The notes: a model not told the origin generated them from the letters alone. A stretch of 64,000 bases of DNA from Moniliella sp. 'wahieum' (GCA_003971905.1 RSEE01000001.1:1-64000); one strand, 5' to 3'; shown: positions 1 to 64,000, counted from the stretch's first letter. Program-made: numbers and translations.

Positions 1-1323
1 GTCATGGCTCTGATGCAGCTGAACCATGCTGTCGCCAGAGCGGAGGGGCATGGGCCGCGGCTGCTGGCGCCCTCGTGGGCACCCAGCGCTGAGCGCGTTG
101 ACCCGCTCAAGGCCAGCTTGGGCGGAGGCTGCTGGGTCCGTTGGTGGCCGAGGTGGGGTTCGGCACGCCGAAAGCCATGACGTTGGACGAGATTGGAGAG
201 ATGAAACGCATGTTCCTTGCGGCGGCAGTCATGTGCCAGGCAGCGGGATTCGATGGAATACAGTTGCACGCCGCACATGGTTACCAGTTGGCCCGCCTTC
301 CTTTCCCCCCTGACCAACAAACGTACCGACCAGTACGGCGGCTCGGCCCAGAACGGGCTCGCCTGACTGTCGAACTGGCTCGCGAGACACGGCATTGCTG
401 GGCCGTCGTTTGTGGGTGCAGTCAAGGTACGTTACGCGTCCCTCTCATACCTCTTGCGGAGACCCCATTAACCCCCTCCCCCTCGGCACCACCTCGAGTA
501 GCTCAATAGTGCGGACTACGTGGCGGGAGGCTTGACAGAACAAGATGCGCTTCAGACGGTTGCCTGGCTTGCGGAACTAAATGCGGTGGACTGATCGAGG
601 TTAGTGGAGGCACGTATGAGAGTCCTGTTTTTCTCACCATGGCCAAGGGGGCTACGAGCGCTTCTCCCATCCTCAATCAAGCCCAGAGAGGCCATTTCTT
701 TCGTTTGCGCACGAAAGTCATGAGGTGGTAGCGCAAGCGGCAAGGCGTCGGCGCTAACGCCGCCCATGCTGTGCATCCGGGGGGCTCAAGACGCGAGCCG
801 GGATGGCAAGTGCAGTGGAAGAGGCGCATGCCGACTTTGTGGGCATTGCCCGAACGCCACCATCTACCCTTCCTTGCCGGGTTCTGTTGGGGTTGGGCGG
901 GGAAGCACAAGCAAGCGTTCGCCCCTGGTCCGTTCCGATGCAGACCGTCTCTCCCGCCTCACCCCGGCGCTCTTGACGGGAGGCTGGGCGACGCAGTTTG
1001 CCGCGGCTCAAATGCGCGGGTGGCGTTGTGTATCGGGCCAGGCAAGGGCCAAGCGGCGAACGAGTGCGCGCCGATGTCTTCCTACCCCGGACCAAGGCGT
1101 CCCCCGTCTGGACGCAGTTGAGGCGCTGATCATCAACCTCATCCCGCCCTCGTGGGCGTGGCATCTGTTCTTCCACAACTGGTTGGCCACTGGGCGGATG
1201 ACGCGTGTGCTCTTTGTCCTGTTGGTGCACTCGTTTCGCAGTTGGCCTTGGCTGTCTGCGGTGAAGTGGATAATTTGGAATGCTCATATCCAGCTAATAT
1301 CACTACGGCTTGCTTCTGCCTGA
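1..1323 (+). CDS. NADH:flavin oxidoreductase / old yellow enzyme family, 5' truncated by window
   Basis: FMN-dependent ene-reductase (reduces activated C=C bonds with NAD(P)H). Diagnostic blocks appear in order but in different frames: MQLNHA near 12; FDGIQLHAAHGYQLA at 249-293 (the HxxHGY substrate/FMN block of the YqjM-like class); LTNKRTDQYGGSAQNG from 311; LNSADYV from 502; IEVSGGTYESP near 598-630; and RAGMASAVEEAHADFVGIAR near 790-850 (FMN phosphate site). An intron at 427-501 (GTACGT...TAG) restores VK|LNSADY. The last part, about 1120-1320, reads as a hydrophobic tail (LIINLIPPSWAWHLFFHNWL...) unusual for the family, so either a membrane-anchoring extension or a different frame is possible. 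At least four frame breaks occur. Family call is firm; the exact C-terminus is not. Confidence 0.75.
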
Positions 1324-2071
1324 TAATAGAGCCCAGCCACAATGCGCTTAGTACTTACTTATACTTAGTGCTGATGGCTTTTCGCCGGCACTTAGTGGTC
1401 CCCCTGCTGGTGGGCACAGTGGGGTTATTGCTAGTGGTGCTCTCGTGGGATATGGCCGAGCCGGGTAGGACGTGTGCTGTCCCCAAGGTACCCGGTAACC
1501 CAAGCATGGCAGGCACCTCGCGCCATGCCTACCAGACAGACAGACGGCAAGGCGCTCGATGAGCCGATTCGGATCGTCCCTCCTGGCCTCCGGCCGCAGG
1601 CAAGAGGCCTCACCGGCTCACCCCCCCGACTCACCTCGTGCTCCGCTCCAAGAGACAACCCGACCCACCAGCACAGGGGCGGTGCCGCGCCTGCGTGGCG
1701 CGCCCACAGCGGTGTGGTGCTTACGCGGCGCCGGGGCAGTGTGGTGCGCCACGCGGTGCGATGAGTGGCCGGATGCGGCGCGGGCCGGCGGCGGATCCAT
1801 CACAACATGAAACGCATCACGCATGGGCACTTTGAACATTCCACTTGGAGCGCACTGCGTTCTGGGCCCTCCGCTCGCCCGGCCGACCAGACAGCCAACC
1901 AGCCCGCCCAGCCGGCAGAACCACAGCCAGAACACCCGCCGTCGTTGTTCCTGGGTGTTCACGTTCACATTGGAGCCCATCTTGCCACTCCAGTGCGCTT
2001 CCCACCGCCATCCCACCTCCACCTCCACCTCCACCACCCTCTCTTCCCCCCCCCCCTCCCTCCCGCTCCCC
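1324..2071. other. Intergenic, OYE to ERG27
   Basis: No reading frame here resembles a protein family. The last 100 bases before the ERG27 start are a C- and pyrimidine-rich leader (CCACCTCCACCTCC..., C runs near 2047), as expected of a fungal core promoter/5' UTR. Confidence 0.5.
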
Positions 2072-3925
2072 ATGGCGTCGCGCAACCCCGCTGCTGGCGC
2101 TGCGGCCGACCGCGAGGCGCCGCGGCCCGTCATCCTCGTCACGGGCGCCAACAGTGGTGTAGGTCTTGGGATCTGTGAGCGGCTGCTTGTGCAGTTCTCG
2201 GATCCCACTCCGCCCGACACGCTGGGCTGTGTGCCGGCACGTGCGCCGGCCGGTGCCGAGCCGGTGCCGACGCCGTTTGCTGCGAGCAACGGGATCGTGC
2301 TGGTGCTGGGGTGCCGGAACCCGTCAAGGCGCACAAGGCGCGTACCCAGCTGCTCAACCTCCTTGCGCACCTTGCCACTTTACCTGACGATGCGCCTACT
2401 CCGACGCACGTCCCGCGCCACTGGCTCGCCCACCCGCCGCCGTTTATCAATGCGCCGCTCGCGCCGCCTGCGCCTGTGTCCGAGGCCGAGGAGGATGCCG
2501 ATGCCGACGCCGGCGTCGGGGCCAACACTACCCCCGGATCGCTAGCTTGGGCAGTGTGCCGACCGCGTCGCCTTCGGTGCAAGATGCGTCGGATGCGCAT
2601 TCGTTTGCCGTTGCAGTGGCGGCGAGCATGCGGCGTCGGCGGGAGCGCACGGCGGCGGTGCTATCGGCCGCGTCGGCGGAACGCTCGGCGGCCGTGCAGG
2701 CGGCAGAACGGAGGGCGTCAGCGTCGGCGCGCCAGGCTGCGTTGGTAGGTACGAACGATGCGCGTACGCGCGGAGCGTTTCGTCGTCGGTTTGCCACGCG
2801 CACCGTGGTGGAGATTGCGTCGATTGATTTGGGCAGCATGGCGAGCACGCTGCGCTGTGCCGAGGCGGTGAGTGATCGGTGGGGGTACGTGACGCACGTG
2901 GTGTTGAATGCTGGTCTGGCCGCGTGGCAGGGCATTGATTGGCTAGCGATGACGTGGGAGTTTGCCAAGGGCTTCCGCGAGGCCGTGACGCGGCCGCGGT
3001 ACAAAAAGCAGCGCGCTGGCGACATTGGCAAGGATGGGCTGGGGTACGTGTGGCAATGCAATGTGGGTGCGCACTACATGTTGGCGCGGGCGCTGTTGCC
3101 CGCGTTCCGCAAAAGCCCCTTTGCCGAGCCGGGACGCATCATCTGGACCGGCTCAATCGAGGCACAGGAAGAATTTTACCACCCAGACGACTACCAGTGC
3201 CGCGACCCGGCCCGCTCGCCGCACACGTACGAGTCGACCAAGTTCCAGTGCGAGATCGCGGCGTGGGGATGGAGGAACGGTTGCGGCTCGAGGAGGAGTA
3301 CAGCCTGTCGCGCAGCGCCAGCGGGCGCACGACCCCCGTCGGCGCCAAACCTGGTCATGCCAGTACCGCGTCGCCGACGCCCGTTGTGCGCAACACCAAG
3401 TCCCCGCGCGTGCTACTGAGCCACCCGGGATTGTGAAGAGCGAGATGTTTACGGCGTACCTGGGTGCGCTCCTCTCCTTCTTTCAGCTGATGGCCATGTA
3501 CCTTGCCCGCTGGCTCATGTCGCCGTACCATGTCGTCACGGGCTACAAGGCCGGCATTGCCGCTGTGTTTCGTGTGCGGCACCCAGCGCGCGCATCGCCG
3601 AGCTTGCGCCCCATGGCGAGCACCGTTTCTCCCCGGAATGTGACGTTTGGGGCAACGAGTATGTGCAGCGTGGGTTGTGGACCGGTGGGCGTTGCCGCCT
3701 GCCCAACACCCTGCCCATCTCCCCGACCTGAGCGAGGACAAGACGGAGGAGGACAAAGGCGCCGGCGCAGCTACGATGCAGCTGGCTCGGGACTTGATCA
3801 ATAAGCTGGAAGCGGTGGCAGGAGATACGTGGACCAAGGCCGGGGCCGGACAGCTGCCTCCGTTTGTGGAAGACGAAGCAGAATGGAGTGACGAGGCGAC
3901 CGCGCCGCTCCCGGCCCCCCAGTAA
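2072..3925 (+). CDS. ERG27: 3-ketosteroid reductase (ergosterol biosynthesis, ERG27 family)
   Basis: Short-chain dehydrogenase that reduces the 3-keto sterol intermediate during C-4 demethylation with Erg25/Erg26 at the ER. Starting at the ATG at 2072, residues about 17-30 hold the Rossmann motif VILVTGANSGVGLG. The catalytic Y-x-x-x-K lies in YESTKFQCE near 3229, preceded by IWTGSIEAQEEF, which is characteristic of Erg27 rather than general SDRs. HPG-IVKSEMF follows near 3420 and a hydrophobic stretch YLGALLSFFQLMAMYLARWL near 3450-3520. At about 617 codons it is much longer than yeast Erg27 (about 350), because of low-complexity insertions between the cofactor site and the active site and after YESTK. 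Frame breaks occur near 2320, 2530, 3270, 3428 and 3600. The one at 3427-3429 is cured by one extra G. No intron needed. It lies head-on to the alanine aminotransferase gene. Confidence 0.82.
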
Positions 3926-4259
3926 AGAAAGAAACGACCCCTCCGCCCCTACTATATCCACCACCTCACTTGCCTTTCTGGGTTCCTTGGCGCTACCTAT
4001 TAGCTCTGTGGACCACCTGAGCTCTTTACCCTCTCTCCTTGCTTTATCTTTCTTTGGACTCTCGACCCATTTCAACATGTGTCCCGCTGAATTGCACCTA
4101 CTTCCTCCCCCCCCTCCTCCCCTACTCTCTAAGTACAGGCTAGGCCAGTCGGGCGTGCCGGCCATTGAAATATAGGATAGGATAGAGAGATGAGCAAATA
4201 GCATGGCTTGTTGGGTCAAAAACGCCCCGGAAGAACTTGGGGTTTCTTTTTTTCGGTTG

Positions 4260-5871
4260 TCACTCGTACTGGGCAATAAAATCACGGTGGAATTTGCTGA
4301 AGCGCTGGACAAATGTATCGGACTCTTTGGCGAGGAAAGGTGGTGCGGAAGAACATACGGCCAGACGCAGTGGGGTCCTTGCCAAAGCCCGAGCCGGGGA
4401 TGACGCAGATGCCCGTAGCATCCAGCAGGGCAAAGCAGTAAAATTCATCGGCCTTGCGCCCGGCCTGCTCGGCAGCGAGCAACGCTTTGGGCGGCAAGTC
4501 GACCTCGGGGAAGAGGTACATGCTGCCCTGAGCCTCGCCGCACAGCATGCGCGGCAGCGCATCGAACGCTTCTTGCATTTTACGCGAGCGGGATTGGAGT
4601 GTGTGAAGAATGGTGTCGCGTTCTTGGGCCCAGAGCGCATACGAAGGTTCCCCCTCCTGTGGCGGCTTGACCATAATGTCCACGCCAATCTGGCCCTGTA
4701 CCGGCGGGCAAAGGGAGATGGAAGCCATCTTGTAAATCTCCGCTTGGACCGCACGGTCAAAGTTGGTCAGTTCAAAGTACCCTCCGCGCCGGCCGCATTC
4801 GCCAGCAAAGCCCTTGGAAATGGAGTGGAAGGAAGCGAGTTCGACTTGGTGCGCGATCGCCCGTTCGGCCGGGTCGGACGAGGCGGCAAAGTCAAGCAAA
4901 ACTTTTTTGAACGAGACAAAGGGCCGGGAGGCGGTGTAGATGTTGGGCTGGTACACTTCGTCCGCAAACACAACCAGGCGTTTTTGGTGGGCCAAACGGA
5001 GGACATCGGCAATGTTGTCGTAGGACATGACGATGCCCGTTGGGTTGCCCGGGTTGATCACCACCACCGCGCGTACATCCGTGCCATTAGCCTGGGCCTG
5101 GTCAATTTCCTTGGCCAGAAGCGGCACGTCCAGCTCCCACTCCTTGTCCGGGTTGAGCTGGTACCGCACCGGCTCGGCCGACAGCACACGCAGCGTCGCA
5201 CTGTACAATGGGTACTGCGGGATGGGGATCGCGACGCCCACCGAAGGCGAGGAGACCAGGACCTGCAGAATCAACTGAATCCCCGCCGACGCACCGGCAG
5301 TAAGGAAAATGTGGTCGGGCGAGGTAGCGTGGCCATCGCGTTCTGTAGTCAAGGGGGAAGAGGGGGGGGGGGGGCGTTGCACGGTCAGTGGTTGTCGGGG
5401 CAAAGGAAGGAAGAGAAAAGAGAGCAACGTACGGGAAATGTACTCGGCCACGTGTTGGCGGATGGTGTGGGCGCCCATGGACTGGGAGTAAGCGCCAACG
5501 GAGCCAACGTCGGCAAGGATGTCCTTGGCGCGTTGAATGGCGTCGGCGGGGAAGACGGCCGCGACAGCCGGTTGGTCCATGAGCGAAGGCAGCTCCGTCA
5601 GTGCGGCGACTTGGCGCCAAAAGTGAGTGGGGGCTGGGCAAGCGCAGGCTGTTGCTGTGGATTGCCAATGTTGCAGTACACGACCGAGTCAAACGGAAGG
5701 CCATCGTTGTCGGTCGCGCCGGCGAGGTGGGCTTTGCGCAGGCGGTCAGCATAGTGCGTCGCCCGCACAGCCAGCGCGCGCGCGTACTCGGCCTCGCGCA
5801 CGGCGGGGTTGATGGACTCGAGGAGAGAGCACAGGCTGGTACTTGGTGAGGGTGGCCGTGGTGGTAGCCAT
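4260..5871 (-). CDS. ALT1: Alanine aminotransferase (PLP-dependent, class I)
   Basis: Transfers the amino group between alanine and 2-oxoglutarate. Residues run from MATTTATLTKYQPVL at 5871 through IGNPQQQPAL and FLTAGASAGIQLIL (PLP phosphate region), then VVINPGNPTG, to the PLP lysine in SFHSISKGFAGECGRRGGY near 4800. That SKGF-GECGRRGGYFE block separates alanine aminotransferases from other class I enzymes. The C-terminus FVQRFSKFHRDFIAQYE ends at 4260. One intron at 5343-5432 (GTACGT...CTACAG, 90 nt) joins EYIS to QRDGHATSPDHIF. About 506 residues is normal for the family. Breaks lie near 5825 (after YQPVLS), 5610 (after QPPLTF), 4780 and 4345. No clear mitochondrial presequence is seen, so a cytosolic form is possible. 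Family certainty is high. Confidence 0.9.
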
Positions 5872-7524
5872 GGTGCGGACCGAGGAGAGCGAAACGAAAG
5901 GCTGGTGGGGGAGAAGGAGCAAAGAAGCAGCGACGCCGTCGCGGGTCAGCAAGCAGCTACACAAATGACAGCCGGCACACTGGCCGCCTGCGGGCCCTGC
6001 GTCCAGCGCCTCACACTGCCCCCATGCCCGCCCGGCCGCGATATAAGACACCCTCTCCTTTGCCCGCCGGCGCCGGCGGGCAAGCGGGCGAGCGGAGATA
6101 GAGTCAGACGACCAAGATCAGCGTGACTGGGTCACCGACGCGTGAGGTCAGCCCCCGCTCCCGGCCACAGGCCCGCGTCACAGGCCAGCATAAGCACGAC
6201 TGCCAGATCCGCTCGCCGTTTTACGCGTCGGCGCTGGGAGGGTGGAAGATGGGCGGCGGGAGGCACAGAAGCGCGCGGAGGGGGGGGGGGATGCAGTGAG
6301 GAAGCGCAAGGCACGGAGCACGTTGGGACCGCCGAGGCCAGGGGCCGGTGGGGGAGCGCGGGAGGCAGAAGCTTGGGAAACCTTCCCAGTGCCCCCCGAT
6401 CATGCAGATCATGCGCAGGGGATGGGCCGCACGAGCAAGAGACGTACCTGGACCGCGAGGCGGCGTGAGGAGACGGTGGGAAAGCGTAGAGCAGAGCAGG
6501 CATGGCGAGAGCGGGCGAGAACGCAAACAAGGGCGGAAGCACACTGATAAAGCTCAAGAGCTCACGAGACTCAAGAGACGGGCCGAGGCAGATTGCAAGC
6601 GGAAGAGGACGACGTGCACGGCGACCACGACGTGGTATCGCGGGCAGCAGCAGGGGGTGGGGACGGGTGTGTGTGCGGGGAGGAACAGGCAGCTGCCAGC
6701 ACCACTCACTAAGCAAGGTCGTGGTGGGGATCGTGGTGTGTGCCGCCCGTCGGTGGCTTCAACTGCTTCCCCAACTGGACGGGGCTGTCGCGTGGCGGGA
6801 GGATCGGATGAGGGACTGGTCAGCTGCCCACCGCAGCGCCTTTTTGCGCTTTGGTGATGCTTCTGTTCACTGCACGGCTCAGGCTGAGCTCAGCCTGAGC
6901 GCCCAGGTAGGGATGGCTGGACAGACTCTTTTTCTTACTCCGGCCGTGCTGTTCTGTTCTGCCCACCCACTCGCCGAATAAATCCGCGTCGAATTCCCAC
7001 GCAACACGCTGCCCGCCGGCGAAAAAAAGCCAGGGTGGCGGTTTGATTCGCCGTGCTTTGCACCGATGATCGATGGGGGGCGGATGTGACATGTGATGAG
7101 GTGGAGCGGGGCGATTGAAAGTTGCCATGCGAGGGCGATGTGATATCGATATCGATGCGACGAACTGCCAGGCAAGCGCAGGTGCGAGTCACTTGCTGGT
7201 GAGCGCCAGGCACATGGCTGCGCCCGTCTCTGCTAGGTACGAGCTACTGCCGCCCGACGATCGTCGCATCGCCAACGATCCACCACTCCCGCACGGCGCC
7301 CGTGTCCCCCCCCCCCCGCACCGGCAATGGGGTACGCTGGTACCCGGTCCACATGAAACCAGCTCTTCTCGTCACCCGCACTGGCATCAGCCAGCCCACA
7401 CTTGAACCCAACACCCAGTACCCCGTACTCCGTCGCACACTCAACTCAGGCCTCAACCGGCGCCGCGCACCTCCTGCCCCCCTCCCCTCCCCCCTCCCCC
7501 CGCGGGCTTGCCTCCCCCACCGCC
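5872..7524. other. Intergenic region, ALT1 / LAC1 divergent promoters
   Basis: About 1.65 kb between two divergent genes. Frames here are GC-rich shadows without family resemblance. A short minus-strand stretch reading MPALLYAFPPSPHAASR, followed by a GTACGT donor near 6440-6500, could be a small spliced gene, but no acceptor or second exon is convincing. The region also contains a 24-bp perfect palindrome (6877-6900) and an ATCGATATCGAT palindrome (7144-7155). Confidence 0.4.
6877..6900. repeat. 24-bp perfect palindrome
   Basis: The half-site GCTCAGGCTGAG is followed directly by its exact reverse complement CTCAGCCTGAGC with no spacer. It contains the CTCAGG / CCTGAG word that recurs across the gene desert at 57-63 kb. 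Confidence 0.95.
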
Positions 7525-8767
7525 ATGCCCCTCCCTGCCACGTCCGACGGCTTGCGCGCCGCGCAGCTCCCAGCCCCCTCCACCCCACCAGCATGGCCCA
7601 GCCGCCCCGCCGCCGCGCCCGCGTCCCCGCGCCTCCCTCGGCCCGCGCCGGGCGCACTGGCAAACCTGTGGCGCGAGATCAGCACCCTGCGCTGGATGGT
7701 CAACCCACGTCGTCGCTCAAGCTGCTTTCGCTCCTTCTGTCCGCTTGGGCCGTCATGCAAGTCGCAGCGCTGGTCTTGGGCTTCCCCAATCCACTCTCGC
7801 ATCTCCTCTTCATCTCCTACCCCCTCCCGCTCGACACGGTGTTGGCCAACGAGCCTGCTCTGGCCGCCCAAGTGGCCAGTGGCCAGCTGCTGCCATCTTC
7901 CCCTGAGCTGGTGCGGTATGGCAAGGGGGTGCTGGACCTTGTCTTTATTGGCTTCTACATTGTCGTGTTTAGCTTTCTGCGGCAAGGTCTGATGCTGTGG
8001 GGTGTTCAAGCCGTTTGCTGCGCGCTATGTGCAAGGAAACGTAAAGAAACAAGAGCGGATTATGGAGAGCAGTGCTATGCGATTACCTATTGGGGTGCGT
8101 TTGGTCTGATTGGGCTCTATGTCATGTCGTTCCAAGAGTCGTGGTGGTACGACTTTAAGCATTTCTGGCTGCGCTATCCCCACTGGCTCATGCGCCCCGA
8201 ACTCAAGGTATACTACCTTCTCCAAGGCTCCTACTGGTTGCAGCAGGCGTTGGTCATGCTCCTGCGTCTCGAGGCACCGCGGAAAGACTACTACGAGCTA
8301 GTGGCCCACCACTTGGTTACCCTCTGGCTCATCGGCTGGAGCTATGGGATCAACCTCACCATGATTGGCACCACCGTCTTGTTGCCATGGACATTCCCGA
8401 CACGTTTTTGGGTACCAGCAAGCTGATGAATTACCTCGATGTCAGCCACTGGGTCCAGGGACCCTTCTTCCTCTTCTTTATGGGCATTTGGTCCTACTTC
8501 CGCATCTACCTCTGCTCTAACTCTGTACTCGGTATACACCGACTTTTGGCTCATCCCAAAGCACGCCATGGTGTTACAGCCCAGGACGGGTGCTTGGCTG
8601 GCACCTTGGATGCGGTGGCAAATCTTTGGGCCCCTCTCCTCCTTTTGCTCCTCAACATTTCTGGTACGTGCTCATCTGGCGCATCCTCATCCGCACCACG
8701 GGGGGTGTACGAGGACGAGCGAGAGGCAGAGGAAGAAGCGCCCGAGGTGGAAGCCAAGTCTTCCTGA
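7525..8767 (+). CDS. LAC1: Ceramide synthase (sphingosine N-acyltransferase, TLC domain)
   Basis: ER membrane enzyme joining a fatty acyl-CoA to a sphingoid base. The start at 7525 has a good context (CGCCATGCCC) and is followed by a Pro/Ala-rich cytosolic tail. The TLC/Lag1 domain follows: a first hydrophobic span LLLSAWAVMQVAALVLGF, then VFIGFYIVVFSFLRQ-type span, KKQERIMEQCYAITYW, FQESWWYDFKHFWLRYPH, and the catalytic double histidine in YELVAHHLVTLWLIGWSY near 8290-8340. The domain ends with MDIPDTFLGTSKLMNYLD, WLAPWMRWQIF and FWYVLIWRILIR, all typical of Lag1/Lac1. An acidic C-terminal tail EDEREAEEEAPEVEAKSS ends at 8767. About 414 residues is normal. Breaks lie near 7700, 7999-8002 (two G short), 8070, 8380 and 8500-8670. 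Whether it is the Lag1 or Lac1 paralogue cannot be told. Confidence 0.9.
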
Positions 8768-10514
8768 GCCCTCACGCACGACTCGCAACGCTCATGCTTC
8801 CCAGTACGGCGGCAGCATGCTTGTACGCGCCCCCCTCCCCGCTTTCCTCAGCCACGCCCCCATGTCATTCTTGTCGCAGTAATATAATTGCCCTCCGCTA
8901 TGCTTGTATCTGCCGTCGATCCACCGGCCCTTTCTCGGACCGGACTGGCTTGACAACCGCAATGCTGGGACATGTAGCCGTTGTCCGTTCAGTTGCCGCC
9001 GTTGGCCGCCCCGCCCGCTCTGCACCCTACCATCGGGCGGAGGCGACGCACAGTTTAGTTGAACGGGTCAAACTTCAAGGCCAACGCCATCTCGGCTCTC
9101 AATTCCATCGGGCTGGCGCGTGCTGTAGCCACACTGGCTGGTTAGACCCTCGTCCCTGCGGCTTGCAGAGCAAGATGGAAGCGATCAGCACAGAGGGGGT
9201 TCGTTGCTCTGTGTTCCTATATATTCCGCAAAGAGGAAGGAGAAGGGCGAGTAGGACAGGGCGCCTATAGCAAGAGCGTACGAGTATACCAAGCAAGACG
9301 CGCAGCTACTCTACTTGGGTAGGCCGGGATGTGTGGGGGCAGAGATAGGGGAAGGCGAGCAAGACCATGTGCCAAGACTGATTGTGCACCCTCCTCGTCT
9401 CGCCCTCTTGATCCCACCCACTGGCAACACCGGCTCCCTTTTGCACTTTGGTCGTCGGGGGGCCTCGCGTGGGCGGTTGGGACCCTATGACTCGGTGTGA
9501 CATATGTGTCGTGAGACTGTCCTCGTTGCGGCTGTAATGCATGTCAAGCGTGAAGCTTGAAGCTTGAAGCTTGAAGCTTGAAAGGGTGAGTACTTACTTA
9601 GTCGATGAGATCTGAGAACGATATGCGATACCCCCGTTAAACGACGTTACACACGTCAAACGTTAATGCCCCCGGAAAGATACGGGGGAGGCGCTCAAAG
9701 TCCACTGGCGCCTCGCGGCGGCGGGGCGGTGACTAATGTGAAGCTTGAACTAGCTGTACTGGTACTGAACTGACCATCAACACTGACCAACAGTAACTTA
9801 TTGGGGCTCACGTGCATGTCACAGCCAACACTTTGCGTTGTGACTCGGATGTCCTTAACTTTTAACGGAAGGGTGTTCCTGACAACTCCGACTATGTACC
9901 TCGCCGTACATACCCAAGTGCACGGCAGGCACGGCTGGTCTGGACTCCGATATCTCTGAGTATATCTGAGATCTGACTAGGACTGGCCTCTGTCTGGACC
10001 CCTCGGCAAAACACCCAGCCAGACACTTTACATGTTACATGGCAGCACGTGGACCGGTGCGCCAGCCGACATCCCTCCTAGTCCCTACTCGTCGCCCGAC
10101 CGACCACCGTCTTTCGGGGGCTGCGCAGCACAGCAGCAGTGTGCATGCTTCCCTTAACCGTGGCTCGGGCGACAGCCTTCCGCCTGGCCAGGCCCCGGCG
10201 CGATGCAGATGACGTCACGCGTTTTCCGACGGAGTGCACACTGGCTTGGTGCCGTCCCACTTGCACACTCACCCCCCGCCACTCATTTAAAAGGGGAAGC
10301 ACTCAGCTCGTGGCCAGGCGCCGGCGGCCGCCAAGTCCGCCACACTGGCCAGGTGCCGAGGGTTGGATGTGTTGGTGCCAGAGAGTTGCGGCGATTGTAC
10401 GCTCCGCAGTGGATGTCGTCCCCTTTAATACCCGCGCCCCTTTTGCGTGCCTCTTATCTTCTCTCCTCCACCCTGCCCCCTCCCCCCCGCCACTCCCAAT
10501 TGCGTTGGCCCAAC
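8768..10514. other. Intergenic region without recognisable gene
   Basis: About 1.75 kb. Contains a heptamer array (9551-9583), a segment with several GTTAAC/AACGTT-type words (9630-9670), and, before the next gene, a T/C-rich promoter-like stretch. ORFs here are short and show no family features. Confidence 0.5.
9551..9583. repeat. Heptamer tandem array, unit TGAAGCT
   Basis: Nearly five head-to-tail copies of TGAAGCT, so AAGCTT recurs every 7 bp. The same unit recurs at 26991-27018 and 58896-58914, and shorter traces at 56714 and 58270. It is one member of the period-7 class described in the findings. Confidence 0.95.
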
Positions 10515-10997
10515 ATGGTGTGTATTCGCATCCCCCCCTCCTCTGCGTCGTCCGACAGGAAGAGGACGAAGTCGGAAAGAGAATGCTGACCCGCTCTTCG
10601 CTCGGTCTTTGGCAGCCCTCTTCACTCTACCATTACCTTTCCCAAGTCTGCTCCGCCACACCTAAGAAGAAGGAGGTGGAGGGCAAGTGGACGCACTTTT
10701 CGGGGTACGTGCTCCACCCGTCGGACCAGGAGGATGTGGTGCCCGTCTTGCGCAACCATTTGGCCAAGGCCATGCCGGAGAATGCAATGGCCTATGTTGT
10801 TGGCGCCGAGCCCGTTGCTCAACCCAAGACAAGCTCCTTTTCCTGGCGCAAGCCTGCCTGAAACCGAGGATGATGGATCTTACTACGCCATTCGTCCCCC
10901 TCCCTGGACCTTTGCACCACCCAAGAAAGAGGAGCCTCCAACCCTCGAATCTGCGTACAAGGCTCTCCGTGAGCTACGGATCCAGCAAGCGAAATAA
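10515..10997 (+). CDS. Unrecognised small protein, spliced
   Basis: A coding stretch of about 145 codons that I cannot assign. The most economical model is ATG at 10515, an intron directly after it (10518-10558, GTGTGT...CAG, 41 nt, very short), then an exon beginning EEDEVGKRML. Alternatively translation starts at the in-frame ATG at 10583 (MLTRSSLGLW...), whose Arg/Ser/hydrophobic start would suit a mitochondrial presequence. The body includes GKWTHFSGYVLHPSD, LRNHLAKAMPENAMAYVVGA and a C-terminal PPPWTFAPPKKEEPPTLES ending ALRELRIQQAK at 10997. One frame break lies near 10850. The mixed charged and aromatic composition looks like real protein. A small mitochondrial or RNP component is possible, but that is only inference. 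Confidence 0.5.
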
Positions 10998-11904
10998 GCG
11001 CCTCTTAGCTTGATGTTCTCATTCCTCGTATTCGCCACTTCGTCTTCATCTCTTCATCGTCTATTTTTGTTTGACCTTTTTCTTCGCCTTCTCATCTGTG
11101 TGAAGTGCATCCAGCTGGACCTACTTTGCCTCCTCCATCCAATTGGCTTTCGTCATGATGACTCTTAAATTACTGTTTTTGGTTCTCGCACATCACTTCA
11201 AGGACAAGGCCACACCGGCCGGTCACATCGGCCTTTCGGCCTCAATTCTTCCCCTTTTTTACATCGCCCCACTTCTCGCGGCTCTACTGATACTCGGTCC
11301 TCTTCATTACCATCACGACATATCTGCTTCCGTACCCTTGTTTATGGGATCGACCCTGCATCCATACCCTTGGGCCCCAAAACGTGCACAGCTGTGTGCA
11401 CATGCTTTGTCGCCCCCCCCCCCCCTTTTTCTCTTGTCTCTTTTCTCTTCTCTTTCCCCTTTTCCCGCCTTCATGATTTATCCTCTCTCCTTTTTTATGT
11501 TAGATCAGAACGCCCCATGACCCATTTTGTCTGATTCCAACACCTCTCATCGATCTCATCATCTATCTATCTACAGTGTTCTAAAATAGTAACGAGTAGA
11601 CTGTTGGCATCGAAACGCGGGAACGGACGTCCCAAAAACAATAACCGCACCTTCTGTGGCTATACCACGTCCATTTCATTGACAGAGCTTAAGGCTGGGA
11701 CAGGGGAACGCTACGTCCAAACCTAACCGTTCATCTGCGGGGGTTACTTGGAAGCGCCACCAAGATTAAGGGACCAGGGGGATCGCCAGGATATCAGGAC
11801 CTCCGGCTCACGCCATCCGGTCCCGTACCCTAGGAAGCGCGTGTGGACACGGAGAGAACGTGGTTGACATCCGAGCGAGGAACCATTTCCACTGAGACTT
11901 AGTA
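10998..11904. other. Intergenic / retroelement 3' flank
   Basis: T/C-rich 3' end of the preceding gene, then sequence downstream of the decayed reverse transcriptase ORF (read on the minus strand). A short ATCTATCTATCTAC tract at 11562-11575 would, on the minus strand, form a GATAGATAGAT-type tail that could mark the 3' end of the element. No gene seen. Confidence 0.4.
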
Positions 11905-12940
11905 GCCAACTCCTTCCAATGCGCTAACAACTGCCCGCCGTCTTGGTGCCGTGCCGTAGTATCCTCGCGTCGTCAAAACCAGGGGGAAAACGGCTCTTGA
12001 GTGCGTCCCTGGTACTTGGCGTTCTTGTCGCATTCTGCTTGTTAAGCATCCGAAGCAGCTCCTTTCCCGGCGTTCCAAGGGGGTTGCGGTGCTCTCATGC
12101 ACCACCCTCCGGAACGCGTCTGCGCCGCCAGTGCGTGTCGCGCAGCGTGTGGTCTACCTCCATTCCTGATCCTCCGAGTGCTCCGGGCCCCATCACGCGG
12201 TAGTCGGTGCGCTGCGTCCTCTGTCTTCTCCCATCCTCGTCCTCCACCATAGGTTCGTTGCGGAACATGGGTGTCGGGGATGGAGCGTAGGAGCTGGAGA
12301 ATGGGCTCCCGCACTGCGTCATGCAAACGCACCAAACTTGGCCTGGGAGCGGGTGCAAGACATGATGTGCTCCAGCGAGGACATGACCCCGCACTTGCAC
12401 ATGCTGCGCGTGGTGGGCACAGCGTGCGGAGCTGGAGACCGACCTGGACCTGCTGGTTCGGAGAGATCTTGAGGTACGGGACGGACGGAATGGCGGAGAG
12501 CCAGTTGTGGCTCAGCGGGTTGCTGTGCTCAACACACATAGCGACCATCGGCAGCGTCCAGCTTCTGGAGCAGCTCCTGTCGACTTTGTCTCGCCGGCAG
12601 CGTGGCGTTGCTTCGTAAATGCGTTGGCCCTGCCGTTGGCGTCCCGAACGGTCAACATAAGTGGTATAAGATAGTCATTGACCTCGTTTGCCGCGGCACG
12701 GGCGGGGGCCGATATACGAGTAAAGCGGGCTGCCACATCCTCCCAGCCGAAGAGGCAGGCTCATGAGCATGTCGAAGTGGTGTCCTTGGCACCTTGGGGA
12801 TCCTCGTCGCCCCGGATCCGTCTGAACTCCGTACAGATGAAGGCATCAATCTCGGCCAGCACGTCGTCTAGCTCTCCTTCCATCTGCATGGTGCGGAGCA
12901 GGTGGTGGCTATATATATCCTCAATCCTTGGCATTTACAA
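11905..12940 (-). mobile_element. 5'-truncated, decayed LINE-like retroelement (reverse transcriptase C-terminal part)
   Basis: Read 12940 to 11905 on the minus strand across several frames, the order of blocks matches the end of a non-LTR retrotransposon polyprotein. LPLRLGGCG is the end of the RT thumb, followed by ARAAANEVNDYLIPLML. Next comes HNWLSAIPSVPYLKISPNQQVQ and a zinc-knuckle-like MCKCGVMSSLEHIMSC with the expected Cys/His spacing, then HDAVREPILQLLR. A block then resembles the last conserved domain: QRTDYRVMGPGALGG and GMEVDHTLRD. The terminal part reads FPLVLTTRGYYG. The catalytic RT core (YxDD) and the endonuclease are absent, so it is a dead 5'-truncated copy, as usual for LINEs. 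Stops and frame changes occur throughout. Assigned from recalled family architecture, not from a search. Confidence 0.6.
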
Positions 12941-12942
12941 AA

Positions 12943-12971
12943 GTGGTGAGTGGTGACCGGTGACCGGCCGG
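12943..12971. repeat. Heptamer array, GTGGTGA drifting to CCGGTGA
   Basis: Units GTGGTGA, GTGGTGA, CCGGTGA, then CCGGCCGG. It lies right at the 5' border of the truncated retroelement. Confidence 0.85.
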
Positions 12972-13676
12972 TAAGAGGCAGAGATCGGTGAGATCACCAC
13001 CCTGACGGATACGCTTCGCCGCCACCATCAGCACTCTGCGCGTGCTGATGCCAGCCCCGCCCACCCTCGTATTTTTAGACGGCAATATTAGTGTGGGGGT
13101 ACGTCACCCACGGGATGAAGCCCCCAGGTACCGCGGTTACCAGCGCCAGTCCCCATCATAAAAACCGCCCTCTGTACTTCAGCTCTATTCCATTCAAACA
13201 GATCGCCCCGTCTATCTACTGATGCCCAGCAGTCGCAGCGCATTCAAGGCCGTTTTGTACGGTCGTATATGAGATGGGGAAAGGACGAGGATCTTTTTCA
13301 TCGAGTAGAAAGGGAGCGAGGTATATATGTTTCGGAGAAGAAGAGACATGCGAGCTATGTCATAGTTTGGCTGATCTCGCTCCCATTTCCAATTCTTCGT
13401 CTCGAGCGTCTCGCTCCTTCCCTGTTCCTTCCACTTCGCACCATGTCCTCTGTTCTTGCTTCTTCCCCACGAACGATTGCCACACCCCTTGGCCTAGTCT
13501 GATCCTGGTCTCCCTCGCCTTAGCCCCGACTGTGACCAGCTAAGTCACACGGAGGAAAAGAGGAGCACAATCCAAACGGGGAAAACAGAGTCTAGAACAA
13601 ATCAAGGGGGGCAGACAACTTGATGACAAATGGTGATCAAGTGAGTCTGATCCCGAAACGAAGGGAATGTTTACTC

Positions 13677-13850
13677 TTCGCTCTCCGGTTCGGCATGGGT
13701 CGCTTCACCACCTCAGAGGAGGTTGACTTGGTGGCGGATCAGATTATTGCCGTTTGGTATATGGAGAAGCTGCGGGTGACATTCCCGCTGTGCCGGAAGT
13801 TCGAGAGGCGAATGCCTATGGATGTGTTTTTGTTAGGTCTTGGAGGGTAG
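13677..13850 (+). pseudogene. Fragment resembling the C-terminus of cysteine desulfurase (NFS1/IscS)
   Basis: An open stretch ending at 13850 reads ALRFGMGRFTTSEEVDLVAD followed by QIIAV and, after a gap, EKLR, then a Pro-Leu-rich end. In NFS1 the block near the C-terminus reads SSIRFGIGRFTTE..ID.V, followed by a helix ending in VERLREMSPLWE. The match over the RFGxGRFTT motif and the helix is specific. Nothing upstream in any frame resembles the PLP domain, the active-site cysteine loop or a presequence, so this is an isolated fragment of about 58 codons. It may be a truncated duplication, or retrogene debris, since it lies between a LINE remnant and a tRNA. The diverged tail supports loss of function. 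Confidence 0.55.
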
Positions 13851-13951
13851 AGGAGAAAAACATGTGATCAGCTCAACACAATGAGATCTGAGAGGCAATC
13901 TTGAAGGTATGCACGGAGGAGTGAAGCCACTGAAGTGCAAGAACAAAAAAA

Positions 13952-14033
13952 CGCCCCACGTGGGACTCGAACCACAACCGTGAGATGGGTCTCGATGTAA
14001 GATCTCAAATTCTACCGATTGAAATAGCGAGGC
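13952..14033 (-). tRNA. Probable tRNA-Lys (CTT) with a short anticodon-loop intron
   Basis: On the minus strand GCCTCGC at the 5' end pairs over all seven positions (two G-U) with GTGGGGC before the discriminator G, and a T7 run (Pol III stop) follows at 13945-13951. The D arm reads TTTC AATCGGTA GAAT. The anticodon region TTGAGATCTTA ... CTCA has U33 and anticodon CTT, and leaves a 12-nt intron-like insert after position 37, where fungal tRNA introns sit. The T arm has TTCGAGT followed by CCCAC, but only TGTGG on its 5' side. One more G would give a perfect GTGGG/CCCAC stem, the same G-run shortening seen in the genes. Weak pairs at 10-25 and 27-43 leave room for a pseudo-tRNA. Confidence 0.62.
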
Positions 14034-14736
14034 TATTGATAGCTGAGAAGCATAGGTGAATCTGTTGTTATATGAGCTATTGAAGAAGATGGGGATAAGA
14101 TGAGCGATAGCTTGGAAAATGATTAAATTGTCCACACAATAGCCTGTTCTGCACCACAGCGTCTTCTCTTCTGTTTTCCCTTCAGATGTGCGGCGGGCCC
14201 ACGCTGCGTTTGGAGTGGCACTAGCTGGCACACCGGCTTGTTTGGCTTGTTCTACGGTGCAATTTCCCTCTGGCTAACCGTGTTCGTACGTTGGTGAATC
14301 ACGCGCCACGCACGCCATCTCATAATTCGAAAGTTGCAGCGGTAGGTTTTTGTGTGGCGTTGCGCCTGCAGCAGCGTTCGCGAGCGGGGTCTAAGCGCAG
14401 TCCAAGCCCAGTTGTTCGGTTTCCACGTATACAGTTCACACAGCTTCACACCCTTGGGATAGCTGTGCACTCGCACTACCGCTCGGGGATGCTTGGTGCC
14501 AGGATGGCCCCGATGATCGATGGCCCCCGTTGGATGTGTGGATTGCCAACGCAGCCAGTGGGAGGCAAGGCAGTCGATGCATCCCCAAGACGGGGCGGAT
14601 GCGGACGGCATGGCGGCCATCCCAGTCAATGCCTGTTCGAGCGCGCGAGGCGAGAGCGGGCGGGCGGGCGTGGCAATTTCAAGTGACGCCGGCGGGGCGG
14701 AATTGGGGTGGCTGGGACCGAAGCAGACGCATTCAA

Positions 14737-14769
14737 CGTTGCGCGTTGCGCGTTGCACGTGGCACGTAC
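14737..14769. repeat. Heptamer array, CGTTGCG drifting to CGTGGCA
   Basis: Successive units CGTTGCG, CGTTGCG, CGTTGCA, CGTGGCA, then CGTAC. The period is fixed at 7 while the unit changes by one base per step. Confidence 0.9.
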
Positions 14770-15029
14770 ACGGCCGGACACAGCTGCCGTGCCGACGGGG
14801 CGTGCGTGGGCGCGTGTGCCTGGGGGGGCAGGGCGGCGGTGGCGAGCAGGCGGGCGGCCGAGTGGCGAGGTGCGGGGGTGCAGGCGTGCGGCCGGGCGCC
14901 CGACACGTGACGCCTGAAAGCAGAGACTGCGGCGCGGCGCCACACGCGGCGGGGGCGCGGGGGCAGTGCGGCAGGAGCGCGCAGCGGGCGCGCTGCAGGG
15001 CGGAGCGGCTGGGCGGCTGACGCAGACGC

Positions 15030-15057
15030 GTGATGTGTGATGTGTGATGTGTGGGCG
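15030..15057. repeat. Heptamer array, unit GTGATGT
   Basis: Three exact GTGATGT copies followed by GTGGGCG. It lies about 250 bp upstream of the TEA1 start codon. Confidence 0.9.
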
Positions 15058-15308
15058 CTGAGGCAACGTCAGCGGTGGGGAGGGTGAGGGGGCGTCCGGC
15101 GGACGCGTAGCAGCGGGCAGCCGAGTCGCTCCACCTGGTTCCGCCCTGCTCTGCTCTGCGCTGCTCCGCCTCTCCTGGGCGCCCGCCACCACCACACCAC
15201 CACCTCCGCCTCCCCACGTCCACCACCGCCCCCTCCCTCTCTAACCCTCTCCCCACCCGCTGCCTGCCTGCCTGCGCTGCCCGCCCCGCCACTCGTCGTG
15301 CGCCCGCC

Positions 15309-15742
15309 ATGGCCATCTTTGGCAAGCGCTCCAAGGACAAGGCTGCTGCGGATGCGCACACGCCCTCTGCCCCCAAGAATCCCTTTGGCATCCGCACCCG
15401 CAAGCAGAGCGAAGACTCTTCCTCCCATCCCCGCCCCTCCCCCCCCGCCCCCGCCCTCCTCCCCGACACTCACCGCTCCCACGCCCAGGCTCAGGCCACG
15501 CCGCTCAGGCCCAAGCCCAAGCCCAAGCCCGGCTCAAGCACAAGCACAGGCCCACACCAACGCTCCCTCCCAGGACTGGCCATCCTCGCCTCCCGCCCCC
15601 CTCTCACGCCCCCTGGGCGGATGGGGCGGGGTGGGGCCCGAGCCCACCTCCCCTCTGGGCCAGGGCCCCAAGAACATGGCCATGCAGCTGGCAGCAACAG
15701 CAACAGCAAACACAACGCACAGCAAACAGCAACAGCAACAGC

Positions 15743-15781
<39 letters not shown>

Positions 15782-18700
15782 TCGCAGCCGCCACGCCATC
15801 GACAGCACCCTGTTGCCTATCCCTGGAGTCTCCGCCAGCTGTCCGTTAATCCGCCCCTCCTTCTCGACCCCTTGCAGCATACGCTTGTTTCCCAGCCCCA
15901 GCCCCTTTCCCGAGGTACGGCCTGACAGCCAACCAGATGGCCAGTGCGCACGGAGAGGTGTACGTGTTTGGCGGCCTCGTCTCCGAGGCTGTCATAACGA
16001 TTGTACATATATCAATGTGGAGCAGTCATGCAACCTCCTTCGCTGCCCGTCTCATCAGCCACACCGTTGTCCCTCCAGCCGGTTCAGGGCGGCGTTGCTG
16101 CGACCCAAGTCCAGTCTTCGGGTGACGTCCCTCCCGCCCGCGTGGGGCATGCGACGGTGCTGGTGGCCAATGTGCTCATCCTCTGGGGCGGCGACACCAA
16201 GGTGGCCGCCGACGATGTGCAGGGCGGGCTGTATCTGCTCAACCTGACCAATCGCGAATGGACGCGTGTGGCCAGTTCTGCTTCCGACCCGGACGCCTGC
16301 CCTGTGGGGCGGTTGGCCACACGCTCTCCGTAGTGGGCAACAAGGTGATTGTGTTTGGAGGCCAAGTGGATGGACTCTTCCTCAACGACCTTTGGAGCTT
16401 TGACCTGACGACGCTCAAAAGTAGCCCCCGATGGAACGGATCGTGCCGCAGTCGGAGCTGCCGCATGCGCGGACGGGCCACGCGTCGGTCACGTACCACG
16501 ACAAGATCTATATTTTGGCGGTACCGACGGCCAGTACCACTACAAGGATACGTGGGTGTACGATGTGCCGAGCAACACCTGGTCCGAGGTCTCGTGCATT
16601 GGCTACATCCCCAACCCGCGCGAGGGCCACGCTGCTTGTTTGATGGGCGATGTCATGTACGTCTTTGGCGGCCGCGGTGTGGACGGCAAAGACTTGGGCG
16701 ATCTGTCCAGCTTCAAGATCTCCAACAGCCGGTGGTACATGTTTGCCAACATGGGCCCCGCTCCCTCGGGACGGTCGGGCCACGTGATGACGACGTACCA
16801 GGACAAGATTGTCGTCTTGGGCGGCGAGTCCTTCACGGGCGGAAAGGCGGACATCCCAACGTTGTTCATGTGCTGGACACGGGGCGGTCAGTACCCGTCC
16901 GAGACGTCCAGTCGCCTCCGACCCCTGCTGCTTCCCAAACGGGGCCCTCGCCCGCGGGTACAAGCATGCCTGCCCCGCGGCCCGGACCCAGTCCGCCCAA
17001 TGTGCTGGCGGGTGTGACGAATGGGGATGACCAGCCCCCCTCCCGCGCCCGCATGGCCAGTCCCCCCCCAGCCCAACGGCTCGCCAGCCCGCCTCCCGAC
17101 CGGGTGGCCAGTCCTGGCCAAGTTGGGCTGGCTGGGACCGGGCCGAAGGAGAATGCGGCGTCCGACTGGCCCAGCCGGACCGTGTCCCCTCCTACTGCTG
17201 CCTCTGGGTCTGGGAGCAATGGTCATTTCGCTGGCGCAACGACGGGCCGGACCAAAGGTCCGTCGACTCGTCCGTAGTGAGTTATGCCTCTCGTACTGCC
17301 TCTCCTCACGCCGCCACCTCGACCCCAGCCACGACGACCGCTGCGCATACTACCGGCGCGCAGCACATTTCTTCCCCCGGTCTGCCCACCGGCTCCTCTC
17401 CGACCAACCCCTCTCCCACCGCATCGGCATCGGCGTTCGCTCCGGCCGCGCGCTCGGCGCGGATCAAACGTCCAACGACAGCTTGGCCGACGAACGTCGC
17501 CTGCAAAGTCCTACCGCCCGACGCTCCACGAACGACAACCCGCGCATGCAGCCAGTGCATCGGCCACCGGCGTGCCCGACCGCATCTTCTCTCCCGCCTC
17601 GGCGCAAGGGGGCGAGATACCTTCGCCTGTTTCGGCCCGCTCTGCCCCGGCTCCCACCCGGTCTTCGCCTACTGCCGAGGTGGAGGTACTGCGCAAGCGC
17701 GAGACGTGGCTCAAGACGGCGTTGGCGGTGGCGATCAAAAGGGGTTCATCTCCTCTGACACGTTGCCCGACGCACCCGACCCCGCTGCCCTTCCGATCTG
17801 GCCAATATCGATCCCGGTCCCCAAGGCTCAGACAAGGCGCAGATCCTACAGGGTCTGCTCACTCTCAAAACCCAGCTGGCCCAAGCGCAGGTACGTGTTT
17901 TTTCCTGGTTTCTCTACCTCTTCTTCTTCTTTTTCCCCTCCCTCTCTCTCTTCGGGGCGGCGTACTAACCTTGTTGACGTAGAGTACGATTGCCGCCCAG
18001 GCCGCGGTGGAAAGCGAGACGGTGGCCGGGGCGGAGGCGAGCCGTGTGGCGGCGCTGAAAGAAGCGGCCTGGTACCGGTCCAAGCTGACTGCGTACGAGC
18101 GGGGCCATCGGTCCGAGTGGCGCAGTTGGAGCGGGAACGAACGACGATGTTGGAGTCGCATCTGACGCGGGGCGTTGGAGACAAGGTGTCACTCGAGCGC
18201 CAATTGGCCTCGCTGCGCGAAGAGGCCAAGTTAAAACCTTGTTGCGCGTTCGACCAACGAGCGGCTGGGGCAGACGAGCCACGCGCGATGGCCGCCGAGC
18301 AAGCGCAGCTGCAAGTCCACGAGCAGATTGCCGAGATGCAAAAGCGTGCGTATGCAGCAGAGAGTGCGCTGCGAGAGCAGACGGAGCGCGCGGTGACGCT
18401 CAGTGCGTTGCTGGACCAGGAACGGGCGGAGCATAGCCAGACGCGCAGCGCGCGGGACGACGCCACGCACCTAACCAGCGTCCAGGGCGACAGCCTGCTG
18501 CAGCTCCGCGCTCGCTCAGCGCCACCAGTGCCCGTGCGGAAGAACACCAGCGGCTCTATGTCCAGCACCGCGACCTGGCCCAGACCCATCAGCAGAGCCT
18601 CAGCACGCTGCAGGCGCAGCTGGACCAGCGCGCGCACGACGCGCAGCTGGCCGACCAGCGCATCTCGGAACTGGAGCGCTTGCTCGCTGCCGCCGAGGCC

Positions 18701-19928
18701 GAAGCGACGGCGCACCCGCCTGGCCAGTGCCACGGGCTGAGCCAAGTGCTGCAAACCAGGGACATGGTCGCGCAGCGGGCGGCCGGGAACGCGGTGCCGC
18801 CCGAGTGGAAGAGAAGCTGCATACGCTGGAGGAAGAGGTAGGGTCGTTGCAGGAGATGCATGTTGCCTCTCGTCGCGCTGTGGACGAGGCAACAGGCGAA
18901 CTGGTGCTGGTGCGCGATCGCAATATGGCCCTGGAAAAGCAGCATGCCGGACTGCAATCGGAGCTGGACGTGGTGCGTGCCCAGCTGGCGATTGCGCTGC
19001 AAGAGCTGCCAGCTGAAGGATAAAGCGGCGACCAAGGCAGTCGAGCTACGCCAGACGGCACGCAAAGCCGAAGGCAGCCAGATCAAACTCGAGTTGCTCC
19101 GGCAGCACATGGCGCAGCACGGTCTGCCTTCCCCGTCGGACGATGACGCAGCGTCCGAAGGCACGGTCGAGGCGCAGCTGCTTGCGCTGCAGCGCGAGGC
19201 CGACGAGGCGACGCGTGTCGCGACCGAGATGCGCAACCAGCTCGCCGATGCCAATGTGCGCATCGACACGTTGCAGCGCGAGCTGGCGCACGGGGCGGAC
19301 CCAGCGGCGCTGGACGAGGCGGTGCGCAGGGCGGAGCGCAGCGAGCGCGAGTTAACCGAGTCGACGCAATCCTACAAGGACCGCATGGCGCAGTTGGAGA
19401 ACGACTATTACGCTGCGGTTTCCTTTGTCAAGGGTGCGAGAAGATGCTGCGGACGATGCGGTCGGAACTGGCGCGGAGCAAGCAGGAGAATGGGCAGCTG
19501 CAGGAGCAGCTGGAGCAGCTCAAGACCCTGGCTCCCGACGCGCCCCGTCCTGGCTCGGGGGCAGGCGAGGGTGAAGGCGAAGGCGAGGACGAGGGAAAGC
19601 GACAGGACTTGGCGGTGCTCGAGGCGCGTGGCGTCGCTCTCGTCAGCTCACCAGGAGGTGACGACGGAGAACCGCGAGCTGGAGCGCCGGTTGGCTGTGC
19701 TCATCTCGGAGCAGAAGGAGGCGTACGACCGCCACCGCGCCCATCTCGATGCCGCGACCGAGGCCGGGCGGCGGGCACAAGGACTGGAGGGTCAGCTGGC
19801 GTCGCTGGAGGATGCACTGGCGGACGCGGCAGGAACTGCAGAGCACCCTTGCGCTCAACCAACACCTCACCCGCGAGCTCGCTGGCAGCTCGCGGCATCG
19901 GCGCCCGCCAGGACCGTTTCCTCCCTGA
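15309..19928 (+). CDS. Tea1/Kel1-type kelch-repeat cell-polarity protein with coiled-coil tail
   Basis: Cell-end marker linking microtubule tips to polarised growth (Tea1 in S. pombe, Kel1/2 in yeast). From MAIFGKRSKDK at 15309 the N-terminus is Pro/Ser-rich with a polyglutamine tract (15692-15782). Six kelch blades follow: VYVFGGLV (15960), LILWGGDTK (16175), VIVFGGQVDG (16350), FGGTDGQYHY (16515), YVFGGRGVDG (16660) and VVLGGES (16810), with the usual GH and W spacing. After a Ser/Pro linker (16900-17700) comes a long coiled coil, including LERQLASLREEAKLK, ALREQTERAVTLSALLDQER, KLHTLEEEVGSLQEMH and LDTL/LQREL-type heptads, up to the end. An intron at 17891-17982 has GTACGT, TACTAAC (17963-17969) and TAG. 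About 1,500 residues; at least twelve frame breaks. The stop is at 19928, or 19942 in the neighbouring frame. Confidence 0.85.
15692..15782 (+). repeat. CAACAG/CAGCAA microsatellite encoding polyglutamine (or Asn/Ser in other frames)
   Basis: Period-6 tract of CAA and CAG codons inside TEA1. In the frame of the start codon it gives a run of more than ten glutamines. Probably length-variable between strains. Confidence 0.9.
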
Positions 19929-20624
19929 CGGGGACCTACTAATGGCGTCTAACCCCTCCTGGATGGCCATCGACACGCGCCTTGCTATCTACTTCTCGCT
20001 TCGTACTCCTCCTCCCTCTCTCCCTCCCTCCCTCCCTCCACCTCCTTTCCGCTCTGCCGCACGGCTGCCCGCACTCTCTATCCAGATGCAGCGTGATACC
20101 TTCGCTTGTCACATGCCATCCATCCTGGGGCCGTTGGTGGCCCTCCTGTGGAGCGGGGCCGGTCCCCGGCTTCTCCAATGTCCCTTGTCCATGTTTGTTG
20201 GATCTTGTCTTTTGCCTTTTGTTGGCCCATGGACGCGGCGTGGGTGCTTGCGGTGCGCGAGCTGGTACCTGGCCAGCCTGTGGACCGAGCGCTCTCCTTT
20301 GCTCCTCCACTCCACTCCTTCGCTCCTTCGCTCCTTCCTCCTTCCTCTTCTGCTTCTGCTCCTGACGAAACCGACCTCGACTTGAGTGGCCAATACGTCC
20401 CATACCCTTGCTCGTCTTCTCATCCCCCCTCGCCGGCGCGGTTAGCGCAGCGCGAATCGGACGTAGTCGGACGTAGCGTGTCGTAGACAACGGGTGGACT
20501 GGCTTGCCCGGCACCGGCACCGTACCGGCACCGAGGATGCATCGATGATTCGTAGGCCAGCCAGTCGAGGTAATTTTGACAAGTACTCAGTACTACTCAC
20601 GCGCAGCATGCTGAGCCCTGGGCA

Positions 20625-20636
20625 GGGTTAGGGTTA
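20625..20636 (+). promoter_or_regulatory. Interstitial telomere-type motif, two copies of GGGTTA
   Basis: GGGTTAGGGTTA lies 130 bp upstream of the IES2 start. Fungal promoters can carry such motifs as sites for telobox-binding factors (Tbf1/Rap1 type). Role here is inference. Confidence 0.4.
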
Positions 20637-20730
20637 TCCTTACGCTGGACCGCCCCCAGCGTTGGTTGGTCGCGTCGTGTTCTCCATCTCCTCCAATCTG
20701 CTTTCGCAGCTCCTCGGACTCACCTTAACC

Positions 20731-20764
20731 ACTCGCCACTCGCCACTCGCCACTCGCCACCGCC
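20731..20764. repeat. Heptamer array, unit ACTCGCC
   Basis: Four exact copies of ACTCGCC, then ACCGCC, ending one base before the IES2 start codon. It would therefore form most of the proximal 5' UTR. Confidence 0.95.
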
Positions 20765-20765
20765 C

Positions 20766-22155
20766 ATGCCGCCCACCAAGCTCGGACGACCATCACAGCC
20801 ATCTAAGCTGCGGCAGTCCACACCTAGTACGTCCCTGGAAATGCTTGCCTTCCTCTCCCAGAGTACTCACCCACCCTCCCTTGCCACCCACCAGCGAGGG
20901 GGAGGAACAAGACCAAGCGCAATCCCCAGACCAATCCCAAGACCAAGATCAAGACCAAAACTCTGACCAAGATCAAGACCAAGATCAAGACCAAGACCAA
21001 GATGTGGGCAGCCCGCGCTCCCCTTCCCGCTCCTCCGACAAGGACATGGACGAGCCTTACGCGCGAAGAGAGGATGGTGGAGAGGGGGTACGAGGGGGAG
21101 GAGGATGAGTTGGACGGAGCGAGCGATCTCGTCGGATGAGACGAGCAAGCGATCGCCCTCATTGAGGTCAAGGTCATGCGGAGCACGCCTACGCCTACGC
21201 CTACGCCCATGCCCGCCCGCACACTGCACCGAAAGAGCTTCCGAATATCGGTCGAAGGGCAAGAGCCCAGTGTCCAAAAGGAAGGGTAGGAAACAAGGTA
21301 GGTCGTCGCCAGCCAGTTGATCGATATGCGCGAGCACCGAGCACTGACGTTTTGTCCGTTTTTGTCCGTTTTATCTCAGATGAGGACGAGTCGGACTTTG
21401 ATTCGGACGAGGAGGGGGAAGTTTCCTTCTCGACGCACAAGACGGCGCGTCAGTTGGCTGCAGGCAACGAGGGCAGGCAGGGAGGAGATCTGCATGAGCT
21501 GGGGCGGGTGGAGAAGAAGTCCAAGTACGATGGTCTGACCGAATCGGAAATTGCGCTGCGGAGGGAAGAGAATGCGCACGGAGAAAGAACCAGACCGACC
21601 AGCGGCTGGAGGAGGAGAAACAAGAGGTACGGTTCACGTTCACGCTCACGTTCGCGTTATCTTGCGTGGCGCCCGGGCTCGCTAGGATTAGTGACTTTGG
21701 AGTGCTGACTGCCTGTCGGGACGCATGATACCAGACCATCAACCGTCTGCTCAACAACAAGTTAGCGCTCGCGCAAACAAACTCGGTGGTCGAGGGCCGG
21801 GAGACGAGGGCGAGTCGCCTGGCCCGAGTCGCGCGCGTCGTTGAAGCGCCGCACGCCCATGCCGCCTCCCACTCACATGTTCCGCTACTCGTCACAGCCG
21901 CGGGGCGCGGCTGAGCTGCCGCTGCCCGCCGCCGAGGCGGGAGGGAGAGTGGATGACTATGCTGCCGCCTGGGCTGCGGTGTTTGAGCAGCGCCGTCCGG
22001 CCCCGGCGAGTCGACGTAAGAGACAGGACAAAAGGATGCTCGATGATCGATACGGATGTACTGATAGGTGGGAAGAGTTGGGGCAGCGCCATGGGGAGCA
22101 GGGCAGATTGCAGGAGCCCCTGCTAATTCCGCCTCTGGAGCGCAACGCCAGTTGA
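20766..22155 (+). CDS. IES2: INO80 chromatin-remodelling complex subunit, PAPA-1/Ies2 family
   Basis: Nuclear accessory subunit that stimulates the INO80 ATPase. The start MPPTKLGRPSQPSK is followed by a probable intron (GTACGT at 20829 to CAG near 20894), then an acidic Gln/Asp repeat (20925-21005), a Ser-rich acidic stretch and SDEDESDFDSDEEGEVSFST near 21375. The diagnostic PAPA-1 block is YDGLTESEIALRREENARRR, then KNQTDQRLEEEKQE, interrupted by an intron at 21627-21734 (GTACGG...CAG, 108 nt), then TINRLLNNK. The last conserved part reads KRRTPMPPPTHMFRYSSQPRG near 21845. A further GTAAGA...TAG intron near 22016-22069 is possible, so the C-terminus is uncertain. Breaks lie near 20900, 21110, 21290, 21580 and 21830. 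Confidence 0.8.
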
Positions 22156-22307
22156 CACAATAGATTCGAGTGCGAGATCGAGCAAATACTTTTTTTGGCC
22201 TGGCTTATTTATTACGGGGCCTGCCGATTGGCGTGGGACGGATCGGGGTGCCGGTGGCCAACCAACGCTCAACGTTCAACTGAACGCCGCCCATCGACGC
22301 CGCAACC

Positions 22308-24312
22308 ATGCTGCCGTCGCTCCGGCCATCACGGCGGCTGGTTGGGCCGCCCGAAGCGCACTCGCGCCGGTTGGTCTGCGGCACGGGCGGCTTGGCCTGC
22401 GACTGCGTCCGCCGGGACTGGGGATTGGTGCGCAAGGCCGCTACGGCGCCTGGCCAGCACAGCGAGCAGCGACCCCAGTCCCACTCCAAGTCCCAGCCCC
22501 AGTCCCAGTCCCAGTCCCAGCCCCCCCCGCCCCCGCCTCCGCCCCCGGCTTGGTGAGTGGCGTGGGACCGCTGCACTCCAAGACGGGGCTCTTGCTTCGT
22601 TGCACCATCTTTGACCGCAACGGCACGGCGCGTGTGGTCAGTGGTACCTTTGACAAGTCCGCGCTGTGTGCGAGCATGGACTGGAGGTGCGGGACCTGCG
22701 CAAAATCGATTCGCGCGTGCCCAACGTTGTCCCCACCATCCTCGCTCGTCGTGGCACGTTCATGGTCAATGTGCTGCACATCCGCGCGCTCGTCAAGCAC
22801 GACACGGTCCTGCTTTTTGATGGGTACGTTTCTTTTTTGCTTTTGCTTCTGTATCCTGGTGGGCGTGCTGTAGCTGACGCTACAAGGGCAGGTACGGCGC
22901 ATCGAATACTCAACTACACAGCGCGTTTGTATACAATCTCGAGCACAACCTGCGTCTCTCCAAAGTCCGGCATGCCGGGGAACGGGTTACGGAAGATTTG
23001 CCGTATGAGTTTCGTGCACTCGAGGCCATCTTGGCAAGTGTTCTGGAGGCCCTGCACATTGAGCTCGAGGGGATTCGCCAACTCGTCTTTTCTCTCCTCT
23101 CTTCCCTCGACCAAACATTGATCGTGAAAAGTTGAGGGCACTGTTGGCGTACCGGCGCAAAGTGGGCGACCTCTTGTCCCGCTCGCGGGGCGTCAAGGGA
23201 GCTGTGGCTGAGGTATTGGAGCGACGAGGATATGGCCTTGATGCATCTTACGGATGCGGCCCATGGTCACCCTCGTACAGCTCAAAGTTTGGCGTGGCAA
23301 TACGACTCGCTCGAACTGCTGCTCGAGTCCTTTGACAAGCAGCTGGAAGAAGTCATTAGCTATACCGAGCAGATGCAGGACAACATTGGTGGGACGCAGG
23401 AAATTGTGGAACTCATCCTGGACTCGAACCGCAACCAGCTGCTCGCACTCGAATTGCACGTATCGATTGCCACGCTCGGCTTTACCGGGGGTGCGCTGAT
23501 CGCCTCGTTCTTTGGCATGAACCTGTACACGGGCTTGGAGGAGAACGCGATTGCGTTTGTCACGGTCAGTGCCTCCTCCCTTGGTCGTCGGCTTGTCCTC
23601 CATGGCTGGGATACGGAAGATCAGCAAGATTCAGCGGGTCGGACTGGGCAGTGCGCGTCGTTCACCACTGCTCTTGCCCGTGATGAGACTGCAATCGTCC
23701 CAGATCGCCCCCTGGTCCCACACGGCGGTGGCACAAAATGCAGCAGCCGGCTACGCTGCCGGTGGGCCCAACCCGTTCCTGAACTCGTCTCTGACCGGCG
23801 CGGCCCCTGCGGCGTCGGCCCCTGCGGCGTCTGCGAGAGCTGGCGAGCCGAGCGGATCCAAGCCCACCTTCTCCTCCCACGTCCACTTTGCTTGGCCACA
23901 TGGATACGCCTACAGCCCCCAGTCCCGAGGAGGGTGGTGGCACCGCATCCGTTCTCGATTGCCGCGGGGTCGCTCCCCTCATACGCCGGTACCGCGCCCG
24001 GCGGGATGGATAGGTGTGCCTACCAGCCCTGTCGTTCCGCCTTCCACGCCGGTCTCGTCCGAACTGGTGGGGGCCAAGGCATGGATCAAGACGTTGTTGT
24101 TTGGGCCCGAGCCGCCCACAGGAGAGAACACGCCGCTGGCGCCTTCGGATGCATGGGCCACCACCTACCCTGGCCCGCTCAGTCGTCCCGATTGGGTTCC
24201 GGAGTATTCCCCCTTGATTGGAGCCGGGTATAGCTCGAATCGGTGGGGAAGTTCGCGTGCGTCCAAGCGTGCGGCAGCGAACGAGCGGCAGCACGGACAC
24301 GATGGTAAGTAG
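22308..24312 (+). CDS. MRS2: Mitochondrial inner-membrane magnesium channel, CorA/Mrs2 family
   Basis: Imports Mg2+ into the matrix. Start at 22308 gives MLPSLRPSRRLVGPPEAHSR, an Arg-rich presequence, then a low-complexity Ser/Gln/Pro stretch. The conserved matrix domain begins LLLRCTIFDRNG near 22590, with VPTILARRGTFMVNVLHIRA. An intron at 22824-22891 (GTACGT...GCAG, 68 nt) falls before YGASNTQLHSAFVYNLEHNL. Then come the helices PYEFRALEAIL and IDREKLRALLAYRRKV, and the stalk VELILDSNRNQLLALELH. The first TM span ends in the invariant GMN of FFGMNLYTGLEEN near 23515. Behind the second TM (FVTVSASSL...) there is an unusually long tail of about 240 residues, rich in Ala/Ser/Pro, ending DGK at 24312. 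Breaks lie near 22555, 22670, 22980, 23112, 23215 and 23590. Confidence 0.9.
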
Positions 24313-24372
24313 CCCCCACCCCTCTTTTTGGCATTGTCTCGATCTGTATACTGCACATGCACATGTATATCC

Positions 24373-26806
24373 TCATAACCCCAATGCTACTCCTGCTGTA
24401 CCTCTCCACCGCTGTGTATGCAACTCTTCAGACACAATTTCGTTCTCCTCTGTATTGGGGGCATGGTTTGGATGAAAGGGCAGGGTGCAAAACCCGGAAA
24501 GAAAGTGGGGAGAAGTGGTGATTCTCCTTGGGCGGGACGGGCTACTCGTGGGGGGGCACAAAGGCCGCACAATGCCGAGCCCATGTTCTTGTTGCGCCAA
24601 TCGCAGGACCTCTTCCAGGGAACCAATCCATCGTGGTCTTGATCCAACTTAGCCGTGAGCTTATCCAGTTCTTCTTCGGGCGGGGCATGCTTGATAAGCC
24701 TAAGTGCCTGTGCCAGGTCTTTGACCGATACTTTACCCGTCGGACTGGCTTGGATGACATGCAAGCGGGTACCCACGTCGCGATCGTACGCTTCCAGTTG
24801 TTTGTCAATCTGCGCCACCATCTTGGCCACCCGCTTGGCCACCCGCTTGGCCACCGTGCGCGCTGCCAGCGTCGTCTTGGGCTTTGGAGAGGCAGGTTCG
24901 GTGTCCGTAGAGACGGAATCCTCCTCTGGGATGTGCCGTACACCTGTTCGAGCGCCTTCCGCCTTGATCTCCTGTTGAACCGCATGCATCTCAATCGACG
25001 CGGCAGCCAAAAGACTGGAAGAAGGGGCCGCCGCATTGGATGCGGCCGCAGCCACGCGAGCCAGGTCGAGCTCACCATCGGCTTCCGGGTCCAAGAATGC
25101 ATCGGCCGACGCGCCAGACAGTGATTCCGTGTCCCGGACCAACCGGTTGAGCTCCTCCCGTTCGCGAATGACTGAACTTTTGGCAGAAAGCAGGCTGAGC
25201 GCTTCGCCCAGCTCGGCCAGCTGTTCCTGCGTCAGGTGGATGGTCTCATCCGCTTCCGACGGGGGCGGTGGAGTGGCGGACGTAGTGGCGCCGTCTCCAC
25301 CTGAGAAGAGGGTGGGGAAGAGGGAGTGATTGCTGGAGCAGGTACACTGAGGGCGGGTATGCTAGGAGAGGAGGTAGGTTCGGCCGCTGACTGTTCATCC
25401 TGAGTGGTGGTGACGTTCTTCTTTCCTCTTCGGCCTCGCGCGCTTGTTTCTCTCCTCCTTTTCTTGCTGGGCCTCATCATGAATGAGCTCCTCCTGTTCC
25501 TTGAGCACCTCGAGACGTTCCTTGTTGGTGGCCGATGCTGGGTCAACCCGGATCTCTGCCTCGTTCAGCACCGTGTCTGGAAGCGAGGCTAGAGTCAACT
25601 CTAACGCCTTGATCGCTGGCGAAAGGGTGGATGTCTTTCGGTCTCGACCCGGTCTCGGTACTGGGCAAGCCTTGAAGAGTAAAGGCCTTGCTGAGCAAGA
25701 GAAGCGTGCCACTGATCCGTTCCTTGAGATGCAGGTTGATCCACTGATCCAGGTCACGCAGCATCGCTTCCCGACCAAAGTGAACGGTGGCCAAGCCGCC
25801 TCGGTCGAGCACCGCCTTGCGCAGCTCTTCGTCCGACAAGGTCTCGGTGCCCTCGGAGGCAAGCACCATGTCGTCTTGGCGAATGGTGGTGAGCTTGGTA
25901 CGGATTTGAAAGCGGAGGTAGGTGTCGGTGCCAAAAGCGTGGATTTGCATGTAGCGAGTGAGGGAGTTGAGTTGGGCGCGCGAAAGGTTGTCGAGCGTCA
26001 TGTCGTCGTCAAACACTTGGCTACGCGGATCACATCCTGCTGCGACGGTTCTTCGCCCGTTGAGCGCACTTTGCGGAAAAATTCACGGAACACGGCCTTG
26101 CCTTCACGCGAAGTGTCGCCCTGCATTGCTAGTCCGCCATGTTCAAGGGAAGCATGGAGGAACTTGGCCATCTCGAGCCGGACCTTGATCAGTCTCCGTC
26201 GCTTCTCCTCCACTGCAAACTTGGACTCAAACGTAGAGGGAAGCATGTTGGGAAACCTTGATCGCTACTGGCAGCAACAGCTCGGCAAACGGCACAATGA
26301 CAAACGGTACAAACGGGATCAGGCGCAGCAAGTCGGCAAACGTTCGTCGCAGTTGACGATGCTCTCGCCGACTCAAGCCATACCCGAGCACAACCCTCCG
26401 CACCAGACGAGCACTAATCCGAATCTCTTCTTTCCCAGCAACTGGTGCCATTCCAGTAATGCGCTGCCTCGTCCTGATCCCCTTCCAAGCCCGCTTCATC
26501 AGCGGCGGTTTCTTGTGCACCTTGGAATCAGGGGGGAGAGGAACAGGAGCCTGCTTTTCCTTGCCGTCCGACGAACTTTGGTTGTTCGGAACTGAATCTC
26601 CTGCCTTGGACACGGCGGTGCTGTGAAGCGACCGGGCAAGGAGGCCCACCGGGGCTCCCACCAGGACCGGGGGGCGCGCGGCGGACGCCGGTGCGCAGAC
26701 GCGGGCACGGGCGAGGACAAGGGTGGAGGAGCAATGCCAGGGGCTGCGGGACCGAGGGGCGGGCGGGGCCGCAGCAGCGGTGTGCTCCACATGGGCCGCA
26801 GCATCG
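24373..26806 (-). CDS. LETM1 / Mdm38 family mitochondrial inner-membrane protein
   Basis: Needed for mitochondrial K+/H+ (and possibly Ca2+) homeostasis and for binding mitoribosomes. The start MLRPMWSTPLLRPRPPLG at 26806 looks like a presequence. The membrane span and flank LIPFVPFVIVPFAELLLP near 26290 is the LETM1 signature. The ribosome-binding domain follows: LPSTFESKFAVEEKRRRL, LARAQLNSL-type and YMQIHAFGTDTYLRFQIR segments near 25900, ELRKAVLDRGG, and a helix with NKERLEVLKEQEELIHDE near 25500. After a variable acidic linker come an Arg/Lys/Ala repeat (AKRVAKRVAKMVAQ, 24830-24860) and an EF-hand loop DQDHDGLVPLEEV near 24610. About 750-810 residues; the stop is uncertain between 24373 and 24540 because of a C7 run. 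No intron needed. It lies tail-to-tail with MRS2. Confidence 0.88.
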
Positions 26807-26990
26807 GAGGGGAGGGGAAAGAAGAATCGGTAGAGGTGGAGGTGGAGGTGCTGAGTCGTGGGAGCGAGGGGACGGTTTGGCTGAGCGCTGGCTGAAAGTA
26901 ACGTGAGAGCTTCAACGCTTAAGCGCTGGCGCGCTGACGATTAAGCTGATTAAGTGCTGGGTTGTGCTCAGATCCAGACTTGAGGTCAAG

Positions 26991-27052
26991 CTTGAGGCTT
27001 GAAGCTTGAAGCTTGAAGATGTAACGCGGCTAACGTTTAACGTTTAACCGAA
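26991..27052. repeat. Two adjacent heptamer arrays: GCTTGAA, then TAACGTT
   Basis: Units GCTTGAG, GCTTGAA, GCTTGAA, GCTTGAA (26991-27018), a short linker with TAACGCG, then TAACGTT, TAACGTT, TAACCGA (27032-27052). Two different heptamers side by side. Confidence 0.92.
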
Positions 27053-27557
27053 CCTGTGTACTCCAACGGAGTGCTGACGCTTGGGCGCCTCTTTTGAGAT
27101 CTGAAACTGGGACCGATGAAATCCACATTGGGTACTACCCGTCCCATCCCGTCCCTTCCCATCCGGCCCTTCGCCCGCCAAAGCCGGGCAATCGTCCCAC
27201 TGTCCATGTCGTTGATCACAACATCAACTATTGCCATGGTCTGGCAGCCGGTGGCGTCGCCAACGTCCAACCCTCAAGATTCTGCTAACCCCTTAACCCT
27301 TAGGCTACCCCTTCGAATGCGTGCATCCGACCTCCCGAGCAAAAACGGAGGAATCGATTGGAGGGTAGCGCGTGAATAAAAAAATGAAAGTGCAGGGCCA
27401 GCCGGCCAAAGCGAGGCATGTCATCACGTCATGTCGTGCGCGAGGGGAGCGAAAGGAGAGGCAGAGCGGTCCAAAGGATAGCCCAGGTGGGAACAAGTAG
27501 GTAGACCAGGAAGTAGACCAATAGGTAGCCACACAAAACGAAGGGAGCGTGCGTAGA

Positions 27558-27576
27558 GGGGGGGGGGGGGGGGGGG
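27558..27576 (+). repeat. G19 homopolymer
   Basis: Uninterrupted run of about 19 G. The true length is uncertain, given the G/C-run errors elsewhere. Confidence 0.85.
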
Positions 27577-27657
27577 TAAAGAGAACAGGAGAACGTAGCA
27601 GCTGCCACAACCCATAACCAGTCTGTCCATCTCGGGACGAAGAAAGCAGCGAAGCAC

Positions 27658-30600
27658 TCACAGTGTCGCGGACCTTTCCCCGTTCTCGGCTCTCAATGCC
27701 CCGTGGCCCTGCGACGAAAGATCGAGGCCAAAAGGCGACGTTTGGGCGTCGAGGCCGTGGGTCAGGCAAGGGCAGCATGTCCATCGCGGGTCCACCCCGC
27801 CGGGCGCGGGGAACACCTCGGGCCCTGGGATGGACGGGGCCGACTTGGTGCCCGACGCACCAGCACCAGCACCGTCACCTACTGGTCCTGAGGACCGACC
27901 CGGGTGGGGAACCAAGGCGGTGGATCGGTGCTCGTCGTTGGGGGGCGGAGATAGGGACGGAGACAGGGGAGTCAGGGTGCAAGTGAGAGTGGGAGTGGGA
28001 GTGCTTGAGCGAAGCCAAGGGACGTAAGGAGCGTTGGGGCAGGCGTGTGTCGCTGTGAGAGCGAGGGGGGTACGGTGGTGCGTCGGCCTGGGCGGGGGAG
28101 GGGCATCGGACGACGCGCCGTTCGTTCCGCCCAGCGATGGGATGGCGGTCGAAGAGGAGAGGGCGAGCGATGGGCTGGGTGGATGGGGAGGTGTGGTGGT
28201 ATGGGTCAAGGTACCCGTCCCATAGGGGAGGGGAAAGGTGGCCGTGTGCTTATTGGGCCGGGCCTGGGTGGGAGGAAAGCGGGTGGTACGGGATGGGGCA
28301 AAGGAGAGCTGCTGTTTCCCGTCCAGGAAAGGTGGGAAGGGTGGGGAGACGTCGGGTGGGGGTGGGTGTAGAGTGCCGGATCAAGGTACGTGTTGGGCAG
28401 TCCAAGCCGGCTGGCTGCGTCCCCAGTGGGTGGGTCTGGTCCGGTGGGAAGCGCGATGCTCGGAGGAGGATAGGGCGGGGGGTCGAGGTGGCGCGTGGGC
28501 GGTAGCTTGCGGCGGCCGGATGGCAGGGGCAGGCGAGGCGTACGCCTGCTCCGGCTTGGAAGGCGGCGGGTCGGCCCGCTGGGTGGCGGAAGAGTACTCG
28601 GCAAGAAAGTTGCTCGCCCAAAGCGACAGTTCGAGCGCCGTGAGAGGTTGCTGTTTGTGCTGCGTCGAGAGCGCATGGAGGGAAGCCCCGGACAAGAGGT
28701 CGGGGAGGGTGCCTCCCGGCCCAACTTCCAGAAACGGATGGCGCGCCTCTTCCTGCACACTCCCCGACGGGCCGGTGCGCAGCATGGAAGTACTGGCGTG
28801 GGCGCGCGGATGGGGAAGGCGCTCCATGGGGCCAGTGCTGATGTTGTCAGTGGGTTCGTCCTGCGGCGCAGGCTGGCGACTCTGGGACGCCGAGGTGGCG
28901 CGTCGTCGCCCAGGCCGCATCGCAAACAACTCGGGGTCCACCCATTCGCGCGAAGAGGAGAAGGGATCGTCACGGTTATACTCGGGGGTAGTCATGCCGC
29001 TTGTCAACCCCATGGGGGCGGGAGTGGGGGCGGATGGGCGAGAAACCGACGATGGATGGATGACATAGGTCGGGCCAATCATCGACGAAAAGGAGGTCGA
29101 AGGACGACGCGACAGTCCCACGCCACCGCCTGACGAAGGTTGGTGACCAAAGGTTGTTGGGGTGGATCGGCGCATGCGGAGGTCGGACCACGATGCCCGG
29201 GCGGACAAGTCATGCCCACTGTGCGACATGGGCAAGTTCGGGGCTGAAGGGACCCCCCGTAGCGTCCGGAACGCCGCGCCTCTTGGTTGGGACGCAAGGG
29301 GACGCAAAGGCGAGGATTGGGAGAATGTCTGTTGGTCGTTGGGTTGGAACCCCAGCTGAGAACGGAATGGATGGTTTCCTTTTTCTATCCCCCTCCCCTT
29401 TCGGTACGCTTCCTCCTCCTCCTCTTCTTCCTCTTCCTCGACGGGATGAGCCAGGACGCCTCCAACCCCCCTCGGGTGTGGAGGCAGGGCCGAGAGGGAG
29501 TACCCTCGTGGTCGGCTCGCCATCTGGCTCGAGCGAAGATCGGAAGAGGAATGAGGTCGGTTCAAGGTACGGGGAGACCGGTCCGAGTGGTCGGTCCGAG
29601 TGGCGGCCGCCGAGAGGGAGGGGCTTCGATAGAGACGCGGAGTGGCCCGTCGTTCGGGGGTAGCAAACACATCGGGAGAGAAGAGCAGTGCCTCGAGTTC
29701 CGGGGTTTGAGGGGTTCCGCCCTGTGCTCGCAACGAGTACGATACCCGAGATTGCGGTGGGGAGGAGGAGGGCAACGCATTGAGTTCATGGGATGGTGAC
29801 AGGGGGGAAGGAGTAGGCTTGCCCGGCGTCGCACGCGGTGTCGCGACAGGAGACGATGTTAAGGAAGAAGACGAGGGGAAGATCCTGAGGTGCGGGGGTA
29901 TAGCATGGGTTACGCCAGTTCCCGTGGTAATACACGTATCTGCCTCTGATACCGTGCTGAGGCGAGAGGAGGAGTGGGTCGGTCGAAGTAGTTTTCCTGC
30001 GGATGTGGGGAAGCGAGTCGGACCTTGATCCACTTGGTCGAGTTCCTCTTGCTCCGTCCGTGTCGGGCAAGACGCCAGCCGCCTCAAACGAGGAAACAGC
30101 AGCACGAGAACCTGGAACCTGCTTTGGTGCTGCCTGCGCATGCACACCCAAGACGTGTAGCTTGGCGTCGATATCAGAGCCATGGGTGGATTGGGAAGGA
30201 AGACTGCGCGTGTCGTTGGTACAGGGACCGGGATCAGGAGGCCCAGCCGTTGCTGCCTGGGCACACACTCCCACTTGCCCCGTGTCGCTTTTAGGGAGAG
30301 GAGTAAACCGACATTGGGTGGGGGTACGAGGATGCCAGTAGAAAGCGTCAAGTCACTGTGGCCTCCATCCGAATCATAGGCCCAAGGCCGCTTTGCTCCG
30401 CGGATCCGCCGCGCTCGCTGCCGCGGGCTGGTCTTACTCGACGAGGTGGGAGATTCGCCGCAGGGCAAGCCAGGCGTGCGAGGGGAAAGGAGGGAGGAGG
30501 AAGCAACAGTGGAAGTACCAATGGAAGTAGGACGAGCGTCGCGCGAAGCAAGCGAGGGAGGAAAGGATGTGTCCGAGGGAAAGCTGCTGGGCGTCGGCAT

Positions 30601-31424
30601 CCTGCGTTTCTGCATGGTGGTAGCCGTGTGTCCCGGGCGAATGGGCGGTGGCCGGGCGGGCGGATCGCGGGAGGGCGAGGGCGAGGGCAGTGGTATGACT
30701 GTCGCGCGTTCGGTAAACGGATCATCGTGGGTCTCGCCCAGCTCCCCATCGCGCTTGGGGGTTACACTAGACCGGGCCGAGGCACGTTCGAGCGAGCTCT
30801 CGTGGTATCGGTCCCTCGCATGGCGAGCTGGAGCCGGTGTGTCGTCTGTTGGTTTGCTGTTGGGACTGCTCAAGCCGGATGGGGAGGTGGCATCCCGCGG
30901 GAGGACGATCATGTCCCAGCGATTGGTAGCCTGAACTTGAAGCTAGACAGAGGAGAGGGGCAGGCGAGACGGGTTAGGATTGGAGCGCAAGTGAGGCAGG
31001 AAAGCGCAAGCGCAAACACAACGTACCGCGCGACTGTGCTGGGCCAGCCGGTCCGCAGTCAGGGCATACGTGGGGGCAACGCGGTGCACAGCGACCTTGC
31101 CGCCAGCGAGCAATTTGAACTGGGGCGAGGCCGAGTCGGGGGCGGAAGAGGCCATCTGGCGAGCCTCGATCTCAGCCTCGACCTGCAGCGCCTCGAAAAG
31201 TCATGGTCCGACGCGCGCGCCCAGGCATGTTGGCCATAGACGTCGACGGTGGCCAGTTCGGCGGCGCGCTCGGCGCAGTCAGGGCAGTCGGGATGGGCAG
31301 AAGGGCGTTGGGTGGGGAGCAGGGGCGGAGGCGGGTGGGGGGGCGAGGGGGGGCGAGCGTCCAAGGGCTGGGCGGTGGCAAAGGTGTCTGCGCTGGAGGA
31401 GCTGGAGCGATGGGGGTGGTGCAT
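27658..31424 (-). CDS. Long unrecognised Ser/Pro-rich protein
   Basis: I do not recognise this protein. The most conserved-looking part is the N-terminus: from 31424, a His/Pro/Ser-rich start leads to CPDCAERAAELATVDVYGQ (a C-x2-C pair), then LFEALQVEAEIEARQ, an amphipathic helix, and FKLLAGGKVAVHRVAP. An intron at 30943-31026 (GTACGT...CTAG, 84 nt, phase 0) joins LAQHSRA to LQVQATNRWDM. Over 900 residues of low-complexity Ser/Pro/Arg sequence follow, with an 11-residue Glu run (EEEEEEEEEEE) near 29400-29430 and repeated SAPNL / S-x-S-D motifs that could be phosphorylated. The reading continues through frame changes to 27658. Such long disordered proteins are common in basidiomycete signalling or cortical proteins, but function is unknown. 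Confidence 0.6.
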
Positions 31425-31643
31425 GAGCTTGTGGTGGAGGGGGGGCGGACAAAGGAGAGCTGAGATGTGAGAGCGGAGACTGCGATGGCACAAACGCTTG
31501 CCCCAACCGCGGCGGGGCCAGGGATGAAGGGCGGCAAGGCGAGGAGGGCAGTGGCGGGCAGTGGCGCAGACAGAATGGAGGGCAGAAGACAGAGAACGGA
31601 GAACGGAGGCCTGCGATGGGATTCCTGCCGATGGTCAAGGTGC

Positions 31644-31702
31644 GATGGGGATGATGAGGATGATGGGGAGGATGAGGATGATGGGGATGATGGGGATGAT
31701 GT
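31644..31702. repeat. GATGATGGG-type microsatellite, period about 9
   Basis: Irregular GATGAGGAT / GATGATGGG units over about 60 bp. Confidence 0.85.
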
Positions 31703-31790
31703 CGAGTAGGTGGCTCCTTGCTGGCTACGCGTTGCGAGGGCTCTACCTTGCTAGGTACTCGGACCTGGTGACTTGAAGCTGGAGGTGACG

Positions 31791-31836
31791 GTGACTACGT
31801 GACTATGTGACTACGCGACTACGCGACTAGGCGACC
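31791..31836. repeat. Period-8 array, GTGACTAC
   Basis: Units GTGACTAC, GTGACTAT, GTGACTAC, GCGACTAC, GCGACTAG, then GCGACC. A one-base-longer relative of the GTGACTA heptamer found at 61.7 kb. Confidence 0.9.
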
Positions 31837-32341
31837 AGCCTGACGTTTGTTTGCACGTACAAACGGCTGCCCGAAAAGACGCCGCCTCGGCGGTGCTAGT
31901 GATTAGTCCTGAATGTGAATAGTGTTCGCTGTGTTGGGTTGTGTTCCGCGGGGAGCAGCGCAATCGATGTCCCACACACCAAAGACGCCTTGCCTCAGCG
32001 CCTCAGCACTCAGCCAGCCTCAGCGTCTCAACCTGCTGCCTCAGCGGGTCCACTACACTGATGTACTGGGTACTGCGTCCTGGTCCTGATGCACTGATGG
32101 ACAACCCACAAGGCCCAAGACACTCCACGTGTGGGAAGGCGTCTCTTCTGTCTCTGCGCTGCCCTGGGCCTCCCGTACACAGACTGAGTACTGATCGATG
32201 ATCGACAAACCAGACCACAATGCCCCACATCTCCTCTGCGCGCCCAGGCTGGCCGCCAGCACGCGATCGGAGGCTGCCCGCCAGCACAGACGCAACGCGT
32301 GGCATGTGTGGCTGGTGTTGCTTTGAGCTTTGGCCGCCGAT

Positions 32342-32390
32342 CCAACGCCCAACGTCCAACGTCCAACGTCCACCGCCCACCGTCCACGTG
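32342..32390. repeat. Heptamer array, CCAACGT drifting to CCACCGT
   Basis: Seven units in register: CCAACGC, CCAACGT three times, CCACCGC, CCACCGT, CCACGTG. Substitutions never disturb the 7-bp phase. Confidence 0.95.
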
Positions 32391-32774
32391 CTCCACGGGC
32401 ACGGCCAGTGTCCCATTGAGCCTGTCGCAGCACGCATCCTGCGCATCGTGCCCACGCTCTCCCGCAAGTCCGCCGTTAAACGTTAAAAAAACGCGGCCCG
32501 CCAGCTCCTGCCGCCGCTTGGTTGCCATCGCGGCCCCAATCCCCGGTCAGGTCACGCTGATCACCTGTTGCCGCCAGACAGCCCAGGCGCTGGCTGCGCA
32601 GTTGCACCTGGAAGATGCTTCCGAAGCGCAGTGGACACTGGCCCCCTGCCACCCGTGCGCGGCGTGGCATGGCACATGCCGTGGCGCTCTGCTGCGCTCG
32701 GCTGCCCTCCCGCGCCCCCGAGCGCCCTGCTCCACACAGCATGGCGCCAGTGTTGCGTATCTCTCCCCCCTCTG

Positions 32775-32823
32775 CAATCTGCAATCTGCAATCGATAATC
32801 GACAATCCGTAATCGACAATCTC
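32775..32823. repeat. Heptamer array, CAATCTG drifting to TAATCGA
   Basis: Seven units in perfect register: CAATCTG, CAATCTG, CAATCGA, TAATCGA, CAATCCG, TAATCGA, CAATCTC. Positions 2-5 (AATC) are constant while positions 1, 6 and 7 vary. Confidence 0.95.
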
Positions 32824-32880
32824 CCCTTTTGGTCCGGAGCAGGGCCAGTTTCAATATCAGATCCCCTCGGCCGTATCGCA

Positions 32881-32901
32881 TAACGCGTAACGCGTAACGC
32901 C
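32881..32901. repeat. Heptamer array, unit TAACGCG
   Basis: TAACGCG, TAACGCG, TAACGCC. Only 58 bp from the preceding heptamer array. Confidence 0.9.
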
Positions 32902-33692
32902 TACGACGAGCCACGGGGATCGACGGTCCGCTTGGCTTTTTTCTCGGACGGGTGGAACAGCAGAGGCCCCAGGAGCAGTCTGTCAGATCTCAGAGACGGA
33001 GGGGACAAGCACCAGGTCGTTCGTGGGAGGAAACAGCGAGCCAGCGGGCAGGCAACGAGTGCAAAAGATGGAAGAGCGACGTAAGCCAAAAGCCAAAAGC
33101 CAGGCCAACCCGTCGTCCATCCACATTCCACGAGCATCACCTGCATCACCCCCATCACAAGCCAACAGCACACTATTACGACAGAAGGCAGACTAGCCAT
33201 ATGATTGTCGTGGGCAAGACGCCTGTCACCATGTCACCCACATTTCACAAGAACGCCACAGCGAGAGAACGTTTGTCACCTGTTTGCTCCTCATCTGCAA
33301 CATCGATCTCTTCGCCAGCAGGAGTATACATGCAGGTTGCGAGGTGTATTACTTGTATCTGAGAAAACCGAGTACAGAGGATAGGTTTTGATCGTCACAC
33401 GTTGAATGAGGCCTGGACAGGTTAGAGACGATGAGGGGTCTCCTAGATCCGAAAACCTTTTATACACGCTGCTGTTGGAGGTTAACCGAGAGCAGCCATG
33501 ATGGGAAGTATACTACCCGCTCCACCTCTGGCCTAGTCCTCGGCCCCCCTTTCGCCCTGCGACACGAACCGGTGGGGGTACGGCATTCTCTCCGTGACGA
33601 AAGACACTTGGTACGCAAGTACTATGTAAGGATCGATCAATCTGCCACCCGTCTTCGTTCCGTCTGCCGCTGCGCTACTCGACCTGTGCCAT

Positions 33693-35365
33693 TCAGAGCA
33701 AGCCGAACCACAGTGCCGGCTGTTCGAGCAACTGTTTCCAGCGCAGCACGAATCCGGCCAACTCGGCGCCGGTCACCACGCGATGGTCTCCGGTGAACGA
33801 CACGGGCAAGACCAAGCGGCGCACCAGCTGCTCTTGTTCATCTTCTTCGTGTCTCTTTCCCGTGGCGGTTGGGCGTGTTTTTGGGTGGCTGGGACGCGGG
33901 CGCTGGCTGGCAGTTGGTCGCGGTACCGTGGCAGCCAACGCGCCCGGCCCACGGCGCCAATCACCAACTGACCCGTGGGCGGGAGCACGGGGAACAGGCC
34001 CAGTCCGCCGCCCATGGAACCAATGTTGGAGAGCGTAACTGTGCCCGTTAGGCCCAGTTCCGCCGGACCCAACTTGCCTGCCCGCCCACGCTCTGTCACG
34101 CCTGCGATCCGGCCCGCCAGCGCATACACACTGTCCTTCTCCACCTGGGTCAGGGTCGGGGTCAAGAGGCCCGCCGGGGTGGCCACGGCAATGGACACGT
34201 CGTGCGTCGTGCGCTGGTGCAGCGTTGCGGCGCCGTCGGTGGTGTGCAGGGTGGAGCGGAAGAGAGGGTGTTCAGCCATGGTGAGCGACAGAGCCTTAAG
34301 TAGCAGCGGTAGCATCGTCACTTTTTCTACCCCGGCCTCTTTCCACCCGGCGGCACGGCCGAGCTGAGCTGCTGCCGCACCTGTTCCAGTTCCGTCACGT
34401 CCACCTCTTCCGAGAAACCAAAGTGCGGGATGGACAGGGACTGGGTCATGGCCTTGAACATGGCCCGGCGCAGTCCCGCGATGGGCACGGCCATCTCGGT
34501 AGACGCGTGCGGCTCAGCTGGTTCCGATGGTGCAGGCGTAGCAGCAGGCACGGACCGGGAGCTCTGCTCGAGGTACCGCAGCACATCCTCCTTCATCACC
34601 CGCCCTTGCTTGCCACTGCCCTCGACGTGGCCCAGGTCCAGCCCATGTTCGCGCGACAGCCGCCGAACCGCAGGCGTAGCCAACACCTTGTCCTGCGACC
34701 GCACCGCACCCTCGTCCTGCCCTGCCACTGTCGTCGCAGCCGGCGCTGCCTCCACCTCACCCGCTCGATCCGTCTCGGGGGGCAGGGGTGGTTGGGTCCC
34801 CCCCCTCCGCCTCCTCACCGGCTCCATCGTCGGCGATGTCAATTTGGCACAGGGGCGTGCCGACTTTGGCGACGGCGCCCTCGGCATAGTCCAGCTGGGT
34901 GACTTTGCCACTGAACCGACTGGTAATCTCGACGGACGCCTTGTCGCTCTGCACCTCACAGACCATGTCAAACTCCTCGACTACGTCTCCCGGTTGGACG
35001 TGCCTGCGCAGGGGGGGGGGGGGAGTCAGGGCCGGATCGGGTGGGCATCGGCACAACCGAGGGGAAGGAGGACTCACCACTTGATAATCTCGCACTCGGT
35101 TATGCCTTCTCCCACATCGGCAAGAAGAAAGGGCACGGTCTTGGGGGCGAGCGAGGTGGTGTGCAGGGCGCGGCGCGGACCGAAGCCCGGCGGGGAGACG
35201 AAGGGGGTGGAACGCGTCGCCAGGCAAGACGGAAGGCTGCGCTGCGGCGCCGCGGGCGAGAGACGGGAGATGCTGAGGGGGGCCGCAGGCAACAGGGACG
35301 CGCACCGGGGCGCAGCAAGAAGCGGCGGGAGCGAGGCGGGCCGGCGCAACCGCAGCCGGAGACAT
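33693..35365 (-). CDS. Dihydrolipoamide acyltransferase (E2) of branched-chain 2-oxoacid dehydrogenase
   Basis: Core enzyme of the mitochondrial complex that degrades Val, Leu and Ile keto acids. An Arg/Ala/Pro-rich presequence starts at 35365 (MSPAAVAPARLAPAA; an upstream start at 35508 is possible). The lipoyl domain begins VPFLLADVGEGITECEIIKW. The intron at 35004-35077 (GTGAGT...GCAG) splits that Trp codon. HVQPGDVVEEFDMVCEVQSD then leads to KASVEI with the lipoyl lysine. The peripheral subunit-binding domain reads VLATPAVRRLSREHGLDL near 34690. The acyltransferase domain has IPHFGFSEEVDVTEL, TVTLSNIGSMGGG and IGAVGRARWLPRY. The active-site block reads SFTGDHRVVTGAE near 33780, where the family has HRxxDG; the Asp is Thr here. 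It ends at 33693. Breaks lie near 34320, 34780, 35100-35200 and 33870. Confidence 0.88.
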
Positions 35366-35846
35366 CGTACAGGAAGCGGGGAGGGGGAGGGGGGATGCGC
35401 GTGGCCATCGGCTACGATGTGCAGACGAGGCCTTTTAAAGCAGAGGAGGCCTGGAGCGGCTGCCCCACCAGCAGCGGTGCCGGGGCGGCTTTGGGGCATG
35501 GGCATCACCCGAGCCCCGAGAATAGCCGCGCTGGCCTGCGGGGCTCCGCACTCCGCCTCCGACTCAGTCAGTACTCATGTGGCCTCGGTTGGAATTGCAA
35601 CTTTCCCATTCCGCGCCCTCATCCGCCGTCGGCTGCTTCGCTCCTCGCGTCGGCCAGCAGCGGCCTCGTCATCCGCCATCCCCCCCCAGAAACAAAACCC
35701 CCACTCCTCTCGACGCCCGAGGCGGGGAGAGAAGATGGGCAGCCCAATACAGAGGGCGGCCAGTGCACCCAACGTCCAGCATCCCATCTTCTTTTCAAAC
35801 GAGGAGCAGTCATGACCCATTGAGGCACTGCGGACTGCAGGCTCGA
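35366..35846. other. Intergenic, E2 upstream / LIN1 3' flank
   Basis: Nothing beyond ordinary promoter and terminator sequence is seen. Confidence 0.4.
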
Positions 35847-37449
35847 TCATTGATTTTTTGTGCACGCTATGAATACATGACACCCATGCACCGATGAAGC
35901 ATGTTTAGCACTTAGGTTGGGCAGCATGGGCCCCCACGCGGCCCAAGCCTCTGGCCTTGGCTCGCCCCCCGTTGCCACAGGTTGCAGAAGGATACGGTCT
36001 TGGTTGGGGCCAAAGTAGCCTTGGTGCGCCCAGGCGATCAGATCGGCGCCAGAAAACGGCCCAAACACTTGCACCTCCGCCGCGCCCGATTCGGCCAGGT
36101 AGGCAGGCGAGTAGCGGTAGACGTACTGCTGGCTGGGCGACAGCCCGTCTTGTTCCGAAGCGGGCGCCTGCAGCGGATCTTGGGCCAGTGTCTTCGCCTT
36201 CTCTTCCTCCTCCTCCTGCTTCTCCTCCTCCTCCTTGTCCTTTTCCTTTTCCCTTGCTGGATCCCACTCGGCATCAACAACTTTGGCGCGCCGAGCCGCA
36301 CGCAGCAGAGCTTCGTACGTCTCGTCGTAGATGGCAGTCAAACCGTGCTCGGACATGAGGATGGAGGCAAAAGAGGTGACCTTGTCTAATGCGTCCTTGG
36401 CGGCCTTGGCTTGCGCCGCATTTTCCCCTTGATCCGACTGGTCGGATGGAGCTTCTGGTCGCTTGGCCTTGGACTGCTTGCCGCGTATCCTGGAGCGCGG
36501 GTGAGCTTCCTTTCCCAGTCGATGAACGGCCTCCATAACAGATTCCCCTCGGAGCAGGTACTCGGCCAAATGCGCCTTGAGAGCCGGCATACTCAACTTC
36601 TCCTCCGGTAGGGCGTGATGGAGATCGTGCTGGCGCTTGAGCTGGGCTTGGCGCGCTTGCTTGATGGCCTTGCGATTGTAGTTGCCTTGAAGCCAAGAGT
36701 CCTGCTCGGCATGAGGATCTTTGGCATTTTCAATGTAGTTGCCCTCGAGGTCAAACCGGCCTTGTTCAAACTCGTTCTTCATGTTAAACTGGTCCATCTT
36801 ATACCCCATGCCCTTTTTGCGCTTGGCACGTTGCCGCTTCGACAGGCCGCGGTAGGGATTGTCCTCATCGTGGGACCAGTCGTTATCGTTGGTCTCGCCT
36901 TCCCGCTCCGCCGCCCCGGCTGGCTCCAGCTTTCCGCCACCAGGTTGCGGGGAACGGGGGTCCTCCTCCTCTTCGCTGCTTTCCAGTTCAAATTCCGGAT
37001 CCACCTCACGCAGAAACTCCTCCTCGCTCACTTCCTTCTCATCTGGGTCGCCCTCGCGATCGGGCGCGCGTGTGGGCGCATCAAACTCTTGCTCCGACAC
37101 ATCCTCCAACTCGAGATAGTCCTTTTTTCGAGGCTTCTTTGGCGCAGCCTTGTCCTCGCCAAACATATCCTCATCCGAGTCCTCTTCCCCGGCCTGTTCC
37201 TCATTCCCATCACCCTCTTCCGCATCGGAATCGGACAGATCGGTGACCAGACGCCCACGACGGCCTTGCTGCCCCGCTTGCGAGCTTGTTCCTCCATGCC
37301 CAAGTCGCCAGTGTAGTCGTCATCGTCGTCATTGGGTTGCGGCCCAGGCGCGGGCCGCACGGGGGACGGGAGCGCCTGGGCGGCGAAGCGCAAGCGCTTG
37401 GCCGCTTCGGACTTGGTGGTCTGGGACGCGGCAGGTCGCTTGGGGGCAT
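35847..37449 (-). CDS. LIN1: GYF-domain U5 snRNP protein, LIN1 / CD2BP2 family
   Basis: Nuclear protein that associates with the U5 snRNP (human CD2BP2/U5-52K). The start ATG at 37449 needs one extra C in the following run to give MPPKRPAASQTTKSE. Then come KRLRFAAQALPS, an Asp-rich stretch DDDDDYTGDLGMEEQARKRG, an acidic region with MFGEDKAAPKKPRKKDYLEL, and the Lin1 core DNPYRGLSKRQRAKRKKGMG with YKMDQFNMKNEFEQGRFDLE. A basic/Glu-rich coiled coil follows. The C-terminal GYF-like domain reads YVYRYSPAYLAESGAAEVQV, FGPFSGADLIAWAHQGYFG near 36020-36120, with W-x2-GYF readable as WAHQGYFG. Stop at 35847. About 530 residues. Breaks lie near 37446 and 37235. No intron. Confidence 0.88.
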
Positions 37450-37947
37450 GGATGGCGTGCAGACAGCGAGAGGGGATGGCTCCTGGTGGGGCTGTCTTCC
37501 GTCTCGCCCTTTCTGGGGGGCTGCCAGATCCACGCCCGGTGCGAATGGCCTGCGGTTACGTCATCGGCTACGAGCGGAGGGGATGAAAGTTTCACGAGGC
37601 GGCGGCGCTTGGCTGTGGCCGCTCATTAATGGCGGCGGCTGAGACGCAGGCTGAGTACGGGGGCGAGTGCTGCCGAGTGCTGGGCTGCGACTCAGCAGCG
37701 CGAGGGCGGGGTAAATCGAGCTGGAACACACACACGTGACCACCCAGGCACGGCGCCAGCCACCCAGCGGCGGTGGCCGCCACACAAGGCGAGCGCGCGC
37801 CGGCCAGTGGGCTGCTGTGCTGGCTGGCTGGCATGTCTGCGTGGTTGGTATGTTGTCTGTCGCTGGTCTCGCTGCCCCCACCACCTTCTCTTTCTCTTCT
37901 CGCTTGCTCCTTCTGCTTCTCCACCACCACCATCTCTTCTCCCCCCC

Positions 37948-39599
37948 ATGGCCCAGCTCGCCACCTGGGCCTCCCCCCGCGCCACGCAGCCGACATGGCC
38001 TATGCCTTCGCCCGCGCTCGCCCGCCCCGCATCGGCAGCCTCATCCCCTCCCCTCCCCTACCTCCCCCCTTTTCTCCGTCGAAGACACAGAGCCCGCCGA
38101 CTGGGCTGCACTGGTCCAGCGCGCGACGTGAATGTCGCCGGCTTTGCCGCTCGCAGGTTTGAGCGCCACCAACGCCTCTGGCGCGAGTACCAGACCCGCC
38201 GTGCCGCTCCGCGCCGCCGCCACCGCCCCTGCCCACCGCCTACCTCCCCCCCGGCCTCATGAACCACCTACCTCCCCCTCGCTCTCGCACAATGCCGCGT
38301 ACGATGGGCCCAGCTGGGCTGGCGATGTTTCGAGTGAGGCAGGCATTCTGGACCTGCCCAACCCCTTTGGGCCTGCCAGTCCGTTGTCCCCCAGCTGGGC
38401 AGAGTGATGGTGGTGGGAGGAGGTACCCCTGGCGGCCTGTACCGATTGTGGTCGCAAGATCCCATTGGATGAGATGGAGCTGCATGTTTTTTCCGCGGCG
38501 CCCCACTCGCCTTCTTCCATTGACCTGAACTCCTCTTCTTCGTCGGAGGCTCGCGACCGAGATACGATACCGCCTTCTCGCTCGCCCCTTTCCTCGCAAG
38601 GCTGGTCGCACGGCCAATCTCAAACCAAACCACCCCTTCACCCTGTCGTCACAACCCTGCTCCAATCCCCACATGGGCCGCACCTCGCCTGCGCAGGAGG
38701 ACATTGTGGCGCTGCGAAGAAAACGGATTGCGGAGCAACGCGCCGCCGCCGCGCACGGATCGTCGGAGCGGTCGGACGAAGCGGCTGGCAGCGATGAACA
38801 GGAAGGGATTTTTTTTGGTCTAGGCCGGCCCTGACTACACAAGAGCCCCAACCGCTTTCTCCTCCGCTCCGACGTGGTACCGAGCCCTTTGGATCCCGCC
38901 GCCGCCGCTCTCGGCCGGCTGCGCTCTGCCCACCACGCCGCTTGCTCCGCCCCGGTCCAGCTCCAAGCACTTGTGCAGCGAATGTGAGGCGCCGCTGGGC
39001 TCGCGGTACATTTCCCACGTGGGCCGGAGGTGGTGCAAAGCGTGTTATGTGCAGCACTTTTTCCCCCGCTGTCCCACCTGCAGTTTGCCCGTGGAAGCCC
39101 AAGGGGTCAAGAGCAAAGATGCGTCGCTACCGGGCGTGTTTCATCGTGCTTGCTTGTGTGTGTGCGCATAAGGGCTGTCTTCTCCCGCTCACTGCCACGA
39201 GGCTGGCGAGCACTTTGTTTTCCGCTCCCGCCCGTACTGTGCTCGGCACTACCACGAGCAAGCTGGCACGCTGTGCGCGGTTGTGATCGGGGGTCGGGCG
39301 CCGCGCGTTTTCCGAGGGCGGGGTGTACCATGTATCGTGTCTGGTTTGCCAGTTTACTCCCGACCTGCTCGGCCAACGAGGCACGTCCAAGTCGTGCAAG
39401 ACAGTACGTTTTGTTCTCCTGCCTTTACTTGGTGCGCATGATTGGATGTACTAACCCGCCCTCGCCTCTGCGCCCAGCCGCTCGACACTTTTATCAGGTG
39501 GGCAAGAAACGGCTGTGTGAGGCGCACTACCAGGTGGTCGCGGCCCATGCGCTGTTAAAGCCGAGCAGCGTCTCGATTTTGAGACCCCTCAAGTACTAG
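37948..39599 (+). CDS. LIM-domain protein
   Basis: Zinc-binding adaptor, probably cytoskeletal or signalling. Start is at 37948 (MAQLATWASPRA) or 37995 (MAYAFARARPPR); the frames break soon after. The N-terminal half is Pro/Ser-rich with LDLPNPFGPASPLSPSW near 38350. A first incomplete zinc motif reads ACTDCGRKIPLDEMELHV near 38425. Two LIM modules follow: HLCSECEAPLGSRYISHVGR with CKACYVQHFFPRCPTCSLPV (38965-39090) and GVFHRAC; then AHCHEAGEHFVFRSRPYCAR, HYHEQAGTLC. An intron at 39404-39477 (GTACGT, TACTAAC at 39449-39455, CAG) precedes FYQVGKKRLCEAHYQVV, the end of a last module. Stop at 39599. At least six frame breaks hide part of the second module. The paxillin-like or Rho-GAP-less LIM class cannot be told. 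Confidence 0.78.
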
Positions 39600-41052
39600 T
39601 CCTAGGCTTAGAACTAGGCTGGTCACTTGCATACCCTCGCTTCTTCTGCTGTACCACTGCCGTGCCGCTCTTTGCCCCCCTCCCATCTGCCCTCCTGGGC
39701 AATCCCTCTCTTTCCCTCTCGTTTGGTTCTGGTTCGGCCTCTCACGCTCGGCGTGTGTTTTTCTCTTGGTCTTGTTGTGGGTCGGCCTAGGCTTCCCGGA
39801 TCATCTATCTATGTCCTGCATCTCTGTCACAGCAGCAGCGTATTGATAGCAGACAAGACATTCAACCCGTCAGACTTGTTTGGGAGAGACTTGACTGGCG
39901 GCGCTTGCTGAAAGGGCCCGCCCTTGGGGGTTTGGATTTGGATTGGGGGTTGGGTTCGTTTGCCTCGTCGCGCTCGCTCCATTATGCATAGCTTACTAAG
40001 TTGCCAGGCTCTGGTCTGCCTCCTGATCTCAGATTCGGGTTAGTTCACTGTCTTCACTCCGGCTTGCCATTCCGGCCCCCTCGGGTCCACTTCTCCTACA
40101 CAGCACGATCAGCGCCACGGCAGCCGTCCAAGCGCCACCACCTTCCCATCCCTCTCTTGCTCGGAAACCACAGCCTCGGCCTTGTGCCCTCCCCCTCCTC
40201 CTTATCCCTGGGTTTATATGCTCTCGCACGGGCCGGCCTGGCGCTTCCCACTCTGAAGGCAGTGCATCCCAGGGGGATCCGGTGCCCGGGCAAAGCGCGT
40301 GCGATGGCCGGGTGCCTTGCCCACTGCGAGCGCGAAGAGGGCTGTCTCCGTCGAACTTGGTTGTGCCACAACGGACCTGCCCAGGCGCGTAGAGTGGCTG
40401 GAGGCGAGGCGGGGACGGATCGACGACGCTAGCCCGTGCCCTTGAAGTTGGAGCGACGAGGGCTTTGGATGGGGGTTGGCTCTGCAGGAGCTACCAACTA
40501 AGCTACCGCCGCTACCTGTCATTCCGTCCATGGCGATCCTCCTTGCTTTTGCCAGGTAATACCCAACGTCCTGTTGGTTAGTGGTAGTGGCTGGATACGT
40601 GGATCCCGAGTTCGCTGGCTAATTGGCCTCTCACTCGACGCCATTGGAGCGGCGGCCTTAGTTGATTCTCCCCATCCTTTTCGGCTGACACTATAGATAC
40701 GGAGCAAAGAGTTTTTCCATGTCGGCGTCAGAGGCATGCATATCAGCGTTCCACCGCAGTGGGAAAAAGCCCTTTTGAGATGTGAGAGGGCACCAAGGGT
40801 GCTGGCCCCACAGAGAGGAGAGGGGGAGGGGGGTGAATGGGAAGGAAGGGGGAATTGGAGGCATAGAGGTGAGGGTGGGCGGGTCGATGGGCCGATGCAG
40901 GCGTGCCAAGGCAAGGCAAGGCAAGGTAAGGTGGGGCTACGTGCTACCCTGGTTCCTCCCCAACGAAACGAACACGAAGAGAGCGACGCCCACGAAAACG
41001 ACGAGAGAAGAGCGGAGGAGCAACGAGGCCAGCAATAGATGACCAAAGTAGC
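39600..41052. other. Intergenic, LIM gene to RPL19 3' end
   Basis: No supported gene in about 1.45 kb. Contains a short AAGGC microsatellite near 40908-40930. On the minus strand a TAGCTTAGTTGGTAG element near 40500 resembles a tRNA A box but lacks a B box and acceptor stem. Confidence 0.45.
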
Positions 41053-41647
41053 TTAGTTCTTGCTCTCCTCCTCTTGCTCGACGGCCAGGATGGCAGCGCG
41101 CTTCTCGGCAATGCGTTGGGCGCGGCGCTCGCGCATGGCCTTGTTGCGAGACCGACGGGCCTCCATCTGGTCTGCCAGGTGCTTCGAGCGCGCCTTCTCG
41201 GCCTTGGCCTTGTGGATGTGCTCAATCAAGACACGCTTGTTCTTAAACACGTTACCTTTGCTCTGAGGTAAAGTTCGTGGTAGAGGTGCTTGTCAATCTT
41301 GCCCGCCTCCGCGCGGTACTTGCGGAGCAGACGACGCAGCACGCGCTGGCGCCGCATCCACAGGATCTTGGTAGGCATCCGGGCCTCGGCCGTACCAAAG
41401 CGCTTACCGTGGCCCGTGTGGCGACCGAGACGCTTGGCCGCGTGCAGCGCACGCGCACGGCCCTTGACTGGCCCACATCGGGCTGCTTGAGGATTTGGCC
41501 CTCGGCAACGAGCTTGCGGATGTTGGCACGGCTGTTGGCGTTCGCAATCTCGCCCTGCTCGGCCGGGTCGAGCCACACCTTGCGCTTGCCCACGCCGAGC
41601 ACACTGGCGGCAAGCCGCTTTTGGATCCGAAGGTTGCTACCGGCCAT
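41053..41647 (-). CDS. RPL19: 60S ribosomal protein eL19
   Basis: Essential large-subunit protein. The start ATG at 41647 gives [20 protein letters not shown], then [20 protein letters not shown]. After a break: [20 protein letters not shown] and [40 protein letters not shown]. After another break: [20 protein letters not shown], ending [14 protein letters not shown] at 41053. The two breaks are each cured by one base: GG to GGG at 41459-41460 and CC to CCC at 41255-41256 (plus-strand letters). The protein is colinear with eL19 over its whole length of about 197 residues. That an essential ribosomal gene is broken this way is the best evidence that the breaks in this window are consensus errors. 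No intron seen in the coding part. Confidence 0.97.
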
Positions 41648-42007
41648 GGTTGAGTCTTGTGGGGGGAAACAGACGGAAGGGTGGATGGTCAGAGCGACGT
41701 TCGGCGCCCGTCGCCATCCATCCAGCCGGTTCCACCCCCCCGCCCACGCTCGCCCCGCGCCGTGCCGCAGTATACCGCACGGCGCCAGTGTCGGTGCATG
41801 CAATTTTTTTCGGTGCGCGGGGCGGAGAGCGGTGCAGGGTGGCCGGCGCAGCCCTAGGACGGAAGCAGGGTTGGTGGATAACCCTCCACCGCTTGGCTCG
41901 AGGCGGTCGGGGCAGCCGCGTGGCCGTGCCAGGCCAGCCAGCTAGCCAGCCAGCCCTCTCTTCCACCACCCACCACTGGCTCATCCTAGCTTGCTGTTCT
42001 CCTCACC
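41648..42007. promoter_or_regulatory. Shared bidirectional promoter of RPL19 and RPS27
   Basis: The 360 bp between the two divergent start codons must hold both promoters. It is C/T-rich near each start and contains clustered GCCAGCC repeats (41934-41955). No ribosomal-protein box was identified with confidence. Confidence 0.6.
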
Positions 42008-42346
42008 ATGGTACGTGTTGCTGCCCTGGCCGTTGTTGGCGCCGTCGTGCCCGCCGCAGCGCCGCTGACTCGCTTCGTCTCTCGCCTCTCGCCTCCCTCA
42101 GACTCTTGCCGTTGACCTTCTCAACCCCAGCGCCGAGCAGCAAGCGCGGACGCACAAGCTCAAGCTGCTGGTGCAGCAGCCGCGCTCCTACTTCCAGGAC
42201 ATCAAGTGCCCTGGGTGCTTTCCCTGACCACGGTCTTCTCGCATGCGCAGACGGTGGTGGGTGGGCTCCTGCTCCCAGGTCCTGGCCACCCCAACGGGCG
42301 GCAAGGCACGTCTGACCGAGGGTGCTCCTTCCGTCGCAAGATGTAA
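42008..42346 (+). CDS. RPS27: 40S ribosomal protein eS27 (zinc-finger)
   Basis: Essential small-subunit protein. The ATG at 42008 is followed directly by an intron (42011-42101, GTACGT...CTCAG, 91 nt), then [71 protein letters not shown] and CSFRRKM ending at 42346. The four zinc cysteines (CPGC and the pair around GSCS) fit, though the first Cys of the second pair falls in a broken spot. Breaks: CCC for CCCC at 42222-42224, about two bases missing near 42251-42256, and GGG for GGGG at 42320-42322. Length about 82 residues, as expected. Confidence 0.96.
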
Positions 42347-43496
42347 CTCGATCCGCCTTGCCCAGTGCCTAGCGCCCTTGTCGATCGTTTTCCTCTTGTC
42401 CCTCTCTCTCTCTAGGTGTCTGTGGCCGATCGTGCCTCTCTCGGCACGGCGACCCGGTGCTTTGCCACGGCCCCACCCATACCCCGGATGGAACTGCCCG
42501 GCTGCGACGACACGATCCGCTGGCCAGCTCCCGGGTGAGTCGAATCCAATTCGTTTCGGCTTGCCCGGCCTGGCTGCCCCCCCATCCTTCCCCTTTTTCC
42601 CATCCATCTGCAGACATGTTGTTGCCGTCCTTGTCCCTCTAAAAATTTGGCCCTTGCCAACTACGCATGCTCATTGTTTTGTTTGTGCATAGTTTCTCAC
42701 ATGGGCGGTAGCCTTGTACGCTTGCGATGCAGGGCAGACACCATTTTAGATAGCTTGCCAGTTGGGGGGTGGTGATCGATGACATGGACACCTGGAATCC
42801 GGATGGTCCTCGAAGGGAATGCAATCGCACTGGTGGTGGTGGTGTTCCAAGCGAACCACCGACGCCTACAGAGGAACATCAAGCTTCAAGCAGCGAGTCG
42901 CCACCAGGAGCTAAACTGCGGAACAAGGAAAACAGGAGAGAGAAAACAACGGAGCTCCAAGGCCTGAGGAGGAACTGAAGGGACGTTGGCCAAACACGAG
43001 CCACGCGATGCACGATGGCTCAACAGAGGGGATCTCCGTAGTACCGCTAGCCTTGGTTCGCCTTAAGCTTGACCCAGGCCCCGACCCAACTGAAGCCGAC
43101 ACCGAATGGGTTCCACCGCAATCACGGAACTTTGTGTAAAGTAACCTAGTAACCCCCCCCCCCCCCCCCCCCCCGCTGCACACCTTCCAGTAAAGGCTGG
43201 CGCACGAATCGAAGCCAGGTGTGGATCGCAGGTGGAGCAGCGCTTGGGAGACACCGCAGCTCCCGCTGGGACTATGAAGCCAGGGGAAGGGTCGGGTGCG
43301 GGGACCGTTGCGCCCGAGCCAAGGCGGTGCGGAGCTAGTTGCGTGGTGCGGGCGCAGCGGACGACCAAGCTCGCGACAGGGCTGCACGCCATGCATTCAG
43401 ATCCGTCTCTTGTCTTGGTCCTGGCGGTACGGTTCCACTCCATGGGTAGCTACTACGCCCCTGCGACACACGAACAGCAGCAGCAAATAGACGCAC
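42347..43496. other. Intergenic, with a C22 run
   Basis: No gene supported in 1.15 kb. An uninterrupted run of about 22 C lies at 43153-43174. Confidence 0.5.
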
Positions 43497-43846
43497 TCAC
43501 TTGCCATCCAACGCGCGCGCGAGGTGCGCTCTGCATCTGGGGCAATCCAACCCACACGCACAAGATGCCGTCCAGCCCGTCCAGTCGGACACGGGGATAC
43601 CCACCGAGCCTGGCTGCCACCCGCGCACCGAGGCGGATCGGATCATCTCTGCGCTGGAGTGTCCCGCAGAACGGCGGAGGGCTCCGCCGGCTCAGTCCGC
43701 TCCTCCTGCTCATCCTGCGGCGCAGGCGTGGGAGCGCGGGGCGAGGCAGTCAAGTGGTGGTACAGCAGTCCGAGAGCCAAGAGCGCGCCGAGCACGATCG
43801 ATCGCTCGGGCCACCAGTTGCGTCGCGAACGGCGTCGCATTCGCAT
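43497..43846 (-). CDS. Possible small single-pass membrane protein
   Basis: Not recognised. From ATG at 43846: MRMRRRSRRNWWPERS, a strongly basic start, then SIVLGALLALGLLYHHL, one hydrophobic span, then a Pro/Glu-rich stretch. After a frame change near 43665 the reading ends, in one frame, with CACGLDCPRC (a C-x-C-x4-C-x2-C cluster) and ALDGK at 43499. In another frame it continues to a GTGAGT donor at 43499 with a CAG acceptor near 43458. The basic-then-hydrophobic start follows the positive-inside rule and is unlikely by chance. A mitochondrial or ER membrane protein of about 110-115 residues is possible. Confidence 0.4.
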
Positions 43847-44211
43847 CTGTCGTCGAGGAACTAGGCGCTAAGAGACAGCGGCGTGCGCACGTCCAGGTCG
43901 AGCCCGGTCGTTTGAGCGATCCATCGGCGTACGGCCATGGTGGTTGTGGTGGGGGAGGGCGCCTGGATGGAGGTAGGTGGTCCGAGTCCCGCCAGGGCCA
44001 AGTGGTTCATTTGACGCACGTGACGTGAGGGCAGCAGAACCGAATGAGAATGAGAATGAAATTTCCAGCCGCCAGACGGGGGCGGGAGGGGGTGCTGACA
44101 TAAGCCCCCCGCACGCCGGGTACGGCGCCGCGCACGAGTGGAGCCAGCTGGTTATCCTCCCTCTTACGCTTGCTGCCCCCTGCACCACCACCACGGCTAC
44201 CAGATCCCGCC

Positions 44212-47200
44212 ATGGCCAGCGAGTGGCCCGAATGGGGACTGCGGCCGCTGGCTGTCCAGCTGCAGGGCGACGCCAAAATCCGCTGTGCCGAGGCGGCTGA
44301 CGACCTGCTGCTCGTCGGCAGCACCGACGGCTGGGTGCGCTCGTACGTGCGAGCGCGTACCGCAATAGAGTCCTGGACGCTCGTTGGCGCTGTATCTGCC
44401 GCGCGCTCAGGCAAGGCGGCGGAGCGGTTACTCCTTCTTCCGCTGCTGGGTGTGGCGGCGGTGTTGGCCGAGGGAGTGCTGGCGTTTTACCACCTGCCCG
44501 ACTTGCGCCTGGTTGCGCGCGCCCAAGTGCCCACCATCAAGGGCGTCTCGCTGATTGTTGCAGACGAAAGTGTGCGCACAGAGCCGGAGCTGGAGTGGGG
44601 CAAGGATGGAAGGCCTTATGTTTCGTTGGCGCTGGTACGGCGGGAGAAGATCACGTTGGTGCGTCTTGTGCTCGAGGCGAGTGGCCGGTTGGAGTGGCTG
44701 TTGGAGCACGAGGTGTCGTTGCCCGTCACGCCCTTGGCGGCTTCGCGATGGGGAAAGTGGATGTTACTTGCGACGTTGAAAGAGTATGTGCTGGTGGATG
44801 TGGCGCAGGGCGGGTGGTGGAGCTAGGCCTGCCGATTTCGCAAGTGGGTGCGGCGCCAAGCCCAGCGACGCGTCCGGCCATTGTTGCCCTCCCACGCTTT
44901 TCGGCGCGCAGCCACCGGGCCAAGCGGCCCGTGTTTGTCGTCACATCCCATGCGCCCGACGGCAGCTTGGGCGTGTTTGTCGATCCCGTCTCGGGCGACA
45001 TTCAAGCCATGTTGATCGAATGGCCGGCGCATCCGCGCAGCCTCACCCTCGCCTTGCTCCCGCAGCCGCAGGGCACGTGGCGCGGGCAAATTGTCGCCTT
45101 GCTGCGCAACGATCGGATCCAAGTGCACGAAGTCGACGTTGGGTACGGCATAGCCTCCCTTCCCCCTCCCACCAAACAAGTCCCACCCGATACCCAACCT
45201 GGCTCCTACACGCCCCAACTGCTCCTCGACACCCCTTTACCCCCGCATGCACCGATGCGCGCTTCCTTTCCTCGGGCAAGCACGACTTTCACCTTGCGCT
45301 TCCTGCTTGCGCCCGCTCATCGCCCCGGCCTTCCTCGGCGCGCGAGCCGGTCGAGGCATGGGACTTGCCCGCGCAGCTGGCCGCGGGAGAACCGGTGGAC
45401 GAGGATAGTGTGGACGATGCGACGTGGGCAGCGCGCTTGACGGCGCTGGTGCCTGACCCGCTCGCCGCACGCGATGGCGATGGCGATGGAGAGAGGCGAT
45501 GGCGATGCGCCGCTGCCGGTGCCGTTGATGGGAGCGACGGACGTGGGTGGCAAAGCGTCGATTCTACTCGGCACGGCCGAGGGTCTATTTGTCGTGTCGC
45601 GTCCTTCTCTCGCGTCGCGTGCGCGGCCGCTACTGCGGTCGGGGCGGATGCGCGAACTAGGCTCGCTGCTCGACTCCTTACCGGGCAGTACGTGGGACGC
45701 AGACGCTGCGCGGGCCGGCGTTGGTCTGGCACATGCACTGGCGCACATTGTAGGCTGGGTGCACTTACGTGCGCTGCGGTTCGAGATGGCGTTCACGTCG
45801 CTGCAGCGCGCCAAGGCACCGCTCAGTTGGCTCCTCGATTTGGTCCCTGACCTGATCGCCCGACTACCGCGCTTGGTCGCCGCGCACGACGACGCAGTCG
45901 CCGTACCCGCCTGTGTCGCTCGCTGTTACCCCCGTTTCCACCCGGACCCAAACAGCGTCACCTTGACCGCGCTGATCCGGGCCAACCTGGTGATGAATTA
46001 TGCGCCGTTGCTGGCGGTGCCCTCGGTGGCCGAGCTGAGCAGGCGGCTGGGTGCGGGTGCGGGTGCGGGCGCAGACGCGGGCGCAGACACGGGCGGGGCG
46101 GGGCCTGTGGAACAACTGTTTGATGCTCTGGCCACTTCGGCGCGTGCGCACCTGGCGCAATGGATTGAGGTGGCGCGGCACGATCCGCGCTCGGCGCATC
46201 TTGCGCCCGAGGGCGAAACAGCGCGCACGTTGTCCACGGTGGTTGCGCAGATCTATGCGCTGGCGCCGGTGCGAGATACAGCGTCGACGATCAAGCTGCA
46301 TGCGCTCTTGCCCTCGGATTCGGTCGCGCTTCCGACGGAAGAGGCGGATGACTTGGCGGCCGTCGAGTGGGACCGTGTGCGGCCGCTGTTGGAGGGCCAA
46401 GGCAAGTGGCACCCCTTGGCGCGTCTGGCGCAAGCCGAGGGAGATGCACCTACTTTTCTTTTGCTCGCCACGGCTTTGGTGGATGGGAGCAAGGTGGATG
46501 GCGCGCTACGCATTGCCTGGGCCGAGCACGAATATGCGCTGTCGACGCAGCAGCGAGTGGCAAGAAGCGCAGTGGGCTGCGCATCAGCGCAGTCTTTCCG
46601 GCACGGGCCTGGAACGCGTACCCGAGGGAGACGGAACCGGAGACGAAGCGCGAGGAGCCAAGACGGTGCCGTTGGCGCTCAAGCCGTTGGCCGTGGCTGA
46701 TGTGCTGGCCACGCTGCAGCGCGCTGGCTCGCCGCCCTTGGTCCAACACTACGCGCCGTGGGTGGTGCAGCATGCCGAACCAGCCTCGGCCGTGGCAGCC
46801 TTGTCGCATGCGCCTGTGCCGCCCGACCAGGCCGTGGCACACCACGAGGCCGTCTTGCGTGCCATCCGCGCTGTGGACGCCAAGGGCGAAACCACGGCTC
46901 GTCTCTACCTGGAACAAGTCGCGCTGGCGCTCCCTGCCCCCCTCGCTTTACGCCGTCTGCTGCTACACAATCTATTGGAGGAGCTGGCGGGCGCGTTGCG
47001 CGGCGAAAGCAACCACGAAAGCGACAGCCAAAGCGAAACCGAAAACGAAAGGGAAACGAAACCAACAACGAAAGCGACCATGTGTCACCCATGCGTTCAC
47101 TACAGCAAGCCTACCAAAACGGGATGTATGCCGAGTCATTTTTTGCCCACTTGGCTCTGCACGCGTCGAGCGCGCCGATCAGCGAGCCGTCGTCGTCGTC

Positions 47201-48261
47201 GTCGTCGGATGCCGTAGAGAGAGGGGCGGCGGAGGATCGGGCGGCGCTGGCGGTTCGGATCCGGATCAAGCTCATTTTGCTCTTGCAAGCATTTGCTCTG
47301 CAACTCGTGCCGCCCGACCGGGCGCCGCTGCCGCAAGCGGGCGAGGAGTGTGCGGCGCTGCTGGCGCAGCTGAGGCAGATGGGCCACGAGGGCTCTTGTC
47401 GTACGAGCAAGCGATCCTGCTCGGGCCGCTGGGCCGGCATGCAGAAGCGTTGCGTCTGCTTGGCATCCAGCTCGGCGACACTAACTCGGCCGAGACGTAT
47501 TGTCTGCTGCTGGGGGTGGTGGTGGCGCCAATGGTGGCCAAACGGGTGGCCAGCATGCTTGCCCCGGCCCACCGCTCCTCGCGCGCACGCGGCCACCGAC
47601 GCATGACGACGGCCGGGGTGGAGCTGGCGTCGCTGTATGGCCACGACCCCACGCCGCCGCCGGGCACGAGCGGGTGCGGGGTGTGGGTGCGGGTGCGGGC
47701 GCGCCGCGGGCCACGGAGCCCGAGACGGAGACGAGCTTGCAGCTGGAGACGCTGCCTGGGTATGCGCGCCTGCTCGCGCACTGCGCCGGCTCGCTCGGGG
47801 CCGACGGCGAGCGCGGCACGGCGCCGACGGGCGGGGAGATGGAGCCGAGGGAGGTGAATCGGCGGGAGCTGTTTATGCAGCTGCTCAAGGTGTACACGCA
47901 TTCGCCCGACCGGTACGTGTGCGCTGTGTGTTGTGTGTGGTGTGGGTGGAGTGTGAGTGTATGCTGACAGGGGCTGGGCAGGGAGCGGCTGGCGCTGCCG
48001 CTGCAGCACCTGCTGACGACGCAGAGCATGCGCCTGGAGCCGACGGCGGTGCTGGCGGAGCTGGAGGACGGGGTGGAGCTGGCGCGGCTGCGGACGTTCC
48101 TGATGCGTGCGACGCGGCGGGAGGCGCACGCGGCGCAGGTGGCGCAGCTGCTCAAGCACGCGGCGGCGGCGGACGAGCGCGACACGTCGCTGCGCACGTT
48201 CGGCGTGCTGCGCGCGCGGGGGGGCTGGCGGGTGGATGTGGATGCGAAGCAGGTCACGTGA
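44212..48261 (+). CDS. Vps3/TGFBRAP1- or Vps39-type endolysosomal tethering subunit (CNH plus Vps39 domains)
   Basis: Subunit of the CORVET (Vps3) or HOPS (Vps39) tethers that bind Rab GTPases on endosomes/vacuoles. Start MASEWPEWGLRPLAVQ at 44212. The N-terminal CNH-type beta-propeller includes DDLLLVGSTDGWVRSYV, LVRREKITLVRLVLEA and FVVTSHAPDGSLGVFVDPVS with IEWPAHPRSLTLALLP; these favour Vps3/TGFBRAP1. The middle is alpha-solenoid. The C-terminal Vps39 region 2 reads ETYCLLLGVVVAPMVAKRVA, RELFMQLLKVYTHSPDRERL and LAELEDGVELARLRTFLMRA. An intron at 47913-47981 (GTACGT...GCAG) joins SPDR to ERLALPL. The C-terminal CxxC zinc motif of Vps39 is absent, again favouring Vps3. About 1,320 residues, longer than usual. 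Breaks lie near 44813, 45150, 45330-45480, 46560, 46690, 47065, 47395 and 47690. Confidence 0.8.
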
Positions 48262-48475
48262 GCGAATGCAATGTGAGCGCGAGACGGGGGCGGCGGGGCT
48301 GCATAGTGGGTAGTGGGTAGGAGGACGGCGTGTGAGAGGGTAGGGTTGGCGTGTGCTGCGCTGGCAGGCGGCTGCCTGGTACGCTTCGGCCGCCATAGCA
48401 CAACCACGCGCAGGCCCCCCCAGCGCAGACCCCCCCAAGCGCCTGACCCCCACCGCGCAGCGCCTCCCCAGCGGC

Positions 48476-51400
48476 ATGAACTCGCTCTGGCGCGGCCTCA
48501 GCAGCCGCGACCGCCGCGACCCCGCCGCCGCCTCCGCCGCCGCCGCGCCCAGCCCGCCCACCCCACCGCCACCGCCATCTCCACCGCCTCCGCCGCCCCC
48601 GCCCCGCCCCGCTCCGCCTCCGTCCCGCGCATCGACTCGCCGCCGCCGCCGCCGCCACCGCTGCCGCCACCGCCACCGCCGCTGCCCCTGCCACTGCCAC
48701 TGCCACTGCCACTGCCCCTCCCCCGACGCCTCCCCCGCCCCCCAGCCAGACCCCCCGCTGCCGCCCAGCCGCCGCGCGCGCCCCCTCGCCCCTCCCGCCC
48801 TTCTCCCCATCCCGCCCCACCGCCTCCCCCCCCGTCCCCGCCGGCCCCACCTCTCAGCCGACCACGCCCACATCCTCGCATGGAGCCGCGACGAGCAGCC
48901 CGCTGCGCCGCCCGCCGCGCTGCCCGAGGCTGCCGCCTGGACCCTCCACCCGCGCGTCGCCCTCCCGCCACTGCTGGGGATTGAAAACTTTGGCAACACG
49001 TGCTACGCCAACTCGATCCTCCAGGCGCTGTATGCCTGCCAGCCCTTTCGCTCCCAGGTCCTCCAGTCCTCCATCCACAGCTCCGGCTCCACCCCGTCCT
49101 CCACCGCTGCCACCTCGGTCCCCTCCCTGCCGGCGTCGGCCTGCCTGCGCCTCCCGCGCCCGACGACGGGCCGGTCGTCGCGGCCCAAGCCACCCTGTAT
49201 GCCGCGCTCCATGCTCTCTTTACCAGCATGCATCATCGCCAGTGCCAGGCCCTGCTGCCGTCGCCCGAACCCGAACCCGGTGCTGGCCCGGCCTCCAACG
49301 GCGATGCCAAACCGCCTCCCACGCCCGTCTCTCCTACCGCAACCAAAGAAGGCGGCCTCTTCTCCAAACTCACCTCCCTCTCCTCCACTCCGGCCGAGAC
49401 GAAAAGGCACGTGTGTTCCTTCCGGACGGGGCGGCTATGCTGCGTCCAACTCCATCTCTGCGCCGTCGGGGTGGCAGGATCGGCGGCCGCACTGCCCAAT
49501 GGATCGGCCCAGCCAGCCTCCGGCGCAACGCCAACGATGAATGAGGAGGAGGAGGAGGTGTCGCGGGTGGGTGCGAATGGAACGGCGTTGGTGGCAACGT
49601 CGCAGATTGCCTCCTTTCTCAACGCGCTCAAGAAAAGTAACCTCGAATTCGACTCGACGATGCACCAAGACGCCCATGAAATGCTCAACTTTACGCTCAA
49701 CCGCATCGCGGAAGACCTGTCGCCGCATCAAGATGCCTTGCTCAAGACCTGGGTCCAGCGCCTGTTCGAAGGCGTCTTGACAAACGAAACGAAATGCCTC
49801 ACATGCGAAACGGTACGTCTTCCTCTTTCTTTCTTTTAACCCCCCCCCCCTCTTCAAAAAGGCTGACCCTCCATCCCCTTGCTCTGTTCAGACCACTTCA
49901 CGCGACGAAAAGTTTCTCGACTTGTCCATCGACATTGAGCAAGACATGTCGCTCTCCTCGTGCCTGCGGGCGTTTAGCGCGAACGAAGTGTTGCGTTCGC
50001 GCAACAAGTTCTTTTGCGATGTGTGCAATGACCTACAAGAAGCCGAAAAGGGAATGCGAATCCGTGTGCTGCCCAACGTATTGGCCCTGCACCTGAAACG
50101 GTTCAAGTACGAAGAGCAACTCCAGCGCTTTGTCAAGCTGTCGTATCGTGTCCCGTTCTCATCGGAACTACGGTTGTTCAACACGTCCGAGGATGCCAAT
50201 CATCCCGACACGCTCTACCGTCTCTTTGCCATTGTCGTGCACATTGGTGCCACCCCCCACCAAGGGCACTACATTGCGCTGGCACGTGTCGGTCCAAGGA
50301 CGTCCACGGGTCCGAGGAGCAGTGGGTCTTGTTTGACGACGATCATGCGCAAACCGGTGGAACCCGAGTACCTGAATCGCTTCTTTGGCGATAACCCGGC
50401 AGCTGGTTCGGCCTACGTCTTGTTCTACCAAGCCGTTTCTGGCTCGGACGAGACCAACCCCGCACCCGCCCCCAAGGAAGAGACTGGCGACCTCTTTCTC
50501 CCCATCCCTGACGACCTGCTCTACCGCTACGCGCAGGCGGAGCAGGATGAAATCCGTCGGCGCTCGCCGGTCTGCCCACGCCGTGGTGGAGAAGGAACGA
50601 CACACGTTCTCCTTCCCATGGGGAAGCAACACCATGCCTCGCCTCCCCAAGCCCCAATGGAGAACCACGATGAAAGCAGCAACCCGGCCAGCCTTCCCTC
50701 GCTGCACGCCATGCCCGCCAGCCCGTCCTCCTCCTCTTCGAACGGGATCATCGCCTCTCCCGGTGCGGGCCGGCCGGCGTCGTCGGGTGGGCCCAACGGG
50801 TTGACGTCGTCGAACCAAACACTGGGGCTGGGGCCTAATGGCCACTCCCGTGGCTGGTTTGGCACGTTTAAGCGCGACAAGCGGCAAAACAGTCTAGCGC
50901 CCTCGTTGGCGCCTTCCACCAACTCCATTTCCACCCCCCCCACGCACACCTCCCACGTCTCCTGCCCGCATCGACGACAACGGCGTCGGCGGGAGCGTCG
51001 CACGCCAACTCGGCCGCTCCTTCGACCGACAGTGCCCATACCAGTCGTGCCTCGTTGGTCAGCACCCCGCAGCCGGCCCCGACGCCTTCGCCTACTTTAC
51101 CCCCCCGTGCGTGGGGAGGTGGGGAGCGAGACGCCGCGCCGGACACTGGTTCGGCCCTCCACCGCACCGCGCGGCTCGTCGCGCGGGCCAGCGCCGCCAC
51201 CACCCGTACGCGTGCGTACCGGCTCACTCGTCTCGCGCCGGGCGTGTTGTCCTCCTTTACGTTGGTCAAACCAGAGGAAGAGACCGCGACGCCCGTTGGT
51301 CCGCGGTCCACCTCGCCGTTGCGTCCATCGGTGCTGGCGCGGTCTCCTTCGCCGATGAGCTCGGCACCGCACCATGTACGCAAGGGTCCTGCGCCTCCGC

Positions 51401-52663
51401 CACCGCCACCGCCTGTGACGCAAGCGGGCTCGGGCTCGGGATCGGGATCGGGATCGGGCTCAGGCGTGGGCTCGGGCGGGGGCGCGGTCGAAGTGCCTAC
51501 CAACCCATTTGCCTCGTCCCACGCCTCGTCGGGGGGCGACGCGTCGGGAGGAGGAAGGACAGGCGCAAGGGGGTCCATGACCTTCCCAACTACCTTGCCC
51601 GCTCCCGCCGCATCTGCGTCTGCGCCCGGCAGCCGACGTGGGTCCAACAATCCCTTTTTGGTCTTTGCTCAGCCCAACCGTTTGCCCACCCGACCAGCCC
51701 GCCCACCATCTCCCCTTCCTCCAGTCCCCGCGCCAGTTTTGCCACGCCGGCCAAGGTGCCTACCCAAGCTCCCGCTCAAGCTCCCGCCCAAGCTCCCGCC
51801 CAAGTTCCCCGCAAGCTCCCGCTCAAGCTCCCACCCAGGCTGTACCAGTTGCTGCGTCCTCCGCTCACGCTGAGACCAACCCTGGTCGTCCATGGCTGCC
51901 GCGCCAGCTGTGCCGCCCCAGGCGCTGGTAGGAAGCGCTCGTTGGATGCACACGTGCCTGGGACAGAGATGCGGACGAGTAAGAGTACGCAAGATGTGGC
52001 GGCAGGGCCTTTTACCGTGGTAGCACCTCCCTCTGGGCGACCGGTGTGCCTCGGCCACACACATCGGGCAACATCCCCACCCGGCGCCCGTCGGGTTCGG
52101 GTTCAGGCATGGGTCTGGGCTGGCCTACGAGTCCGCTGTCTGCCGACCGGGTGGTGGAACGGGAGCCATGTGTGGGCACGACGTTGACGCGGCCGAGTAC
52201 GAGTGGGGGTGCGACGCGCGCCCCGCACCCTCCGCCCGTTGCGGTTGCCGTTCAAAGACAAAGACGCGAGCCGGCGTCGGTCGGGCGTGTCGAATCTGTG
52301 GGGTCGAATGCGGGAGGACCGACGGACGAATGGGGAGCAGCCGGGCAGCGGCGCGGCGGCACCGCGACCGAACGTGCCGAGACGGAGCGTATCGTTGCAT
52401 GGGCACGAACACGATGTGCCGCGACGGACGGGTGCCTCGGTGGGTCCCCCCCTGTGCCCGTGCCCGTGCCGGCCTCTGGGTCTACGTCTGCGTCGGGTCC
52501 GCGCCACCTTCGCGGTCCAAGCCTCGGCTCGCCCGACTCGCTCGGCCTGCCTGCCGGGGCCGGGCCCGAGCTGGGCGGCTCGCGCCGGTCGTATTCCCAC
52601 GCGGGACCCAATGGCGGGCGCAAACCGTCGTTGGCGTTCCGCCTGGGCTTAAAGAAAGCCTAG
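48476..52663 (+). CDS. Ubiquitin C-terminal hydrolase, UBP9/UBP13 - USP46 - creB family
   Basis: Cysteine protease removing ubiquitin; fungal relatives (creB, Ubp9/13) act with a WD40 partner. Start [15 protein letters not shown] at 48476, then a Pro/Ala-rich tract. The Cys box [20 protein letters not shown] at 48970-49030 holds the nucleophile. A low-complexity insertion precedes the QDAHE motif ([20 protein letters not shown], 49655). The finger CLTCET is interrupted by an intron (49813-49891, GTACGT...TCAG), then [20 protein letters not shown] and [33 protein letters not shown]. The His box is [15 protein letters not shown] (50250), with the following D/N in FDDDHA. A tail of over 700 residues is disordered, with an [10 protein letters not shown] run (51427-51475), Pro/Ala/Lys repeats (51760-51835) and FRLGLKKA at the end. 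About 1,370 residues; catalytic residues all present. Confidence 0.92.
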
Positions 52664-52986
52664 CTGGGCCGCAAGATGAGGGGGAGCACGTGCCTGCCTT
52701 GGATTTGTCGTGGGCAGGGGTTCGTTGTTCCCAGCCACTCTTTCCCCCCCGCCCTGAACAAAATGGGTTACTTTGTCTTCCTTTTTCCTTACTTGTTCTT
52801 CTCTCTTCTTTCTTCTTTTTCCTTTTCTCCAGGACAGGGCCTCCTACCTGCTCTCTCGCCCTCCCCGCCCTCCCCCGTCTCTGGTTCTGCCCCTGCAGTG
52901 GTTGGTTGCCTGAGTGGCTGAAGTGTTGGGTTCTGCTCTGGACATGTGGACCTTCCATCTTCCTCTTTGCCTTGTTTTGTCTTTCT

Positions 52987-53028
52987 TTCCTCCGTTTCCT
53001 CCGTTTCCTCCGTTTCCTCCGTTTCCTC
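52987..53028. repeat. Period-9 array, TCCGTTTCC
   Basis: Four to five copies in the 3' flank of the deubiquitinase gene. Confidence 0.9.
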
Positions 53029-56000
53029 GTTTTCTTTCTCTTCTCTTCTCTCCCCATTTCCTCTTTCCCCCGTCTGCTCTGTTCGTTTCTTTCTCCTTCT
53101 CTCGCGCTGATAAGCCTGTGAAAAAAGAAAAACAAACCCGCTACTTTCCTTCCTTTTGGTACCTCTCTGCGCCCGCGCCCGCGCCCTCGCCGCTCTTCAA
53201 TATTCAATCTTCAGCGCACTTTTCCTCCTCTTCGCGCCTGGCTGGTGCTATGGTAGGCTGGATGGGGACCTGGTAGCGCCCACGATCTGCTTGGACAAGG
53301 GAGCGGGGGGGGGTAGCAGCTGTTGAACGTTGGCCAATCTCTCTTAGTAGGCATCAAAAAGTGCCAACAACCCTATTGCCCGCCGACCTGCACGTGACGG
53401 GTGGGGGGTGCTGGCTACGCCAACGATCGGGCATATGACGGAGTCGCGTCGACGCGTCCCTCCACCACCTTAAAAGGGGAGCGGTGGTGCAAAGAGTAAC
53501 CATGGCACAAGGCGGAATGGTGGAGCAAGGAGGAGATGTGGAGAGCAATTGGGGTATTTGCGACAAAGATATGGGGGGGGGGACAAAGGGGATCAGTGGA
53601 ACAAAAGGGAGGCGATGGAACAAGGATGATCGGTGGTCCGGAGGTGGTGGGCTCGATCCATGTAACGTGAATTACGACGACCCTGTCACAGGCGTGCCCT
53701 GCCAGGGGGCTCACCCAGGTTGGTGGGGTACACGACTCACGGTAGTTTCGGGGCTTGGGCTATTTGGTGGATCCGAGCCGGGGAGATGGCGTGAAGCCGA
53801 GGCGGCCGCACGCTTGGCAAGGCTGGGTATGCGCCGGCTTGGGGGTAGTAACGTGTCTGAAGCATCCGGGGCTTAGGGACAGGTAGATGCAGTGAAAGAC
53901 AAACACTGCCAGGGCTAGAGCTGGGCAGGGGCGGCTGTCGACATAGCTGTGAAAGGAACCCATGCGACATGCTGATGTGGTAGGGGAATCGACGCCGCTG
54001 AAGGAAGGCTCGCGTGACTGGGCGGATGGAAAGCTGGAGGACGAGGTTGGATGATGAAGATAAGGCAGCTAGGTGGAGACGAGAGGTTGCCTGTATTACT
54101 CAATCAATTGGCTGGAAACGGTCAGGAGTTGGATAGGAAAGGGGGAAGGGACGAAAATGGAAGGTGGGATAAAGGATTCCCACTGATCGAGGATGCTGAT
54201 GACTGTTGGTTGACCCCTTTTTGGTAACCCCCTCCTGTCTAAGCCCCATCGCACTGGGATAGATAATGTTGACAGAGCGAAGCAGACGAAGCTGCTACAG
54301 TGCGACTTGGGAGCACTCGCGATCCTATGGATCAGCTGCAAAGCAGCCTTCAGACAAGGCGTGAAGGCAAAACGGTGAGCCACAAATCTTCAAGCAACGT
54401 TTGAAGGGAAAGAGACATGAGAGAGAGAAGGGAGATGAAGCGAGCAGGGCGTGCACGCCCTGCGAGCGGAACTCTTCCGCCCGGCTAAGTGAGCGTCACC
54501 GATCCACCGAGGGCCGTGCAGGGGAACCCCAGCACTACCCTCCAACAGAAGCAAGCGAAGGCTGCGAAGGCACTAAGAATGTCATCCAATAGCACTTCCT
54601 CGTAGTATAATAGACAAGTAGGGTTCCAGGAGGGCACAAAGTTCACTGCAGGAACGCCGGAGAGGGTTAATACGTTTCCTTGGGTGCGACTCGGTCCGGC
54701 GTTCCCCCGCACAACAGAAGGGAAGAGCGCGAGGGAGCCGTACAGGTTGCAGTATTAAAACGGAGTTGCGGAATGTTTTTCGATTCCTAGTTCTACCGCT
54801 CGCACTGTAACCCACACGTACTCCTAGCCTATTCCGTGAAAATAGTGTAAAACGCTTACTGTTGACAGCGACGGGCAACGGCCAGCATTCTGCAATCGTC
54901 CACCGTTCTCCATCGTCCACCCTGCCAGTTCACCGTTCCATCGTCCACATACTGTGTCCAGTGTAACATGCATGGCGCATATGTCATGATCTAGTCCAAC
55001 AGCCCATCATATCAATCGTTCCTTAGTGCAAAACACACACGCCAAGAAGATCCTAAATCTGTCAATATCTTACACGGTGCGGGCATGTGAGTCTTGTTCT
55101 TGATGCAGGTTGCACGCCGGTGGTTCCGTCCGATGTTCCGTCAGCGTGCCCCCACTGCATGTGAACAAAGATGCTGCTGTGGAAAACGTCTTCGCGAAAA
55201 AGTGTCCAGATGGGGTCTTGGGATTGCACCAAGAGGCACAATCCCTTCTATATCTTCCCTTTTTCATGCATCCGTCAGAAAAGGTCAAGGAGTATGAAGA
55301 GCTCATTGCAGCATCCCCCCTTCTCTTCCCTCTCTCGTTCGCTCGTTTTACTATAAAAGTGGAGCTTGACGCTGCACTGTGATGATAATCCCCCTTCGTA
55401 CTAACTGTGTACACATTCGAGCCCCCTCCGTGCACATCCACAAGGAGCGGTTTTATGTGCCGACTTCACATATCCCACCGTTGAACGTTCTTTGAAACAC
55501 TGTTTTTGAGACGTTCCTCATGAGCTCCTGCTGAGGGAGCTTCTGATAGAATGTGGAGAGCAAAAATCACACATCTCTTCATTTCGATGTTATTGGGTGC
55601 GAGGTCGGACCAGGGTAGCAAAGTAGTGTCCCAAGGCTCCCAAAGTCCATATCCTGCGGGTACGTGGTTATCGAGACGGTTATCCCGGAGGTCTTCGTTT
55701 CCTTCTGAATACAATGTAACGAGAGTCTTATATCAGGGATGAGGTATATCGGTGGGATAAAAGTGATGACTTCGAGGTGTATCTTGTGTTCGTTAATTGT
55801 GTGATGTGTGTATACAGGTACCCACACACAATAAAAGTCCAGTATCTGATCGGGGAGGGCATGTGCAGAGAGGTGGAAAGTGGGTTCATCGTCTCCTATC
55901 GCATATCAACACAGATATATCCGCACAGTGTATAGACAATAGCCCTGCACCCTTTGCGCATTTTGGACCGCTACAGAACTTACAGGGCTGGAACCCCACC

Positions 56001-56351
56001 CCCCCAGCCTCTCCTGATGCATCCAATTCCATCTCTCGTTCTCACTGAAGGGGGGAAGAACGACAACGTCGCGTCTCCAGCCAGTGATAACTATTTTTGT
56101 TGGTTACTTATCAGTGCCTGAGAGAACACCCCTTTATGCTTCATTCCTCAAGTTCAATGTCTTCGAAGCTTCACAGTCTCGCGCCACAGTCCGCTCACAC
56201 ACAACAAAAGAGTGACCACTGTGCTGGAAAACTTGTTTGCCGAAAAAGCAAATCATGGGGTGGTGAAAGGCGAAAGACGAAAACCGAAAAGATATATGTG
56301 AGTGTTGCGTGATATTACAGCCAAAGCGACTTCGGGTACTGTTGCCGGGGT

Positions 56352-56372
56352 GTTACCGGTTACCGGTTACAC
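56352..56372. repeat. Heptamer array, unit GTTACCG
   Basis: GTTACCG, GTTACCG, GTTACAC. Contains the GGTAACC-type word also seen at 60855-60920. Confidence 0.88.
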
Positions 56373-57230
56373 AGAGTATAGTTATAGACAGCTGAAAGCC
56401 CTGGACTTTTATCTACGCCTTTTGGATGTAAAAGTTGACGGTGTGTGGGGGAAGGGAAGATGGTGACGTGTGACGAGAGAGAAGCGACAGTGACCGGTGG
56501 GGCGTATTAGTCGTGAATGGAGGGGAACCGCATTTATCACGTTTATAAACCCACCGCGTTCACATGCTCCCATACATTCCCTCTTACGTTTGAACGTTGA
56601 TGAATGTACCGTGCGAGGTGAACTGAATGATGTCGAGAAGCGTGTCCTTCGAAACAGTGTAGAAGGGCTCGGAACCCTTGAAGCTAAACTGTCCATTTTA
56701 TAGTGCAAAAGAAGAAGCTTGACGCTTGGAGTGCCAAAAGTTTTTAGTCTTCGAAGCACGAAGTCTTGATGATTTCGAAGAGCTTGAAGCTTGATGCCCC
56801 TTTTGAAGCTTTTGTAAACACGTCGAAAAGAGGGCATCTGCCGACAAAACTCCGACGGTGTGTATCCTGTTCCATCATTGACGCGGCGGGGTATCACGTT
56901 TCTTCCCTCCGGCAAAACACGTGAGTACATCTATATGATTCTCTCGTTTTTTGCTAGGGCTCAGGCGCTCAGGCCGCGCTCAAGCCTGGGCGCCTGTGCT
57001 CATATCATCACACTCGTCAGTGGATGTCGTTGATATCTGTGAGGCGTGTGCTTGGCGGTGACCAAGGGGATGGAGAAGGGAGGCTGTGACTGATGGCAAC
57101 CGCTGTGGAAAGCACGCTGCGCGCTGATGAGTCGATGAGAAGTAATCCTGCTTCCCCAGCGAGATGTCCTAAGTGCTCTGTTACTAGCTATGATGCAATG
57201 GTGGAGCTGTGAAGGGAAGACCAGAGCTGG

Positions 57231-57268
57231 GTTGAACGTTGAACGTTGAGTCGTTGAACGTGTTAAAC
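57231..57268. repeat. Heptamer array, unit GTTGAAC
   Basis: GTTGAAC, GTTGAAC, GTTGAGTC (one base longer), GTTGAAC, then GTGTTAAAC. AACGTT is created at each junction. Confidence 0.9.
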
Positions 57269-57521
57269 CCAGACTGTGGAAGGGAGAAAAAGAGAAGAGA
57301 AGGAGAAAAGGAGTGGCACTACTTAGGCCAGAGTATTATAGGGGTATACTCACCTGTCGTGCCTGCATGTGTAAGAATATCAGAGCGATATCTTCGGGTG
57401 TGGTTGGCCCCCAGCCTCAGAGCCTTGGTCAACATACTGAGAGTGTGCTCAGCGCTTGTTGGTCTGTGCGGCCTGAGGTCAGGCCTGAGGCTCATCGATC
57501 GTCAGCATCACTACTAATCAC

Positions 57522-57579
57522 CTAGTCACTAGTCAAGCTCAAGCTAGTCACTTGTCACTTGCCACTTGCCACTAGGCCA
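57522..57579. repeat. Heptamer array, CTAGTCA drifting to CTTGCCA
   Basis: CTAGTCA, CTAGTCA, an interruption, then CTAGTCA, CTTGTCA, CTTGCCA, CTTGCCA, CTAGGCCA. A stepwise series of single-base changes in register. Confidence 0.92.
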
Positions 57580-58722
57580 CTGCGTGTCACTAGCATCACT
57601 TGTAACACATATGTGTCATAGTGAACCATTTAACTGTACTATAGGAAAGCGTAGTCGAGACCTCATGCACCTCATATGTCATGTGGAGATTCTCATTCGA
57701 CAAACTCAGCGGCTCAGCCTGAGCCTTGAGAACCCTGAGCGTCTGAGCCTTGGCCCTGAGCGCTTGAGCCCCGAGTCTGAACCTTGAGCGCCCGCCTGCG
57801 CCCGCTTTTGAATCGCACACGATGAATCCACAGCACTCAATAATTCAACCTCCGGGCTGAGCGATGTTGTGGGTCGGTGTTATACTCAGCACTGGCACGT
57901 GCATCATCGATCATCATGGATGCCATGTGCCAAATGCCCCACATGTCTCGGTTTGCGACCACCCCCTCCAGCGGCCGCACAGAAGAGGTAACGACTCGCG
58001 TGCAAGTTGCACCTTTTTCTCGGCGCCCAGACCCTTTTCGCAGAGGTCTGGTGGCGCTGATCAGTATCAGTCCGGTAGCCCTGTCGTCCAAAACATGCAA
58101 CCAGGGTATACGATTGCCTAAAGTGTACAACGGAAGCGCGTATGTCGAACAAAAGCCGGTCCCACAGATCCCAGGGCGGTCCCTTCCTGGTCCCTAGCCG
58201 AGGAGCACTGCCGTTCCGCCCTCTGACACCCTTTGGTCTCCTGAGCGCTGAGTCATCCAAGTCTAATAAAGTTGTTTGAAGCTTGAAAAAGCTATACTAC
58301 AGCAGTTCAATGAAAGAAGCAGAGAGATGCCCAAAACGAATTATGTGATTCCAAAACAGTCTCCTCTTGTGTGGTTAGGGTAGGATACTGGTAGAATCGA
58401 ACTAGGGAAAGTGATCTAAAAATGTGGACCCCTCCTCTTGCGTGGGGTGATAGAGCTGCGGGGAATTTTCTTGATAACGCAAAGTTTAATGAGTCCTCAG
58501 CCTGAGGCCTGAGGGTTGCCTGGGCCTGAACGCCAACCACTAGCCACAAGTAGTATAGTCATTTTAGTCACTAATCACAGTATAAAGAGTCACTATTAGT
58601 CCCCCAGGGTCCATTGTTTAACCACAAGCAACACACATATGAATATGACACCTTTTAACGACGTGTACCCTTCTCTAAAATGCATATGGACTCCACACAC
58701 GTTTCCGTTCTCTACGCACCCC

Positions 58723-58785
58723 ACGAGATACACTGAGACTTACACGAGATATACTGAGACTTACACGAGATACACTGAGACTTGA
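58723..58785. repeat. 21-bp tandem repeat, three copies
   Basis: Units at 58723-58743, 58744-58764 and 58765-58785. They differ by one base in the middle copy and diverge at the last three bases of the third. Each 21-mer divides into three heptamers (ACGAGAT, ACACTGA, GACTTAC). Confidence 0.95.
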
Positions 58786-58837
58786 ACCTCGTTCGCTCTG
58801 GGGGATAAGGCGCTCAGGCCAACTCTGCCAAGCAATC
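58778..58837 (-). other. tRNA-like element (A-box and B-box words, no acceptor stem)
   Basis: On the minus strand TGGCAGAGTTGG (58819-58830) resembles a Pol III A box and GGTTCAAGTCT (58778-58788) a B box, about 40 bp apart. The 5' septamer GATTGCT finds no partner downstream; instead the 21-bp repeats follow the B box. It could be a tRNA relic or the head of a tRNA-derived SINE. Confidence 0.35.
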
Positions 58838-58895
58838 TAGCGGTGCGCGCTCCCTTCCTATACAATTAATGATCCTTATTGTGCATATCATTCTG

Positions 58896-58914
58896 TGAAG
58901 CTTGAAGCTTGAAG
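58896..58914. repeat. Heptamer array, unit TGAAGCT
   Basis: TGTGAAGCTTGAAGCTTGAA: two full units plus flanks, same unit as at 9551 and 26991. Confidence 0.9.
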
Positions 58915-59214
58915 TCGCATGGGTATATTATCTATCGTGACGCGTGATGAGAGGAGAACCACCCTTTGCTACTATCCTTTCAAATTTAGGCTTACTCCTG
59001 CTACCTTCAATATAGATCTGAGTGATCTCGAAGGAAGAAGCAGAAAAGCCGGGGGGAGGTTTTCGTTGTGGATGCCACTCCGCAACTTTCTTCATTGCAC
59101 ATACACTCCGAATTCAACCTCACATTGAACCTGTGAGAAAGATTAATGAGACGGAAGGTTAGGATAAGTGCGTGCGGGCTGGGTTAGCGTCACATGCTTT
59201 TCACATACCTTTTA

Positions 59215-59262
59215 AGCATCCGTGTGTGAAGCGTCCGTGTGAAGCCTCTGTGTAAAGCCTAT
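59215..59262. repeat. Imperfect 13-bp tandem repeat
   Basis: GCATCCGTGTGTGAA, GCGTCCGTGTGAA, GCCTCTGTGTAAA, GCC: three diverging copies. Confidence 0.8.
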
Positions 59263-59876
59263 GGAGGGCACGGATCAAAGCACGCGGCAACGCAAAAGAG
59301 ACTGGGAAGAGGGTATGGTAGGACTGGATACTGCTGAAGGAGAGGATAAGAATGAAGGATGTGTGGTTCTGAGGAGAGGCATTACAGGGGAGCACAGAGG
59401 GAGCGTCCGGGCGGATAAGAGTGGTGAGATGCCCGTCACACAGGATGGTGTACTTGGAGCATCTCCCCAACAGATATGACAGAGGGCCTCACCGGCGTCT
59501 CTGTCTCACAAGCGTCTCTGTCAGGATCAAACCCACTTGATCACCGTTTGAATACCAAGTTGACTGTGGTTCCTGTTTTGTTCAAGACCCTGTTTTCCCC
59601 CTTTGACTATGCTCCCCTTCTTCCTCCGTGTGATTCAGCTCGCATGCTCTCTCTTCTCCGAGGCATACATACCTCGCCTTCTTTCCATTCGAGATGAGTT
59701 TGATCCTCATCATTTCCCCCAACTCCATCTCCTGGTAGTCTCCCCTTTGGCAGTCGTGAAGCTCCGTAACATAATGGCTGATACGCGATGCTGATGATGC
59801 GGACTATATACAATGGCAAGTGGACTGCACTAGTATTATCGAGGGTTTTAAGGGCGGAGCTGCACCACAGATAATG

Positions 59877-59890
59877 CCCCCCCCCCCCCC
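59877..59890. repeat. C14 homopolymer
   Basis: Uninterrupted run of about 14 C in otherwise A/T-richer sequence. Confidence 0.85.
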
Positions 59891-60880
59891 AGTATATGTA
59901 ACGCAACCAAAACGCGAGTGAGAGCAAAAGTAGAGCGTAAGAAGCGCGAGCTGTGGCTTCTCTCAGCATATAGGTGTGGCTCGTTATGATAACCGCGTAC
60001 CGCGCATAACGGAGTAGCTAGTAGTGTAGCTAGTATTAGTCGCTTAAAAAGTCACTGGGGAAGGTTCACCAGGGTCACCGGAGACCCTGAGGCCTCAGCC
60101 TGGGGCACCCAGTGGGTGTATAAATCATGTGCATCATGTGCACCAAAACACGTTACTTGTGGAAGAATTGAATTGGAGCATTTTCTCGTCGGAGCTGCTA
60201 TTCTGGTTGGGCCTCAGGCCTGAGCAACGCTCAGCTGAGCGGCTCAACGCTCAACTGAAAGAATGGGGCTAAGGCAAGGCACTTTACTGGGCGATCGATG
60301 GGTGAGCACGATGAATCGGCCACGCCAATATAAGGTCTCTGAAAGCGATTGTCTCTCCGTTAACTCAGAAGTAGCTCTACCCTAAAATAAGCTAAAAGAA
60401 CAATTGTGCACTGTGTAAAGATGAAAAAAGGAAACAGTCAACAGAGACAACTTCTTGTAAGCTCCTGAGGCCTGACGCAAGTCCGACCTTGTGTGCAACA
60501 GGGAGAAAGGAAAGAGAGGGGAACGAGGCGTAAGGGATAACCAGCCCTTGGTGCAACTTCCGCTTTTCACCAATGGCTTTTGACCACAAAAGTCAATGGC
60601 ATGTGTACTGCGATCGCATCGTTCCAGCCACATTATCCTCTAACACCATGCATCAACCGCTCAACTCAACGTACTAGCTCAGCTCAGCGGCTCCGCGCTC
60701 AACGTTGTTCATCAACAGGCTTAGTTCCTTCCGCCCCCTCCGCCTCTTCCAGATCTTCGGCACCCCACCATCCCCACCCTCCCCACCCTCGTATTAGCAT
60801 TGCATCCTTGGCGTTCGCTGTCACCTTGTTGGTCCTTCGCTTGTAACCATGTAACCGGTAACCGCTGGTGGAAATTTTGC

Positions 60881-60916
60881 AAAGGGCAACTAACCGCAAC
60901 AAAGGGCAACTAACCG
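60881..60916. repeat. 20-bp tandem duplication, then GGTAACTCC repeats
   Basis: AAAGGGCAACTAACCG occurs at 60881-60896 and 60901-60916, exactly 20 bp apart. Just downstream (60929-60952) AACTCCGGT repeats with period 9. Confidence 0.92.
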
Positions 60917-61663
60917 GTTCCGGTATCGGGTAACTCCGGTAACTCCGGTAAGCTTTCCACTATTTTTATAGCCGTCAGCTTCAACATTCAAAATTCAACA
61001 TACTTGAAGCTTAAGCGCTGAACGTACGCGCGCGCTGAGCGCGCTGACGCTGAACCCGAACGCTGATGAGACAGAACGCCTCAGTTCTAAGATCCTTGCC
61101 GTACACCCAGCCATGCAGACGGCGGATGTACGTGTGTGTGGCCTGTGTTTGTTGCATGGATGGACAAAACACGTAGTATCAGACAGTGGGAAGTTAGTTG
61201 TATGACAGCCGACTGGTGACCGGTGACCTGAGATCCTACATTGAGGAACGTGGCGTATTATAAGCACCAACAAGTGTTCCTACGACACTGTGTATCATGT
61301 AACAAACATTGCCGCAGGTACCCACCGGTTGGAGGCCAGCCGGCCGGGCACCCCAGTAGGATGGTAATATGAACGTATGAACCCGATGTAGCAGATGTAA
61401 TGGCTGTAACATTGAGCCAGTGCCTATGAGCGGGCTGTGCAGGTTCTGCGCGTGTCTACATGTGGATTTTATCTTTGGGCCCCCAGACCCCGTCTGCCTG
61501 GTAGAACCCAACCTCCCATACCTCCGGGGCCGGTGCATTGGGATTGGAACAGAAGGACTATCGATGAATGATTAATGATTCATGACGCGCACGCGTGATG
61601 ACACGTGTGACAAGTGACAAGAAAGGTGATGCCGGTGATTCAGTCCTTCATGATGCATGACTA

Positions 61664-61750
61664 GTGACATGTGACAGTGACTAGTGAGTAGTGATTGTCA
61701 GAAGCCACTAGCTAGTCACTAGTCACTTCACTTGTAGTGATTCTAGTGAC
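61664..61750. repeat. GTGACTA heptamer array facing its inverted partner
   Basis: GTGACAT, GTGACA, GTGACTA, GTGAGTA, GTGATTG run from 61664 to 61697. They are followed by GCTAGTCACTAGTCACTTCA (61711-61730) in reverse-complement sense. The two halves could fold into a long hairpin. Confidence 0.85.
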
Positions 61751-62310
61751 CAAATGACTATATCGACTTTGTGAGCAAGCGAGAGAGTGTGACATAGAAG
61801 AAGCGATTGCAGAGAAAGGCGATGTGGTGAAGCTTCAAAAGCTAGCTTGAAGCTCTTGAAGACGCATTCGACTGCTATCGGATCTAAGAAGAGATCTAAG
61901 AGGCGTTGGATCTGGAGACGCGCTTGGTACCTTCCCTTGTGGCACACATGACATCCCACGCTATCACATGTCACATGCCATGTTCAAGACGAGGGAAGGG
62001 GATGCGGGTGGGAGAACTAGGTAGCCACCAGACAGGACCTCTTCAGTCTGCTAACGTACGAAGTGAATGTGAGTTGTGAGTACTGAGGGTACTGAGGTCT
62101 GTCTGAGGCCCCTGAGGGCCTGAGGGCTTGCGGTACTGAGTACCGAGTAAAGATGAACGCGAACGCTGATCCATTACGATGTCGTGCCAACGTCCAACAT
62201 GCCAATGCCCCACGACCAACACGCCCAACCCAGACCGAACCATGGATCAAAACACCATCTCCATGCCTTCAAGCTCTTGGTCAATATACGTTCAATGAGT
62301 AATGATTAAT

Positions 62311-62348
62311 GAACGTTGAACGTTAAACGTTGAACTTCAACGTTAAGG
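62311..62348. repeat. Heptamer array, unit GAACGTT
   Basis: GAACGTT, GAACGTT, AAACGTT, GAACTT, CAACGTT, AAGG: register kept apart from one 6-bp unit. Confidence 0.9.
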
Positions 62349-62403
62349 TTATTGAATCAAGCTTGTTCGTCTTCCAGGTTGTTACTCGGTTGGAACAATC
62401 TGG

Positions 62404-62454
62404 GTAGTGAGTAGTGAGTAGTGACCAGTGAGTACACTGAGTACTGAGTATTGA
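62404..62454. repeat. Heptamer array, GTAGTGA drifting to GTACTGA
   Basis: GTAGTGA three times, CCAGTGA, a 9-bp GTACACTGA, GTACTGA, GTATTGA. The third base series (TGA) is constant. Confidence 0.92.
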
Positions 62455-62511
62455 CGAAGTTGAGGTACTAACTAAAAACGACGAGTGTCCTGAGAATCTG
62501 ACGCGAGGCGG

Positions 62512-62531
62512 GTGACCGGTGACCGGTGAAC
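62512..62531. repeat. Heptamer array, unit GTGACCG
   Basis: GTGACCG, GTGACCG, GTGAAC. The same heptamer word occurs at 12950-12970 and 61215. Confidence 0.85.
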
Positions 62532-63560
62532 AAGCTTCAAAAGAAGTGAAGCTAGTGATGTGACGCTGTAGATTCATCATGCATCCTGGGGTATCATGCC
62601 ATCGATCTTCGGATCGGTTATCCCCGATTCGTATATTCGGGCAAATGATGATTTGGGACATGTACGTATGGCAGAGTGGACGCGCAGGGTTCAGCCTGAG
62701 CTCAGCGCTCAGCAGGGCCCAGCAGCCAGTCACAGGGAGGGCAGGGAGGGTGGTTGGGCAGTACCACCTGCTGCCTGTCCTGCGGAGCAGCAGGAGCGTT
62801 GGTCGATAAGCGCAAGCGCTACCATCGTCGTCATCACCGCCAGCAGCATCACCAGCAGCACCCGGCAGTTGTACCACTGGTGTACCTGCGGTACTGCGGT
62901 ACCTGCCGCGTGCTGCCCTGTGGGCCAACACACTTGCCTCTCGCAGTCTGTATCGACACCCCTCGTCCCTGCCGGACCCTCAGCGTCTTACTGGTGCGTC
63001 TTCCCACTGCCACGTCTCAGACAGGCGACATCACTCGTTCGCGTTACTCGTCACGCGTCACTAGACTCGTCCTCCTCTCGACATCCCGCATCCCGCGTCA
63101 GATCCCCATCACCGTGATCTTTCAGGCTGCCCAGCCGTCTCATACATCACATACATCACATCCCACAGCCCGAGCGCACAGGCCTGCGCGCCTGCGCACG
63201 CCTGACCAGCTGGCCCGCCTGGCGCTCCGGCCGCCATGGATCTCCTCCAACCGCCTTCTCGGTTCTTCTTGCTTTCTGTCCACCATCCTTCGCCACCCCT
63301 TCGCCCTCTCCACACTCCACCTCCCACCCCCACAGACTGGTGGCTCCAGCAGAACACAGCGGCACCATTATACACCCACCGCTGCCTTTCTCGCTCCCCT
63401 CTGTCTCTCGCCCCGTCAACCCCCTCTTCCCAGCCCACCGTTTGCTGCTTGCCCGTCTACTCCCCTCGTGCCTTCCTTCGCATCGTCTCGTTCCTCCCTG
63501 TCCATCTCGTTCGGTTTCCAGCCCGTTTCCCTGTCTTGTTCTGTCGCCCCTTTTTACACT

Positions 63561-64000
63561 ATGGTGCTTTTCGCTCAAGCCACGCCTCCCGTCTCGCACG
63601 GGACTTCGCCCTCTCCGGACACGCTGGGCGAAGTCAAGGCTACTCCCGCACCCAAAGCCTCCATTCGCACGCCTTCGACCTCTCACAGGGCCAACACCGC
63701 CAGTCAACGCAAGCGCTCGTCCGTCGGTGCCGCGCCAGCTTCCGCTTCTACTAACAGTCATGTGCCGTCTTCGCCTTGCGAACAGAAGGAAGAGGGCAAT
63801 ACGGCTTCGATGGCTTGCACTTTTTGCCGTCAACGGTACGTCGTTCTCTCCCTTTTTGCTTCTCTCTCTCATCCTAACCCCCGTGCTTGATTCCTCCATC
63901 CCGTCGGCCCACCAGCAAAATCAAATGCAACAACGCCAAGCCCGAATGCAGTGCGTGCGTCAGCTATGGCCGCAAATGTGTCTACCAGGCCGTCACAGCC
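63561..64000 (+). CDS. Zn(II)2Cys6 fungal transcription factor, 3' end cut by window
   Basis: Start at 63561: MVLFAQATPPVSHGTSPSPD, a Ser/Pro/Thr-rich leader of about 80 residues, then the zinc cluster. An intron at 63836-63915 (GTACGT...CCAG, 80 nt) interrupts it, joining MACTFCRQR to KIKCNNAKPEC. The six cysteines have the canonical spacing C-x2-C-x6-C-x6-C-x2-C-x6-C in CTFCRQRKIKC and CSACVSYGRKC. The basic RQRK after the second Cys contacts DNA. It is a nuclear regulator binding CGG-type half-sites; its targets and the regulatory domain lie outside the window. An intron inside the zinc cluster is common in this family. No frame break in this part. Confidence 0.93.

Follow-up and report, generated by a model that had tools for sequence, protein, structure and literature searches.

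Period-7 Arrays in the Window

The window, i.e., the whole stretch of 64,000 nucleotides from Moniliella sp. 'wahieum' which was analyzed (GCA_003971905.1, RSEE01000001.1:1-64000), contains tandem arrays repeating in steps of 7 bp. Arrays were found for all 15 units named in an initial annotation of this DNA; these represent 14 distinct units, since GTTGAAC and GAACGTT are rotations of each other. The arrays as described there could be confirmed in part. In a scan for exact runs of at least 12, from which runs accounted for by a shorter period had been removed, 14 runs of period 7 were obtained, compared to means of 0–0.2 in five local Markov shuffles. Period 7 had been singled out; its excess is upheld, but it is not the only one in the window, where period 6 was similarly raised (15 runs) and each remaining period between 2 and 30 gave at most four. 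Outside the window, in a separate sample of 200 kb from 18 contigs, 30 runs of at least 11 had period 7, compared to 17 of period 6 and at most 12 of any other period.

Palindromes at the unit junctions, which had also been pointed out, were corroborated: in 264 kb, 53 of 76 period-7 units were self-complementary at six of the seven positions, where 10% were expected. Full self-complementarity at other periods amounted to 0/19 (period 5), 2/65 (6), 0/14 (8), 2/27 (9), 1/21 (10) and 1/14 (11) in the same 264 kb. The unit sequence had been regarded as free, which did not hold, since eight of the 15 named units (seven of the 14 distinct ones) consist of TNA and a 4-bp palindrome. Half of the named units thus obey a single rule, TNA-4-bp palindrome-TNA, with N mostly identical in both TNA copies.

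The seven named units outside this rule are GTGGTGA, CGTTGCG, GTGATGT, ACTCGCC, CCAACGT, CAATCTG and GTAGTGA; that seven of 14 distinct units do not follow it is a point against the model given below. Arrays of this kind are GTAGTGA (62404..62424), where TGA is kept and GTAG is non-palindromic, one change from CTAG; GTGATGT (15030..15053), with TGA and non-palindromic TGTG; CCAACGT (32349..32372), with an ACGT core and CCA in place of TNA; CGTTGCG (14737..14756); CCACTCG (20729..20760); and TCTGCAA (32771..32793). The arrays at 32342 and 32775, presented earlier as examples, likewise fall outside, since their units are not TNA plus palindrome.

Sites Following the Rule

The dinucleotide next to a TNA sets the palindrome: XY-TNA is found as XY-TNA-Y'X'-XY-TNA, or as the mirror case with the right-hand dinucleotide. 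No strand was assigned to the sites of the window (strand '.' throughout). Chains with uniform units are a 5-TNA chain (TGA AGCT)n at 9551..9581 and 3-TNA chains of TGA AGCT (27000..27016 and 58896..58912, the latter with one unit less in the homologous contig C55), TAA CGCG (32881..32897), TTA CCGG (56353..56369), TGA ACGT (57233..57249) and TGA CCGG (62513..62529). Four chains are mosaics. Their own flanks are matched at both ends in ac-TGA GTAC TGA TCGA TGA-tc (32185..32201), ca-TGA TGCA TGA CTAG TGA CATG TGA-ca (61651..61674) and the 5-TNA chain aa-TGA TTAA TGA ACGT TGA ACGT TAA ACGT TGA-ac (62303..62333), and at the left but not the right end in ct-TGA AGCT TAA GCGC TGA-ac (61005..61021).

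Pairs templated by the left flank are TGA-CATG-TGA (7087..7096; 7 bp, TGTGATG, missing in C55), TGA-GATC-TGA (9967..9976), TGA-AGCT-TGA (56785..56794), TCA-CTAG-TCA (57526..57535), TGA-CGCG-TGA (58938..58947) and TGA-GGCC-TGA (60466..60475). The right flank is the template in TGA-GATC-TGA (9606..9615 and 13882..13891), TTA-CATG-TTA (10028..10037), TCA-AGCT-TCA (42879..42888), TAA-CCGG-TAA (60852..60861) and TCA-CATG-TCA (61964..61973). Neither flank fits in TGA-AGCT-TGA (9739..9748 and 58277..58286), TGA-GATC-TGA (27095..27104), TCA-GTAC-TCA (35568..35577), TGA-TCGA-TGA (42773..42782), TGA-ACGT-TGA (56591..56600), TGA-GCGC-TGA (58242..58251) and TGA-GTAC-TGA (62077..62086).

Further pairs with identical N are TTA-GTAC-TTA (1348..1357), TCA-GGCC-TCA (7446..7455), TGA-CCGG-TGA (12954..12963, adjoining a GTGGTGA repeat at 12942-12956, and 61217..61226), TCA-ACGT-TCA (22269..22278), TTA-ACGT-TTA (27037..27046, inside a TAACGTT array at 27031-27048), TAA-ACGT-TAA (32477..32486), TCA-GATC-TCA (32983..32992), TCA-ATAT-TCA (53197..53206), TCA-TCGA-TCA (57904..57913), TGA-GGCC-TGA (58503..58512), TGA-TTAA-TGA (61569..61578; 7 bp missing in C55), TGA-CTAG-TGA (61678..61687, followed by a unit GTAG TGA which is missing in C55), TCA-CTAG-TCA (61716..61725), TGA-GTAC-TGA (62438..62447), TCA-GCGC-TCA (62702..62711) and TCA-CGCG-TCA (63051..63060). 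N differs in TGA-GTAC-TTA (9587..9596), TAA-GATC-TCA (13998..14007), TCA-AGCT-TGA (26986..26995), TTA-AGCT-TGA (43063..43072), TCA-GGCC-TGA (57479..57488 and 60214..60223), TGA-GGCC-TCA (60088..60097), TGA-AGCT-TCA (61828..61837) and TCA-ACGT-TAA (62337..62346).

Genic position was judged by open frames of at least 200 codons on either strand. Such frames make up 66% of the window; 47 of its 57 chains begin outside them and ten inside, i.e., the arrays, described earlier as all intergenic, lie for the most part beyond long open frames.

Strictness of the Rule

Among 641 TNA pairs at a gap of 4 in 264 kb, 252 (39%) enclosed a palindrome, against a background of 7.3%, and control pairs at the same gap were at background (AnT 23/486, CnG 98/1559, GnC 109/1900). 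Simple hairpin chemistry offers no reason for the failure of CNG or GNC, which speaks against the model below. N was identical in 207 of the 252 pairs, and 15 different palindromes were in use, out of the 16 which can be formed with 4 bp. Pairs with differing N were also enriched (45/253, 18%); the model accounts for these solely by later mutation, which is a point against it. Also against the model, weak rises occurred at TNA gaps of 2 (30% versus 23%) and 5 (10% versus 6%) and for AnT at gap 7 (20/381, 5%, versus 2%); the value at TNA gap 11, 9% versus 0.3%, is what two successive units would give. The density of arrays was 2.0 per kb at a local GC content of 45–50% and decreased to 0.21 at 65% or more.

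Templating by the Flanks

The flank rule held at one end at least in 140 of 192 chains, whereas 1000 shuffles of the flanks gave a mean of 27 and a maximum of 43. Left (88) and right (89) ends were matched about equally often, as would be expected from two strands. Neither flank fits in the remaining 52 chains, which is a point against the model, although decay could be the cause. Among 43 chains with at least three TNA, 30 were uniform and in 13 the palindrome changed between units; in these 13 mosaics the ends matched their own flank in 19 of 26 cases, compared to one of 26 when the ends were swapped. For isolated pairs, the count of which took in sequences L042 and L045 too, a 2-bp flank fitting the model was present in 99 of 127 palindromic pairs with identical N, 77 of them single-sided. 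Isolated same-N pairs without a palindrome also showed a flank match in 59 of 157, which speaks against the model; they are either simple duplications with a 7-bp step or events obscured by decay, and the rule does not tell these two apart. Full flank-matched pairs, with pairs within one array treated as separate, numbered 181 for TnA in 264 kb and 0–19 for nine other NnN classes; 20 shuffles gave 0–3 each, and 50 kb of E. coli K-12 gave none.

In a scan of stem and loop sizes, only stem 2/loop 3 (190 and 205, versus 88 in the non-complementary control column) and stem 3/loop 1 (159 and 168 versus 55) were both abundant and at least twofold above control; these are the same sites read in two ways. 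The loop was TNA in 241 of 395 cases of stem 2/loop 3. With DNA parameters, no fold was predicted for single heptamers (0.0 kcal/mol), and the rate per dinucleotide was only weakly related to stacking energy (Spearman -0.25, p = 0.35); both observations speak against the model. A fold was predicted for three tandem units.

Homologous Contigs and Genome-Wide Counts

Indels of 7 bp between homologous contigs overlapped TNA-palindrome-TNA in 10 of 20 cases, compared to 15 of 457 for indels of other sizes. In three of these ten the shorter copy lacked the inverted half, once near 7084 of the window and twice between contigs L043 and L044, whose alignment to the window covers 4259-5876 only. Several 7-bp indels, e.g., at 58896, 62499 and 62552, were plain changes in the copy number of a pre-existing unit. 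Since the comparison of contigs is unpolarised, individual sites may instead have lost 7 bp, a point against the model below.

Genome-wide, TNAAGCTTNA occurred 9,833 times, versus 204 for its reversed control, and TNACCGGTNA 4,772 times versus 1,285; counts for the non-palindromic TNAGACTTNA were 280 and 247. One 14-base example was present at 53 places from C1 to C194 (control 0). Repeats with a 7-bp step number in the thousands across the genome and look like the scars of one recurring copying accident.

Possible Origin of the Arrays

The main class of arrays probably consists of scars of a recurrent self-templated template-switch (snap-back) insertion at TNA with a fixed gain of 7 bp. A growing 3' end of about five bases would leave the template at XY-TNA and fold back around TNA; the folded end would copy Y and then X once, reversed, and synthesis would then return, at X, to the template it had left. 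The resulting sequence, XY-TNA-Y'X'-XY-TNA, would have gained exactly 7 bp (2 + 3 + 2) and contain a 4-bp palindrome between TNA copies of the same N, while an event on the opposite strand would give the mirror product, with the right-hand dinucleotide as template. As each product keeps TNA sites with the same flanks, events could recur on their own products; those on the same strand would produce uniform arrays, left and right events together mosaic ones, and point mutation would blur the arrays afterwards. Replication or gap filling may provide the occasion for the folded-back intermediate, and the direction would be insertion, not loss. The earlier interpretation is thereby supported in part: ordinary slippage fails to account for one period over differing units and a generating mechanism is implied, but the sequence is not free, since in the main class of TNA plus 4-bp palindrome the letters are an inverted copy of the flanking dinucleotide. 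A mutational process with fixed geometry would suffice to give this class its fixed period, and no spacing constraint has to be assumed.

Ordinary slippage or tandem duplication of existing 7-mers, with hairpin-forming palindromic units favoured, would agree with the indels which are copy-number changes only (58896, 62499, 62552), with the uniform units in 30 of 43 chains, with the predicted folding of three tandem units and with the 59 of 157 non-palindromic pairs which resemble plain duplications. It appears unlikely, since the palindrome differs between successive units in 13 chains, the inverted half is new in three births whose shorter copy is without it, and such self-complementarity is not seen at periods 5 (0/19), 6 (2/65) or 8 (0/14). 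Also unlikely is an enzyme, either dedicated or domesticated (e.g., a nuclease, a recombinase or a transposase), which would cut or nick TNA with fixed geometry, repair then leading to the 7-bp product: the strict need for TNA and a copy of exactly two bases go beyond what is expected of polymerase error, and stacking energy predicts rates only weakly, yet the simple schemes considered, with a 3-nt staggered cut, should, by reasoning, yield a complementary N or a 2-bp insert and not the observed product.

Some PIF/Harbinger-type elements make a 3-bp TNA target duplication, and excision footprints of DNA transposons which leave two bases of each inverted terminus would form a palindrome; the same-N flanks (207/252) resemble target duplications on both sides, and nesting would yield the 7-bp period. 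This origin is nevertheless very improbable, as the genomic flank and not a fixed element end sets the letters (140/192 chains) and 15 of 16 palindromes occur. TNA-flanked inverted ends with exact arms of 7, 8 and 9 bp showed no clear excess in 264 kb (TnA 51/17/5, AnT 48/15/7); with shorter arms TnA exceeded AnT (733 versus 490 at 5 bp, 168 versus 141 at 6 bp), and counts for CnG and GnC were above TnA at all arm lengths. Dyad-motif arrays retained by selection as binding sites for regulation or chromatin would suit the position of 47 of 57 chains outside long open frames and the rise in density with falling local GC. The use of 15 palindromes with letters predicted by the flank, no one site sequence being conserved, makes such selection hardly credible, and a frameshifting insert would be kept out of genes even without a selected role. 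Self-templated insertion accounts for the observations better than slippage on its own, excision footprints or selected binding sites do. The data come from a single assembly, and reading frames of the window appear, by eye, broken in places; however, a sequencing or assembly artefact is extremely improbable, given a pattern spread over many contigs (e.g., the 14-base example), left and right flanks which fit equally, and arrays common to, or differing between, homologous contigs.

Comparison with Known Systems

The units of CNG triplet repeats are likewise odd in length and self-complementary apart from a single N.N mismatch, and these repeats are prone to expansion; their period is 3 and an existing array expands, whereas in TNA arrays new units take their sequence from the flank. 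Prokaryotic heptanucleotide repeats, both the TAACTGA repeats and those covered in the survey by Mrazek et al. 2007, are intergenic direct repeats with period 7, and heptanucleotides are reported to be the most abundant class in most of the repeat-rich genomes, with a proposed link to polymerase slippage; their unit sequence is fixed and the portion of the source cited describes no palindrome or flank rule, unlike TNA arrays (PMC4679880). Mobile mitochondrial palindromes of fungi, including the double-hairpin elements of Allomyces, are short palindromic intergenic insertions, but they belong to organelle DNA and comprise other elements such as A/T tracts, and no TNA rule is described in the sections cited (PMC7218506).

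Short-range template-switch mutations, in the cited parts on the four-point model, insert a short reverse-complement copy of adjacent sequence before synthesis rejoins the original template, and one class, in which the return point lies before the switch point, appears as a plain insertion; in the great-ape set the 2->3 copy has a variable length with a median of 12, and these parts name no fixed loop sequence (PMC7954356; PMC8794818). TNA inserts, too, are reverse complements of nearby sequence (99/127 isolated pairs, 140/192 chains) and appear as differences between related sequences (10/20 indels of 7 bp); here, two bases are copied around a TNA loop for a gain of 7, and insertions are repeated at individual sites. 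The strict two-base copy is tighter than in known template switching, a point against the model. Small inverted triplications of FEN1/rad27 mutants have the order duplicate/inverted/duplicate with self-complementary junction microhomology, a median duplicate of 148 bp (7 bp to >10 kb) and a median spacer of 30 bp, and according to the part of the report cited they occur in repair mutants or tumours (PMC13334657). The same order is present here as XYTNA / Y'X' / XYTNA, but with duplicates of 5 bp, an inverted piece of 2 bp and a 3-base loop instead of sizes of tens to hundreds of bp and a spacer of about 30 bp, and with a fixed size and very many cases within one genome assembly. The TNA insertions thus resemble template-switch mutations and small inverted triplications, but with a fixed geometry and a very high density.

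Period-7 repeats and their unit

The window belongs to an assembly of 69.5 Mb in 223 contigs. More than a dozen intergenic arrays of period 7 had been described in it by the initial annotation; all 15 units named there were located, 14 of them being distinct. Counts of exact self-match runs, from which runs accounted for by a shorter period had been removed, bore out an excess of period 7 in the window and also in a separate sample of 20 × 10 kb drawn from 18 contigs, and thus the observation holds outside the window. Among runs of at least 11 in the sample, 30 had period 7 and 17 had period 6, while every other period from 2 to 30 was represented by 12 or fewer. The pattern is real and unusual. 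Secondary excesses were seen in the same 200-kb sample (loci L009–L028) at period 18 (12 runs of at least 11) and period 23 (10 runs). In the window the excess of period 6 was as large as that of period 7 (15 runs of at least 12), without self-complementarity.

In the window and sample together (264 kb), 53 of 76 period-7 runs of at least 9 consisted of units which were self-complementary at six of the seven positions; for random units 10% would be expected. Full self-complementarity at other periods amounted to 0/19 (period 5), 2/65 (6), 0/14 (8), 2/27 (9), 1/21 (10) and 1/14 (11). The centre was TNA in 49 of the 53 units, the unit being TNA followed by a 4-bp palindrome. Pairs of TNA at a gap of 4 bp enclosed a palindrome in 252 of 641 cases (39%; background 7.3%), and 207 of these 252 carried the same N on both sides; the palindromic share was 207/388 for same-N pairs and 45/253 for different-N pairs. 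Fifteen of the 16 possible 4-bp palindromes were used. Scanning of TNA gaps from 2 to 13 gave weak rises at gap 2 (30% vs 23%) and gap 5 (10% vs 6%), and gap 11 (9% vs 0.3%) was an echo of two units. Pairs of AnT, CnG and GnC at gap 4 showed no palindrome enrichment and remained at background level; over gaps 2–8 their sole notable rise was that of AnT at gap 7 (20/381).

A generating mechanism had been rightly suspected by the initial annotation, but the sequence of the unit, thought to be free, is not so in the main class, and arrays of free sequence under a constraint on spacing were dropped as an explanation for that class, since its units turned out to be TNA plus palindrome. This rule fits seven of the 14 distinct units named; the other seven do not follow it. 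Period-7 arrays outside the rule occur at window positions 14737, 15030, 20729, 32349, 32771 and 62404. Some resemble the rule with one base altered in all copies, e.g., CCA in place of TCA next to ACGT, as would result if a unit first decayed and then expanded. The off-rule arrays are left unexplained by the insertion process proposed below.

Chains, mosaics and genomic distribution

Successive TNA at a step of 7 bp around 4-bp palindromes were scored as chains. The 264 kb contained 192 (149 with two TNA, 30 with three, nine with four and four with five), corresponding to a density of about 0.7 per kb. Thirty of the 43 chains with at least three TNA were uniform; in the other 13, here called mosaics, the palindrome switched between units and the TNA phase was maintained. 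Examples are window 61651–61674, with TGCA, CTAG and CATG, and window 62303–62333, with TTAA followed by three ACGT. Slippage of a single unit cannot produce such mosaics.

Genome-wide, TNAAGCTTNA gave 9,833 matches, compared with 204 for a reversed control of identical letters and palindromic core but with flanks AnT; a non-palindromic core of equal composition gave 280 and 247 matches on the two strands. The corresponding figures were 4,772 vs 1,285 for TNACCGGTNA, 328 vs 3 for the doubled TAACGTT unit, and 53 vs 0 for the 14-base start of a mosaic at window 61649. The density of 192 chains per 264 kb extrapolates to about 50,000 chains in the genome.

Of the 57 window chains, 10 started inside open frames of at least 200 codons (any frame, both strands, without gene models), although frames of this length account for 66% of the window. 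Chain density, determined in 500-bp tiles, fell from 2.0 per kb at 45–50% GC to 0.21 per kb at 65% GC or higher. Both the scarcity in open frames and the GC trend fit a neutral, frameshifting insert which is purged from genes.

Templating by the flanking dinucleotide

The letters of the palindrome were related to the two bases (XY) beside TNA. In isolated same-N palindromic pairs, a count which also took in loci L042 and L045 and left out pairs within longer palindromic chains, the outer two bases matched the palindrome half in 99 of 127 cases, 77 of them single-sided. A match was also present in 59 of 157 non-palindromic same-N pairs, a result to be expected of simple duplications or of events that have decayed. 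For the 192 chains, the first palindrome fitted the left flank in 88 and the last fitted the right flank in 89, with a fit at either or both ends in 140; when flanks were shuffled (1000 trials), a mean of 27 chains and a maximum of 43 fitted. Neither flank fitted in 52 of the 192 chains, which counts against templating by the flanks. The 13 mosaics fitted their own flanks at 19 of 26 ends, and swapped ends fitted at 1 of 26. From these fits follows an elementary step in which XY-TNA becomes XY-TNA-Y'X'-XY-TNA, Y'X' being the inverted copy, or its right-hand mirror, the two being about equally frequent. Footprints of transposons had been an appealing explanation at first and were weakened by this templating.

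Flank-matched pairs of TnA numbered 181 in the 264 kb, of which the sample contributed 132 and the window 49. Nine other NnN classes had 0–19 such pairs, and the 20 local Markov shuffles had 0–3 apiece; in 50 kb scanned of E. coli K-12 there were none.

Comparison of homologous contigs

Contig C55 carries a diverged counterpart of the window region, with 96% identity in a gene and 82–93% in an array-rich stretch, and C54/C177 form a second homologous pair. Identities were about 95% and 82–92% inside the two pairs and about 83–85% across pairs in one gene region; such diverged homologous contigs suggest a hybrid, a polyploid or a phased assembly.

The 22.9 kb aligned contained 477 indels, after removal of alignments shorter than 200 columns and of C55 matches lying beyond window 50000–64000. 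TNA-palindrome-TNA was overlapped by 10 of the 20 7-bp indels vs 15 of the 457 of other sizes. In three of the ten, the shorter copy lacked the inverted half: window TGTGACATGTGATG vs C55 TGTGATG (near 7084), and, between the loci L043 and L044, TTTGAAATTTGATA vs TTTGATA and GATAATCGATAAGG vs GATAAGG. A fourth case, outside the ten, was C55 TGTGCCATGTGACG vs window TGTGACG (near 56469), which agrees with the step if one base changed afterwards. Plain changes of copy number accounted for several other 7-bp indels. Whether each 7-bp difference is a gain or a loss is inferred; L043 and L044, tried as an outgroup for polarising the events, did not align near them.

A stretch of about 310 bp, window 62107–62417, is inverted with respect to C55 (loci L036–L039), the flanking DNA being co-oriented. 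Its ends lie, as judged by eye, at motifs of the TGAGTACTGA type, which may have acted as inverted repeats.

Mechanism

The reading favoured for the main class is a self-templated insertion of +7 bp in a fixed geometry. In this model the five bases XYTNA at the growing 3' end would detach from the template and fold back; the detached end would copy its own Y and X, after which synthesis would resume at X on the original template, because XY is vacant there. Fraying limited to about five bases would, we infer, set the number of copied bases at two.

Fold-back geometries were scanned for stems of 1–4 and loops of 0–8, without the smallest combinations. Stem 2/loop 3 gave 190 left and 205 right cases; the non-complementary control gave 88 and the shuffles 18. 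Of the 395 cases, 241 had TNA as the loop; stem 3/loop 1 is an alternative reading of the same sites. Most geometries exceeded the shuffles, since tandem repeats are generally common, and against the non-complementary control no other stem or loop length stood out. Stability of the hairpin was rejected as the driver: rates followed stacking energy weakly and non-significantly (Spearman -0.25, p = 0.35), and no fold was predicted for a single heptamer. The scan leaves the requirement for TNA and the copying of two bases unaccounted for. A dedicated TNA-specific enzymatic activity of this lineage, perhaps a cutting enzyme or a special polymerase using the fold-back route, could write 7-bp flank-templated inserts throughout non-coding DNA; we consider this rather unlikely. 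If true, it would constitute a TNA-specific micro-insertion system which lengthens intergenic DNA and whose scars, by extrapolation, number in the tens of thousands.

Other features of the genome

The organism looks fungus-like, with intron-like signals seen by eye, an alanine-aminotransferase-like gene, ACCCTA repeats at the start of one contig, and a Zn2Cys6-like cysteine pattern noticed by eye near window 63930, for which submission of 29 residues to Pfam gave no confirmation. The bacterial-type rhodopsin family was matched at eight places in the assembly, on contigs C8, C15, C23, C39 and C43, and some of these matches may represent separate exons of a single gene; no cyclase was detected among the scanned open frames of the rhodopsin locus. 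An Rfam search of the window was empty. A dispersed repeat is shared by window 11670–12289 and locus L009 1213–1847 (645 aligned columns, 86% identity).

Comparison with known systems

Template-switch insertions of very small size resemble ordinary indels and are therefore difficult to spot. Here the signature is rigid (TNA, two inverted bases, +7), and at about 0.7 chains per kb the process becomes countable, traceable across homologous contigs and testable in vitro. It would account for one class of period-7 repeats with no need for selection, and would be an example of a mutational bias writing palindromes in intergenic DNA; if based on an enzyme, it would represent a sequence-specific insertion activity of a new kind. 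Among the papers listed by searches of an open-licence library, no title or opening of an abstract described a TNA or flank-templated 7-bp rule. Period-7 repeats are frequent in some prokaryotes, according to a passage in PMC4679880 citing Mrazek et al. 2007. As portrayed in excerpts of the respective reports, template-switch mutations (PMC7954356; PMC8794818) and small inverted triplications (PMC13334657) have their logic in common with the process proposed here but lack its fixed, tiny geometry.
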